From Caenorhabditis elegans (lineage: Eukaryota; Nematoda; Chromadorea; Rhabditida; Rhabditidae), in assembly GCF_000002985.6 (NCBI RefSeq), contig NC_003280.10, positions 930,001 through 994,000 of the forward strand: a DNA stretch of 64,000 nt. The letters run 5' to 3'. Under the pieces are notes generated by a model, which was not told where the DNA came from, searched no databases, and saw only the letters and a list, made by a program, of their open reading frames with translations. The position numbers and the translations under genes are program-made. Positions 1-64,000 of the stretch are shown here, one piece after another (positions within the stretch are counted from its first letter, which is position 1; each line of letters opens with the position of its first letter).

Positions 1-529
1 TTGAAGGGTGGAAGATCGAGGGGAGAGATTCCAGTGTTTCGCGTAAATTTCCAGTGTAAATCTCCAAAGTATCGGTGACAAGATTCCTTGCGTTTTGGAA
101 AGCATCAATATCCATTCTAATGCAAGTATGCTTTGCGATAATTTTCCTATCTCCCAGAATCTTTTTCAGCACATATGATGGCATCACTTTCCCGAAAGTC
201 GTATTTAAAGCCACTCGTTCAGTACTAGTACGACCATCAATTTCTAGCCCTAGGAGAACATATTCTTGACTTGATTTTCTCGCCTTCCTAGTAGTTTTAG
301 TTGTCTTGTAGTAAGTCTCATTGATTTTAAGATTTTCTTGGTTCCAACATAGCTCTCGAATATGTAATGGAGAGGTTTTCTCACAAAGTTGGAGAGATGG
401 GCATCGCATGGATAATTGAATTCTTAAGAAAGTTTAGCGGTTTATAAAATGCACAAAACTTTTGTCTCACCTTAAATTTGGCTCCAAATATTTCAGTACA
501 GATTTCAAATTCAAATAGGAGAGTTGCAT
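1..529 (-). CDS. DUF3557-family gene, 5' part only (runs off the left edge)
   Basis: On the minus strand exon 1 (529..471) starts with ATG, encodes about 20 residues ending in EPNLR-like sequence and stops at a GTGAG donor. A 48 bp intron leads to exon 2 (422..1), which stays open to the window edge. Exon 2 reads MRCPSLQLCEKTSPLHIREL, then a basic linker and the block VLKKILGDRKIIAKHTC. It is a diverged near-copy of the plus-strand gene at 1184, arranged head to head with it. Function is unknown; the family assignment rests on the CPSL..EK..PLHI and K.LG.R blocks. The 3' half lies outside the window, so it cannot be told whether the gene is intact. Confidence 0.75.
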
Positions 530-1720
530 GGTGAGTCGATATGATTTGTGGAGGACACTGTCTGTGGGTGGAGCAGAAAAGAGCAAACTGTCAGCAGCGA
601 GCAAAGTTCTGCCAAATCAATTGTATGTTACGACTAAAATATTGAATTGGGTACATTGATAAGAAGTCAAAAAGGCAGTGCGTTCAAAAACTCATGCAAA
701 TACCTGGCGCGATGCGTGCATTGCACACAAAGTAAGTTTTTGCTTACTTTTAATATTCCAGTTGTAAAATTTATTTCAGACCATGTTGGATCATCCTACC
801 AGCAAGCGACGATTTGGAAATCCATGTCACTGTCACTCAAGATAAGATAAATTCGAAGCAATTCAGCATAAAGTTAACCGTTTATTGAATATTTACTGGA
901 TTTTCAAATTCTAATAAAATTTCTAAATAATTCTTACTGGGGTTTCACGTCTTCTCTGAACAGTTGGTGTGGCCTATGTAAAACTCTGTGAAAGATTTGT
1001 TGTCTATGTCTCCTGAAAACACACAGTCTTTTGACGTGACCTCTTCAATGTTGTGTGCACGTCGTCTGAGAGACATTTGACGGCACTTCTGTTTACCTTC
1101 AGGCTCTCTTGCTCGCTGCTGACAGTTTGCTCTTTTCTGCTCCACCCACAGACAGTGTCCTCCACAAATCATATCGACTCACCATGCAACTCTCCTATTT
1201 GAATTTGAAATCTGTACTGAAATATTTGGAGCCAAATTTGAGGTGAGACAAAAATTTTGTGTATTCTATAAACCACTAAACTTTTTTAAGAATTCAATTA
1301 TCCATGCGATGCCCCTCTATCCAATTTTGTGAGAAAACCTCCCCATTACATATCCAAGAGCTTTGTTGGACCAAGACAAGTCTGAAAATTAATGAGACTT
1401 ACTACAAGACAACTAAAGCTATTTGGAAGGCGAAAGAATCAAGTCAAGAATATGTTCTCCTAGGTCTAGAAATTGGTGGTAGTACTGAACGAGCAGTTTT
1501 TAATACGACGTTCGGGGAAGTTATGAATTATATCCTGAAACAGATGCTGGGAGGCCGGCAGGTTATCGCAACACATACTTGCATTGGAATGGATACTGAT
1601 GCTTTTCAAAATGGGAGGAATCTTGTCACCGATACTTTGGAGATTTACACAGGAGATTTACGCAAAACTCTTGACACTCTCTCCTCAATATTTCACCCGT
1701 CAAGTTTCCCATTGAAATCT
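1..1720. repeat. Inverted duplication (arms about 1-606 and 1104-1720)
   Basis: The sequence from the left edge to about 606 is the reverse complement of 1104 to about 1720, with scattered substitutions. The arms carry the promoter, exon 1, intron and the first part of exon 2 of two DUF3557 genes. The spacer (about 607-1103) shows no gene I can support. The right arm's gene continues beyond the homology only because the left copy is cut by the window edge. Confidence 0.85.
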
Positions 1721-2294
1721 TTGAGAATACTTGACAATGCAGACTTCAAGCACCCTATAATCCAAGGTTCCCTGCTCCTGGTTGTTCCGAATACTGAGAA
1801 CATGCATCTGATATCTAATAAAAGAGTACACGCGCGATATTTTTACTACAAAGATGACGTCGACTTTATTATTAATAAATGGCTGGATGATGGAAAAGAA
1901 GCTGGAACCCATTTTTCTATTGGAATGTTTTTGACTGAAGACCATGTAAAAGAGAAGTATGAAGAGTTTTTGAGCACGTTTGAAGAGAGAGTTTCGTGGA
2001 GGTAAAAGTTTTTGGCATTTTCCAGCAGCCGACAATAATAGGGTTCTAAAATAAGGAAGTTAATTCGGTAGTACTGTGGAGTGAAGGTTGACAATGAAAG
2101 TACTGTAATAAATACAAATAGTCACTCTGAATACACGATTTGAAATATTTTTCAGAACAAATTATCCGCCATGCTTTGCAATCAATATCGACAACTTCTC
2201 TGAGATTGTCATCGGCTACGAGGAATTCCAACAGATTTCCACACCGGAATGGAGATTGAACTTCAAAGTACAGAAGAGAGAAGAATTTGTATAA
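1184..2294 (+). CDS. DUF3557-family protein, 302 aa
   Basis: Exons 1184..1242, 1291..2001 and 2156..2294 join in frame (909 nt). Exon 1 encodes MQLSYLNLKSVLKYLEPNLR. Exon 2 begins IQLSMRCPSIQFCEKTSPL and carries YILKQMLGGRQVI (core block), a ..PLKSLR.. segment, KRVHARYF, and WLDDGKEAGTHFSIGMF. Exon 3 gives the family tail FAINIDNFSEIVIGYEEF..WRLNFKVQ. The linker is short compared with the larger family members, and the core block is diverged (no KLHEAMKYL). The first acceptor is TTTTTTAAG rather than TTTTCAG. No signal peptide or membrane segment is visible, so it is probably intracellular. Biochemical role unknown. Confidence 0.8.
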
Positions 2295-2419
2295 CTCTAT
2301 TTTCTTCAATAAAATAATTTTTCGTTTTTTAAATACTTCAGCGGACACAACAATTTTTACAAAACTAGAACTTGAATCTACCAAAACGTATCCGTCAAGC
2401 AACTTTCTGATTAGAGCTT

Positions 2420-2815
2420 AAAAAATTCCAGATTTTTTAAAGAAAGTTTATAAGTTTTCAAACGTTTTTTTAAAAAAGATCTAGACGTTTCCAGATATTT
2501 ATAGAAAGTTCTAGAGATTGCTGAAAGATGTGTAGAAAATTTTAAAAGTTTACATACTTTATTTTAGAAATTCTAGAAGTTTCCAGATTTTTCTATAAAT
2601 ATTCTAGACGATTCCAAAAGTTTTCTGATTTATCCACGAAATTCTAGACGACAAAATTTTTTCTAGAAAATTCTAGATCTTTCTTATATGTTTCTAGAAT
2701 AATCTAAAAGTTTCCAGAATTTTTGAAAAATAATTATAAATATTTCTAATTTCTAAAAGAAAATTCCAGAATTTTCCAGATTTTTCTAGAACTTTCTAAC
2801 AGTTTGAACATTTGA
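2420..2815. repeat. HSE-like TTCTAGAA repeat array (5' of the acyl-CoA synthetase)
   Basis: About 400 bp of degenerate repeats built from TTCTAGAA, TTCCAGA and TTTCTAGAAA-type words. These read as back-to-back nGAAn/nTTCn units, i.e. heat-shock-element-like. The same repeat recurs at about 3955-4090 and 5140-5560, inside introns of the next gene. Such arrays in C. elegans have been linked to Helitron elements carrying HSF-1 sites. I could not define element ends here. Confidence 0.7.
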
Positions 2816-3036
2816 ATTGTCCACCAAAAGTATATTCAGAAATTTTGAATTTCTCACCATGGTCTCGCAGCGTGAAAAGAAAATAAATAATTCTTTGTTT
2901 TGTCTTTTTTTCAATTTCAAATTTCAAATCATTCAAATTTTCGAAAAAAAATAATAAAAAACCCACTACGTGACATTTTAATTTCTCTGCAAGTTATTTT
3001 TTCTGAAGTTAAATTTCAATCATTTCTCGTCAAACC

Positions 3037-6000
3037 ATGCTCAATCAAAGTGTGCGGTTTTTGGCTCGCCGAGCAAATTCTCAGATCCGGCGTTCCAATC
3101 TTCTGAAGACTGTGAGTTACTAGAATTTTGAGGTTTCAGTGCAAAAAAAATTGTTCAGGGCTCACTTGCAGCTCAAGATCGTGGCTTTTTCTTCGGGAAA
3201 CGTCGTGAACCAAGATGCGATTTGAAAAATCAATCAATTGTTCAAGCAGATGGAAGTAGAAAGTCTGCATGGCTCGGAGACAAACCACTTCGACACGAAT
3301 CGTTCATTGGAATACTGACTACTTATGCGGGGGTAGATTTCAGATTTAAAAAAATTTTTAAAATAAAACAAATAAATTTTTTCAGATTCGCCGCGGACCA
3401 ACTGTCGGTGGAAAAGAAATGTTAGGGAAGAGAGTGATGAAAAATGGAAAATTGGAATGGGAATGGATAACGTATGAGCAAGCATTCGAAATATCTGATA
3501 ATGTATCACAAGCTATCAGAAAGTTGGGAATTGAGATTGGCGATAAGTCTAATATTGGGATTTACTCAAAAAATCGACCAGAGGTAAAAAAAGGCTCTGA
3601 CAGCTCACGGGCCCAGCAAGCACAATTACTAAATTTTTTGAATTGATTTTCTGGAAGAAACTTTTTCTAGTGCATTAAAAATATCTGTGGATTTTTAATA
3701 GATTTATTTGAAATTTTTCAATGTTGTCATGATTTTTTGATTTAGAATTGAATTTATTTCAATTTTTTAGTTTTTCAAGTCATCTAGCAGGGTTAAAGCA
3801 CAAATTTTGTCAGTATATGATGCAACCACGTTAAATAAATCAATTTGACGCATTTTACCTAATTGAAATGAAAAAAAAGAAGTTTTTGGTCCACTTTTTT
3901 GGTCAAAAAAATTCGATAAAATGAGTTCTCTTATTATAGAAGTTTGCAGATATTTCTTTAAAAATTTTAAAAGTTTTCCGATTTTCCTTTAAAAAAAAGT
4001 TCGAGAAGTTTTCATAATTGTTTTACAACTTTCTGGAAGTTATCAGATTTTTCTGGAAGGCTCTAGAAATTTCGAGATAATTGTAGAAAATACCGCCAAA
4101 TTTATTTTCAGAAAAAAATAATTTTTTGGTCAATTTTAATAAAGCTTTGCAAAATAAATTAATATTCATTTTTTTTCATATTAAAAATAAAATTTAAGCT
4201 TATGATTGTTACTGAAAATATCAAAAAATTTAAGTAAACTTCGAGTTTTTCAGTTGAAAACAGTAGTTCTACTTATACAAACTGTAATATCTCAAAGAAA
4301 AAATAATATATTTTATTGAAAACATACCAAAAACATTTTCATAAATTTAACTTTTGGAAAATACATTTATCATTTTTGTAGCCAATTAGGTTCTGAAGTT
4401 ACGTCAGTTTTAGCCAGAGGTACTCATTTACTACCCCAGAAAAGATTTTTTATTAATTTTTTCATTTAGTCATAAGTGGAGAGATCAATATGACATGTAA
4501 TTTAAATTCTTTAATTTCAGTGGGTCTTGTCCGACATGGCAATTCACAACTTCAGCAATGTTTCTGTTCCAATATACGATAATATACCCAATGAAGATAT
4601 GCATTACATAACCAACCTTTGTGAAATCCCGTTAATGTTTGTCGATAGTGAAGATAAGACTACTCGTGAGTAATCTAGCAATTGCAGTGAAGATTCTAAT
4701 AGGTTTTCATTTTCAGAACTCATCAAAGACAAAACCTATTTGTCAAAAAGTTTGAAATACATTGTACAATTTGACAAGGTATCCGATGAGATGAAGGCAA
4801 TGGCGGAGAGCAATAATTTCCAATTGTGGAGTTTTGATGAGTTTGTAGAACTGGGAAAGAAGCATGAGCATCGTCCACATGCTCCACCAACACCTGAGAC
4901 GCTGGCAACAATCTCATTCACTTCTGGAACTACTGGGCGTCCGAAAGGAGCCATGCTGACTCACTTGAACTTGTGCTCTACAACAGTTGCCTGCGAAGAA
5001 TTTGAGCATGTTGAGGGGGAGCTGGATTCGTATCTTTCTTATCTTCCATTGGCTCATGTGTACGAGAGACACTGCACTCTTGCGCACTTCAAAATCGGAT
5101 CGTAAGATTTTTCTCAAAAAAGTTTTTGGCGGAAACTTCAATTTCTCTAACTTCTAGAGTTTTCTAGAAAAATCTGGAAGTTTCTAGACTTTTCCAGATA
5201 ATTCTAGAAGCACCTAGAGGTTTCCAAAGTTTTCAAGAAAAATCTAGAAATTCCCAAATGTTTATAGAAAGGTTTGGAAGTGCTCAGATATTTCTATAAA
5301 ATTATAGAAGTTTACAAATTTTTTCTAGAAAATTATAGACGTTTCTATTATTTTTTCAAATTTTTCTGGAAAATTTTAGAAGTTTCAGATTTTTCCAAAT
5401 TTTTCTAGAAAGCTACAAAAGTGTCCAGATGTTTCTAAAAAATTTCTGGAAATTTCCCAATATTTCTAGAAAAATCTTGAAGTTTGCGGATTTTTCTAGA
5501 AACTTGTAGAAATTGTCAAATTTTACAAGAAAATCCCAGAAACTTTCAAAACTTTTTACAACTTTTTAGAAATTTCCATAATTTTTTAAACAAATTTGTT
5601 GAAGTGTTCTTTTTTTTTAAAAGAATTTCCTCTAAAGTTACAAAAATTTTCAGAAGAATCGGCTTCTCCCGTGGTGATCCAGCTCTTTTGGTAGAGGACA
5701 TTCAAGCACTTGCTCCACGTACATTTGCCTGCGTTCCTCGAGTTTTAGGCAAGATCTATAAGTCTGTAATGAGCCAAGTGCAGGATAAGCCGGTGAAGAA
5801 GATGATTCTAAACTCTGCAATAGCTTACAAATTGTATCATTACAAAATGACGTTAGTTATTCGATCACATTGATTTAATCGAAAAAAGTTCAATGTTCAG
5901 CGGAAAAGCTACCCGGGATACTTTGGTGGACAAATATATTCTGCACAAGATTCAGATGATTCTCGGCCCCAATATCAAACAATTTCTGATTCCGGCTGCA

Positions 6001-6926
6001 AAAACTGATAATTCCTCAATGAGATTTGCTCGTGGAGCCTTTGGAATTGAGATCCTTGAGCTATACGGCCTAACCGAGACTTCCGGGCCTACAACAATTC
6101 AGTTGGTTGGAGATATGTTGGGATCTGTTGGGCCGCCTATCTCATGTACCTCGATAAAACTTGTCGATATTGCGGAACTTGGATACTTTGTCGATGAAAA
6201 TGGAGGTGAAGTCCTTGTAAAGGGTCATAACGTCACTTCAGGATATTACAAGGATCCCAAAGCAACTGCATCAGCATTCACAGAAGATGGATTTATGAAG
6301 ACTGGAGATATTGGAAAATTCACTCCTGAAGGAACTCTCCAGCTTATAGATCGCCGCGACAACGTACTAAAACTTCCTCAAGGAGAGTTTGTAGCTCCGG
6401 ATCTCACAGAGTCTTTGTACATTTCATCAAAATTTGTACAACAAATTTGTGTGCATGGGAATAAGGAAAAACCATGGCTCGTAGCAGTCGTCGTTCCAGA
6501 TCCAGAGGTAAAACTTTTTCATTCAATTTTCTTCAAGACTGAAAAATTTCAGTACCTGGCTTCTCATGCCAATCTGGAGCACAATATCGAGGGAAAGACC
6601 TACGAGGAGTTGTGCAAAATTCCGGCTCTCGCTGAAGATGTGCTCCGTGACTTTGTAGATCTCACCAAAGAGCACAATCGGCCAAGACATGAAGGGGTTT
6701 GTCTAGATTATCAGATGCCCTTATAAAATTTTTTATTTGGGTATTTGCCATACATCTCACTCCCATCGCCTTCTCACCGCAAAATGGCTTGACAACTCCA
6801 ACTCATAAAAACAAGAGGACTGCAATTGCACAGTTCTTCAAGAAACAAATTGTAGAAATGTTTGACAGGATTGAGAAAGAAGAAGAAGGCACCGAATTGA
6901 CCACAAAAATCGAAAATGCTCATTGA
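3037..6926 (+). CDS. Long-chain acyl-CoA synthetase (ACSL type), 703 aa
   Basis: Nine exons: 3037..3111, 3159..3332, 3386..3583, 4521..4665, 4717..5101, 5654..5851, 5901..6507, 6553..6696, 6741..6926; 2112 nt in frame. The product activates long-chain fatty acids with ATP and CoA, normally at ER or mitochondrial membranes. Visible motifs: AMP-binding P-loop TSGTTGRPKGAML, YLPLAHVYER, YGLTETSGPT, GFMKTGDIGKF, the fatty-acid signature IDRRDNVLKLPQGEFVAPD, and the C-terminal AIHLTPIAFSPQNGLTTPT. Length fits ACSL enzymes (about 700 aa). It resembles the worm acs-5/acs-13/acs-15 group; I recall acs-15 as chromosome V, but cannot verify identity. Oddities: the last intron (6697..6740) ends in GG instead of AG, and the region equivalent to VTGAAP reads LIPAAKTDNSS. 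Introns 3 and 5 are filled with repeats. Confidence 0.88.
3584..4520. repeat. Repeat-filled intron 3 of the acyl-CoA synthetase
   Basis: A 937 bp intron with no coding potential. It holds HSE-like TTCTAGAA words (about 3955-4090) and a segment at about 4240-4440 whose reverse complement recurs at about 56525-56710 (shared words include CAGTAGTTCTAC/CAGTAGATTTAC, ACAAACTGT and ATATCTCAAAGAAAA). Confidence 0.6.
5140..5600. repeat. HSE-like TTCTAGAA repeat array in intron 5 of the acyl-CoA synthetase
   Basis: The intron 5102..5653 is almost entirely TTCTAGAA/TTTCCAGA-type repeats, the same family as 2420-2815. Inverted GAA/TTC pairs occur every 10-30 bp. Confidence 0.7.
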
Positions 6927-7439
6927 TTATTTTTTTACTGAAAATTATACAAGTAGTACTTGAAAATATAATAGTTTTTACAAATTTGTACAATTATGCT
7001 CAAGTAAAAACGTTTTAGAGAATTTTTTCTGGATTTTTCAGAACAAAGTGACTAGATCCATATGTTGGCAAGTAGTATGAAGACTATTTTACTTTCACAA
7101 CATCTCCAGGAAAAATTTAGTTTTCGAGAAAACGGTTGAATAAGTAAACGTTTGCAAAAACGGGCTCACGATATGTCGGCCGCTGTATTTTTGTTTGTCA
7201 TGACCGGTAAACAATTTAAACAACTGAATACGAGTAGACCTAATTATGGGTAATACTTCATCAGTTGAACTTTTTTCGATAACAGTTCTAGTTTTTAAGT
7301 TGTGCTCGTTTGGAAAACTTGTAAATTTATCAAAAATCGAAAACGGGATATATTTATGGCCGGCACTGTATATATGTCTCTTAATCTCACATAGTCTCTA
7401 TGTAGAGTCTCTAGATGACCTGTACATGTACAACAGTAC
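6927..7439. other. Intergenic, no gene seen
   Basis: About 500 bp between the synthetase stop and the next DUF3557 relic. It holds the synthetase 3' UTR and unassigned AT-rich sequence with fragments of common worm repeats (for example GTCGGCCGCTGTATTTTTG). Confidence 0.5.
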
Positions 7440-8225
7440 AACATGGTGCATGCGACATCTGTCCTCTAGGAGAGACCCCACTGAGAAGGTGACGTCATTT
7501 CTGTACCTCTCTAGGCTCTCTCAGCCCCTCGCTCGCTGTGGACAGTGTGGCCCCCTTGTGCTCCAAAATTCATATTAACAATAGGAACATTAAGGAAGTG
7601 GTGGGGTATGTAGTGAAGAAGCTTCTGGGAGATCGGAAAATTATTGAGAAAACTACTTGCATTTATACGGACAATGATATTATTTATAATCTGAAGGATC
7701 TTGTCACCAATACCTTGGCGATCTTCACTCAGGATTCCCACAAGACTCTGGATACTCTCACCTCGATCTTCCATCCTTCAACTTTCCCATTGAAATCTTT
7801 AAAATTACCGGGACTGGACAACTACCGGCACCTAATAATCCAAGCCGCACAGCTTCTAGTTGTTCAATATGATCTCTAATAGAAGAGCGCACGCTTGGCA
7901 CGAGCATGAAAACGGTAGCTTGATCTGTATTCAGCATTGGGTGAGTGCTGGAAAAGAAGTTGGTACCCATTTTTCGGTGGGATCTTTTATGGAAGAGCAG
8001 CTTGTCGAAAGGAGCATCATGGATTTGATGGCGAGCTTTGAAGGGACAGTTTTGAGAAAGTAAGCTCTCATGGCCAGTAGGTACGGTAGAATTATCACTT
8101 TTTTTCAGATCAAGTGATCCTACAAGTTTCGCCATAAAAATCAACAATTTTTCGGAGATCACAATTGATTACGAGAAGAGGAAAAAAGGATGGAGAATGA
8201 ATTTTAAAGTGCAGAGTATTAATTA
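7440..8225 (+). pseudogene. DUF3557 pseudogene, 5'-deleted and frameshifted
   Basis: A promoter-like segment similar to that of the gene at 1184 (CTCGCTCGCTGTGGACAGTG at about 7530) runs straight into mid-exon-2 coding sequence; exon 1 and the N-terminal block are missing. The reading frame then gives VVGYVVKKLLGDRKIIEKT and TSIFHPSTFPLKSLKLPG. A frameshift at about 7865 moves the continuation (SNRRAHAW, WVSAGKEVGTHFSVGSF) to another frame. Exon 3 (about 8109-8225, FAIKINNFSEITIDYEKR..WRMNFKVQ) is still in phase. Closest to the gene at 1184. Not expected to give a functional protein. Confidence 0.75.
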
Positions 8226-8848
8226 AAAATTTAAATAGTTTATCCCATATTTTTTCCAATAAAGAATGTGTGATTTTTTGTCATGTACAGACATGTACAT
8301 CGTAGAATTAAAGTCGAAAATGTAACTTTCCGCCTAGAATTGATTCTCTACAGTAACCTTAAAGCAGTCTAGCTACAGTAACCCTTGCCCTAAAATGGAT
8401 ATATAAAACTCTCAAATTGTCGGCTGCTTGCCAACCCAGTCAAAATTAATTTGTACCAGTAAAACGTCGGCTAACCTACCTCGCACAAGTACGCGTCCAG
8501 TAATTCTTCAGCAAAAAAACTATTGAAGCGGTAATGCAGTAATCCCAAAATCGAATTTCAAGTTCAAAAAGCCATATTAAAATCGGAAACAACCGGAAAG
8601 TATCAAGAAACAATTCGCAAAAAAACTCCCGATAAATCCAAAAATTTATGACCTAGTTTAACGGGAAATGTTTCTTTTTCTCTCTCGCATAACCTGTCTC
8701 AATCCAGACACCTTTATAAATTCCGTATTAAATTTTTTTTTGTTGAGTTATTCTTTGTTGCCACACCACACCCAAGATTGGATCTTCCACTTGCCCCTCT
8801 TCCAAATTTAGGCTTTAAGTCTAATTTTTCAGTCTCAATACATTCATC
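8226..8848. other. Intergenic / upstream region of the glycosyltransferase
   Basis: Contains a short worm-type repeat (CTACAGTAACCC at about 8370) and the likely promoter of the gene at 8849. Part of this upstream sequence is echoed at about 13180-13310, before the exon-1 relic at 13377. Confidence 0.5.
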
Positions 8849-10683
8849 ATGCGCTTTACTAAAAAGCCTTTCTATTCTGCAGCTCTCCTAATTTTATCAT
8901 GTACCTTTATCATTTACCTAGGCAGACCTACAACGCTTTTCAACCTGTTTCATGGAGAATTTGGTATGTATTTTGAGATTCTAGGTTTCTCTAGAAACTC
9001 CAGCTATTTAGATCCTAAACTGTCGGTGGACCGAGAGCTTGCCGTCTACAAAAGAATTACTGAGGCCCTTAGGACAGTTGATAGGTCATGTGAAGAACAA
9101 GGGTTTTATTGCAAACGGCCTGAAACCCAACACGTGGATTGCGGGCGAGTACTTGTAGGAGATAAGGTTAGCAGCCGACGTTTCACTGGTTTCTATTAAC
9201 TTTGAATTTTCTAGATTCAGCTTAGAGCCTTTCAGGTGTACCTCCAATCCCTCACCGGGTCCAATCGAATCCCTCTAATCGAAAACTCATTTCTCAACCT
9301 TACCTGCTCTGCAATCAAAAGCCGAATAATACCCAAAACTGCTCAATTCAAGCCTCTAAAGCTTAATGGCACGGCTTTTGCTAGAATTGTGTTTGCTGAC
9401 TATGAATTTATCGAGAAGCAGGTCCAGGCTTCATATCACCCGCAAAACGTTTTCTGTTTTGCAATAGATGCAAATTCTTCCGCAGAGTTTCAGAGAAAAA
9501 TGAAGAAGCTTGAGCAGTGCCTGCCAAATGTTGTGGTGCTTCCAGGTAGGTATTACTCAAATTTTAGTGCACCTCCTTGAAATTTCAGTAACGGAATCCT
9601 ATGATAGTAAAGGTCATAACATTAACTTGGCACATTACAACTGCATGAAGAAACTTGAATCTTTACGTGGCTGGGGATACCTGATGCTTCTGCAGAACCA
9701 TGATGTTATCACTAAATCAGTGTACGAGCTGGATCGGATTTTCGAGCTGCTCGGCGGAGTCAATGATGTGTTCATGTCTAGGGAGATTCCAGAACGGAGG
9801 AAGAAGCACTTGAAGTGGGATCTGAAATCCTTGAAGTTGTTTAGAAATGGTGAATAATAAAAAAGAAATTTTTTTAACTTAAAACAACGTTAGGAACTTT
9901 AGACTCGAAAAATTCGGATTATGAACTCGAAATTTCAAGTGGTTCAGTACATTCTTCGCTGTCAAGAGCTGCGGTAAAATGGTTGGTGGAAGAAGTTGAT
10001 CTGTCAATTTTCATAGATCAGTGGAACCAGACAGTAAGTTTTAGGATCTTGGCTTAGGTTAATCTTAAGCTTCACAGGACTATGGAGCTGACGAGCAATT
10101 TATCTCAACTTTTCAAATGAGCCCTGATCTCAAAATGCCCGGTCATTTTACAAATGAATGCATCCATAATGACACAGCTATTGTTACTATTTCCAGGTAC
10201 GAGTATTATTGGAAAATAGTTTAAATTGGAAAATAAATTTGAAGACTGGCCCGTTGGGTACCGATATATCTCGATAGAGCTGCACATTGTGCAACCGGGA
10301 CTGTGAGACATGACATTTGCATTTTCGGCATCGAAGACTTCCGAGCAATTTCGAAATTTCCAATTTTAAACGTGAACAAGGTACTGGGCAATAACGACAA
10401 GCGCTGCAACTTTTACCAATTTCAGATGCTTCCAGCATTCGATTATTCAATTATAGAATGTACTGCCGAGCTTCTGCACAACAGGACCTACTTAGGACAG
10501 GTAGATCAAAAGATTGAAAAGAATCTCTATGAAAATCTAGTTTCAGTGAGTTCGAAGTGGAAAAAAACACATTTTTAAAAGTCAAATTTCTAGGTTCAAT
10601 ATCACAAAAACCATAGAAATCCAGACTACAAATTGAATTGTACTTCGGATTTCCCGCCTTGGAACTACTCAAATTACCTTTGA
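8849..10683 (+). CDS. Core-2/I-branching-type N-acetylglucosaminyltransferase (GT14), 488 aa
   Basis: Nine exons (8849..8963, 9012..9166, 9215..9545, 9589..9849, 9894..10033, 10078..10196, 10245..10380, 10426..10545, 10594..10683) give 1467 nt in frame. A short cytoplasmic tail and one membrane span (about residues 8-27, FYSAALLILSCTFIIYLG) predict a type II Golgi enzyme. Family marks: ARIVFADYEFIEKQVQASYH, the HYNCMKKLE...WGYLMLLQNHD block, LLGGVNDVFMSRE, the GSVHSSLSR segment, DYGADEQFISTF (acidic region near the family's catalytic site) and RHDICIFGIEDF. Several N-glycosylation sequons and conserved cysteines are visible. Proteins of this family add branching GlcNAc to glycans. The exact acceptor cannot be told from sequence. 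It looks intact. Confidence 0.85.
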
Positions 10684-10699
10684 TTGTTGTACTCCTCGT

Positions 10700-10880
10700 G
10701 GATTATCTTGTAGTTTGTAGTTTGTAGTTTGTAGTTTGTAGTTTGCTATTCTTTCCCTCATTTTCTCACTGACCCCGTGCAATTTCCAGTGCAACTTTAA
10801 TAAATCAACATTTCAAAATAATTTTTCTTTGAATTGAAACCCAGCCAGTTGCGAACTTTGTATTATGTAGTTTGTAGTTT
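10700..10880. repeat. TAGTTTG tandem repeat blocks
   Basis: Five or more tandem TAGTTTG units at about 10707-10745, with another short block at about 10865-10880. The same 7-mer is expanded in the intron at 12308-12987 and appears around 25195-25240 and 26880-27045. Confidence 0.8.
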
Positions 10881-10958
10881 GGAAATTGTACTCCTCTTGG
10901 ACATGGGATCTTTTCTCACAGTCTCGTCTCTCCCTCCCGTTGACCCCTCACGTGTAGG

Positions 10959-10959
<1 letters not shown>

Positions 10960-11001
<42 letters not shown>
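10960..11001. repeat. (CA)n microsatellite
   Basis: About 20 uninterrupted CA dinucleotides followed by ATCTGCGCGC. The open frame crossing it has no other coding support. Confidence 0.95.
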
Positions 11002-11002
<1 letters not shown>

Positions 11003-11116
11003 CTGCGCGCGCAAACTATCTGAAAATCTCTGCCGTTTCTCACATTGCCCTTTCTATCTCTGCACATCAAACATATTATCGACCGGTCTCTTCATTTATT
11101 ACACTATTCTCTTTAT

Positions 11117-13108
11117 ATGGACTCAAAACCAATAAGCTTTTTGAGCTTGAAATGTATCACTCGATATATGACGTCACATAAAAGGTTTGAGTTTTATTTT
11201 TTTTTTTTAATTTAATTTTTTTTAAATTTTTTGATTGAAAAACTTTGTCACAGACTTGTTCAGAAAAATACAGTTTTTTTTTCAAGAAATAAAATTGGCG
11301 TAGGCGTAAACCTAGGCTTAGGCTTAAACTTAAGCTGAAACTTAGGCTTAGGCTTAAGCGTAGTTTCAGGCTCAGGCTAAGGCTAAGGCCCATTTTTTGA
11401 TTTAAAGTTTTGAATTTTTTGCTGTCTCACGCCAATTCAAAAACATGCAAAACAAAACTTCCCTCATTTTGCAAAATTGAATTTTTAACAAAATTTTGAA
11501 CTAGAGCTCAACTGTTCCAATACTTAGCGTTTTTGAACAAAAATTTCTTAAATCAATAAAAATTGTAATATTTTCCAGATTCTGCCTCTCATCGCGGAGC
11601 CCATCTTACCACACCACAGAGCTCTCACTTCCCCTGTATATAAAATTCATTAGTTGGGATTTCGACTGCTTCCAGGTCGACGACGTGGGATTTCGACCAA
11701 TTTTTTCCGCGAAAACTCCAAATTCTCCCTTCACTGTGGAAATCTTAAGATCCGGTATTAGCGGGATAGTATTTGATGAAAGAGAAACGAATACAACAGC
11801 TAACGATGGACGTATGAACTTTGCGATGGAATATATAATCGACAAGCTTCTGGGAGATCGGTGTGTTCCGATTACAGTGGAGACCCTTCAAATTTCAGTT
11901 GACAGAGTTCACTACATCTTTTCGAAGAACCTCAACATGATCTGCAAGAATCTAGACGTTTCCATCATCGAAACCGGCGTCACCCTGGATACAATTCTAC
12001 ATACCTCAAGTTACCCCCTAAAATCTCTAAGTCTTTCCAATACTTGGGCTTTTGCCCACCCGATTATCCTTACCGCCGAACTTCTGATCGTTCCAACTAG
12101 TGATCACTTCCACCGTATCACAAACGCCCGAGTTCATGCGATTTCCCTTTCTGGGGATTTTAAGCTGTTCATTTATGAATGGCTGGAGAATGGAAGGGAA
12201 ATTGGGACGGAGTTCACGATCGGAGGATTCCGTGGAAGAGATTATGCTAAGAAAATGGTCTGTGATATTAAAGAAGAGTTCGATGAAAGATTCCAGGTGG
12301 TTCGGAGGTGAGCTTTTGATTTGGAAAGCTACAAACTACAAACTACAAAAATCTGTAGTTCGTGTCTCAGTTAGCTGGAGTTTTTACAGTTTATAGTTTG
12401 TAGTTAGCAGTTTATTTGAGGCTACCGATGCACCATGTGCAGTCAGAATGAATTTTTACAGTTGGTTGAAGATTTTATAGTTAGTTTTATAGACTTTAGT
12501 TAGTAGTTAGTAGTGTGTAGTTTGCAGTGTGTAGTTTGTAGTTTGTAGTTTTTAATTTGTAGTTTGTAGTTTGTAGTTTGTAGTTTGTAATTTGTAGTTT
12601 TTAGTTTGTAGTTAGCAATGTATTTGAGGCCATTGATGCACTATGTGCATCCAAGTCATTCTGTTAGGATTTAGTTTTATAGGTTTTAGTTGGAAGTTAG
12701 TATTGTGTAATTAGTAATTTGTAGTTTGTAATGTGTAGTGTGTAGTTTGTATTTTGTAGTTTGTAGTTAGCAGTGCATTTGAAGCCATCGATGCACCATG
12801 TGCATCTTTACAGTGGTTACTTTGTAGGTTTTAGTTTTATAGGATTTAGTTAGTAATTAGTAGTATGTAATTTGTAGTTTGTAGTTTATAGTTTATAGTT
12901 TGTAGTTTATAGTTTGTAGTTTGTAGTTTGTAGTTTGTAGTTTGTAGTTTGTAGTTTATAGCTTGTAGCTTAAAGCTAATTTTCCAGATCTCACTTCCCA
13001 TTGAGCATTGCGATCAAAATGAACGACTTCTCGGAAATCTACGTGTTCTACGATGACATAATGGAAAGATCCAAAGTTTATTTCAAAGTTCAACCGACAC
13101 AGTTTTAA
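11117..13108 (+). CDS. DUF3557-family protein, 305 aa
   Basis: Exons 11117..11184, 11579..12307 and 12988..13108 join in frame (918 nt). Exon 1 (MDSKPISFLSLKCITRY..) is diverged and lacks LDPNLR. Exon 2 has a degenerate N-terminal block, YIIDKLLGDRCVPITVETL, PLKSLSL, NARVHAISL and WLENGREIGTEFTIGGF. Exon 3 gives SIAIKMNDFSEIYVFYDD...VYFKVQPTQF. The second intron is 680 bp of TAGTTTG repeats. It belongs to the same subgroup as the 1184 and 7440 copies. Intact by structure; the unusual N-terminus makes the exon 1 assignment less sure than the rest. Confidence 0.72.
11285..11395. repeat. Interstitial degenerate TTAGGC block
   Basis: Repeats of TTAGGC, CTTAAGC and TAGGCG in the first intron of the surrounding gene. 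TTAGGC is the nematode telomere repeat. Similar blocks occur at about 32212-32350 and 61805-61865. Confidence 0.8.
12320..12975. repeat. Expanded (TAGTTTG)n array in a DUF3557 intron
   Basis: Most of the intron consists of TAGTTTG and one-base variants, interrupted by three copies of a longer spacer around GCACCATGTGCA / GCACTATGTGCA (about 12430, 12640, 12795). This indicates a higher-order unit of roughly 150-200 bp. Confidence 0.85.
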
Positions 13109-13376
13109 TGGTTGTTTTTTTTTCGTTCCTTGCTTTTATTGTTGAATAAATTTCCTTAAATCTTGAAGACAAAGCTTGCTTTTGAAATCCCCTATAAATC
13201 AGAAAGTTTACGACAATTCTACAAACTTTGCACTTTCAAATGCCATTTCCTATTCAAAACGGGAAATTATCCGTATCTCACAAAGATCGGGTCTCAAGCT
13301 AAACACTTTTTCTACCTATTCGCCCTTTTTATCGGATCTCGCGCACCTTTGCAAGGACTTCATTTCTACACACCTC

Positions 13377-13500
13377 ATGTCTAGCCGCCCTGTATTCCTA
13401 CTAGTTGCTGTTGTAACTTTTATCATTTACCTAGTTACTCCCACAACTCTTTTTAATTTATTTTATGGAGAATTTGGTAAGTTTCAGCAAAATTCTCAAA
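13377..13500 (+). pseudogene. Exon-1 relic of a second GT14 glycosyltransferase
   Basis: ATG at 13377 opens MSSRPVFLLVAVVTFIIYLV, then TPTTLFNLFYGEF and a GTAAGT donor. This matches exon 1 of the enzyme at 8849 (TFIIYLGRPTTLFNLFHGEF), including the splice position. No further glycosyltransferase exons follow, so the copy was cut after its membrane anchor. Confidence 0.75.
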
Positions 13501-13633
13501 ATTCTTGCCTCCGGAAAAAATAAGCTTTAGACCCTAATTCGTCAAATGCATTGTGAAGCATTTCGATCCTATGTTGAGGTAAGTTATAGGTTTCTGGGTT
13601 TCTTTTTCTCACTCAAATTTATTCTAAATTCCA

Positions 13634-13773
13634 GATTCCAACTCTCCGCCGTTTCCCCTTCCAACCAAGCTCTTAGAAAATCGACACCAACGCACTTCGA
13701 GTATCTGAAAATAACAGATAACATGATACAAGTGAACCAGCTCACTTTTCGACGTGTTTTAGGGATACTGTAG
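13634..13773 (+). pseudogene. DUF3557 exon-2 fragment
   Basis: After an ATTCCAG acceptor the frame reads FQLSAVSPSNQALRKSTPTH, then FEYLKITDNMIQVNQLTF, and stops. This is the N-terminal exon-2 block only, closest to the gene at 44303 (KSTPSYIHYLKITDNSVTVN). It lies directly downstream of the glycosyltransferase exon-1 relic. Confidence 0.7.
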
Positions 13774-14065
13774 GAGTATTGTAGAAGTACTATAGGAGCA
13801 CCAAGCTGTAAGCCCAAAACCAGACTAATGACTAAATCTTGCAACATAGGGTCAATTCTTCATATTAGTTGCTTCCGCCAGCATCAAACTTCACATTTCT
13901 TTAAAAGAATCGTTATCAAAAACTGGGTTTCAGTTTGATTTCCAGCATCACACAAGTTCATAGATGTCATCCTTATCAGCAACCTATTGAGGGTGGTTAA
14001 GAGGCTTATCACCTCTTCAAAAATGTGCTTAAAAGTAATTTGCCGGTTCAAAAAGGAATCGCAAA

Positions 14066-16128
14066 ATGAAAATTTTCATAATATGTCTACTGCATATATA
14101 TGCTACATTTTCTGTCTCCCAAATTACCTCAAGAGCTCCTTACAACACTCAAACTCCCAGCTATTCTGGTTGCCCTGATGGGTTTATTGTACTTAATGGG
14201 TACACATGTATCCAGGTTAGTAGCCCTACTTTTTTATGTATTGTAACTGAAATTTTAGGTGAGCACCACTAAGAAGCTTTTTATGGATGCACTCTCCGAT
14301 TGTCAAAGTTTTCCCGGTGGAAATTTAGTCTCAATTCATAATTCTATTGTAAGTTGGGCTGTTTTTTCGGCATCTCAATATAATTTAAATAATTTTCAGG
14401 ACAACAAAGCACTAGCCTTTTCGGTAACCTCATCGGATCCCAAATGGATCGGCCTGATCTGCACTGAGACTAGCAGCCCCTGCAACTGGACGGATTATAG
14501 TTCCGACACCTCCAGCTATAGCAATTTTGTCGCTGGTAAGAGCTGAAAGAGCTGAAAGCAAAGAACTTCTGAATTTTTATTCCAGGAAACCCAAATTTGG
14601 ATGTCGGAAATTACGTGTACATGCTGGTATCAGGAAGTTCAGCTGGAAGATGGGTATCTGCAGATCAATACACACAGTTGAAGTATATTTGTGAAGTTCC
14701 ATTTCACGGTAAGACCTAGGAACCTAGAGAAAACCTAGAGAGGTATAGGTATGAGTTACAGTGACTAGCACCTCTGGCACCCCCACCAGAGCACCTACAC
14801 CTACGCCAAATGGTTCAGTACCTTGTCCTGAGGGGTTTTGGAGCTACAAGGACAACACTTGTCTCAAGGTGAGTTTCCTAGAGAGTTTTGAAGATTTCTT
14901 GAATTTCAAACAAGTTTCAGTTATTCAATACGCCGATGCTCTACCAAGATGCAAGTTATGTGTGCGGAAATTTTAGTAAAGGAAGCAACATGGTTTCAGT
15001 TCTAGAAGCACAAGTGAGCTTTTTGTGGGCCTGAGTTTTTTTTTTAGATTTTGTCTATTTTAGGACGATTTCACTCTCAAGCTCATTTCCGGCCTTAACA
15101 ACCTGACTCGGCCCATTTGGCTTGGCTTATCCTGTCAATATCCGTCAGCTTCCTCATGCTCCTGGACTGATGGCTCTGGAACAACTAGCAACTATAACAA
15201 CTTTGCACCTGGCAATCCAAATACCGATGTAGGAACTCGTGCTTACATGTTGACATCCGGAAATTCCGCCGGGAAGTGGATATCCTCAGATGGAGATTAT
15301 TCCTACTACAGCTTTTTTTGTGAGGTGCCCAGGGCAGGTAAGACCCGCAATATGTCAGCTGCTATTACCCTGAGAATTTCAGATTCCTGTGAGCATACGT
15401 ACAATGGCTTCTGCTACTCAGTCAACACAAATCTACTAGATGAGCCTGATGCCCGACAAGTCTGCCAAAGAGTTTCAGGAGACTTGGTGTCAATTCACTC
15501 TCAGGCTGAAAACCTCTTCCTTCAGTCCTTGGTAAATTCCACAGGAGTAGCAGAGTATAGGATCGGAGCAGCAACTGATGGAGTCGGGAAGTATTGGGTC
15601 GACGGGAGCACGTTTGATTATTCCAACTTTGGATATTTCAACCCAAACCTAGGAAAATGTTCAAGCCTGGCAATGAGTGGGAGTGTGATTCCAAAGGGGC
15701 AATGGTTGAGCACCAACTGTAATAATAAAATTCCATTCATCTGCAAGCATCCACAGAATCTGCCCACGCCGACACCAACTGCTTTAGGACAGTGTAATGG
15801 AACTCAGTTCTTGACTGGAAATGGATCGTTCTACTCTCCCGGCTACCCCGATCAAGCCTCCGGCTACCCAACTCCATGCACCTACATAATAACTGAATCT
15901 CAAGGCTCGATCGCTCAATTGCAATTCGAAGTTCTTCACCTTTTCTGGGGTCAGAATATGCAGCTCTTCTCTGGAATCGATGAAACTCAGCCATTTGCCA
16001 TAGTTGACATTTATAGCAATAAGATCTATAACTCTACTACAAATGTGTTAAAAGTGGTGTTCCACTGCATCACAAGTAACTACGCAACTTATTCATGGGC
16101 AGCTAATTATGGAACTAATATTTCTTAA
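14066..16128 (+). CDS. Secreted C-type lectin with CUB domain (clec family), 572 aa
   Basis: Eight exons (14066..14215, 14259..14348, 14400..14535, 14586..14708, 14762..14868, 14921..15013, 15064..15337, 15383..16128; 1719 nt in frame). A signal peptide (about residues 1-19, MKIFIICLLHIYATFSVS) is followed by two short C-type-lectin-like units, each with CP.GF...TC, WIGL.C, CSW/CNW.D, NFA/VAGNPN..VG and a final C, separated by a TPTRAPTPTP linker. A third, complete CTLD follows (CEHTYNGFCYSV to KIPFICKHP). A Thr/Pro linker leads to a CUB domain (CNGTQFLTGNGSFYSPGYP onward). The usual EPN/QPD sugar-binding triplet is not seen, so calcium-dependent sugar binding is doubtful. Probably an extracellular or intestinal immune-type lectin. 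Confidence 0.87.
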
Positions 16129-16559
16129 CCGTTACGAAAATGAATGATCATTCAAGTTTTACCTTATCTATGTATATAATAGAAGTTTTAGGCAAAACAT
16201 TCCAGAACAACAAAGTAGTAGAACCGCTACAGTAACCCTACAGTAGGGCTCCCTCGAGGTCGCCGCATGTATCCGAATGTATAATGCGGCGTGGAGCCCC
16301 GAATGTGGCAGCCTCTCCAAATAACTACATTTTCGCAGTACGTTGCGCACACACCAATCTACTCATTTTACGCCAAGCTGCTGAACCCCGAACGTGTCGG
16401 CCGCTCCAAATATATTTTTTGCACTTCACTCAGCTGGGAGCTCTACGCTACAGTAACCATATTCACAAGATACATTCCACTGCAAAAAAATAAAACGTTT
16501 AATATCAAAACTATAAAAAATTTACGACAATTTACAATAATTTTACAATACGACGAAAT
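16129..16559. other. Intergenic repeat-rich spacer
   Basis: Holds the lectin 3' UTR and copies of common worm interspersed repeats (CTACAGTAACC near 16230 and 16450; GTCGGCCGCTCCAAATATAT near 16397). The convergent gene's stop follows at 16560. No gene is supported. Confidence 0.5.
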
Positions 16560-18181
16560 TCACAATTTCCTCCGAACTGTGATCTTCAAACTCCAGTCGT
16601 TTCCGTCTTGTGCTTCTTCCTTCTCGTCAAAGATGTGAATTTCCGAAAATGCGTTGATAGGGATGAGAACACTACGTCCGAGTTGAGAGCTTCTGAAACA
16701 AAATTATTTTTTGACATACATATCTTCTGTACTTGCATTTTAATAAATGCAGTACAGTACCCTTCTACAGTAACCCAACTTACGTTTTATGTCCTGCATA
16801 CTTTGCGCCAGGCAGCTTCCGGATATCCTTGAAACACACTAGCGCTGTAACCTCGGTCAGTGAAAAATTCCAAATCGTCCCGACTTCCTTCCCATGTCTC
16901 AACCAATTCGCAATAAGGTCCAAAGCTTCTCGTGGGAAGATGGTCGACTTTTCCAGCTCTACTCGAACATTGGTGAATGCTGATCTGGCTCGGAACAGGT
17001 TTTCATTTGGGTTCTTGAAGATCAGGAGTGGGGAGGTTTGGAGTATAGGATTTTCGATGTTGAAGTCATTGTTCAGTTTGATGGATTGCAGGCTGGATCC
17101 TTCTAGCAGTGGTTGAAAGGAAATTGCGATTTTATCCACACCGGAGCCCAGGATTTCCAAATGGGTCACCTTCAAGTTGAGGCTTGCTGGAACTCTAAGG
17201 ATCCCTTTATTCTCGATTGAAAGCTTTTTCACTTGGATAGCATCCCGTCTTCCACTGAACAACTTGAAAATCAGGTATTTGAAAGCCTGGTGAAGCTTCA
17301 TGTTGTAGGAGAGCTTTTCATCGCGGAAGGTGATCAGTTTATTTTTGTTCACAAAATCAATATCCCAAATTGGCGCAGGAACACCCACTCTGCGAGACAG
17401 AAATAGACTCTTGATAATTCCGACGTAACATTTACGGTTCACTAGCTCCGATTTTTCCGTCGTCATTTTAAGTTCCTTCTTAAGTGCCTCCCCGATCAGA
17501 GCGTTTTTCTTTTCCCAGTCATCTGTCAGCATTCTTAGCTCGTATTCCATTCTGAGTATCCGCTTCTCTCCTTCTTCCAGACTTCGGTTATCCACTACAA
17601 CATCTCGTTGCTCATCTATCACCTCACCAAGATCCATAGATCCAACTTCATCGAGATCGTACGGGCTTGAGAAGTAATTGCAGACCACTGCTAGAGAATA
17701 GTCTGTGTTGTTGATCTTCACACGACACTGATCCAGTTCCAAGTGACCGATTTTCAATGGGATTGATTTTTCAGCTTTTCGGATTGATGGGCATCTTTGG
17801 GAAAGTTGGATTCTGAAAAAAAAAACATTGAGTGGAGTGCAAGCCCACTTTGACACCTCATAACTCGGTTACTTTTGACGATATCAAAAAATTTTCAACT
17901 ACAAAACTAAAGAGAAATAGATGAGAAACATTTTGTCAGTCAAAATTTTTTTGATAAAACCAACGAGAACAGATATATCAGCCCTCAAAGTTGAAAAATA
18001 TGAATGGTAATTTATGACCCAAAAACTTCTATTTTCTGTTCAATTGAGAGTAAAACTTGGGTATTTTGTATTAAAATATATCAATTTAACTAAAGGAAAA
18101 TAAAACATACCTCGAATTAACCTCCATATGCTTGATGACACATTTGAGACTTGGATAGGTGAGCGGCAATGAGTACGCCAT
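16560..18181 (-). CDS. DUF3557-family protein, long-linker type, 410 aa
   Basis: Minus-strand exons 18181..18111, 17812..16784 and 16692..16560 (1233 nt) join in frame. Exon 1 is MAYSLPLTYPSLKCVIKHME. Exon 2 starts IQLSQRCPSIRKAEKSIPLK and has a YDLDEVGSMDLGEVIDEQ linker and a charged, probably coiled-coil stretch (EEGEKRILRMEYELRMLTDD). It then has KLHQAFKYLIFKLFSGRRDA, LRVPASLNLKVTHLEILG, FTNVRVELE and WLRHGKEVGTIWNFS. Exon 3 ends VLIPINAFSEIHIF..WSLKITVRRKL. This full architecture is what I regard as the family norm. Confidence 0.83.
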
Positions 18182-18489
18182 TATTTTCTAGCTGGAAATT
18201 GGATTTAAAAATAATATCTTAAAATGGAAACAGACAAAAAACGAAAGTAGTATAGAAAAAATAAAAAAGTACAGAGCGAAAACTAATAAGAGAATGACTG
18301 TTGGTGGGGCAATGCTAAACGCTGTGGCACAATTTATTGATTGGAATACTCGAGCGTTTTGCCACGTCATCTTTAGAAGATCAAAAAAAACCTATCAAAA
18401 ATTGGTAGATCAAAAAATTTCAAAAATATTTCAATTGGCAAACGATTTATTATGAGGAAATTGAGAATTTATTAATTTTTCACATCAGG

Positions 18490-20449
18490 CTTGCGAACAG
18501 TAATAACCAAATTCCATGTTCCAATAGTTTCCTTATTCCTCTAATAGAAGACGTAGACTTCTGCACTCGAGTCGATAGGGAAGATGACGTAGGATTTCTT
18601 GTGGCTGGAAATTAAAATTTTCAGCATTTAGCATGTTGTACTGACATTTTTTACACAGTTTTTATTGTTCTGAAAGTTAGTCAGGCCTCATCAGCTGAAC
18701 TGTAGTCTGATCTTAGTTAAACTTCGGGCAGGATTTGATCAGACCTAGGCCTGACTTAGGAACATGTTTAGGATGAGCCTTGTCCAACATATATAATGTT
18801 CGAAAATCAAATAACTTACCTTACTCTTCTCGCTTTAGGATCCTTCTTCAACTCCTTAATCATCTCCTTCACCTCACTCTTCGTGTCAAATTGCAGCGAA
18901 TGACGTGACCCAACAGGCGGCGTATGTGCCAACAATATTCCCACAAGCCTAATCCAATACCTTATATCAAACCTATCTCCATTATAAATATGAACATTTG
19001 GAAAAGAGCTGATAGTTTTAGCTATATTTAGACAATTTGAATATGGCCTCTGTATGACAATCAACCGCCGAGCGGAATGAATATCCGGGTGCTGAAACTC
19101 TGAGTCGTCCAAACTTGAAGGGTTGAGGATATTTCGGACTACTTCAATATATAGATCAAAGCTGTCATAGCAACTTGCTAGAGACAGGTTTCGAACTTTA
19201 AAGTTCAACCATATTGGGAGATCCATAAACCGTGGTCAGCTCGACTTGTTGATTCGCGAGCTTCAATAGTTTTTCGAATTCTAGGTCAATATTCTCATCA
19301 AGTCTTCCATTGTGAATAAGGAGCTCAGAAGATTGAATGACGTTATCGTCTATAGAAATCGAGCCATTGAGCTCCAGGGATTTGAATGGAATGCTTTTGG
19401 GATCAAGGAGTACTCGGAACTTGCTCCAAAACGATTCCGCCTTCTGATCCAATAATTCCAAGTTCCGGCTGCAAATTGTTAGGCTCCTTGGCAAGCAGAG
19501 CACTCCAGACTCGGAACAAACTTCCAATGTCGCGAATAGCATGGAGCAGGATCTCCATTATTCACGACTTAATAATTATTCTATAATTATTGTATAATTA
19601 TGTACTCTACAATGGACGCTAACAACACCGAGCATTTCTATCACCATCGCTCAAGGAACAACCAACAGTCAGTGCTAACAAAGAACAACCACGTGAACCA
19701 TTTGCGACGTGAACCCCGGATGGATGCATACAAGGAACAAGATAATCTAACAACAACAACATTCACGCCATGAACTTGCCACGCCAATACGAACAACTCA
19801 ACCTTGGACACGTGGACCATATTGCCAACCTTGGAGGGACTTCCCGAATCAGTTCTTACTTTATGTTCTTGCGTTACTTGTCTATTAGTGTTACTAGTTG
19901 TCTATAATAAATCCTTGTAGAGTCACCAAGTGTACTGTTAGTTTAACTTATACAAAATACCACTGAACGCACTGCGAAACATCCAACTTTTGAACTTTAA
20001 GCTGATTCCCTCCAAACAACCTTTCAACTAGGTACTTCATTGCTTCATGTAGCTTTTTGGTATAGGCTACCCTCTCCTGGAGGAAGGGCTTATTTCGCGT
20101 GAGCCTTATGTGATATTCGGTCTCTGGGATCACAATCGGAACCCAATCTTGCAGGTAATTTTGAGCACGTTTCCCTGCATGGTGGTGGACGGTTGTCAGG
20201 GTTTATGTCAGGGTTTATGACCAGGTGCTTGATGTGGAGAGGAATGGATTTTTCAGTGTGGCAGAGGCTTGGGCAACAGGCTGAGAGACGGCATCTGGAA
20301 ATATTTGTTTTGTTTTTCAGCGGCTGACACTTCAAGGGTCATCTCGAAAGTTAAACCAGTGAATTGTCGGCTGCTCTAACTCACCTCACATTACGCTCCA
20401 AATGCTCTATAACGTACTTCCAACTGGCAGAAGACATGGATGGTGACAT
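18490..20449 (-). pseudogene. DUF3557 pseudogene, interrupted and frameshifted
   Basis: Exon 1 (20449..20385, MSPSMSSASWKYVIEHLERN..) and the start of exon 2 (RLSACCPSLCHTEKSIPLHI) are recognisable. The frame breaks near 20130, where IPETEYHIRLTRNKPF and KLHEAMKYLVERLFGGNQLK continue in another frame. At about 19950 coding sequence stops at KLDVSQC and resumes near 19530 (LEVCSESGVLCLPRSL). After about 19200 a second, partly overlapping domain fragment begins (WLNFKVRNLSLASC). The last exon carries an in-frame TAG at 18541-18543 (…AEVYVFY stop). Several independent lesions make this a dead copy. Confidence 0.78.
19545..19950. mobile_element. About 400 bp insertion in the DUF3557 pseudogene (possible solo LTR)
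   Basis: Unrelated sequence separates two contiguous parts of the pseudogene's exon 2. It has TGTA..TACA-like ends, an internal CTATAATAAATCC polyadenylation-type signal, and base composition unlike the host exon. I do not see a clear target-site duplication, so the solo-LTR reading is tentative. Confidence 0.35.
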
Positions 20450-20629
20450 GCTAGAATAAGGGCCAAAGCTTGCAACAAAAGTGCACTTGCTCCAAAATCA
20501 ATAGTGCAGAGTTGTCTCCGTTTCCACCCATGTAGACGTCCCCTCTTGAAGCACGTGAGCTACGCCAGGCATGTGGGAATGTGCTCCCCTTAGCCCTTTT
20601 GCTATTGCGAAATTTCTATAAATAAGGTG

Positions 20630-20795
20630 TCAGAATGTCCCATTTAGTTGTGATCTACGAAAAATGCGGGAATTTAGACGCATACTTCTCAACTGATTTC
20701 GCTTGGTTAAAAACGTGCTGACGTCTCATTTTTTGGGAAAAAATCCCGCATTTTTTGTAGATCAAACCGTTATGGGACAACCTGACACCACTTCC
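20630..20795. mobile_element. Palindromic MITE (GGTGTCAGAATGTCCCAT termini), copy 1
   Basis: Starts GGTGTCAGAATGTCCCAT and ends ATGGGACAACCTGACACC, with inner arms GATCTACGAAAAATGCGGGA / TCCCGCATTTTTTGTAGATC. Copies occur at 23362-23535 and partially at 55776-55852. No coding capacity. Confidence 0.8.
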
Positions 20796-20949
20796 AATAT
20801 ACTGAGTTCAGCGGTAGAGCTTTGAATTATCTGTCGAAGCAAACTAGCAAAGTTTATTTTCAAAAAATTCGAGGTAGTTTGGGAAATAAATAAGAAAAAA
20901 AATAAATACTAGCTTTACATAAAATTTACATACTAAATGAGACAAAAAA

Positions 20950-22835
20950 TCAATAGTCAATAATTTCCGGCTTCTGAACTGTCATGGAAAATACCCAATG
21001 AAATCGGAGATTCGGATCCAGTTCGCAGTGAATACTGACTTCATTTTTCGATGAGGAGTACTTCATCGGGATATTAAAGGTGATCGGAAACTCGGTTGCT
21101 CTGAAAAAACGGGAGTAATTTTTTGAGAGCACCTATCGGGAATTAGACTAAAATATAGCTTACGAGTAGCTGAATTCAGACAAAAAATATCTATACAGGT
21201 GCCTGAGTGCCTGAGGTAATCTTAAGTGGTCTAGAATCCTAACAGTAAAATGTTTACGAAAATTGCACAAAATTAGTAGAAACATCGTATAGGTTATCTT
21301 GGAGTTTCAGAGAGTTCAAAAAATTAAATGAATACCTACAATTGTCATTGGTAAGTCTAAGAGTGCCTAACAAGGTTCCCACTTACCCATAAAAAACCTC
21401 TGCATCATCCCAGTACAAGTCCTTGATCTTCTTCACAAGCCCTCTAGCGCCAGCCTCACGATAAACAAAAAATCTGTAGCAACTGCCCAGGGGCTTCCCA
21501 ACTTCCAGCAGGTACTTCAAAAGACTCATAAAAGTGAGCTCTTGCCTCATCAAATTTCAGCACTACTTCTTGATTCTTGAATTTCTTTATTTCTTGGAAT
21601 TCAACGTCAAAATTCACATCAAGAATCTCACTGAGAAGAAGCTTCTTGGAAGTTTCTATGACGTCACTTTCAAGTGGAAGTGGACCGTGGAGTTCCAGCG
21701 ATGCCAATGGCAAGCTTTTCAGGTTCATTAGTGGACGAATACTTTTTAGTAGATACTCGTGGTCTTCATCAAAGAGTTCTAGATTCCGAGTGAAAATCGT
21801 CATATTGTTTGGCAAGCGGAGCACTCCGGGATTTGAGCCAATTTCCAGTTTTTGAATTCTAAGGTGTTTCCCGCCAAATAGCTTTTCCGCTAGATACTTC
21901 ATTATTTCATGCAACTTCTTAGTATATGCTACCCTCTCAATGAGCTTTTCCTGTAGCTTTCTGCCCATGCCTTTGCCTTTGCTTAGTGGCTCAAAAATGC
22001 CTAGGCGAGCTTGAGTGAACGTAACGTGCCAGTTTGCACTTGGAATCACACTTTCCAACTCTTGATTCGAATTCCGAACGAGTTGTCCCAAATGGTTGGG
22101 AAATCGTACTTCAGTTGGTTCAACGTCTGTTTCAACCATATCGGCCATGAACGCAAAGAGACGAAAATTCTCACGAATAGCTGCCACTTCGAATGGCCTA
22201 TTGGCTGCTTTCTCCTCCTCGGTAAGTTCGTGACGTCTTCCATCAATTAAGATCTCATCGTCAGAAGCTGGTCTTATTTTTCCGAGATCCTTCTCGCCAT
22301 GCTGATCAATATCATATGAAGTTGGCTCATTGTCTGGTCCCTTTTGACCAATAGCTAGTTGAAGTCTTGTTTTGTTGATTTGAATTGTATGAGGTGTAAT
22401 TCTGAGGTGCTTGATGTGAAGGGGAACTGATTTTTCGGCAGCGCGGAGGGATGGACAGTAAGCGACAGGCGGAATCTGAAAGTGAAACATTTAGTAGGAT
22501 TAGGCTTGCAAACGTAAGTCTCCGGGGGCTGAAGCCCTTTTATCAGAGTTGAATCAATTAGCTAGCCCCAACCCCGTAGTGAAATACCCAGTGCGATAGG
22601 TAGTTGTTTGGCAGCGGCCGACACTTTCGGGGTTCCGCAAGGCAGAGGTCATTGATGGGTAGTGGCGTGAAGCCGGCGGAACCCCCGAAAATATCGGCCG
22701 CTGTTTAACAACTATCTATTGCACTGGTTCAAAAACATGAAATATCCAAAAAAAGCACTACCTCAAATCCGGCTTCATATACTGAATAACATGCCGTGTA
22801 CTGTCATAGGATATTTGCTCGGGTGCTGCTGCCAT
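20950..22835 (-). pseudogene. DUF3557 gene with two frame disruptions
   Basis: Minus-strand exon 1 (22835..22762, MAAAPEQISYDSTRHVIQYM..), exon 2 (22475..21387) and exon 3 (21100..20950, ..FPITFNIPMKY to VFSMTVQKPEIIDY) have correct splice sites. Exon 2 begins FRLSL in the spliced frame, but CPSLRAAEKSVPLHIKHL lies one frame away, implying a 1 nt deletion near 22462. That frame stays open for over 300 codons (YDIDQHGEKDLGKI, KLHEIMKYLAEKLFGGK, LRLPNNMTIFTRNLEL) until about 21535. There LLKYLLEVGKPLGSCYRFF resumes in the frame that joins exon 3. It could be a young pseudogene or a segregating damaged allele. Confidence 0.72.
22598..22717. mobile_element. Short palindromic element (GATAGGTAGTTGTTTGGCAG termini)
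   Basis: Arms of about 40 bp (CAGCGGCCGACACTTTCGGG.. and ..CCCGAAAATATCGGCCGCTG, with AGTTGTTTGG / TTAACAACT outside) flank a short loop. A hairpin MITE in the first intron of the minus-strand DUF3557 gene. Confidence 0.7.
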
Positions 22836-23361
22836 GGTTTAAGCTGTAAGCTAAATTATTTGCAAAAAAAACATTTTCGGCAAAACGTCGCAACTTCATA
22901 GCAAAGTCCTGCAACTTAATAAAAACATTTATATAACTTTGTAAAAAGCTGTTAAGAAGTTGCTAAAACCACCGGGATTGTGAGCGAAATTTAGCTATAC
23001 ATCTGCTAAGAAATTGCAAAAGTCGTCTGAAAAGCTGCAAAAGTTTGCTTAAAAGCTAAAATGCCTAATTGTTGATAAGAAGTTGCAAGAGTATGCTATG
23101 AAGTTAGGCCGTTTTGCCGAGTTGCATTGCGAAATGCCGTACCCTCCTAGCCGAAATCAATAGTACATGCACGTCTTCTCTGTCTGCGTTTCCAGCCCTC
23201 TCATCTTACCTGCCCTTATAAGAATCACATGAACCACATGTGTCCAGGAGGAGGGGAGTCCTAGCCCCCCTCCGCTTGGCAGAGTTATTATTAGAAAAGA
23301 AGGCGGAGAGGGGTCTATAATTTGCATAACATGGGGGTCGGGGGGAGCGGCAAGCAACACG
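22836..23361. other. Intergenic spacer, no gene seen
   Basis: AT-rich sequence with a run of degenerate AAGTTGC/AAGCTGC words (about 22880-23110) and then a GC-richer stretch. No exon with family motifs and no RNA gene recognised. Confidence 0.5.
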
Positions 23362-23535
23362 TGATGTCAGAATGTCCCATGTCGGTTTGATCTTCGAAAA
23401 ATGCGGGAGTTGAGTCACAGACATCTCAACCAATTTTGCATGGTTAAGAGCGTGCTGACGTCACATTTTTCTGGGAGAAAATTCCCGCATTTTTTGTAGA
23501 TCAAGCTGCTATGGGACAGCCTGACACCACATGAA
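23362..23535. mobile_element. Palindromic MITE (TGTCAGAATGTCCCAT termini), copy 2
   Basis: Same element as at 20630 (arms GTCAGAATGTCCCAT and ATGGGACAGCCTGACACC; inner AAAAATGCGGGA / TCCCGCATTTTTTGTAGATC). It sits about 250 bp before the truncation point of the following DUF3557 copy. Confidence 0.8.
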
Positions 23536-23784
23536 GCAATTGGCAACCGTCGGAGCATGCCGAACTTGTCGAGCTCACAGCTTATATCACATAACAAAAC
23601 TAGGGCCCGAATGTAAATATCTGAGCTCTTTGGCGAGTTGGCTGCTGCAGAGCAGACGGGCTCACTTTTCCTCTGTCTTCGTGGGAAAACCCGATAGATG
23701 AGCTATCTCAGGTGTGCTCAGTTGGTGGTGGCTGTCTTGCTGGGTGCTAGAAAGTCATATTGATCCGTTTGACTGCAAATAAAT

Positions 23785-24670
23785 AGTATTTCAGTCAATA
23801 AGATTCAATACAATCTACGTGTGTGTTGGCAAGGAAGCGCTAGTCTAAAAATATTCCAAAAAAAGATGTTACTGAGGAAAGGGATTTTCATAGGAATGTT
23901 GTAGTGGGCGAAGATCCTGACGAGATTTCTGTCAACTTGAGAGAGTTTAAAGATATCGATAGACCTGAACTAACATCCTATCGTATTTTGCTCACAGCCA
24001 GACCGGGGCACGAAGACTTAAGAAACGACAGGAAGCTCCACGAAGCAATGAAGTATTTACTTAAGAAATTTTTCGGTGGAAGAGTTATTGTCAAAGTTGA
24101 TAAGCTTACCATTTTTTGTCGAATTGTACTACGGATCCCGGCAAGTTTGAAGTTTCAAGTTCATAACTTGCAATTATTTTCTTCGGATAATAATCAGCTC
24201 TTTGAGGCAATTAAGCCAATACTGGACTTTTCCACACCTCTGAGCTCTATTACTCTATATTTTGGCTATAAGATCAATTATGAGGATCCAATTATCCGAT
24301 CCACGGAAACTCTGTATTTTGACGGCTACTTTTTACTTCTAGATAACGACCTGGAGAACTTGAATAAGCTCCGTCACAAACGAGTCCATTTATCTCTCAA
24401 GCCCTCTTCCCGATGGCAAAATGTGCCAAGGCTCATAGACAATTGGATTGAGGTTGGACGAGAAGCTGGTTTTTATTATTCGCTTGAAATGAATGAAGAA
24501 ATCAGAGCAAGGGAGATTTTGAAGACTGTTATGATTAATCATAAAGAGAGGATTATTGAGAGGTAAGCCTACTGATATTGACAGGAAGGTGCACTACATG
24601 TTTTCCTATCAGCTACGAGTTTTGTGAAACGCATTGTTTAATGCATCTCAGAGTTCAACCTCGATACTGA
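23785..24670 (+). pseudogene. DUF3557 copy, 5'-truncated (unit G of the tandem set)
   Basis: Homology to the neighbouring copies starts abruptly at about 23785, in the sequence corresponding to SNSISVN, and the first stretch is frame-disturbed. From about 23900 it is open: GEDPDEISVNLREF, KLHEAMKYLLKKFFGGRVIV, LRIPASLKFQVHNLQL, RHKRVHLSL, WIEVGREAGFYYSLEM. Exon 3 lost its first part, but a CCTATCAG acceptor restores phase to the shared end (HLRVQPRY). No exon 1 was found. A protein could start at the internal ATG near 23904, but this is probably a decaying copy. Confidence 0.7.
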
Positions 24671-24973
24671 TATTGATATTTTTTGAATAAATAAATAATT
24701 GTGTACAGACCACTGCAGTAACTGTTTCAGAAAATGACGCTAACACCAAAAGAAGATTACTGACTACATTAAGAGGAGCTTTTCGCAAAACAGTTGTTTG
24801 TGTCATAAAATCACACCTCCTACAAAATTTATGTCGTTCTAGAAAACACTGATAAGCTTGAGCAAACACATTCAATACATAACCTCTAACTATCTCTAAC
24901 AACAAAAAATATTTTCTCACTTTTTCTGATCCTCTTACAGCACCTCTTTTTCATTACTATTTTTGAGTAAGGC

Positions 24974-26337
24974 ATGGAAAAATTGAAGCCACTTTCCTAT
25001 TTAAGTACTAAATCTATTATACAATATTTTGATCCGATTTTACGGTAATTTTTAGAGTTTCTAAAAATAACAAAAACTATTTATTGTTTTAATTTGTTTA
25101 ATGCTTTCTGAAAAAAAAGAGCTGGTTTGAAATTTCGCAACAAAATTGTTTTGTTGGGAAAAAGAGCTTGTTATTACAGTTGTGCCCAGTTGCAGTAGTT
25201 TGCAGTTCGTAGTTTGTATTTTGTAATTTATACTTTCCAGTTTCTGTTTTTGAGGTACTATAATACTTTATATGTATAACGGTCCGTTTGAATTTCCACC
25301 AACAATTCAGCATACGGAAAGGAAAGAAATTCCCAACACATGCTTCGTACATGTTCTTCTGTTGATAATATTCAGAATTTCAGATTCCACCTTTCCCAAC
25401 AATACCCATCTCTTCTTTCAACCGAAAGATCTGTGCCACTCCGCCTGGATTCATTAAAATTAGGCGGCAATAGTGATTCAGTCAATAGTATTAGATGCGA
25501 ATTAGCTGTATATCGGCACGGAGGCCGTCTTTCTAAAAAATTCAAACTGGACGTGACCGAGGATGGAAAAGTTGATATGAATATTGTTGTGGTGGAAGGT
25601 CTTGGGGAAATTCTCGTAGACTTGAGAGGAAATCGAGAGATAAATACTGCCGATGTTATGAAAATATTCGGGGGGAGAGGTCTCATTATTGTTGGCACAC
25701 TTTCCATCGGATGTCGAGGGATACTGCGGATACCGTCAAGATTGAAGTTTGAGATCCGTGACTTGGAATTAGGAAGTGAGGATAATATTAAGCTCTTTGA
25801 GGAGATCAAGCCATTGCTGCATCTTACTTCTTTTCCTCTAAACTATTTTTCTCTCTTCAACAGCTATAACTTGAGGTACGAAGATCCAGTTGTTCAATCC
25901 ACTGGTGTTCTTATCTTCAAAAATATTTCTTCCTTTGATAATAATGAGCTCGAAAATTTAAATGAGCTCCGTCACAAGCGAGCTCACTTATCGTTCGACC
26001 GTTATTTCGAGTTGCAAATAATCGTAGGACTCATTGGCAACTGGATTAAATTTGGACGAGATATTGGTACTTATTATTCAGTTGAATTGCAAGCAAAAAA
26101 CAAAGGATCGGAGGTTTTGGAGATTATTAAAAGAAATCACGAAGAGAGGATTATTGACCGGTAGGCCTATCACTATTGGCATGTAAGTACCCTACATGTT
26201 ACCCTACATGTTTCAGACCTAACGAGGATCCGAACATCGTCCTACTTCGTATGAACAATTTATTAGCTCTTTATATCAGCTACGAGTTTTATGAAAAGTA
26301 TTGTTTAATGCATTTCAGAGTTCAACCTCGATACTGA
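24974..26337 (+). CDS. DUF3557-family protein with core block deleted, 322 aa (unit H)
   Basis: Exons 24974..25044 (MEKLKPLSYLSTKSIIQYFD), 25384..26160 and 26217..26337 give 969 nt in frame. Exon 2 starts FHLSQQYPSLLSTERSVPLR, then YRHGGRLSKKFKLDVTEDG and EILVDLRGN. It then jumps to IFGGRGLIIVGTLSIGCRG, so the KLHEAMKYL..KL helix present in sister copies is missing in frame. LRIPSRLKFEIRDLELGSED, RHKRAHLSF and WIKFGRDIGTYYSVEL follow, with exon 3 ending HFRVQPRY. Flanking 3' sequence (about 26340-26560) duplicates that of unit G (about 24670-24900), which shows tandem duplication. Confidence 0.77.
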
Positions 26338-26673
26338 TATTGATATTTTTTGAATAAATAAATAATTGTGTACAGACCACTGCAGTAACTGTTTCAGAAA
26401 ATGACGCTAACACCGAGAGAAGATTACTGACTACATTAAGAGGAGCTTTTCGCAAAACAGTTATATGTGTCATATAATCACAAACCTACAAAATTTATGT
26501 CGTAGAAGAAAAAACTGATACTGAAGCAAACACGGCATACAAGGAATATTTTCTCACTCTTTCTGATTCTCTTGAATTTCCATACCTCTTTGTCGTTCAA
26601 AATAGAAATTCTCACTATCTCAAGTTCTCTCATAGTCCCATGCCTCTTGTTCATTCCTATTTCGAAATTAGAA

Positions 26674-27961
26674 ATGGAAAAACCAAAGCCACTTTCCTAT
26701 GCCAGTACTGTCATTCAATATTCGGACCCGAATTTAAGGTAGGTTTTAACATTTATAAAAACAACTATAATTGGTTAAATTTGTTTAAAGCATTACGGAA
26801 AAAACGAGATGTTTTGATATTTCGCAACAGAAATTTTTTCGCCAGGAAAAAAAATAATAGTAATTTTATTGTAATTATCTAGTTTGTAGTTTGTAGATTC
26901 CAGTTTCTGCAGTTTTATTCTGCATTTTCACTAAACTTTAAGACATCTTTACAATCCCATTCTGTAGGAAATATGACGTCACATAACCGGAAAATTCGCT
27001 CTAGTTTCGCTCCAGTCTGTAGTTTGTAGTTCGTAGTTTTGTGGGCATTCAAAGTATTAAATAACTAATTCTGATTTCCAGATTCCGCCTTTCCCAACAA
27101 TGCTCATCACTTGGCTCAACCGATAAATCTGTGCCACTCCATCTAGAATCCCTGAAATTAAGCGGCAATAGTATTTCAGTCAATGCGATTGAGTACGAAT
27201 TAGCTATATATCGGCACGGAGGCGCTCGTCCGAAAAAATTCAAAGTGGATGTAACTGAAAAGGGAAGAGTTGATATGAATCTCGTCGTGGAAGAAGATCC
27301 GGAGGAGATTCTCGTAGACTTGAGAGGAAATCAAGAGAGAACTATTGCCAATGTTGTCACAGAGCTGGCTAACCAGAGAAGGATTGAGAATATCGAGAAA
27401 ATGATACAAAGAAGAAGAAACTATTTTCTTGTGCTCACAGTTGGAAGGGTCCGTGAAGTGATGATCTATGAGAGGAAGCTCCACGAGGCAGTAAAGTACT
27501 TGGTTGAAAAGCTATTAGGTGGGAGAGGTATTATCAAAGTTGACACACTTTCCATTCGATCTCGAGGGATACTGCGGATACCGTCAAGATTGAAGTTTGA
27601 GATCCGTGACTTGGAATTAAGAAGTGAGGATAATAATAAGATCTTTGAGGCGATCAAGTTTGGATTTTGTGAAGCACTGGATGTTACATGGTAAAGAAAT
27701 CGGATCTTATTATACATTCGTGATTACCGAGCAGAATATAAATGAGGCTATGAGTAGGATTAGAGAAGAGTATGAAGGGTGAGTTTCTTTCTGATTATTT
27801 GTACATTTTTCGTATTTAAAATTTCCAGGATTGCTTGGAAGACTGGGGAGATCACTATAAATATGAAAGCCGATTCTCAACTTGTAATCACCAAGATTCA
27901 ACAAGGCGATGCATGGATTTTGGGGATGAAAGTCAAAAGTCGAGTTGTTTTGGAATATTGA
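26674..27961 (+). pseudogene. Chimeric DUF3557 gene (unit I), recombinant and frameshifted
   Basis: Exon 1 (26674..26738, MEKPKPLSYASTVIQYSDPN..) and most of exon 2 (from 27082) match unit H: YRHGGARPKKFKVDVTEKG, KLHEAVKYLVEKLLGGRGII, LRIPSRLKFEIRDLELRSED. At about 27660 the H-type sequence ends. WMLHGKEIGSYYTFVITEQN follows one frame away, and exon 3 (27839..27961, INMKADSQLVITKIQQGDAW.. to VKSRVVLEY) is clearly of the type seen in the gene at 28961. About 100 residues are lost at the junction, and the spliced frame meets a TAA. A product of unequal recombination between two subfamilies. Confidence 0.8.
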
Positions 27962-28960
27962 TTTATCAATCTATGCGCTTTTTTTTCGAATAAAATACAT
28001 ACTACAAACTATACTAAATTTTTATGATATTGTACTTGCGCTACAGGTTCTCAGTCTAAACATCTAATAATTTGGTGGCTGTCCTGAGGACAGGTTAAGA
28101 TCTTAAACGCGATTCCCAAAGTAATATTTATTAAATAATAATAGCAAATACAAGTTGGTTGAATGATTGACGGAATGATTGGAGGGGACAAGAAATAGTG
28201 TGCAATAGCATTGTACGGAAAAGGATTCCAATATTTCCCGTATAATAGTTTATTAATAAGAATGTATAGATTAAGGGGTCAGAAAGGGGTAGAAGGTCCA
28301 GAAAGGATGAATGGGGGATTCTACATCTAGAACCGTTTGATGCTTGAACCATGTTATATGCACAGAATAGCGTCTTATATACCATACATACAAATCGAGT
28401 TATGCTAATCGAGTTACAAATCGAGTTATGCAGTTGGGGGCGAAGGTGGTAATGTGATGGGAACGACGAGAATATTGTTTCCCTATGGCTAATAGAAGAT
28501 CAGAAATCATAATCAAAGAGCAAGCGATTTGACAGCGGCTATCTCAAAACCCGGCAAGATTTTTCACACTCTCCCAACTTGGGTAACTTCGCTATTTGTT
28601 CGGTGGAGCACATTTGCGCACGGCAATCAGTGATCGGCAATTTTTGTGATTTTTCGGTCCTGATAATTTATTTTTTTGAACAAATATATTATAGCCTGAA
28701 CTCTTTTTGAAATGCTGTAAAAACCCAATACAGTTATCCCAAAAACCTGCGTGTCTGGCCTGTAAGTAAAGGAACGTAACAGCTGCTCACCTGAGCCGTT
28801 CTTTCTCCTCTCCCCTCTTACACAGATATTGTTCCAGATGTCTTGCCACGTTGCTCTGTGTGCCAATACGGATCGATGAAATTGCGACGTGCACAGCGTT
28901 TACGCACTGTGCCCAATTTTTCAGCCACTCTCCTAATTGTACCTCTTTAGTGTACACAAT
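27962..28960. other. Intergenic region upstream of the 28961 gene
   Basis: About 1 kb without a gene. It ends with the putative promoter of the next gene, including GGATCGATGAAATTGCGACG at about 28870. A GGTGGAGCACATTTGCGCAC segment at about 28600 resembles the E-box-like part of the module seen upstream of other family members. Confidence 0.5.
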
Positions 28961-30101
28961 ATGTCGTACTCCAAACCTATGAGCTACCCAGTAATAAAAT
29001 GCCTATTGGAGCATTTGGATCCCAATTTGAGGTTAGTTTTTAAAGGTTTTTTTTTAATGAAATTCGATTAAAATTAATGTTTCAGATTCAAACTTGCTCT
29101 CAGTTGCCCGTTAATCAAAAACCTTGAAAAATTGGTTCATTTGCACATCAAGTACCTAAAATTGACAGATCACAGCATCACGATAAACAAGGATACCTAT
29201 CAATTTACGGTTCACAATACAAAAAATGGTTTCTTACACGATATCGATGAACGGGATGAGCTAGATCTTAGCCCAATTCATGAAGATCCAAATGAGCTCA
29301 TAATTGACGTGAGAAAAAATATAAGATGGTATTTTAGAGCAGCAAATGTTTCTAGTGAGAATACTATTCAGCTGAAGATTGGAGATAAATTTGAAATTCT
29401 GAGATATCGTAGGAAGATGCATGAAGCTTTGAAATACCTTCTCGGGAAACTATTTGAAGGAAAAACCGTTAAAGTGAACCACCTCACCATTAAATGTGGA
29501 AATGTTATCCGAATTCTGTCAACTGTGAAATTTCGCGTCAAAATATTGGAAGTTCTTGATGAAAATACTTATGATGAATTGGACACCATTCGTTCGATAA
29601 TTCAAACCTCTAGCCTTCCATTAAACGTTGAAACATTTCGGTTTCTACAAGCCCCAGTATCCAGACATGAACTTATTAGAACGGCTGGAATGTTGGAAAT
29701 TCGATGTTCAATTGATGTCCACACGCTAGCAACACTGAACCACAGAAGAGTTCATGCTCCATATTTTTATGAATGGAGAAGCAATTGTTTTGTCGATTTT
29801 TTGGAAATTTGGATGGAATACGGTAAAGAAATTGGGTCTTATTATACATTCAATATTTTCGAGCATAGGATAGATAAAGCTATGAAGAGAATCAGAAAAA
29901 TGTATAAAAGAAGTGTTGAGGCTGGGTGAGTATTTATATCCTTGAATTTTAATTTCAAATATCTTTCCTTTCAGGTCTGCGAGGAGGGCTGGTCAGCTCA
30001 CTCTCAATATGAACAATAGTTCACAACTCGTGATCAGCAAAGTTAAACAAGGAGATGCATGGATTCTTGGGGTGGAAGTCAAAGATCGAATGGTTTTGTA
30101 A
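28961..30101 (+). CDS. DUF3557-family protein, 345 aa
   Basis: Exons 28961..29031, 29086..29925 and 29975..30101 (1038 nt, in frame). Exon 1: MSYSKPMSYPVIKCLLEHLD then PNLR. Exon 2: FKLALSCPLIKNLEKLVHLH, YLKLTDHSITINKDTYQF, HDIDERDELDLSPIHEDPNE, KMHEALKYLLGKLFEGKTVK, a conserved LPLNVETFRF segment, HRRVHAPYF, and WMEYGKEIGSYYTFNIFEHR. Exon 3 ends LVISKVKQGDAWILGVEVKD. It represents the subfamily that donated the 3' end of the chimera at 26674. No transmembrane or signal sequence. Function unknown. Confidence 0.85.
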
Positions 30102-30456
30102 ATTAAATTATGAATTTTTTTATATGGTTATGTACATGTTTTTTGTTGAATAAATCACAAACTGGAAAATAATTTTTTAGAGAAAACGGAACTACAGACA
30201 TTTGAGTTAAAATCATTCTCAGATAATTTTCAACACGACGATCTAGGTTCAGGTGCAATGGCTTGTCTGATTTCAAACCCCTACATACTGTGATCAAGGC
30301 TGTCGCGGCAACCGGCAATTGCCAAAGTTGGCGAACGCTGAAAACTTCGGCAACTTGGTTGCAGGTTGCCGCACAGCCCTTATTGGGATACCGTACGTTT
30401 TGGTGTGCCGTCCGCTGAGTTGTGTACACTTGACCTCCCTCTCCTCTTTTGTTTCC
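30102..30456. other. Intergenic, no gene seen
   Basis: 3' region of the preceding gene and a stretch with TTGCCGCACAGCC-like repeat fragments. No exon motif apart from the promoter module that follows. Confidence 0.45.
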
Positions 30457-30503
30457 CGCGCAGCAGATGTGCGATGGATCGATAGAATTGAAAGGGGGTC
30501 TAT
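30457..30503 (+). promoter_or_regulatory. Shared upstream module of the DUF3557 family
   Basis: Contains CCGCGCAGCAGATGTGCGAT, then GGATCGATAGAATTG and AGGGGGTCT, about 35-80 bp before the ATG at 30536. Close matches precede the genes at 51345, 36959(-) and 48946(-), and weaker ones those at 44303 and 28961. Confidence 0.6.
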
Positions 30504-30535
30504 TGTGATTCTTGTGGTCTTACCCACACACTACT

Positions 30536-30690
30536 ATGGCGGATTCCAAGCGGCTGAGCTACCCAGCGTTGACATGCTTGTTGAAGCATTTGGAGCCGAA
30601 TTTGAGGTGAGTTATTGGAGGTAATTTGTCAGTTAAAACGAATAATTTTAGATTCCAAATCGCTATCATGTGATCTCAATCAAGCCTTTA
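30536..30690 (+). pseudogene. DUF3557 orphan: promoter, exon 1 and first codons of exon 2
   Basis: ATG at 30536 gives MADSKRLSYPALTCLLKHLE then PNLR and a GTGAGT donor (exon 30536..30606). After a 45 bp intron, exon 2 begins IPNRYHV/FQIAIM-like sequence and hits TGA within eight codons. Homology then ends in a palindromic-repeat fragment (about 30690-30770). The rest of the gene was lost when repeats and the protease duplication arrived. Confidence 0.75.
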
Positions 30691-31246
30691 TTATGATATT
30701 TGGTTGTTTTGGATCATTATAGGCGCATTTAGAAAAAAATCCCACTGGCGCTACTCCACCTTTAAAATTTCGAAATTCAATGTTTTTCAACCAAAATATA
30801 TCTTACAAGCCCATAATATTTTCGTGTTTCAACAAGTGTGATAATAAATATTTCTTATATTGGAGTTTGTATAAATCTACTCATACCACCCCAACTTGAC
30901 CGAATATCATAATTTAAGAAACAACATACTTTTGGGATCTTGAAAGGTTCCAGTAAGTTTTGGTAGAACTATGGCATTTGGTTAGATTAAATTATGTTTT
31001 TAAAAAAATAAGTGTCAAAGCCCGAAAACCGCAAAATATGCAATCTGAAAAATGTCTTGTGTGTGAGAACAAATTATGAATTGATAAGACTGCAAGGAGT
31101 ACATGTGTTGATAAATAAAATTTTTTTACATGTTATACATATAATAGAAAAATGTCTTAGTTATCTATAAAATAATTAATCATTGACTCAAAATTTCCAT
31201 GCTCTCAAAAATCAAGGTTTTGTGTGCGAAACTCGAGTATCAATAA

Positions 31247-32593
31247 TTATGAGCCACCTAGTAATTCAAATTCGATAGGAATTGAAATAGAATCTGCCAT
31301 TCCACATGCATTCACATCTCGTGCCAACTTCATATATCCCTGCTCTCCCCATTAAGTTCCAAATGAGCCCTTTACAATCCAATAATTTTGGCCTCCCTCG
31401 ATACCGTAACCAACAATTGTCAACGATCGAGCATCAGTGGCCTTCCCGCATTCTTCCTGGGTAGGGCTATAGATTCCAGTTTTGTAGTTGAAGAAGGATG
31501 GTGGGGCCTTCATTCCTGAAATTAGTAATCAAACAATTACTTGAATAAAAGGTATTAACTCACTGAAATACCCAGGTCCGTGCTCTTTGATGAATAACTT
31601 CAGCAACGTTTCAGGTAGATTTCCGACAAGTAGCATATTAGTTGGCCAAAGTTTTATTTTGTTCTCGTCATATTTACATTTTTCATTCTCCTTTCCCACA
31701 TATGGGTAGTCAGCTTCGGTTACTACTCCGTTTTTCTTAATGAATCTGGAATTTCGGATGAAAAATGTTTGAAAATCTCAAAACAAGAAAAAAAAACTTA
31801 CTCATGACTTAAAATATTCTCCTGACATGGGCTTGTGAAGTTACCACAATCAATAATCTGTTGCTCGGAAAACGACAAAACTGTTCGATTATTAGCCTTG
31901 GCGTACATTGACTCAATTGCGGAAATCGCTGCAAAAGCATAGGATGCATTGCACTATCCCTGATCTTTGACAGGTCCGACGATCCCCTTCTCTCTCCAGT
32001 CGAAGAAATCTGGAGTTCTGAGGTTGTTCGATTGATATTGTGGTTGAGATGTTTGAGACGTCTTCGGTCCAGATGGCATGTAGTGACGATAGAGGAAAGA
32101 TAATATTTTGGCAATGACAAAGAAGACGACAATGTAAGTGCTGATGTTTTTACAGTTGCACAGCCTTTTGGGCGACTCTCCTCTGAAATAATTCAAATTA
32201 GAGTTTTCATAGGGTCTAGGCTCAGGCTTTGGCTTAGCTTTAGGTCAGGCTACGGCTAAGGCTTAGGCTCACGCTAAAGCTTAGAGTTTAGCTCAGGCTT
32301 ATGCCTTGGCATAGGCTTAGGTTTAGGCTCAGGCTTAGGCTTAGCTTCAGGGAAAGGACTGACTATTTACTCTTGTATGTGGCCGGACTGGACAAAACAA
32401 CCTATGCACATGCATGTCACCTGAGTTTAGCTGATGCCTAGTTGATGTCTCTTCGGCTTAGGCTTAGCTTTAGGTTTAGGGTTAGGCTGAAAGCTTAATC
32501 TAAAAGACTGGCTTTTTACTTATAATCTTACCCAACCGAAACGTAGACTTGTTTCCGATCTGCTCTTGAGGGTTGTTTAGTAGTATTAATCAT
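31247..32593 (-). pseudogene. Papain-like cysteine protease homologue, left copy (two stop codons)
   Basis: Minus-strand exons 32593..32532, 32182..31802, 31745..31564 and 31515..31247. The N-terminus is a short basic cytoplasmic stretch, a membrane span (ISTYIVVFFVIAKILSFLY) and, without a propeptide, the mature domain FFDWREKGIVGPVKDQG. A TAG (31956..31954) interrupts just before CNASYAFAAISAIES. Later segments include LSFSEQQIIDCGN, YPYVGKENEKC, IVGYGIEGGQNYWIVKGSFG, then TAA before WGEQGYMKLARDVNACGM. It resembles the worm C32B5.7-like group of papain relatives. Catalytic Cys, His and Asn positions read Ser, Arg-like and Gly, so even the ancestor would be inactive. Confidence 0.82.
32212..32350. 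repeat. Interstitial degenerate TTAGGC block
   Basis: Mixed TTAGGC, TCAGGC, AAGGCT words. It lies in the first intron of the left protease copy, at the spacer of the inverted duplication. A shorter block is at about 32455-32490. Confidence 0.75.
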
Positions 32594-33005
32594 TGGGAAT
32601 CTGCAATTGTTCACTTATCTAGGCCTATTTTTATACGTTTGTTCATTGCTAATACTATTTATTTCCTCATGATGAGTAATTTGGAGAAACAAATTTTTGA
32701 ACGTTTCTAGAAACAACTCCGGAAAACCTGGGAAATGGAAAAAAGTGTATCTAAACTATTATCAATTCCCAATCATGTTTGATTCTCTGACTCTCCCGGA
32801 AAGACCTTGATCATCTGTCAACGTAGATAGAAACAGGTTCACCGTATCAATTGCTGATAAAATTTGTACTGACAGCCCCAAAATAGCCAAACAATCATGT
32901 ATACCAACAACAAAGGAAGTTAGATGAGGAATTAATTTATATTAGCAATGAATCAATATAAAAAGTAAGGTGAGAAACTGCAAAGTCTCTCTGAAATCAA
33001 AAAAA

Positions 33006-33073
33006 ATGAAGTCCAAACCTTCAAGCTATCAAAGTTTGAAAACAGTTCTCAAACATGTGGATTTCAATTTGAG
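33006..33073 (+). pseudogene. Orphan DUF3557 exon 1
   Basis: Encodes MKSKPSSYQSLKTVLKHVDF then NLR, ending at AG|GTTGAT in the family's phase 2. It is closest to exon 1 of the gene at 61700 (SYQSSKAVLKHLDYNSR). No DUF3557 exon 2 follows; the next exon on this strand is protease exon 2, which also starts in phase 2. Confidence 0.7.
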
Positions 33074-33238
33074 GTTGATCTTAAACACTTGGCCTGCGTG
33101 GCTTGACTGTGGCCTGATAGTGAGTGGTAGGCCGGCTCCTGGATAGTTTGAGCACATGCTTTTGGTCTAAATAGTGACTTCGATTTTAATTAAATTTTAT
33201 GAGATGTTACGAGTCTAAAACCGAATTGCATTATTCAG

Positions 33239-34150
33239 AGAAAAGTTTCCCGAAAAGCCAGCAAACTTGAGAAACACTCGCAATTATATTGGCCTATTCC
33301 TCCTCACTGCGTTAACGTTCTACATCATTGGTGCATTAGTTCAACAAAGAACTCAAAACTACAAGAATGCCAAAAAACCGTTTTTGGATTGGAGGGATGA
33401 AGGAGTCGTTGGACCTGTGAAAGATCAGGGGAATTGCAATGCATCCTATGCTTTTGCTGCAATTTCAGCCATTGAGTCCATGTACGCCATCGCCAACGGA
33501 CAACTTTTGTCGTTTTCGGAGCAGCAGATTATTGATTGCTTGGGCGGTTGTGCAATCGAATCAGATCCAATGATGGCGATGACGTAAGACATACCTTATG
33601 CAGTAGTCATAATGATAAACAGCTACAACCTGCAAATATAAATTTCAGTTACTTGGAACGTAAAGGAATAGAAACATATACGGACTACCCATTTGTTGGC
33701 AAGAAAAATGAAAAATGTGAATATGACTCAAAAAAAGCGTATCTTATACTAGATGACACTTATGATATGAGCGATGAATCTTTGGCATTGGTGTTTATCG
33801 ACGAAAGGGGACCTGGGCTATTCAGTGAGTTACATGTTGAATTAAAAATTATGCAAGTTTATTATTTATTCTAAATTCCAGCAATGAATACTCCACCATC
33901 CTTCTTCAACTACAAAAGTGGAATCTACAACCCCACTGAGGAAGAATGTAAGAGTACTAATGAAAAGCGAGCGTTGACAATTGTTGGGTACGGCAACGAT
34001 AAAGGGCAAAATTATTGGATTGTGAAGGGCTCATTTGGAACTTAATGGGGAGAGCAGGGATATATGAAGTTGGCACGAGATGTGAATGCATGTGGAATGG
34101 CAGATTCGATTTCAATTCCCATCGCATTTAAATTACAAGGTGGCTCATAA
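33239..34150 (+). pseudogene. Papain-like cysteine protease homologue, right copy (premature stop)
   Basis: Exons 33239..33583, 33649..33824 and 33882 onward. Membrane span (YIGLFLLTALTFYIIGALV), no propeptide, then FLDWRDEGVVGPVKDQGNCN, ASYAFAAISAIES, LSFSEQQIIDCLGGC, YPFVGKKNEKC, ALTIVGYGNDKGQNYWIVKG. In-frame TAA at 34043 precedes WGEQGYMKLARDVNACGM; the frame would otherwise run to 34150. The papain CGSCW motif is CNASY here, the active-site His position reads KRAL, and KNSWG is KGSFG. All three catalytic residues are lost. The TAA is shared with the left copy. The original exon 1 is not seen on this arm. Confidence 0.82.
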
Positions 34151-34824
34151 TTATTGATACTCGAGTTTCGCACACAAAACCTTGATTTTTGTGAGCATGG
34201 AAAATTTTGAGTCATGTTTTCATTATTTTATTGATAACTGACACATTTTTCTATCATTAACTTGTTAAACTTTTTATTTATCAACATATGTACTCCTGGC
34301 AGTCTTATCAATTCAGAATTTGCTCTCACACACAAGAAATTTTTCAGATTGCATATTTTGCGGTTTTCAAGCTTTGACACTTATTTTTTTTAAAAACATA
34401 ATTTAATCTAACCAAATGCCATAGTTCTACCAAAACTTACTGGAACCTTTCAAGATCCCAAAAGTATGTTGAGTCTTCAATTATGATATTCGGTCATTTT
34501 AGGGTATTATGAGTAGATTTATACAAAATCCAGAATAATAAATATTTATTATCAAATGTGATGAAACACGAAAATATTGTGGGCTTAAGATATATACTAT
34601 ATATACTTGTAGATATATACTTGTTAGGTTGAAAGACATTCAGTTTTAAAATTTTTAATTAAAAACACAATTCAAAGTAAATGTACACAAACAAAACAGT
34701 TCCTATGATCTTTTTTTGATGATTATGATCATGGCATCAAATTCGGAAACAGTGAACTCTTTGGTCATTCCGTCAAAAATAATATCAAAGTTGAAGCCAG
34801 CCGTATTTCTGAGAATTATATATA

Positions 34825-34905
34825 TGAAGTTGGCTAGAAATGTGAATGCGTGTGGTATGGCAAAGACGATTTCGATTCCCTTGTATTTCACATGATATAA
34901 ATTTT
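34825..34905 (+). pseudogene. Third fragment of the protease C-terminus
   Basis: TATATATGAAGTTGGCTAGA and the following bases match the YMKLARDVNACGMADSISIP region of the two larger copies, with several substitutions. Only about 80 bp remain, just outside the right arm. Confidence 0.6.
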
Positions 34906-35067
34906 GAATGTATCAATAAATGTTTAGCATAATAAATCCTTATTACTGCCTGTTGGGACGTTCAAGTTTTCCAATGACGTTATAAAGCAAGAAGGGTACT
35001 AAATTGTGAGTTCAGCTCCGTTGAGCCGAAGCGACCCAATATGAGACGGCATAGTAGCCAAAAGACT

Positions 35068-35457
35068 TGAAGGTGGAGTAGCGCCACCACTCCTTTGGTC
35101 CCAAAATGACCAAATATCATGATAAAACTTTTCAAAAAATTTTTGCAAATTTGTTATTTACTGTCAAAAAGTGGCAATTACTCAGTGTTTGCCACTCATA
35201 ATTTTGGAAGTCGGTCAAAAAAAAAGTTTTTTCTACATTTTTTATTTTTTAATTTTGTTTAAATTATTTGTATAGACATTTCTTTAAATTTCCTCAAAAG
35301 CTCGTATTTTTCAAAATTTTGGCAATTTGCCAAAACTTTGTCTGAAAATTATGAAAAATCTAAAAATTTTTGGAGTGTTTTATTATGATATTCGGTTGTT
35401 TTGGATTATTATAAGTGCATTTAGACAAAATCCCCACTGGCGCTACTCCACCTTTAA
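35068..35457. mobile_element. TTAA-type palindromic element (GGTGGAGTAGCGCCA termini), copy 1
   Basis: Ends AGGTGGAGTAGCGCCA and TGGCGCTACTCCACCTTTAA form terminal inverted repeats; inner arms ATGACCAAATATCAT / ATGATATTCGGTTGTTTTGG pair. Copies at 37602, 43409 and 59229, and one end at about 30690-30770. Non-coding. Confidence 0.8.
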
Positions 35458-35669
35458 TGCTCTTTTTCCGTATTTGAGCCAACTGTTAGCAGGTCCTTTT
35501 TCACCGGTCCGCAACAAGTCTAATACAGCAATAAAAAATTCGACGTCTGCATAAGCCAAAAAAATCCTTGAGAATACAGTTTTCCATTGTTTTTATTTAA
35601 ATATTTGAAAAATTAAAATTTCCACACAAAAAAGGTTAAAAAATCCCATCAATTAGATTAAACATGTAC

Positions 35670-36959
35670 TCAATGCTCCATTTTTAGTCCAAAAATCCAT
35701 TTTTCCTTTTGTTGAAACTTGCTGATGACAAGGCTCGAAGTGTCGTTTATATTGAGAGTTATCTGGTCGGTGGTTTGTGGGAGTCTGGAAAAAAAAATTT
35801 GTTTAAAATTTGGATTTTGAAAAAAAAAAATAAAAAACCCTACCCAGCTTCAATCATGACTCCGTAATTTGTTCTAACAAATATCATCACTTCATCAACG
35901 ACGGCTTCACTCAATTGGTAAGTGTGATAGGTTCCAATGTCTCTATGAAACTCCAAAATCCAGTGAGCCAGAATTTTCAAGAAGTTGCTGCTTGTGCAAT
36001 CACCCAGAAATACTATGTGAGCTCTTTTCTCGTCCACCATTTGTAGGTTGCTTACAATTCCTGAGATATAATCAGGCACCATTTCGACCTCGAGTTTCAG
36101 CATCTTTACGGTTCTAACAAGTGAATGAGGATGATGATAAATGTGATTTTCAAAGCTATACTTCAGTGAGCTTAATGGTAGACTAGAGTTGTCAACTATT
36201 TGATTAACTACATCCAATGTGTTAGCAATTTTAAAACTCGGAGTATACAGGTTTTCAATTCGAAACTTCAATGTTGAAGGAACCCGAAGAACTGTGTCAC
36301 ATCCAATGGAGAATTGGTTCGCTTCCAAACTTCTTCCCCCAAATAGCCTTCCGAGGAGGTACTTCATAGCTTCATGTATCTTCCGTTGATACTCCAATAC
36401 TTCAACTCGCTTTCCAATCTTCAATCGAATGAAATTGTTTTCAGGAACATAGTAAGAAAGTTTCTTCAAGATTGTTCCATGGGATTCCCAAATTCTTGTC
36501 GAATAGCGTTGAGACTTTTGCAATGTCAAATTATGCACAAGCCTCGCGGTTTCCATTTCACATTCTGGAATTCCCTTCTTTGACAAAAAACCATCTCTTA
36601 CGTCGATTATCGATTCATCTGGGTCTTGCTCTATTTCACCGCGATCTAGTCGTCCGTATTGATCAAAGTCGAATTTGTAACCACCGTGAAAGTTGTTGTA
36701 TTTGTTACAGATTTTGAGCTGAAATGTAGTCCGGTTGACTGTTATGTGATCAGATTTTATTGTGAGATACTTGACGTGGAGCGGAAATAATTTTTCGAGA
36801 TATTGGATTGAAGGGAACATGACGAAAAGTTGGAGTCTGAAACTTCAGTAAACTTTGAAAAATAGAAATGAAAAAATCTTTAACTCACCTCATACCTGAA
36901 TCCATATTCTTCAGTAGACATTTTAATGTTAAGTAGTTAACTGGCTTGGAATTAGACAT
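35670..36959 (-). CDS. DUF3557-family protein, 392 aa
   Basis: Minus-strand exons 36959..36889, 36836..35844 and 35784..35670 (1179 nt, in frame). Exon 1: MSNSKPVNYLTLKCLLKNMD. Exon 2: LQLFVMFPSIQYLEKLFPLH, YLTIKSDHITVNRTTFQLKI, FDFDQYGRLDRGEIEQDPDE, a linker, KIHEAMKYLLGRLFGGRSLE, LRVPSTLKFRIENL, DEKRAHIVFLGD, and HRDIGTYHTYQLSE. Exon 3 ends LVISKFQQKEKWIFGLKMEH. The Cys of the CPS motif is replaced by Phe. Otherwise complete, and preceded by the family's upstream module (about 37009-37060). Confidence 0.85.
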
Positions 36960-37008
36960 TATTTGCGGGCCAAACGTAGTAGGTAATGGCTACAGCTGTG
37001 CAAGAGCA

Positions 37009-37060
37009 CCCCCACTGCAATTCTATCGATTCATTTCAGAGCGCGCACAGCAGATGTGCT
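37009..37060 (-). promoter_or_regulatory. Shared upstream module of the DUF3557 family
   Basis: Read toward the gene at 36959(-): GAGCACATCTGCTGTGCGCG, then ATCGATAGAATTGCAGTGGG. The CGATAGAATTGCA..GGGG part has the same orientation as at 30481 and 51291; the CAGATGTG part is inverted. Confidence 0.55.
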
Positions 37061-37204
37061 CTAATTACGACCTAGAAAAAGATTGATCAATAGATTTTGG
37101 GCCCTCTTGCACAGTTGGACTAGTTTCCTCTGACGTCACCAAAACACAATTGCAACCGCCATAACACTCAGCTACGCAGCGTTGAAATGGAGTATTTGGA
37201 TCAG

Positions 37205-37500
37205 GGGTGTGAGGCAAATCTCAAAATTTGTCGAGCTCGACAAGTTCGGCAAATTCGGCAAATTTGCCGTTCTTAACAAACTCCGAGGATTTGGTACTTT
37301 TTGATGGTAGTATGTCTGCTTAAACATCTAAATAACTCAATTTTGTTTTATTTTACTAAATTTTCGGCGACAAAATCAATAGTTTTGGTCAAAATTGTAC
37401 TGTCAAATTTTTGATGTGTGCGGCAAACTACTAAATTTGCCGAGCACGGCAAATTCGGCAAAGCTGCTTTTTTTTAAATTTGCCGTGCTTGCCAAATTTT
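37205..37500. repeat. CGGCAAATTTGCCG-type palindromic repeat
   Basis: GCTCGACAAGTTCGGCAAAT and CGGCAAATTCGGCAAA-type words, arranged as an imperfect palindrome. Related blocks at 55365-55735, 57240-57385 and 58365-58440. Confidence 0.75.
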
Positions 37501-37601
37501 TTGGAGTTTTTCATTTTCAAAAGTGGGATAACTTGAATCACAGCTAGATGAGTTAAAAATACTATAAACTTGGATTCTACTAAAGATATGGGTTAGCGGT
37601 A

Positions 37602-38031
37602 TTAAAGGTGAAGTAGCGCCAGTGGGGATTTTGTCTAAATGCACTTTAAATTATCCAGAACAACCAAATATCATAATAAAACACTCCAAAAAATTTTAGA
37701 TTTTTCATAATTTCCGGTCAAAGTTTTGGCAAATTGCCAAAATTTTGAAAAATACGAATTTTTAGGAAATTTAAAGAAATGTCGAATGTTTCGACCCCTA
37801 AAATGTTTTAATAAAAATAATTTAAACAAAATTAAAACATAAAAAATGTGGAAAAATTTTTTTTGAACGTCTTCCAAATTTATGAGTGGCAAAAACTGAG
37901 TAATTGCCACTTATACAGTAAATAAAAATGTTTCAAAAAGTTTTCGAAAAGTTTTATCATGATATTTGGTCATTTTGGGAGCAAAGGAGTGGTTTTTAAC
38001 AATTTCCCCACTGGCGCTACTCCACCTTTAA
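37602..38031. mobile_element. TTAA-type palindromic element (GGTGGAGTAGCGCCA termini), copy 2
   Basis: TTAAAGGTGAAGTAGCGCCA at the left end and TGGCGCTACTCCACCTTTAA at the right end; the interior matches copy 1 in inverse orientation. Confidence 0.85.
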
Positions 38032-38371
38032 GTGTTCAGGTAAAATGCCAGCCACATGGGATAAGCAAATTCAGACATCTAAGAAAAAACCTCAATGGCC
38101 CCAACTGTGTTTTCAAAAAAATTAGCCAACGTATACCTCATTTTTTGAAGAAAAAAATTCCAGCCTGAGCTTTAAGACATTCGTTTTGGCTCAAAAATTT
38201 TTTTGGCTCGCAACGTTATTAACTGCCATAATTTAGTGTGTAAAGCAGTTTCGAACAAAAAATTTGCAAAAAAAAAATCAAGAAATTTTTGGACTGTTTG
38301 CTATATCAGTAGATCCACAATAAATCTCGGCAATATATTCTAAATACAGTATTACAGATTTTATTTGAAAA

Positions 38372-40519
38372 ATGGTGAATGCAGTTCGGTTCCGACTCTA
38401 CAACGATGAGTTGCAGAAAATCTGCCCCAGACCAGTGCTCAATTTGGCAGTCAGAAATCGGAGTTTTCAAAATGTTTATAAGTAGGTGAAAATATTATAA
38501 CTCAACTTGAAAATGTTTAAAACTACATGAAAAGTTAATGAAAAATAAATTTAAAATATTAGTTTTTTGTTAGAAGTATTGAGAATAACCGAAATACAAG
38601 ATATCATACCATTGATTGAAAACTGGAAAAAAAAACGTGAATACACAATAATTTTTGACATCAGAACCATTTTTGGAAACTTTTGATCTACAAAATTTTT
38701 TTCATATGGATTTGATCTACACATTTTTGTGCGGCAGAAATCGTTTTTTTGTGAGTAAAATAACAGAAAAAGAAGGACAGAGGGTCTTTTAACAATTTTT
38801 TGCTTCTTTTTTCAATTTTTTTGCATATTTTCAAAACCTGATACCCACAATTTTCTAAAAATTCTTTCGAATTTCAGCCATGAACAGACTACTTCGTCTT
38901 CAAATCATGATCCCGGAGTTGTTCCTGTATAATGAGGTAACAGCTTATAAGTTTAATGTGTTATCTAAAATTTAAAAGAATCAAAAAACTGAAAATTTAG
39001 AAATAGACACACGTTTTTTCAGACTCACCAAGGCCTCAACAATCAAAACGTACATGCTGTTGGAGCCTATTTCGACCAACATGATCCCGAAGGACTACAA
39101 CAAGTTGTCCCGCTTCTCAACGAGGCTGCTGCCAACCAAGACGTTGTGGTAATTCATTGAATTTTAATAAATTTTCCGTTTGAAAAACCTTGCACGCCCT
39201 GATTTCAAAAACTCTTTTGATTTTCAAAAAAGTGATAGAGTTATGTGTGATTTTACTTAAAACCTTTCATTTCTTATCAATTCAATACAAACTATTGTTT
39301 TTTCAAAATCGTCACGGCCTCAACAACCAAAATTTTTGGTCCACTTCCAATTTTATTCCAAGAAAAAACCCTTAAAGTTGAGTTGGTATCACTTCAAACT
39401 TTAATCTAATTTGAAAGTTGCGGGAATATAATCCATAAGTATTGGTTTTTCTTTGTTCGAAACATCGTTTTTTTTCTTTTTCTGAGTTTTCACTATGCTA
39501 CAAAAAACGGAAAATGGCTGGAATTAGATGTTTTCAATAAGAACAAAAAACGATGTTAATATTTAGAAAAAATAACTTTATAAGCAGTATAAATTTACTT
39601 TACCGTATTTCCTTTATTAGTCTTGCAGTCTCTATTAGTCTTTCACCCCTACGGACCAATCGAAAATTAGCCTTGAAGTCTTTATTGGTATTGCAGCTTC
39701 TATTAGTCTTGCACCCCTCTTTCTGACAGACCAGCAATATTTTGTGGAACCTTAAACAAATTTGTCATTTTTCGGCTGAATTAAATTTTAAGGTGTTCAA
39801 GCAATTGATAAAATAATAAAAAAAAGTATGTATTTTGTGTGATAGACTGTTTCAAGTCAAGTTTTTGACGAGAAATTGTCAATTTAAAAAGTTGTTGGAT
39901 TATCGAACGTTAGTCTTGCAGCTCCTGATAGTCTTGCAGTCTTTATTAGTCTTGCACAATTAGTCTTGCATGCAAGACTAATAGAGAAAATACGGTATTT
40001 TAAATATAATAAGCATTTCTTTCAGGTCATTGATTCAATGGCATCGTTAGTCGACCTGTACACCATGGACTCCCGCGGGCTCCACGAAAGTATGTTTTTT
40101 TTTCTAATTGATCTGAAAAAAAATTGATGTTGTATTCTTACGATAAATTTTATTTCGTTTTCTAAAACTCACTCATAAGTGAGTAAAAATCGATAGAAGT
40201 TATAAGATAGCGAAAATCCGAGCTTCAATCAATTTTTTTTTTCAGTTTGCGACTTGGCTACACCTTTCTTCCAACTTCTTGCCCATCCACGCATTTCGAT
40301 GGAGGTCAAGTTATTGATTAACAGACTCAAAGGAGTATTATTGACTCGTGATGCAGCGATTCTTCAGTTGATAATTCAGGTTTACGAGAATATTGCCGAG
40401 GTGAGCTTACATAGCCATTCTTTCTCGAACCGTCTAATTTTCAGGGCGATCAAGAGGCTGAGGAAGCCGACGAGCGAGTGAAAGCGTTGCTGGCTGAACG
40501 CTTCGGGAATGACATTTAA
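38372..40519 (+). CDS. Unrecognised 192-aa protein, six exons
   Basis: Exons 38372..38481, 38888..38936, 39023..39148, 40026..40089, 40246..40400 and 40445..40519 (579 nt, in frame). It starts MVNAVRFRLYNDELQKICPR. Further segments are VVPLLNEAAANQDVVVIDSM, HPRISMEVKLLINRLKGVLL and DEEADERVKALLAERF-like acidic/basic helices. It looks soluble and all-helical, perhaps an ARM/HEAT-like or small helical bundle. I do not recognise the family. Exon 2 needs the acceptor ATGAACAG rather than the TTTCAG 10 bp upstream, which would lead to a stop. Codon usage looks ordinary and exon phases are consistent, so I think it is real. It is not related to its neighbours. Confidence 0.7.
39597..40003. mobile_element. 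MITE with TACCGTATTT termini in intron 3
   Basis: Left end TACCGTATTTCCTTTATTAG and right end CTAATAGAGAAAATACGGTA are inverted repeats bounded by TA. The interior is rich in TTAGTCTTGCA words. Located within an intron of the 38372 gene. Confidence 0.75.
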
Positions 40520-40778
40520 TTAACAAAAATTTGCAAATACTATTATTTTACTTCTTTTGGAATGTACTGTAAATTTATCTGGATTATTTTAACGATAAAC
40601 AACATCTCACTATGTAAACCAAGTGATTACAAAAAATTAGAAACTTAAAGTTGCCATTGAACCAGTCCAAATGACTTGGGTTTGACCAAAATTGATATCA
40701 GTCGTCCATTACTTGAGATATCAAGCCATTCTTCACAATTGATAATTTTTTCGAGAGTTTCTCTGAAAAAAAACGAGT

Positions 40779-42926
40779 CTACAGATTAGTTCCCCAACAA
40801 ATCACCCACTCGTTGCAATAATCTATGGGTCGTGTGGCAGGATCCCATGGTTTTGCATTAACTTCTTGATAAATGTTTTCCACGTTCAATTGGTAGCCGG
40901 GAGCTAAAGAAAAGGTCATTGTTTGGATGTTTTGAAAATTTATGTCCGTTGTCCATTGGTGCAACCAGTGCATAACTTGTTCAGACGAAATAAATGCATT
41001 TTTGGCGCTTAAATGACGCCCCTTGAATCGAGGGATTACACTGTCAGCCATTAAACATGAACTACCAAGAAACAATCTCTTGATTGAGAACAAACCACAT
41101 TCATCTTTAAGTTCACCATCTATCTGTGGATACAACGACAAACTGCCTAAGTTCGGCCATGTCGAAAAGATTTGATCTAGAAAGGTGATTGGGATTGTAT
41201 CTAGCTTAACCATTTCACTTAGAATAATGTGGTTGACATTTCGAATATTTGAGAAATGGTGAATCTTTTGTTGACTCATTCCTTGCTTCCAAAAAAATAT
41301 TATATTTGATTTGAGATGTGTTTGGTGGAGGTTCAAAATCGTGTTTCGAAGCATTTCGTGAACTACTTTTAAGGTTGATCCATTGAAATAAAATTTGATT
41401 ATACTGCTGGCTTCATGGCACGGAGTTGCGCTGAAATGCAAAATTAAAATTATTTACTGTGCTGGCCACAAACGGGGCTTCGTGAATTTTGGACTGTGTT
41501 AAATTAACCATAACTTAAAAGCTAATCATTATTTTCGAAAACGGTCAACTAACAAAACGTTGGTCATTATGTTGTTGACATTGCCTGACCGATATTATTT
41601 TACAAAAACTGCCCTGAAAAACGGTACAGCGACAGACATCTGGCTGGTCGATTTTTGACCTCGAATCTGAAATCGTCTGTAACTCAAGAAAAAATCGCTT
41701 CCATGAGAATAATTGAATTAATAACATGATCTTCATAAACATTTATGCCCTATGCATATAATAACTTTGTCCTCAACCCGCCGGGAAGTGAATGATATAC
41801 AACTAAGCCTATATATTCCAAACTGTTGTGGATCATATTTCATAAAAATGATAGGACTTTTCAGAGTATTGTTTTCAGGCGTGAAACGACCTACATAACT
41901 ATGATAAATTATTGATTCTTCAAAAAAACAAATGAATAATCAAAAGCAATCATTATTTTCGAAAACCGGCAACTAACACAATGTTGGCCATTATGTTGTT
42001 GACATTTCCTGACCAATATTATTTTACAAAAACTGCCTTGCAAAACATTACAGCGGCAAACATATGGCGGGTCGGTTTTTAACCTTGAATCTGAAATTGT
42101 CTGTAACTCGATAAAAATTGCTTCCATGAAAATAATTGTATTAATGAAATAATTTTTACTAAAGATGGAAGCGATTTTTTCTTGAGCTACAGACGATTTC
42201 AGTCAAAAATCGACTAGCCAGATGTCTGTCGCTGTACTGTTTTACAAGGCAATTTTTGTAAAATAATACTTATCAGACAATTTGAACAACATAATGACCA
42301 GCATTTTGTTAGTTGACAGTTTTCGAAAACAACGTTTAGTTTTTCAATTATGGCCATTCAAACAAAGCCAAAAAAAAAAACGAAAAACCGTTTGTGCATA
42401 TCTTTTTGGCCAGCATTGTATTTACAGTAAGACTTTTGTATTACATGTGTAATATGGACATATTGGATACCCTATACTTACAGTCTTTCGGTCAGAACTT
42501 TTCAAAGTACAGTTTTTGAAAATTTTGATTGAGCTCGGCTGCGCTTAAGAGAACTCAAAAACGCTGATAATCAGGCTAGTATATTTTCAAAACGTAAGGA
42601 ACTGACCAGTAAACCATTGTTTGTCCAATTTTCAATTTAAACCACTTTTCTTGCTGAATAATGTCTTCTCTTGACGCTTCTCTAATTAAAAACGATAAGT
42701 GTTCACTTAAATTATTAATGTCCTTCATTTGCATGACGTAAGAACGTTCAACGGATAAATTCGAACACGAATGGATCATCGACGAGTATCCTTTTTTTAT
42801 TGATTTTCTGGCCAACGTTTCAGTTTTGGAAGAGCAAAATGAAAAGTTAAGCACGTCGATGAAGCTCATTTCCTGAGGAATTTGCCTACGGATCACAAGT
42901 GGAAAGGTGAAGAGGTTGAAGGGCAT
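40779..42926 (-). CDS. F-box protein with FBA_2-type associated domain, 323 aa
   Basis: Minus-strand exons 42926..42607 and 41430..40779. ATG lies just after a TTTTTTTTCAG site at the 5' end (possible SL trans-splice acceptor). The N-terminus (FNLFTFPLVIRRQIPQEMSF then IDVLNFSFCSSKT) is a worm-type F-box. The C-terminal two thirds (IHHFSNIRNVNHIILSEMVK, ISSEQVMHWLHQWTTDINFQ, NVNAKPWDP-like) match the FBA_2 (FBXB-type) region that recruits substrates to SCF ubiquitin ligases. A further exon-like stretch at 40762..40645 (EEWLDISSNGRLISILVKP) resembles the usual FBA end but does not join in frame, so the 3' end may be altered. The donor of exon 1 is TG|GTCAGT. Confidence 0.75.
41455..42421. mobile_element. 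Mariner-like non-autonomous element with TA flanks
   Basis: Ends TACTGTGCTGGCCACAAACG and ..TTTGGCCAGCATTGTA form terminal inverted repeats with TA borders. Inside, a unit of about 190 bp occurs three times (about 41520-41705 and 41945-42125 direct, 42165-42345 inverted), sharing GAAATCGTCTGTAACTC and TTTTACAAAAACTGCC. No transposase frame. It occupies most of the F-box gene's intron. Confidence 0.75.
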
Positions 42927-43408
42927 TCTGAAAAAAAAAACTATATACATTATGTAATAAGAGGAAATGGTAAGCAGCAACTTATAGAGAAAAGAGAAAA
43001 TTCAATACAAAAGTAATTGTTTTTTTTTGAAAAAAAAAATTGTGCATAGTGATAGCGATAGTGCAGGATTAATTATCAATAGAATTGTATAAGTGCCAGG
43101 CTCATAAAAAACAGCGATTGAAAATAAAGCCATTGAGTACAGAGCAAAACCGATTAAAGCCTCGATGTTTTATTCATCTTGATTTGAACTTCAACATTTT
43201 CGGGGAAAAAAACGATAAAGCACCATGAATATAACATTCATACAACATTTGGTGGTACCTAAAAACTTCAAAAATATGGAGCTGTGTGCTGGCCAACCGA
43301 GGGGTCAACCATGTGACGTATTGCGTCTTCCCACCGATGCAGTCTCCCGCTGGTCTATGGAATTGCGGGAGGCGTCAACTTGCAGGACCAATTTTTCGCT
43401 GAAAACGG
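42927..43408. other. Intergenic, no gene seen
   Basis: About 480 bp upstream of the minus-strand F-box gene. AT-rich, with no family exon or RNA gene recognised. Confidence 0.5.
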
Positions 43409-43943
43409 TTAAAGGTGGAGTAGCGCCAGTGGGGGAATTGCTTTAAAACATGCCTATGGTACCACAATGACCAAATATCATAGTAAAAATTAAAAAAAAA
43501 ATTTCTAAATTTTATATGATTTTTTGAAAATTGAAAAAATCTCGAATTGCATCAAATTCCTATTTGAATTACCGCCAATAGTTCGATGTTCGATGGAGCG
43601 CGCTTGCATTATTTTAAATTTAAAATTTCGAATCTAAATCTTTGAAATAGATTATTTCAGGCTCAACGTCGTTGAAAAACGTGATATCTCTGTTTTCAAT
43701 TATTTTTAGTGAACAATCTACATTTATCTTGAATTTTTCGATAAATCTCCAGTAAAATTACTCAAAAAAAAACATGAAAAATCAATTAAAAATAAGAAAA
43801 ATTAATAAATAAAAGTTAAAATAATGCAAGCGCGCTCCATCGAACATCGAACTATTGGCGGTAATTCAAATAGGAATTTGATCATTGTGGTACCATAGGC
43901 ATGTTTTAAAGCAATTTCCCCACTGGCGCTACTCCACCTTTAA
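43409..43943. mobile_element. TTAA-type palindromic element (GGTGGAGTAGCGCCA termini), copy 3
   Basis: TTAAAGGTGGAGTAGCGCCA to TGGCGCTACTCCACCTTTAA. Nested arms ATGCCTATGGTACCACAATG / CATTGTGGTACCATAGGCAT and GATGTTCGATGGAGCGCGCT / AGCGCGCTCCATCGAACATC. It is nearly identical in ends to copy 4 at 59229. Confidence 0.9.
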
Positions 43944-44240
43944 CTAGCAACATGTATAGATTCTTCTTATGAAATCTAATTTGCAAAAATTAGAGCGGTC
44001 TGATGGACTAGATTTTCTGAGCACTTTTTTTTTACGAGTCTACTGTTCAACAGAGTGAAATTTAGAATTGAAAGCTTAATAACTGCCGAGAGTTTATAGG
44101 GCCCCAGGCCCTATAAACTCTGACTAGATCTTGCCTACCTGTTTTTTTAGACAAAACACCATCTGTCCTAAATAACCGTACCACCCTTTTGCTCAGCGAA
44201 ATGACCCCAGCTGCAAATGCGCCCTAATTTCCAGCCAATA

Positions 44241-44275
44241 TAAAATCGATATAATCTCAGTGGGGTCTTGCTGTG
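44241..44275 (+). promoter_or_regulatory. Weak copy of the shared DUF3557 upstream module
   Basis: AAAATCGATATAATCTCAGT followed by GGGGTCTTGC, 30-60 bp before the ATG at 44303; then CACCTGCACACTATG, a form also seen at 49412-49425 and 51331-51347. Confidence 0.5.
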
Positions 44276-44302
44276 CCATTCTCGTCGTTACACCTGCACA
44301 CT

Positions 44303-45511
44303 ATGTTAAATTCAAAACCAGTAAGCTACCAAGTATTGAAGTTCATATTGAAGCATTTGGATCCAAGTTTGAGGTGAGTATTTTGGCTTGGAAAAGTTAC
44401 GTATTTAGAGGGTTGAGTTTTGAGAATGACGGAGTTTTCGGAGTTGAAATTTTTGGGTATAGAGGAAATTCATCCAAATCACAGCTCACATTATGTTTCA
44501 AGCTTTTTGCTCAAGTGCCACACAATTTTTTAATACATAGCTAAACCTACCTAACTATAAGTATATTTCAGAATCCAACTCTGCCTCGTCTGCCCTTCAA
44601 TTCATACCTTAGAAAAATCAACCCCTTCCTACATCCACTATCTCAAGATAACAGATAACAGCGTGACAGTTAACCGGGTAACCTGTCAAATTACAGTTAC
44701 CGATAGAAAAGTTGATTATCAATTTGATATCAATCAATTCCCAAGTATCAGTGGTACAGTCGAACTAAGGAATAGTAGAAATAATCTGACCAAAACTATG
44801 AAGTACCTTCTCGACAAACTCTTTAAAGGAAGAACTGTGAAAGTGGGCCAACTTGCAATTTCTTGTGAAAATCCTCTACGGGTTCCGTTAGCTGCCAGGA
44901 TCAATGTCAATGTTTTGGAGGTTTTTGATTCCCGGAGCTTGTCGGCTGCTAGTTCACTAATTGCAAACTCTTGTCTACCATTAAGCTTGATAAAACTCCC
45001 ATTTAAAAGCCTTCTGAAGACTAATAACAATCCAATTACATCAATAGTAAACCGAAAAACTAAAAAATGGCACTTCAAAGCTCCAACCACAGCTCCACAC
45101 AACCTCAGGCGGGTACTGACGTTCCTGCAAAATCGGAGAGTTACAACTGCACATTTCGAAAGGGGACACTTCTGCTTTTCAATTGTTATAGAATACTTTA
45201 TGGGTGATAGTGATATAGAAAATGGAACTTATTATACATTTGACACAACTAGGGGAGCTGTATTTGTAGTTATGGAGAGGAGTAGGAAGAGGTATAAAGC
45301 GATGTTGGAAGATGGGTAAGTTAATCTAAGGTTGAATATTTTCAAAAAAAATCTAAAGTTGAATACTTTCAGATCTTCTCGACGTTCCAATCAGCTCACC
45401 ATCAAGAAGAACAGCACCTCGAAATTGGTTATCAGCAAGATACAGCAGGGAGATGCATGGATTTTGGGTTTCAAAATTGAGCGGCGAAGACTTTTCCCTA
45501 CTTTTTTTTGA
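44303..45511 (+). CDS. DUF3557-family protein, short-linker type, 317 aa
   Basis: Exons 44303..44373 (MLNSKPVSYQVLKFILKHLD then PSLR), 44572..45315 and 45373..45511 (954 nt, in frame). Exon 2: IQLCLVCPSIHTLEKSTPSY, YLKITDNSVTVNRVTCQITV, a shortened linker, TKTMKYLLDKLFKGRTVKVG, PLRVPLAARINVNVLEVFDS, RRVTTAHFE, IENGTYYTFDTTRG. Exon 3: LVISKIQQGDAWILGFKIER, then a few extra residues before the stop. The HEA of the core block is missing and the aromatic W before GKE is lost, but the frame is clean. Confidence 0.78.
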
Positions 45512-45849
45512 GAACAACTAATCGTTGAAAAAATGAAAGAATTCCTATGAAACTGTTTTGTCTTGTGACTTGAGAACTATCGGATTTCTGTGTTTTTGGA
45601 AAAATATCACAGCGGCAGACATCTGGCAGGTCTGATATAGTTTTCGTTTAGAAAGATTCGTACTTTTTACAACTTTTCTAAAACCTCTCCATCCCAAAAA
45701 AGAAGATTTTGCAAGGGTCGAGCCACTTTCAGAAGATACTCGATCAAAAGCTTCTGCATGCCAGGTCAGGATAATTCTGAAGCTAGAGATCTGGTTCAGG
45801 GACACCTGATCAAGTTATTTGACCACGTCCAGCTGACCACCACTGTGCT

Positions 45850-46200
45850 GCTGCAAATCTGCTCTAATTGTCAACGGGTCGAAAGAATTACATTGGGGTT
45901 CTCTTGGTCATTCTAGCCTCTTACCAGTTGATCCTAACATTGAAATGCTTAACATTTTCCTAGGCTGAAACCAAAATTTCATCAAAATCACCCTTGAACA
46001 TAATAAAAAATAATAAAAATGTGATGCCTCGTTAGGGATCGAACCCCTGGCCTATTGCTCCATACAATTTTTCCTCTTAGCTCTTCCCAGTTGAGCCAAA
46101 AGCCCCTCTTAAAAAATCAAAGATCAAGTTCCCGGGGTAAAATTTCCAGTGGAATTCGAATTTTTAGTCTAAAATTGACTAAATTTCGTATCTAGACCAG
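45850..46200. repeat. Left arm of an inverted repeat (partner about 50930-51235)
   Basis: Reverse complement matches include CATTCTAGCCTCT / AGAGGCTAGAATG, CCTAGGCTGAAAC / GTTTCAGCCTAAC, the tRNA-like segment and CCCGGGGTAAAATTTCCAGT / ATTTTACCCCGGGAACATG. The arms lie immediately 3' of two DUF3557 genes (46258(-) and 49423), so the pair looks like an old inverted segmental duplication. Confidence 0.7.
46023..46103 (-). repeat. tRNA-derived repeat (degenerate)
   Basis: On the minus strand TGGCTCAACTGGGAAGAGC fits an A box and GGGTTCGATCC a B box. Stems do not form a full cloverleaf. One of seven related copies in the window. Confidence 0.65.
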
Positions 46201-46257
46201 TATATTTCATATGTATATTCATTACTCAAAAAAAAAGAATTAAAAATATCAGTTTAT

Positions 46258-48946
46258 TCATCGGCTTTCCACTTTCATTTTCAAAATCCACGAATTTCCA
46301 TTTTGAAACTTCTTGATTACCACTTTGGAGGTCCCGTTCAAGTTTAATGTGATCCGATTGTTTCCTGCTTGTCTAAGTGAGAATTAACTTTAAAATTTAA
46401 ACAAAAAGTTTCAAAAAAAAAACTCACTGAACCCTGCTCCAATAAGCTCTCCTAATATTCACCATAGCCTGATCTATCTCTTCCTGTTCAGTCTGAAACG
46501 TGTACTGAGTTCCGGGCTCTCTTTCACGTCTCATCCAGCGCCTTAAGACTTTTGGGTACCACAAATCTAGGAGCCATATTACAAGTTCCCCTTCACGTCT
46601 GACAGGATCGTTATTCACATTGAATCTGAGTCTAGTTGGAGCAACTCGCACGTCAAGCCTTACTTCATTTGGATCTTGCTCCATTTCTCTGGCATCTTGA
46701 ATATCATATTGTTCGACGTCAAATTCTTGGTCAAAAACAGATAATAAATAGGTAGACCCGTTTATTATTATACGATGGTCAGTAAGTTTCAGGTACCTGA
46801 TGTGCAGGGGTACCGACTTTTCCAGGTTCTGAATGGAAGGGCATCTAGTGCAGAGTTGGAATCTAAAATTTAAATTGTTTAATAGAACAGAAAGCTATTA
46901 ATAATAATAATAATTAATAAGTATGCCTATGACCTGGTTGACCTTTTTTTCTATTTTTTTAATTGACTAGCAGGCCCTGCGGGCCCGCCAGTTGTAGGGG
47001 GTGTAAGGCGAGTCCCCCTGCCGGGCGTAGGTTCTCGGCTTCGCCTCGAACCTGTTAGAGGGTTCGTGAAATTTTCAGTGGGTCAATGTCTTCTTGATTT
47101 TCGAGTTCGGTTTGACCAAAAACAGTCGCACCCGATGAATCAGTTAAAGCTGAGTTTTGATTGATTGAAGTTTGAGGAGGATTTATATGGGGGGAGACGT
47201 ACCCATATTTTGTATAAAATCGAGTATTACTATATAATATTCGAATCCCGAATACTCAAAAAAAACAAAAATGTTTGTCAGTTGGTAGAATTGAACCCAC
47301 TACCAAAATTTCCACAGACATAAGCACTAACCACTCGGCCATGCGGGAGAGAGCTTAAACTGGAAGTAAGGAAGGTGAATTTCTGGAGGGAGTCGTCTTT
47401 CGATTCCGCTTTCTTCAATAATTACATTTTGAGAAAAGGCGTTCGAAAACCGTTTATTACTGATATGTCAGCGGGAAAACGAATTTTTGAAAATTTTATT
47501 ACAGGATTGTACTCATTATTGATTTCCCAAAAAGGAGACGTACAGTTGAGGGCTATATCTTGTACACAGACAGATGTATAGAAAAAAACAAGTTTTGGCC
47601 TGAAAATTAATAAAAATAATATCTCTTGGCAGAGTATTTCTAATGCGACGAAACTTCATCTTTCATTAAATAAAATCAAAAACTATGAATCAAAAATACA
47701 TGCCGCAAAAGTTTAGTGGAAAAAATGTTCAGGAGACCCAGGAAACCACTCCCCCCAGTACTAAATTTTTGAATAATTTTTTTCTTGAAAAATTTTCCCA
47801 CTGAACTTTTTACAAATTTTATATGTCTCGATGCGTCTTGATGAGACCTACACGTCAATTTTTGGAAAACTAAGAAAATTGAAAACTGACCGAGTTATGA
47901 TTGAAAAAGTAGATTCACGAAAATGGAAAAGTGTGCAAAATTTGGCACTTATTCGTCTTGCTCGGCCGACTCATAGAACTTTTTTCAATTCTGAGTTAAA
48001 AATCGTGTTCAGCGTACTTTTGTACGTAGAGTAAACAAAAAAAATATCAAAAAAGATGAAGTAGAACTTGAGATAATGACGAAAAACTACTTTTTCGGAA
48101 AAAAAAAATTTTTTGGCAAAATGTCATTTTTTGGCCTTTTGTTTTATCACAACTTTTTTCCATTTGCACTTATGAACTCAAACTTTTTTTCAAAAAATCA
48201 GTCTCTCTGAGTAGTATTTTGCACATGAGTTTGAAACAAAACAGAGCAAAACCCGAATTTTAATTCAATTAAAACATGCTTTTTTGGGGGTAAAAAGAGC
48301 AACAAAAAATTTTTTCAAACAGGGGAAAGCCGTCCTGGGCTCAATTTTGCTCCGAACTTAGTGCCGTTTTTTGCTCCACCGTGGGGCAAAATATTTCTAG
48401 TAGGATTTCAAATATTAGAGCATGAAGTCACACGGTTCAGGAGTTGTGAATGAAAACGAAGTGTGACATTTTTTCGCAAGCCAAAAAAAACGCGAAAAAA
48501 CGCGAAAAAGGGGCGGAGTCGCCACACTCGGCATTTATTAGAGGCTGCTTGGCAGAAAAAATCATGGGAAAATTCTATGAATTTTTTACAGTTACTTACA
48601 TATTCCGTACCTCCTCTCATAGTATTGCACCCAGCTATTTCAAAAGGTAATAACCCTGTTCGATTAAATGATATCAATAAATTTTCAACTGCACATCTGT
48701 AGAAAAAAATCTATTAATTATTTTCTCAGTTGCCAATTTTTAATAAAACAAACGCCAATTGAGATATGAGCTGTCGAAGTAGTGCAATACTATTAGAAGA
48801 GCAACGGTATGTTTTCTGTATATTCAGGTTGTCATTTATGGCATTCAGTCATTTTTAAAACTAATATGTATCAAAACTCACCTCAAATTCGGCTCCAAAT
48901 GCTGCAACAAAAATCCCAATGCTGGGTAGCTCACAGGTCTATTCAT
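46258..48946 (-). CDS. DUF3557-family gene with central domain deleted, 204 aa
   Basis: Minus-strand exons 48946..48882 (MNRPVSYPALGFLLQHLEPN then LR), 46862..46428 and 46372..46258 join in frame (615 nt). Exon 2 has FQLCTRCPSIQNLEKSVPLH, YLKLTDHRIIINGSTYLLSV, EMEQDPNEVRLDVRVAPTRL, then passes directly to VIWLLDLWYPKVLRRWMRRE and PGTQYTFQTEQEEID. About 150 residues including the whole KLHEAMKYLLGKLFGGR core are missing without breaking the frame. Exon 3 ends VVIKKFQNGNSWILKMKVES. The first intron is about 2 kb and repeat-laden. The gene may be a functional short form or a decaying copy. Confidence 0.6.
46863..48881. other. Long repeat-bearing intron / gene-poor stretch
   Basis: Contains a GC-rich island (CTAGCAGGCCCTGCGGGCCC at about 46966), a class-II tRNA-like relic (47282-47349) and unassigned AT-rich repeats. 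No conserved exon is visible on either strand. Confidence 0.5.
47282..47349 (-). repeat. tRNA-Ser/Leu-like relic
   Basis: Minus strand reads ATGGCCGAGTGGTTAGTGC (class-II A box) and GGGTTCAATTC (B box). The stems are too degenerate for a working tRNA and no CCA-adjacent acceptor pairing is seen. Confidence 0.5.
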
Positions 48947-48968
48947 AATGTGCTCAGGAATGACCAAA

Positions 48969-49026
48969 AGAGCCCCGTTGCAATTTTATCGGTTTAGCTC
49001 GTCTAGGAGGGCACATTTGTTGCGCG
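48969..49026 (-). promoter_or_regulatory. Shared upstream module of the DUF3557 family
   Basis: Toward the gene at 48946(-): CCGCGCAACAAATGTGCCCT, TAGACGAGCTAAACCGATAA, AATTGCAACGGGGCTCTT. Order and spacing match the module at 51256-51318. Confidence 0.6.
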
Positions 49027-49422
49027 GGAAAACAGGGGGGACAATCGCTATATACAATGTATAGAGTGAATACAAAATACATCATTCACAAACTATTTTG
49101 ACAATCTGATATTAAGAAAATAAAACGATTTTGTCAAAAAAAATTGAGGCCATAGCTCAAAAATGAGCCCCCCGCTTTGCATCTCAAGTTGGAAACAAGG
49201 TAGATCATAGTTTTGGGGACACACGACTACATTTTTAGATTTCAAGAACTGATGAAATTTCGAAGCGAAATGCATATTCCCATAATTATAGCTCGCCGTA
49301 TAGATAATTTAGAGATTTGAGCGCAAATCCCCCCTTCGGCAGCGAGACCCCTTTCCCCCTCCGCATCTAATTACGAGCTGAGCTAAACATAGCATTCAGT
49401 CTTCTTGCCTCACCTGCTCACT

Positions 49423-50825
49423 ATGTCGAGTTCTAAACCACTGTCTTCTCTAACCGTAGAATGCTTATTGAAGTATTTGGATCCGAGTTTGAGGTGAGTT
49501 CTAAATTTCTAGCCGACAATTTTTTGTAATACTCGCTAAATTTAGTTGAGAAGGACACTTGGAGCATTATAAGAAATTGCCCGGTTGGAGCTCAAGTGGC
49601 AGATTTGTTGTTTGATCTCCGATAATTAGCGGGAAACTTTAGTTTTTTTTCCTGGCGATTCAAATTTTTTGGAATTCAAACTAACAGGGGTCCACATAAA
49701 TTTAGCAGCAAAAACTGAGGTTTCAAGCAACTTTAAAAACGAATAAGTTAAATTTCAGACTCCAACTCTCCGCCACCTACCCTCCAGTCCAACACCTGGA
49801 AAAATCAATCCCCCTGCACACCAAATACCTGAAATTAACAGACAATACCATTACGGTCAATCAGTCTACATATCAATTGACTGTCTTTGCTGAAAATAAA
49901 GTTTATCAATTTGATATCAATCAAAATGCAATGCAAGATCTCGGGGAAGTCGAGGAAGATCCCACTGAACTGAGGATCGATGTCAGACATGGATTTGACA
50001 CAGGACCCATGAACGTACAAATTGCGCAACTTATGCAACTAGCAACGGGGAGACGACGGGCTCCACGGCAGAGTTCTGGGTCTGGGATTCAGCTGAAAAT
50101 TGGAGGAAGAATTGAAGTACTGAGTTATCAACGAAAGATGCATGAAGCTATGAAGTACCTGCTCGGGAGACTATTTGGAGGAAAAACTGTAAAAGTGAAC
50201 CATCTAGCCATTGGTTGTAAAACTATTCTTCGGATTCCTACAAGTTTCAAGTTGCACGTTGAAAATCTGGAGATTCTGGATACCAACACCTATAACAACA
50301 TGGAAACTGTTCGCTTGATGATTGAAGCTTCTAGTCTACCATTAAACATGGTGAAGTTCCGACCTACAAACTTCACAACTAACAACCATCCAATTGTACG
50401 AACAGCTCGAATGCTGTACATCCACGCCACATCTACTAGAAGGAGATTTAGAGATTTCATCGAAGCTCTGGCAAGACTGAAAAATATAAGAGTTCATGTT
50501 GAAAGCCGGGATCTGAGCTCAGGTTCTTGGTACATGACAGTCTTCAGATGCTGGATGAGATATGGCAAGAAAGTTGGAACTTACTACACGTTTGGTACTA
50601 CAGAGGAAACTATAAATAGTGCTATGAAGGTTTTTGGAAGACTTTATGGGAGCAGGACGGGGTGAGTTTTTTACTTTTTTAATTTTAAAATTTAAATTTG
50701 AATCAATTTCTTCCAGGTTTGATGGGCAAATCACTATAAACTTGAAGAAGACTTCCCAAGTTGTCATCAGAAAGGTTCAACAGGAAAATGAGTGGATTTT
50801 GGGAATGAAAGTAGAAAGCCGATGA
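49423..50825 (+). CDS. DUF3557-family protein, 360 aa
   Basis: Exons 49423..49493 (MSSSKPLSSLTVECLLKYLD then PSLR), 49759..50661 and 50717..50825 (1083 nt, in frame). Exon 2: LQLSATYPPVQHLEKSIPLH, YLKLTDNTITVNQSTYQLTV, FDINQNAMQDLGEVEEDPTE, KMHEAMKYLLGRLFGGKTVK, CKTILRIPTSFKLHVENLEI, LKNIRVHVESRD, WMRYGKKVGTYYTFGTTEE. Exon 3: INLKKTSQVVIRKVQQENEW then ILGMKVESR. The CPS motif reads YPP. Complete and typical; its closest relatives here are the genes at 51345 and 28961. Confidence 0.85.
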
Positions 50826-50929
50826 CTAAATTGATATTGTTAATTTTCTTGTTTCGAGTAATGAACGTACATATGGAATATACTGGGTTTTATACGATTT
50901 TGAATCAATTTTAGACTGAAAATTCGAAT

Positions 50930-51235
50930 ATCACTGGAAATTTTATTAATTTTACCCCGGGAACATGATCTTTGATTTTTTTTAAAGAAGCTTTTGGCTC
51001 AACTGGTAAGAGTTAAGAAGTAAGAGGGTATGGAGCAATAGGCAGAGGTTCGATCCCCAACGGAGCATCAAATTGTATTATGTTGTTCAAAGGTCATTTT
51101 GATGAAATTTGAGTTTCAGCCTAACTTTAGGAAAATTTTGAGCATTTAAATTTTGGCTCGAGTGTTGAGAGGCTAGAATGAACAAGAAGTCACCAATATA
51201 ATTCCTCTGGACCTGCTCTCCAAAGTGCAGCGTGA
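50930..51235. repeat. Right arm of an inverted repeat (partner about 45850-46200)
   Basis: Includes a tRNA-like segment at about 50988-51070 (TTGGCTCAACTGGTAAGAG, GGTTCGATCCCCAAC) and the flanks listed for the left arm. Confidence 0.7.
50988..51070 (+). repeat. tRNA-derived repeat (degenerate)
   Basis: A box TGGCTCAACTGG and B box GGTTCGATCCC, about 40 bp apart; the middle has expanded (AGTTAAGAAGTAAGAGGGTA), so no proper anticodon arm forms. Confidence 0.65.
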
Positions 51236-51255
51236 GCCCCGTCTCCCTCTCTTTT

Positions 51256-51318
51256 CGCGCGCAACAGATGTGTCCCTCTAGATGAGCTGGATCGGTAGAA
51301 CAGCAGCAACGGGGTCTT
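51256..51318 (+). promoter_or_regulatory. Shared upstream module of the DUF3557 family
   Basis: CGCGCGCAACAGATGTGTCC, TAGATGAGCTGGATCGGTAG and CAGCAACGGGGTCTT, ending about 25 bp before the ATG at 51345. Confidence 0.6.
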
Positions 51319-51344
51319 TATTTTCTGCCCCACCTGCGCATACC

Positions 51345-52433
51345 ATGTCCAATTTTAGACATCTGAACTACCCAGCATTGAAGTCCTTGTTAAAGTATTT
51401 GAACCCAAGTTTGAGGTGAGTTTATATCAATTTTTCGGGTTTTAGAAAACCTTAATGACTAACTAACTGACTAATATTGAGTTATCAGCCCCCTTAGTGT
51501 TCTAAATGCCTCAGATCACATAATTTTTAGGTGTTCTGTTAAGAAAAGCGCGGGCGTATTACCGCATCTCTTCTACATGCCGTAAGCCTCTTCTTTTTTT
51601 TAAAACAATTTCAATTCCAGATTCCAACTCTTCACCGGGTGTCCTTCAATCCAAAACCTGGAAAAGTCGGTGCCTATGTGCATCAATTACCTAAAATTGA
51701 CAGGTCATAGTATAACGGTGAACAGAGCTGCATATGAATTGGTTGTTTTCGATGAGAATCGACAGTTCAAATTCGATATCGACGAACATGGGAATCAAGA
51801 TTCCAGCGAACTCGAGGAAAATCCGAATGAAGTAAGGCTTAACGTGCGAGTTGCTCCAATTAGACGTCGAGTCAATGTCAGACGTTTTAATCGCGGTCCT
51901 ACTAGGAATAGTCTGATAAGACTGAAGATGGGAAGAAGAGTTGAAGTTCTGAGCTATCAACGAAAAATGCATGAAGCTTTGAAGTATATGCTTGGGAAGC
52001 TATTCGGAGGACGTAATGTGAAAGTGAACCAGCTCGCCATTGGTTGTAAAAGCATACTTCGGATTCCGACCACCGTCAAGTTTAACGTTAAAATTTTGGA
52101 GGTTCTGGATACCAACATCTATAACAACTTGGGAACCGTTTGCTCGATAATTGAAGATTCCAGTCTGCCATTTAACACGATAAAATTCCGGTTGGAAAAC
52201 TTCACAACTACTAATAACCCAACCGTACAGGCCGCTAGAATTTTGCATGTTCAGGCTATGTAGAGGAGCGTTGGGTGAGTTTTTTTTTCTAAATTTGAAA
52301 ATTATTTGTGTCCAGACACTCCGTGAACGCCGATGGAATAACAATGGACTTGAACGAGACTTCCAAAGTGGTCATCAAGAAACTTCACGATGGAAATAGG
52401 TGGATTTTGAAAATGAAAGTGGAAAGGCGATGA
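51345..52433 (+). pseudogene. DUF3557 gene, 3' part of exon 2 deleted
   Basis: Exon 1 51345..51415 (MSNFRHLNYPALKSLLKYLN). Exon 2 from 51621: FQLFTGCPSIQNLEKSVPMC, YLKLTGHSITVNRAAYELVV, FDIDEHGNQDSSELEENPNE, KMHEALKYMLGKLFGGRNVK, CKSILRIPTTVKFNVKILEV. It reaches ARILHVQAM and then TAG at 52261. The RVH and WM.YGKE.GTYYTF blocks are gone, although the exon 2 donor and exon 3 (to about 52433, WILKMKVERR) remain. A 237-residue product would be possible from the open part; loss of the C-terminal half suggests a pseudogene. Confidence 0.72.
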
Positions 52434-52509
52434 CTAGATTGATATTGTTAATTCTTTGTTTTGAGTAATGCACAAACAAATAAAATATACTCATAAATTA
52501 TTTATCAGC

Positions 52510-52870
52510 CAAAAAACTACCACTTTCAGACAATTTTCAGTGAAAAATTCGAATTCCCTCGGAAATTCTGCTCCGGGAGCACATAACAAAAGTTTTTAAA
52601 AATTGGAGTTATAGCTCAACTGGTAAGAGGGATGGCTTGTAGTTAACAGGTCAAGGGTTCGATTCCCATTGTGACATAATTTTTTTATCAGACGAAAAAA
52701 CAACTTTTAGACAGTTTTCAGTGAAAAATTCGAATTCCACGGGAAATTCTGCTCCGGGAGCACATAACAAAAGTTTTTTTAAATTGGAGTTATAGCTCAA
52801 CTGGTAAGAGGGATGGCTTGTAGTTAACAGGTCAAGGGTTCGACCCCCACTTGGGCTAAATTTTTTTATT
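52510..52870. repeat. Tandem pair of tRNA-derived repeat units
   Basis: Two direct units of about 180 bp. Each has AAATTCTGCTCCGGGAGCAC, then TATAGCTCAACTGGTAAGAG and GGTCAAGGGTTCGA. The tRNA-like cores are at 52604-52678 and 52785-52858. They resemble SINE-type units; inverted copies lie in the following receptor gene's first intron. Confidence 0.7.
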
Positions 52871-53141
52871 TAGTTTTTTCTTGCAGTCTATGTAGTTTCA
52901 GCTTCTGGTCCCAAAGTTCATCGACAAATTCTGAATTCGTAGATCAAAATTTTTCTGAAAAAGAGATCAACAGAAATTATTAAGTTTCTGACAAAATTTG
53001 ATTGATTGAGCCAATGTTTTGTGGCTTTCAAGTCAACAATATAAAATCCAATTAATCTTTGGAATACTAGCAGGGGCTGGAACTATTTCCAGATGGAGAA
53101 ATTTTAACCTTTATATATTTTCAGACATTCCAATTTCAGCA

Positions 53142-54564
53142 ATGAACTTCTCCTCATATTTTGCTACCCCAGATTTTCAAGCTTTTGCTCTCCACCTGCT
53201 AATATCAATTGAAACCCCTATTCACCTGTTTGCAACTTTTTGTATTTTATTTAAAACTCCAATTTCTATGAAATCCGTGAAATTTCAAATGTTCAACTTA
53301 CACTTTTGGAGCATTGGACTCGATTTGGGAATCAGTTTGCTCACGATTCCATACTTTTTGTACCCCGCGCTGGCGGGATTTCCACTGGGAGTTTTGAACT
53401 TTTTCGAGGTTCCAGTGAGATGCCAGGCGTTTTTATTAGGGGTGCTTATTGGGCGTAAGTTCTTTTATTGAATACAATATGAAATAAAAAAGTTTGGCTT
53501 CAGTGGGGATTGAACATGAGACCTATTTCTTACCAGTTATCCCTCTTACCAGTTGAGCCATAACTCCAATTTTTCAAATATTTTAAAATAGGCTCCCGGA
53601 TCAGAATTTGGCGGGGAATTTGAATTTTGAGTTTTAAGTTGTCTAGAATTTAAATCAAGCCCAGAAAAAATAAATTTGCCCCCACGGGGATCGAACCCAG
53701 GACCCATTGCTTAAAGTCATCCCTCTTATCAGTTGAGCCATAACTGCACCTTTAAAAAATATTTGAAAAGTGCTCCCGGAGCAGAATTTGACGGGGTATT
53801 CGAATTTCCAGTTCAAAAAACTAATTTTCCAGTCCTCGGCGTCTCCATAGTGACAATTTTGGAAAACCGATATTACTTATTATTTGGAGTGCGTGGACAC
53901 TGGTGGCGACACTTTCGAATTACATTTTTAGTACTCAACTACGTAATTGCTTGCGTGTACTTTTATCCAGCCTATTATTATGTTCCAGACCAGAAACAGG
54001 CGCTGCAGGAGGTTTTTGAGGTAATTTTGTTAGAGCGGCCGACGTCTCACAGGCCCGAGAAAAAATAACTTCTAATTTCAGATGCTCCCCGAGCTCCCCA
54101 AAGAGCTCCAAACCTCAAAAATCTTCGTTCTAGCCACAGATTTCCGGTTTATAGTACTACCCGTCTTTTTTATGTCGACCCTATTATTGCTGGAATCCGG
54201 AATTTTCACATTTTTGATCTACAAAAATATGAGCGCCCAAAGCAAGGAGCTCTCCCTATCCCCACAAACTATAAAAATGCAAAAGCAGTTCCTACGAGCC
54301 CTGAACATCCAAACCTGCATCCCACTTGCCATACTCTTGATCCCACTGTGCTATTTGGTGATTTCCCGGGTTTTCCTGATCTACAACCAAGTTGCTAACA
54401 ATTTTTGTTTTATAACCATCGGAGCCCACGGCCTGTTTTCCACGCTTATCATGCTCTATATACATATTCCGTATCGAAATTTCTGTGTGGATAAGTTGTG
54501 CTCAAAGGTACCTGGCTTCAAGAGGAGAACGTCACGGGTGGTGCAGCTATTTGGATCACTTTGA
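53142..54564 (+). CDS. Seven-transmembrane chemoreceptor, srh class, 327 aa
   Basis: Exons 53142..53454, 53833..54020 and 54082..54564 (984 nt, in frame). The N-terminus (MNFSSYFATPDFQAFALHLL) leads into TM1; then CILFKTPISMKSVKFQMFNL, the LHFWSIGLDLGISLLTIPYF helix, VTILENRYYLLFG, and QTIKMQKQFLRALNIQTCIP before TM6. The end carries YIHIPYRNFC, the PYR motif of srh receptors. Hydrophobic segments are consistent with seven spans. Members are expressed in sensory neurons and bind odorants or pheromones via G proteins; the ligand is unknown. The first intron carries two inverted tRNA-like repeats. Intact by frame, so probably a functional receptor. Confidence 0.85.
53501..53748 (-). repeat. Two tRNA-derived repeats inside the srh intron
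   Basis: Minus-strand copies at 53501-53570 and 53678-53748 have ATGGCTCAACTGGTAAGAGG / ATGGCTCAACTGATAAGAGG A-box regions and GTTCGATCCCCG or GTTCAATCCCC B boxes. They belong to the same family as 52604 and 52785 but in opposite orientation. Confidence 0.7.
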
Positions 54565-54829
54565 AAATGGTTTTTTTACGTTTTTATATAACTTTAAAAT
54601 TTAATAAAACCTTGAATTACTTTTTCACCTTTAGTATCTTTCCTGAGTATCATATGCTCTTAATCTCAATTCTCAAAGATGAGAAGAAATTTTTGGAGCA
54701 GTTGTTATTTTTGAGCCGGCGATCATACCGATGAAGTCGTCAACGTCAACAATCTTATTTAGTTTTAAACGAGTATTTGGTAACACATGTGTTTGGGAGT
54801 TCGAGGATCTTAATCTATTTTTCTAAGAG

Positions 54830-55297
54830 CATTTCTTGTGGGATCGGTCGGAAAAGTTCAGCCATCGTGTTGTCCGAACGGCGGAAGTACTGAGAATTAA
54901 CGGTTTTCCGTTGTATGTCCAGAGAATTTCAAATCTTAGAGTACACTTCAAGCATCCGACATTCTCGTTCATGATAACTAAATTGGTCGAACATTGGTTG
55001 AACAACGGCATAGAGGTTGGGACTCATTTTACAATTAATTCTTTCGGTACAACGGAGGATGGAGCTCGGAGTTTCTGGATGATCACAAAGAATACTTATT
55101 TATAACAATAGAATCGTGGCAAATCGGAGGTTAGATGCTCTAGGCTATCAGGCTAGGCCTATTAATTATCCTGATACACGGAAAATCCGAACACGCTTTT
55201 CTTCGGAAGTTTGGCTCAGCGTTGTGAAAGGATCTGGAGACGAGTGGATTTGCGAACTCGAAGTTCGAAGTGCAGAAGATCTTCCTACTTTACATTA
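54830..55297 (+). pseudogene. DUF3557 3' fragment
   Basis: Begins in mid exon 2: FSHRVVRTAEVLRINGFPLY, RISNLRVHFKH, WLNNGIEVGTHFTINSFGTT. It meets a stop at about 55104, then resumes with an exon-3-like tail (FSSEVWLSVVKGSGDEWICE then LEVRS). It is closest to the genes at 56018 and 58895. No exon 1 or N-terminal block is present. Confidence 0.7.
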
Positions 55298-55364
55298 ACA
55301 ACTCAGATTGAATAAAATTGTTGAGCCTTTGTTTTATTAGTTTTAACAACTTTGAATTCAGGGG

Positions 55365-55735
55365 TGTGCGGCAAATCTCAAAATTTGCCGAGCTCGGCAA
55401 ATTCGGCAAATCTCTTTTTTCAATATTTGCCGAGCACGGCAAATTCGGCAAATTCGCCGTGCTTAACAAACTCGGAAAAATTTGATATTTTTTTTATGTT
55501 TTTTGGAGCACCAAAACTACTGAATTCTTAACACACATCTGGTTTCTGAATAAGTTCCGCGTAGTATGTCTGTTTAAGCATCAAAATAGCTCAATTTTGT
55601 GTCATTTTACTAAATTTTTGGCTAAAAATCAATAGGTTTAGTCAAAATTGTACTGTCAAATTTTTGACGTGTGCGGCAAATTTCGAAATTTGTCGAGCTC
55701 GGCAAACGGCAAATTTGCCGCACACCCCTGCTTTG
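55365..55735. repeat. CGGCAAAT palindromic repeat
   Basis: GGGGTGTGCGGCAAATCTCA at the left and GCCGCACACCCCTG at the right bound an imperfect palindrome rich in GAGCTCGGCAAA. Shorter relatives at 57240-57385 and 58365-58440 lie in introns of the next gene. Confidence 0.8.
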
Positions 55736-55775
55736 AATCTCAAATCTCGGCTGACTACCTGAGCTCACATTTTGG

Positions 55776-55852
55776 TTTGACGTCACTATTTTTCTGGAAA
55801 AATATTCCCGCATTTTTTGTAGATCAAACTGTAATGAGACAGCCTAACACCA
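55776..55852. mobile_element. Palindromic MITE, half copy 3
   Basis: GACGTCACTATTTTTCTGGA to AATGAGACAGCCTAACACCA matches the right half of the element at 20630 and 23362; the left half is missing. Confidence 0.65.
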
Positions 55853-56017
55853 TGTGTGAGAGATTTATGACGTCACTTTCATGGGTGACCTTGCCATTCT
55901 CCTCTTGACGGGTGTACGGGTCCGCACTGTTCACTCTCCGAGAAATAGTGGTGAACTGGAGAGAGTGTAAGTTGGCTAGAGTAACACAAGAAGACGGCAT
56001 TTATTCATAGATTTCCT

Positions 56018-58610
56018 ATGAGACTACTCAATACTTTACGGAAGCCTTTTAGAGTTTTCCGCCGATTTTTAAACTCTTTAACTACTCGAAAAATAGGTGG
56101 GAAGGCTTTTTCCAAAAAAAAAAACGTTCTGAACACTAATTTTTTTTATTCAGAAAACAAATCATTCACCGAGCAGCTAACTGAGGAAGCAGATGAATTT
56201 ATATTTTCTAGCTCAAAATGTTGGCAACCTTCCAGGTTAAAATTTTTAAAAAAGTATTAATTGCCAAAATATTCGAATTTTCAGAGATGAACTCTCTCAA
56301 CGATGCCCATCACCCCAAGATTCCTATATTAGCACTTCCTCAAATTTCAGCACTGTTTCCGAAAAAACTTCCAGTTTTGGCATCCCAGAGGTTCTCAGCA
56401 AGAGTGAACATTTCACAAAAAGCCAAAAGATGATGACGTATCCATGCCTGAAGTCTGTGCTCGTTAACTTCGATCCAAATTTGAGGTGAGCGGGCGGCAA
56501 ACATGTACCTTTCCCTAAAACTGGCATAACTTAAGAACCTGATTAGCTACAAAAATGCCAAATATATTTTCTGAAAGTTCAATTTATGGGAATGTTTTTG
56601 TTATTTAAAAAAAAAAATATTCCATGTTTTCTTTGAGATATAACAGTTTGTATGTGTAAATCTACTGTTTTTAACTGAAAAACTCAAAGTATACTTCAAC
56701 TTTTTAAAATTCTCAGTGAGAATCGTAAGATTTAATGTTAGTTTTGTAATGGAAAATAACACAATTAACTTATTTTTAGAGTTTCATCAAAAATGGAATC
56801 AAAAATTTTTTTCACTTTTTTCAAAAGTTTTTCTTTGAGAAAATTTAAAAAAAAAAAGATTGTTTTCGTCGCAAATTGCTCATTTGCTCTGCTCATTTGT
56901 AATTGCAACAAGTTTAAAAAAATTGTGCTAAAAACTTGCTATATGATTAGAAAAACCAATCAGAAACCAATGAAATATAGTACTAACAAAAAGTTTTGGC
57001 AAAATTAAAATTTTCTAAATAAAACTATATTCGCAGATTTTTTAAAGTGCATTATAAAAAGTAATTTACTAGGTTCTTTTGAAAAATTAACAAAGTACAT
57101 ACTTTACTGTGTTAGAGGTACCCATTTACAGTGAAATTTCTGAGCAACTAAGCTTTCGAATTCTTGAGCCCCAATTGTAAGCAGAATTTTGAGCGTTGAT
57201 GCTAACCTTCAAAACCTTCCATTCCTCTTATGCACCCATAGTCAATACCAGGGGTGTACGGCAAATTTGCCGAATTTGCCGTTTGCCAAGCTCGGCTAAT
57301 TTTTGAAAAATAGATTTGCCGAATTTGCTGAGCTCGGCTGATTTCGAAATGCTCGGCAAAATTTGAGATTTGCTGCACACTCCTGGTACTAACCTCCAAA
57401 AGCTTGCAGTGCTCTTGTGCCCCATAGTCTATACGGCAAACCGGCAAATCGGCAAAGTGCCGGAATTGAAAATTTTCGGCAAATCGGCAAAATGGCAACT
57501 TCCAGAATCGAGCTTTCTCTACGATGCCCATCACTTCGATCAATCAACCAAAGCACCCCTTTAGAAATCGAAACGCTTTCCGTGAATTTTTCGGGTTTAA
57601 TAATCAACTCACACAAATATTACCTCCAAATTGTGGAAATCAACACAAACGACGTGTATATCAAAAGTGGAGAGCTCCATGGAAAAAAGCTGCCGCACCA
57701 ACTCCGACCATTCACGAACTGCAGCCCAGGCACATATATTGGGTTTGAAAATGATACCGACAGTATCGAATGGGCCACTAGTTCCAAAGATCGAAAGGAA
57801 GCGGTTGCCTATCTATACGAAAGAGTGCTGGGGAACCGGAATATCCCAATCAAAGTGAGCAAGTTGGATATCAATAGTAACACTGTATATTTGGAGGGCC
57901 TGAGGAATCTGAAGCTCAGCGTGAGTGAGCTGGAACTTGATGACTATACTGGGAGAACACAATTGCTGAGCTCAATAGCTCTATACCTTGATCCATCAAA
58001 CTTCCCATTAAAGTGTCTCAGACTTCCAAAGTTTTTGATGGGGTGGGAAAAAGACGGTATGCTAAACCATCAAGTTATCCAGACAGCAAAATTGCTGACA
58101 ATTAACGGGTTCCCCCAATATATTCACAAAATTTCAACTCGAATAGTTAGAGTTCACCTAGACCTCATAAAGTCAAATTGGGATATTAGCTTCATATCCG
58201 AAAAGCTGATTAAATTGATCGATCACTGGTTGGACATTGGCAAGGAAGTTGGGACTAGGTTCTCATTTGTTTGGAGCGCTACAAGGATGAATGCAGCACG
58301 TGATATCTGGAAGGCCATACGGGATAAATTTATTTTCCGAATTAGAGAAACTCAAAGGTAAGAAGCAGGGGTGTGCGGCAAATTTGGCAAATTTGCCGAG
58401 CTCGGCAAGTTTGGCAAATTTGCCGCACACCTCTGGCAAGAAGTGTTAGGTCATTTTCCATCTTTCCTCCTATCAAAATATTATTTCAGAACGGATGATT
58501 GTTTCGAGCCGCTCAAAATTCCATCACGCTTCTATTCAGAAACCTGGGTCAGTATTAGAAGAGGATCTGGTTACGAGTGGATTTGCAACCTTGAAGTTCG
58601 AAGTCTGTAA
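56018..58610 (+). CDS. DUF3557-family protein with two extra 5' exons, 444 aa
   Basis: Exons 56018..56096, 56154..56235, 56285..56485, 57506..58357 and 58490..58610 (1335 nt, in frame). The basic N-terminus (MRLLNTLRKPFRVFRRFLNS) and an acidic exon precede exon 3, which contains ELSQRCPSPQDS, a Ser-rich stretch and then MMTYPCLKSVLVNFDPNLR. The usual large exon follows: IELSLRCPSLRSINQSTPLE, EAVAYLYERVLGNRNIPIKV, NFPLKCLRLPKFL, VRVHLDLI, WLDIGKEVGTRFSFVW. The tail is RFYSETWVSIRRGSGYEWIC. The core block is VAYLYERVLGNR rather than MKYLLGKLFGGR. Exon 3 begins with a copy of the start of exon 4, suggesting internal duplication. The N-terminal Arg-rich segment could be a localisation signal. Confidence 0.78.
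56525..57130. repeat. Intron repeat, inverted relative to 4240-4440
   Basis: The 1 kb intron between exons 3 and 4 contains ACTGAAAAACTCAAAG and ATAACAGTTTGTATGTGTAA, which match the reverse complement of acyl-CoA synthetase intron 3. The remainder is AT-rich without genes. Confidence 0.6.
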
Positions 58611-58894
58611 TAGTTTTTTTTTAATTATTTTTTTAAAATCTCCTGATTGAATAAAATTGCTATCCTTTTATCAAAAGTTTTGGTTTAGAATGAAGCAGGA
58701 CTCATTCTCTTAATGAGAAAATACTGTATTGGGCTGTTTATGACGTCACTTTCTCTACAACCCTTTTTTCCGAGTGGCCTGTTCACCCTCGACAGGTGTA
58801 TGGGACCTCTCTCCGAGAGATAATGTAAAGAGTAGAGGGTGCATGTTGGCTAGACTAGACAAGAAGACCCTCTACATATTTTCAGACACTTGCT

Positions 58895-60977
58895 ATGCAC
58901 CAACTCAACACCTTACGAAGACCTTTCAGAGCCTACCGTCGGCTTTTCAACTCCTCAGCTTCTTGGAAAATAATTGAGTAAAGTATTAATGCGACTTTGA
59001 AAATTATTCATTTTACAGAACACGGGACATCCCCCAAGCTTCTGAAGTTTACACCGAGAACCGATGGATCTGAATTTTTATTCGAAAAGCAAAAGTTCTC
59101 AAATCCGCTGACATATCCCTGTCTAAGAGCTGTGCACCGTCAGCTGGACCCAAATTTGAGGTGAGCCCCTGCTCAATAGGCTTTAGGGTATTTAAATCTT
59201 TTTTCTGAGCATTAGACCCTGTTTGTTTTTAAAGGTGGAGTAGCGCCAGTGGGGAAATTGCTTTAAAACATGCCTATGGTACCACAATGACCAAATATCA
59301 TAGTAAAAAAATTCAAAAAAATTTTCTAAATTTAATATGATTTTTTGAAAATTGAAAAATTCTCGAATCGCATCAAATTCCTATTTGAATTACCGCCAAT
59401 AGTTTGATGTTCGATGGAGCGCGCTAGCATTATTTTAATTTTTATTTATCAATTTTTCTTATTTTTGATTGATTTTTCATGTTTTTTGAGTAATTTTAAT
59501 GGAAATTTAATGAAAAATTCAAGATAAATGTAGATTGTTCACTAAAAATAACTGAAAACAGAGGGAGCACGTTTTTCAACGACGTTGAGCCTGAAATAAT
59601 CTATTTCAAAGATTTAGGCTTTAGCGCCCGCTTTTTAATGAAAAATTAACATTTATCTTGAGTTTTTCATTAAATTTCCAGTAAAATTACTCAAAAAAAA
59701 ACATGAAAAATCAAGCAAAAATAAGAAAAATTAATAAATAAAAGTTAAAATAACTCCATCGAACATCGAACCAATGGCGGTAATTCAAATAGGAATTTGA
59801 TGCAATTCGAGAATTTTTCAATTTTCAAAAAATCATATAAAATTTAGAAAATTTTTAAAAATTTTTTTACTATGATATTTAGTCATTGTGGTACCATAGG
59901 CATGTTTTAAAGCAATTTCCCCACTGGCGCTACTCCACCTTCAAGCCTTTAGGCTGTTTCCTGTGTTAACTGGGCTATAGAAATCTTAAGCTTTTGACTC
60001 TAGGCTTCCACTTTCAGAATTGCACTTGCTCAACGCTGCCCATCACTCCAAAAAATCGAAAAAAGCACGCCCCTGAGGATCAATACCCTTTCTTTTGGCA
60101 CTTATGGCTTGAAAATCAACTCGCACACTTATCACCTTCAAAGAATTAATATAGGAAAGCCAGAAAACACATTTATTCAATTGGAAAGAGATGCCACACT
60201 GATCTATGGTCTTCGTGATACTAAGCACTTGCCTGTTCTCAAATGCGCCACGTGTTCCAGAGACTACAGAGAAGCTCTCATCTATTTGTACGAAAAGGTG
60301 TTGGGAAACCGCAATTTACCAGTCAAAGTCAACAGGATGGAGTTCAAAAATTATTTTTCAAGACAAGTGTGGGACCTGAGAAATGTTAAACTCAGAATAA
60401 AGAAGCTGGAAGTCCATAATGAAATTAAGCAGGTTCTAAGCACACTTGCTCCGTGCCTCGATGAATCTAGCTACCCGTTGGAATCCCTCGAACTAGTGCA
60501 ACAGTTCTTCACTTCGGATGATTTGTTCAACCATCATATCATCCAAACAGCAAAGGATCTGAGAATCATCGGTATCCACGGAAATTTCCACAGACTTCCA
60601 AATCTTAGAGTGCACATCCAGAAGGTGAACGTTTCCCCGGCAACGCTAATCAAAGCGATCGATTATTGGTTGACCCGTGGCAAAGAGATTGGAACTCATT
60701 TTTCAATTTCTTCCTGTGAAATGTTGGAGGAAGAAGCACGAGTTTTGTGGAAGGCCATAAGGACAAACTATATTGATCTAGTTGAGGAAAATCAGAGGTA
60801 GATGAAAGAAGATGATTTTCTATCTCCCCATTGAAACATAATTTCAGATTAATCGATTTTTCTCCCGAGCCACTGAAAATCAAATCACGCTTTTTTTCGG
60901 AACTCTGGTTCAACGTTGTAAAAGAATCTGGTAACACTTGGATCTGCGACCTTCAAGTTCGAAAAACCCGAGCTTAA
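58895..60977 (+). CDS. DUF3557-family protein, extra-5'-exon subtype (5' frame unresolved)
   Basis: Exon 2 (59019..59160: SPKLLKFTPRTDGSEFLFEK, LTYPCLRAVHRQLDPNLR), exon 3 (60018..60797: IALAQRCPSLQKIEKSTPLR, EALIYLYEKVLGNRNLPVKV, YPLESLEL, LRVHIQKVN, WLTRGKEIGTHFSISSCE) and exon 4 (60848..60977, ..TWICDLQVRK) join in frame. A first exon homologous to that of the 56018 gene (58895..58977, MHQLNTLRRPFRAYRRLFNS) has a GA|GTAAAG donor. This is one frame off exon 2, and exon 2 has no in-frame ATG. Either the true start or donor is elsewhere, or the gene is newly broken. The 857 bp intron is occupied by a TTAA-type palindrome. Confidence 0.65.
59229..59944. mobile_element. TTAA-type palindromic element (GGTGGAGTAGCGCCA termini), copy 4
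   Basis: TTAAAGGTGGAGTAGCGCCA to TGGCGCTACTCCACCTTCAA, with the same nested arms as copy 3 but about 180 bp longer, because the inner GAACATCGAAC and CATCAAATTCCTATTTGAAT segments are repeated. Confidence 0.9.
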
Positions 60978-61699
60978 GCTTCGCAAAGCTTATTAGTTGC
61001 TCAAGTCAAATGAAATAAAATTGTTGAGCAGACACATTTCTTTATATTTTTGAAATTTCAAGCTTCAGAACAAAGCTTCAGCCCTGAACCCCCAAACATT
61101 TGCTGGGCTTTTTATCTAATAAAATAAGTTCAAGTTTAAAGTCTTTTCATATAATTGTTTCTCTATGTAGATATTGCAGATTTATTTGTCACTGGTAATA
61201 AACTTGTTGAGCTGTTATTTTCAGTATTAACAGTATCAAAATTTTCAAAGATACAACCCTATGAAATTAACTATCCAATAATGTAAAATTCACTGCTGGC
61301 CGATTTGTGACGTCTCCTTCAGCCTCCTTTCTAGGGTTACCTTGTCATTACCTTCTCGACAAGTGTGGTGTTTTTCCAGTTGATATTTTCGAAAACGACT
61401 GGCGTCCTCCATTTTTCAATAGAATTTTGATTCTTTTTTTTTTGGAATTCCATTTTGTATAATCCTACTTTACAAATTTTTAGTTCGAAAATTCACGGCT
61501 GCGCCAACGCGCAGCAAGCGAGCTCCACCGCAATTCGACGCCCAGGAGACTGTATCTTTTTGACCTATGCAGTGGTCTCTGTCTTTGGCGCTGCAAAACA
61601 CTAATCGACGCACCATAAGTGTCTCTTCCGCTCACTTGTTTCTTATTCATTCTATCCAATTTTTCAATCTTCTTACATTTTTCTATCTCTCTTTTTAAA
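60978..61699. other. Intergenic spacer
   Basis: 3' flank of the previous gene, then a known-looking worm repeat (AACGCGCAGCAAGCGAGCTC at about 61515 and GTGGTCTCTGTCTTTGGCGC at about 61572), then the likely promoter of the gene at 61700. No other gene seen. Confidence 0.5.
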
Positions 61700-63095
61700 A
61701 TGATCGGTTCTTATCTTAAAATCGACTCAAAACCTTTGAGCTATCAAAGTTCGAAGGCGGTTCTCAAGCATTTGGACTACAATTCGAGGTTCGTTTTTTA
61801 AAGTAAATTTTTAAGCTTAAGTCTAAGCCTGAGCTCTAAGCCTAAGCCTGAGCTTAACCAAAAGACTAAGCTTCTTTTTTCAGATTCCAACTCCACGAGC
61901 AATGCCCATCTCTTCGCAATGTTCTCAAAGTCACTCCAGGCTTTCTAAACCGCCTGGAATTTGTTGGGGACTGTGTGAAAATCAACGGAACGACCTATCA
62001 ATTGAAGATGACGCCAGTCAAGCTGGGAAGCACTACCAATCACATTCAGCTCTGGATTAATGGGAACCTCTACGCAAAAACCGTCAGCGAACCGCAGAAC
62101 AATAAAGAGCTGGCTTACCTGGTCTGTAAGCTTCTGCGTCAAGCCTGGGAAGCGGTTTTGTATGTTGGGACGCTGGTTTATGGAAATTTAATTTTCCCCG
62201 GTTTCCCAAAGTTTTTCAAGTTTCACGTTCAACATTTGGTCATCGGAAAAGATCAAGACGCGTCCGATGTTCTGCGGAGATTCGGTGAAAACTTCCAAAA
62301 TTCAAGCTTCAAGTCTTTGGAGCTATTTCGTACCAGTAGTTTCGAGGTCCCACTGATCCAGTCAGCGGAGAAGCTGATTATCAACGAGCGTATGGACTTG
62401 AGTGCGCTCAAGAGTCGGAGAGTTCACGTGGAATTTAAGATCGACTCAAAGTTCCTCACAGATCTTATTGATTGCTGGTTGTGGAATGGAGCTGTGGGGA
62501 AGACCGAGAAGGAAGCTGGATCAGTGTTCATTTTTGCGATGAAAGGATTTCGGGAGGCGAGGATGTTCGTTGATGATGTTAAGATGAAGTTCGAGGGAAA
62601 GTTCTATGTGGATAAAAGGTAAGTAATCCTAAATCCGAGTTATCACATTTGAAAGATCAAATTCCACTCATGGAAGATCGGATTCCACATATAGAGTCCG
62701 AATTCCGATCTTCCTTAGGTGAAATCCGATTGGTAATAGCTGAATAATAAAATTCTACCTGGGGATGATCAGATCCCATCTACTGAGTCCGATTTTCGAT
62801 CTACCACAGGTGGAATCTTTTTTTGTTCAAAGCATAAAGTTTTCACAGTTGAAAAATCAAATTCCACTTATGGAAGATCGGATTCCACCTAGGGATTCCG
62901 AATTCCGATCTTCTATAGATGAGTTCATATCTTTCACAGCTGAAGCATCATATTTTTATTTTCCTTATTTTTAGGTGGTCACACTACAAGCCGTGCTTTG
63001 AATTCCCGATGCAAAATTCTTCAAGCTTGCAGCTTGACTACTGTGTGGAGGATGAGAAGGTCATTTTGGTCATGAGAGTTGAACAATCGCTTTGA
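61700..63095 (+). CDS. DUF3557-family protein, 314 aa
   Basis: Exons 61700..61788 (MIGSYLKIDSKPLSYQSSKA, VLKHLDYNSR), 61884..62618 and 62975..63095 (945 nt, in frame). Exon 2: FQLHEQCPSLRNVLKVTPGF, VKINGTTYQLKMTPVKLG, ELAYLVCKLLRQAWEAVLYV (diverged core), FPKFFKFHVQHLVIGKDQDA, SRRVHVEFKI, DLIDCWLWNG..EAGSVFIFAM. Exon 3: CFEFPMQNSSSLQLDYCVED..VILVMRVEQSL. The donor of exon 1 is AG|GTTCGT. A TTAGGC-like block sits in intron 1, and intron 2 holds a minisatellite. The core block is the most diverged of the intact copies. Confidence 0.75.
61805..61865. repeat. Interstitial TTAGGC-like block
   Basis: AAGCTTAAGTCTAAGCCTGA and CTAAGCCTAAGCC (complement of TTAGGC) repeats within the first intron of the 61700 gene. 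Confidence 0.65.
62640..62930. repeat. Minisatellite in the second intron of the 61700 gene
   Basis: Five or so imperfect units around GAAGATCGGATTCCAC and CCGAATTCCGATCTTC, spaced about 40-120 bp. Confidence 0.7.
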
Positions 63096-63228
63096 TTTTT
63101 TATTGATTTTTTAATACGTTTTATAATAGTAGTTTTGTTTTATCTTTCGGCTTATTCAGAATAAATTATTGGTTCAGTTGTTTCAGATTTTCAGGCTTAA
63201 CAATTCAGGTTTAAAAATTCAGGCTAAA

Positions 63229-64000
63229 ACTTTTAGGCTCTTTTCCAATTCTCCGTCTCCCGGAATCTGCGCTGCAAGAGTCTTTGAAATTGATGAGCAT
63301 GAGGGATCAGTAAGTTAAAAAAAACTATTTTTACGTTTTTTTTTACATTTTATTTGTTTCAGGTTAGCTGTATCAGTTCTCTCGAAGAAAACAAAACGAC
63401 TTATTACATCAGTTGTGAATAAAAATCAAGCCATCGGTTATGTAGAAATGACATCATCAACATCAATTTTGTTAACACTTCGGAGCAGATCGTTTACTTC
63501 TTCAATCAAATGTAGAAATACGCGAATATTTAAACAACAGATACATAACTACATACGTAGATGTTCCAGGATTTACTGAGAAACAATGGTTCAAACATAT
63601 TACTGATGTTTTCTTCAGGAATCCGTATACATTTTTGAAAATCAGATACTCAGCAGGAAGAAGTATTGAAGAGGTATTTGAATATACAAAGGAACTGCAA
63701 ATACAGGGTTTGAAAGTTGAGTACTCTTTAATTCAAAACTGCGAGCTTCTCAAACTGTTCCCATCACTAATATATTTAACCGTTTATGGCCAGGATCCAC
63801 TTCCAAAATCTTTCCTCAATCTGAGTTTAGAGGGTCTAGAACTTTATTACATTGATGTGACACTCGACGAGCTTCTAGCTTTAAATCACTCTGAATTTGC
63901 TCTAAGCACTCAGAATTGTTCCGATAATGATATAAACCTCTTCCTGAAACATTGGATAAGGGGATCAAACCCAAACCTCAAAAGTCTCAATTTATATACA
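63229..64000 (+). CDS. F-box/FBA-type gene, 5' part (runs off the right edge)
   Basis: An exon ending near 63310 gives FPILRLPESALQESLKLMSM, a worm F-box start. A TTTCAG acceptor at about 63361 joins LAVSVLSKKTKRLITSVVNK in frame. Further on, FTEKQWFKHITDVFF, LFPSLIYLTVYGQDPLPKSF and SDNDINLFLKHWIRGSNPNL match the FBA_2 region, as in the gene at 40779. The two parts lie in different frames near 63540-63560, with stops between them, and no clear ATG precedes the F-box. This may be a pseudogene or may contain a further intron. The 3' end is outside the window. Confidence 0.65.

Follow-up and report, generated by a model that had tools for sequence, protein, structure and literature searches.

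The F-box couples a protein to a ubiquitin ligase. Genes that encode the DUF3557 domain are referred to as F-box C (FBXC) or F-box genes in the literature, which describes fbxc-31 and fbxc-42 as DUF3557 genes and calls them F-box C proteins. FBXC-58 is linked to immunity and lifespan (PMC9876644). The F-box of C. tropicalis KSS-1 lacks sequence conservation; the protein binds SKR-1 and clears its target, and sequence comparison by the same authors revealed no KSL homologue in C. elegans (PMC12680543). No paper was found with PF12078, the Pfam accession of DUF3557, as a literature term, and in the excerpts seen no SKR or substrate binding by an FBXC protein was found.

The window analysed here comprised 64,000 nucleotides of C. 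elegans, almost surely of chromosome II. A profile search returned DUF3557-like matches in 25 of its open frames. Eight of ten window frames scanned matched PF12078, all eight above the cut-off, with E values from 8.5e-20 to 4.3e-47 for the eight exon-2 frames. Of 62 DUF3557 matches in the genome listing, the best fell in exon 2 of g49423; viral contigs gave no DUF3557 match. The FBXC class and the window copies share the same Pfam domain and no difference between them was found. On the two gene names given in the literature excerpts, the copies belong to FBXC, an assignment made at class level. They very probably form a tandem cluster of FBXC genes. The N-terminus of these DUF3557 genes is very probably a degenerate F-box split by an intron, and the genes are putative SCF adaptors. 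The preliminary description, which had proposed this split F-box, is supported as correct in substance, although the gene class is not new; an intron-split, worn-down F-box fits the existing class name.

The region upstream of 20 of the 25 DUF3557-like frames was inspected, leaving out the fragments 7860, 19201, 19951, 27621 and 54827. The recurrent pattern of exon 1 and exon 2 described earlier proved to be real: 14 window copies were joined, plus a fifteenth at 26674/27082. In the 14 copies, an exon 1 of 18 to 29 residues (consensus M...SKPLSYPxLKxxLKHLDPNL) was joined to a DUF3557 exon 2 (consensus xQLSxxCPSLxxxEKSxPLHIxxL). All 14 introns were GT-AG, each splitting one Arg codon. Because the exon finder presupposed phase 2 introns, the junction was supported by other evidence instead: the joined product aligns without gaps, over 48 columns, to a family with its F-box in one open frame, and joined products match the Pfam F-box, whereas the four exon halves tested separately match nothing. 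The Arg codon that the intron interrupts is conserved and lies close to where F-box helix 2 would begin. Adding 20 stretches from elsewhere in this genome brought the number of distinct joined N-termini to 30; these remained from 36 models after L038m4702, which had borrowed the exon 1 of another gene, was dropped and five duplicates were removed. The C4 array stretch 899001-905000 lay outside the set. In the window and the fetched stretches, exon 1 was not found for six exon 2s, and no copy with contiguous exon 1 and exon 2 was seen.

On the forward strand, g1184 comprises exon 1, with the first part of the F-box, at 1184..1242 and exon 2, with the rest of the F-box and DUF3557 (E 2e-21), at 1291..2002, separated by a 48-nt intron. 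Its inverted partner g433 lies on the reverse strand (exon 1, 471..529; exon 2, 2..422, extending past the window edge). The other forward-strand models, with exon 1 given before exon 2, were g24974 (24974..25044, 25384..26161; DUF3557 E 2.3e-31), g28961 (28961..29031, 29086..29926; E 2.9e-46; 54-nt intron; structure modelled), g44303 (44303..44373, 44572..45316), g49423 (49423..49493, 49759..50662), g56430 (56430..56485, 57506..58358; E 1.9e-37) and g61770 (61700..61788, 61884..62619). For g27082, also on the forward strand, the coordinates of exon 1 (26674..26738) were derived from the intron length, and exon 2 (27082..27691) is a DUF3557-like profile match. Reverse-strand models were g18181 (18111..18181, 16783..17812; E 4.3e-47) and g36959 (36889..36959, 35843..36836; E 1.4e-42).

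Several copies are shortened or broken. On the reverse strand, exon 1 of g20449 (20385..20449) was joined to a short, probably decayed exon 2 (20093..20294), the joined product matching PF00646 at E 0.027. The C-terminus of g48952 is shortened (exon 1, 48882..48946; exon 2, 46427..46862; reverse strand), and with an intron of 2,019 nt its pairing is less certain. In copy 22835 (exon 1, 22762..22835, reverse strand; exon 2 open frame 21459-22490), a one-base frame shift occurs where exon 2 starts. On the forward strand, the open frame of g51345 ends early in exon 2 (51345..51415, 51621..52260), the exon-1 sequence of g59110 (59087..59160; exon 2, 60018..60798, DUF3557 E 6.2e-40) has no in-frame ATG, and a relic exon 1 (MADSKRLSYPALTCLLKHLEPNL; 30536..30606) lacks an intact exon 2. 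At frame 13531 a stop separates the exon-1-like stretch, and exon 1 was not found upstream of frames 7493, 11505 and 23844. Frame-shifted or exon-lacking copies would be decaying members of a birth-and-death family. These defects also lend themselves to the reading that most window copies are pseudogenes and the array has little function. We consider this unlikely, since open two-exon frames of 257-367 residues are present at g1184, g18181, g24974, g28961, g36959, g44303, g49423, g56430 and g61770.

At E <= 1, PF00646 matched 5 of the 30 joined N-termini (2 of the 14 in the window); HMMER filters drop many weak matches, which bears on the 25 without one. The best window copy seen, g44303, reached E 7.5e-4 and 19.8 bits, below the cut-off of 20.5. 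A DUF3557 gene outside the window, at C2 near 3.248 Mb, passed it (E 8e-07, 29.2 bits vs 20.5). FBX and FBA genes had been noted alongside the DUF3557 copies; one separate F-box gene with the F-box in one open frame was confirmed (42579..42980, reverse strand; PF00646 E 1.5e-4, 22 bits, cut-off 20.5), whereas no FBA match at E <= 1 was obtained in 30 frames scanned. A PDB profile search with the 14 window N-termini gave three matches (best E 0.28), none of them an F-box, and a phmmer search of the PDB with the F-box frame of the window itself gave no match.

The split F-box was backed at the sequence level by the Pfam matches of joined products, by alignment register and by comparison with a small uninterrupted F-box family (L054-L058, contigs C3 and C5), referred to here as the bridge family. 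Three of its loci pass the F-box cut-off, and two members scanned matched PF00646 at 2.3e-07 and 9.7e-04. Its F-box lies within one open frame, unlike that of FBXC, but aligns with the FBXC N-termini through the R, QLS and PL positions. Profile-profile comparison of the N-terminal DUF3557 profile with this family, the check that had been proposed, gave an hhalign E of 1.5e-06 over 48 gapless columns, a result reached by 0 of 300 shuffles. Searched with the DUF3557 N-terminal HMM (Z = 20,000), bridge members gave E values of 1.6e-06, 2e-04, 0.0054, 0.4 and 0.71, and other recognised F-box loci E 93 or worse. In the reverse search, the bridge HMM gave a best E of 0.0016 against the 30 N-termini. 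The register was unchanged against 7 PDB and 14 worm F-boxes, each score lying above 300 of 300 shuffles, and hydropathy placed the F-box register best of 46 offsets in both comparisons (r 0.39 and 0.42).

When the PDB or the worm F-box set was the sole target, the hhalign probability of the N-terminal profile was only 12.5% or 11.1%, respectively. The PDB F-box score of the window profile was reached by 2 of 400 and 1 of 200 shuffles; a first profile comparison (P 0.036) used a set that included a misaligned window F-box row, later dropped. AlphaFold placed helices of g28961 at residues 9-17, 41-48 and 50-58, in fitting places and at low confidence, in a model that carries the translated intron; a second model, also including it, had helices at 5-14, 31-42 and 44-51. 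Over residues 1-60 of these intron-bearing models, block pLDDT was 35-64. Foldseek of the full model, translated intron included, against PDB and BFVD returned no significant match, and of the eight matches to the N-terminal model none was significant, the F-box chain 8gre_C being third (E 6.4). The weak direct scores against distant F-boxes and the missing Foldseek match would suit convergence, in which an unrelated helical N-terminus chanced to carry LDP and CPS. Such an origin is highly improbable given the gapless bridge-family match at E ~1e-06, in a register equal to that of the independent Pfam matches. Moreover, 5,051 six-frame segments from the fetched loci and the window were searched; outside DUF3557 genes, two bridge members account for the junction-spanning matches with E below 0.001.

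Of the motif correspondence proposed earlier, IL, L-D/E-P and, within the V-C cluster, the C are borne out, and P is not; L or I occupies the Trp position in 27 of 30 N-termini. The P of (S/N)YP, which had been equated with the F-box proline, sits two residues after the LP proline position. The LP motif before helix 1 was not found: column 8, that of the LP proline, is S/T/N in 28 of 30, A in one and P in one, and column 7 is L/V/M/F/I in 30 of 30. The LP proline was not treated as defining, because the recognised bridge family also lacks it. Arg is present in 30/30, and columns 15, 16, 19 and 27 are mostly hydrophobic.

On the sequence evidence, the first ~45 residues of these FBXC proteins are a divergent F-box. 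Through it, intact members would bind SKP1-related (SKR) proteins and could then dock on CUL-1 or CUL-6, and the large, much more divergent alpha/beta C-terminus (DUF3557) would bind substrates and present them for ubiquitination. Among 13 window paralogs, identity was 46.5% in the F-box region vs 25.7% in the C-terminus; pN/pS, which is near saturation, was 0.50 vs 0.70 for the remainder. With the LP proline lost in 29 of 30 N-termini, the Trp lost and only one joined N-terminus seen to pass the Pfam cut-off, the N-terminus might instead be F-box-derived yet no longer SKR-binding, the family acting as a decoy or plain binding scaffold. We regard this as rather unlikely: the stronger constraint on the F-box region, the retained Arg and hydrophobic columns, and the binding of SKR-1 by KSS-1, whose F-box lacks sequence conservation (PMC12680543), argue against it. 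The best reading, a reasonable one, makes the FBXC proteins putative SCF adaptors whose substrate-binding C-terminus evolves fast; it agrees with the name F-box C, the far more divergent C-terminus and the KSS precedent.

The joined N-termini give sequence support to that name. Since most of them lack a Pfam F-box match, domain searches can miss FBXC. The strings fbxc and 3557 are absent from the main text of two Caenorhabditis F-box surveys (PMC8665587 and PMC12062965), so surveys of this kind may omit many probable SCF adaptors. The link of FBXC-58 to immunity and lifespan makes SKR binding of FBXC of interest (PMC9876644).

An FBA2-like ancestry of the DUF3557 C-terminus was unsupported: it showed no similarity to the one sequence tried, an F-box-associated-looking window segment, 55 of 100 shuffles scoring as high. 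Like FBXC, FBXA (F-box and FTH) and FBXB (F-box and FBA2) are worm families that combine an N-terminal F-box with a different domain at the C-terminus; unlike them, the FBXC copies gave no FTH (PF01827) or FBA2 (PF07735) match at E <= 1 in the eight DUF3557 frames scanned. The KSS/KSL F-box antidote family of Caenorhabditis was compared by description, and KSS-1 resembles FBXC in that its F-box lacks sequence conservation (PMC12680543). Tentatively, C. elegans could have in FBXC its third large clan of SCF adaptors, largely overlooked by surveys based on Pfam F-box models because the F-box of these genes is intron-split and the LP proline lost. The SKR/CUL-6 partners of FBXC may be particular ones, and the clan might act as a fast-evolving reservoir of defences or antidotes, as the KSS antidotes do.

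The N-terminus of the DUF3557 (PF12078) proteins, read from joined exons 1 and 2, is an intron-split, degenerate F-box. The preliminary description had proposed this reading from sequence alone, and it was borne out by matches to the Pfam F-box model (PF00646) and by profile alignment to a small family whose F-box occupies a single open frame (the bridge family, L054-L058, contigs C3 and C5).

DUF3557 was searched in six frames across 100,286,401 bases on 7 contigs. This gave 62 matches, 42 on C2 and 17 on C4. On C2, 28 of the 42 lay within 0.87-1.0 Mb, a range that includes the window (C2:930001-994000); on C4, 16 of the 17 lay near 0.89-0.91 Mb, forming a tandem array whose best period is 4,152 bases. 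Several array genes in C4:889001-899000 and C4:905001-914500 have identical N-termini. A profile search of the window gave DUF3557-like hits in 25 open frames, the upstream regions of 20 being examined, and a Pfam scan of 10 window frames identified DUF3557 in 8. Two copies, at window 1-604 and 1109-1703, are inverted, with repeat arms 83-92% complementary and inner ends approximately 500 bases apart. Other window genes encode an AMP-binding enzyme (4740-6726), a Core-2/I-branching enzyme (9236-9857), a C-type lectin that also matches CUB weakly (15247-16128), a papain-like protease (33267-33874) and an Srh chemoreceptor (53019-54564).

Exons 1 and 2 were joined in 14 window copies across GT-AG introns of 48 to 2,019 bases, which interrupt an Arg codon; a fifteenth copy was also joined. 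Because the exon-joining procedure presupposed a phase 2 intron, independent support for the junction was sought. It was provided by gapless alignment across the junction to the F-box in one open frame, and by joined products that match the Pfam F-box where their exon halves do not (0 of 4 halves from the C2:3.248 Mb gene and window copy g44303). The 48-base introns at window 423-470 and 1243-1290 end in TTAAG instead of the usual TTTCAG.

Two of 14 window N-termini matched PF00646, at E 7.5e-4 (19.8 bits, cut-off 20.5) and 0.027. Extending the set to 30 distinct joined N-termini, 15 of them window copies and 15 taken from elsewhere, gave five matches at E <= 1. A consensus sequence matched at E 0.067. 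The best match, above the cut-off at 29.2 bits (E 8e-07), was the gene near C2:3.248 Mb (C2:3246001-3251500, minus strand; exon 1 from approximately locus position 2118, exon 2 from approximately 1951). It is distant from the cluster and has the clearest F-box seen in the DUF3557 family. The five other Pfam families listed were each matched by a single N-terminus, with E values no better than 0.049.

One register was common to the consensus match and all four of the PF00646 matches inspected individually, out of five. It places LP at columns 7-8, IL at 15-16, LDP at 19-21, C at 31 and W at 34. Among the 30 copies, column 8 is S in 22, T in 4, N in 2, A in 1 and P in 1. A cysteine occupies column 31 in 24 copies and L or I occupies column 34 in 27, and column 24, the split-codon Arg, is R in all 30. 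The proline previously equated with that of the LP motif is a different residue, at column 10 (P in 10/30). Hydropathy profiles fitted best, modestly, in the same register (r 0.39, 0.42). A DUF3557 exon 1 at C2:867501-872500 retains a canonical LP motif (LPYECQKCVLQFFEANR).

The 30-member profile was aligned to the bridge family with hhalign over 48 gapless columns (E 1.5e-06, probability 90), scoring 30.96 against 15.98 for the best of 300 column shuffles. Scores against 7 PDB F-boxes (16.5) and 14 worm F-boxes (15.5) beat 300/300 shuffles, with probabilities of only 12.5% and 11.1%; for an earlier 14-member profile, the PDB-set score was reached in 2/400 and 1/200 shuffles. Searching with the DUF3557 HMM recovered bridge members at E 1.6e-06, 2e-04, 0.0054, 0.4 and 0.71; the remaining recognised F-box loci were missed (E 93 or worse). 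The reverse search, bridge HMM against N-termini, gave a best E of only 0.0016. Among 5,051 six-frame segments from the window and fetched loci, junction-spanning matches at E < 0.1 were L054 (1.7e-05), L058 (9.1e-04), L055 (0.074) and two segments from DUF3557 regions. The uninterrupted F-box of L054-L058 is very close to the DUF3557 N-terminus, and this family may be its sister or source.

Only contiguous translations were accepted as AlphaFold input, so both models contain translated intron (18 and 16 residues) mid-F-box. The full model (mean pLDDT 77.3) had helices at 9-17, 41-48 and 50-58, and an extra helix at 21-30 extending into the translated intron; strands and an alpha/beta C-terminus follow. 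In the N-terminal model (mean 59.4), helices span 5-14, 31-42 and 44-51, and two further short helices lie in between. Helix places agree with an F-box, at low N-terminal confidence and with intron residues translated in. Foldseek searches with these intron-containing models returned nothing significant.

In 13 window paralogs, mean identity was 46.5% for the F-box and 25.7% for the C-terminus, and pN/pS was 0.50 and 0.70, with synonymous sites near saturation. C-terminal variation was greater in helices and loops than in strands.

Novelty is low because DUF3557 genes already carry the F-box C (FBXC) classification; the split junction, like the bridge family, is useful added detail. In the literature, the predicted products of fbxc-42 and fbxc-31 contain DUF3557 (PMC8789292), fbxc-31, -32 and -42 are listed as hermaphrodite-enriched F-box C proteins (PMC3439400), fbxa, fbxb and fbxc are grouped as F-box genes (PMC9762603), and FBXC-58 features in immunity and dietary restriction as an F-box protein (PMC9876644). 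Families A1, A2 and B of Thomas 2006 are retold in PMC12062965; "fbxc" and "3557" are absent from its main text and that of PMC8665587. Available portions of the literature on DUF3557, fbxc and F-box C held no description of a split F-box, which may still be published. We infer an SCF function for DUF3557 proteins. According to PMC12680543, C. tropicalis KSS-1 has an F-box-like N-terminus without sequence conservation and binds SKR-1 1:1; co-IP of eight SKRs with CUL-1 and CUL-6 was also shown for KSS-1, as was degradation of the toxin. A structure search in that work picked out 221 C. elegans proteins similar to KSS-1 (PMC12680543), and the FBXC proteins presumably belong to these.
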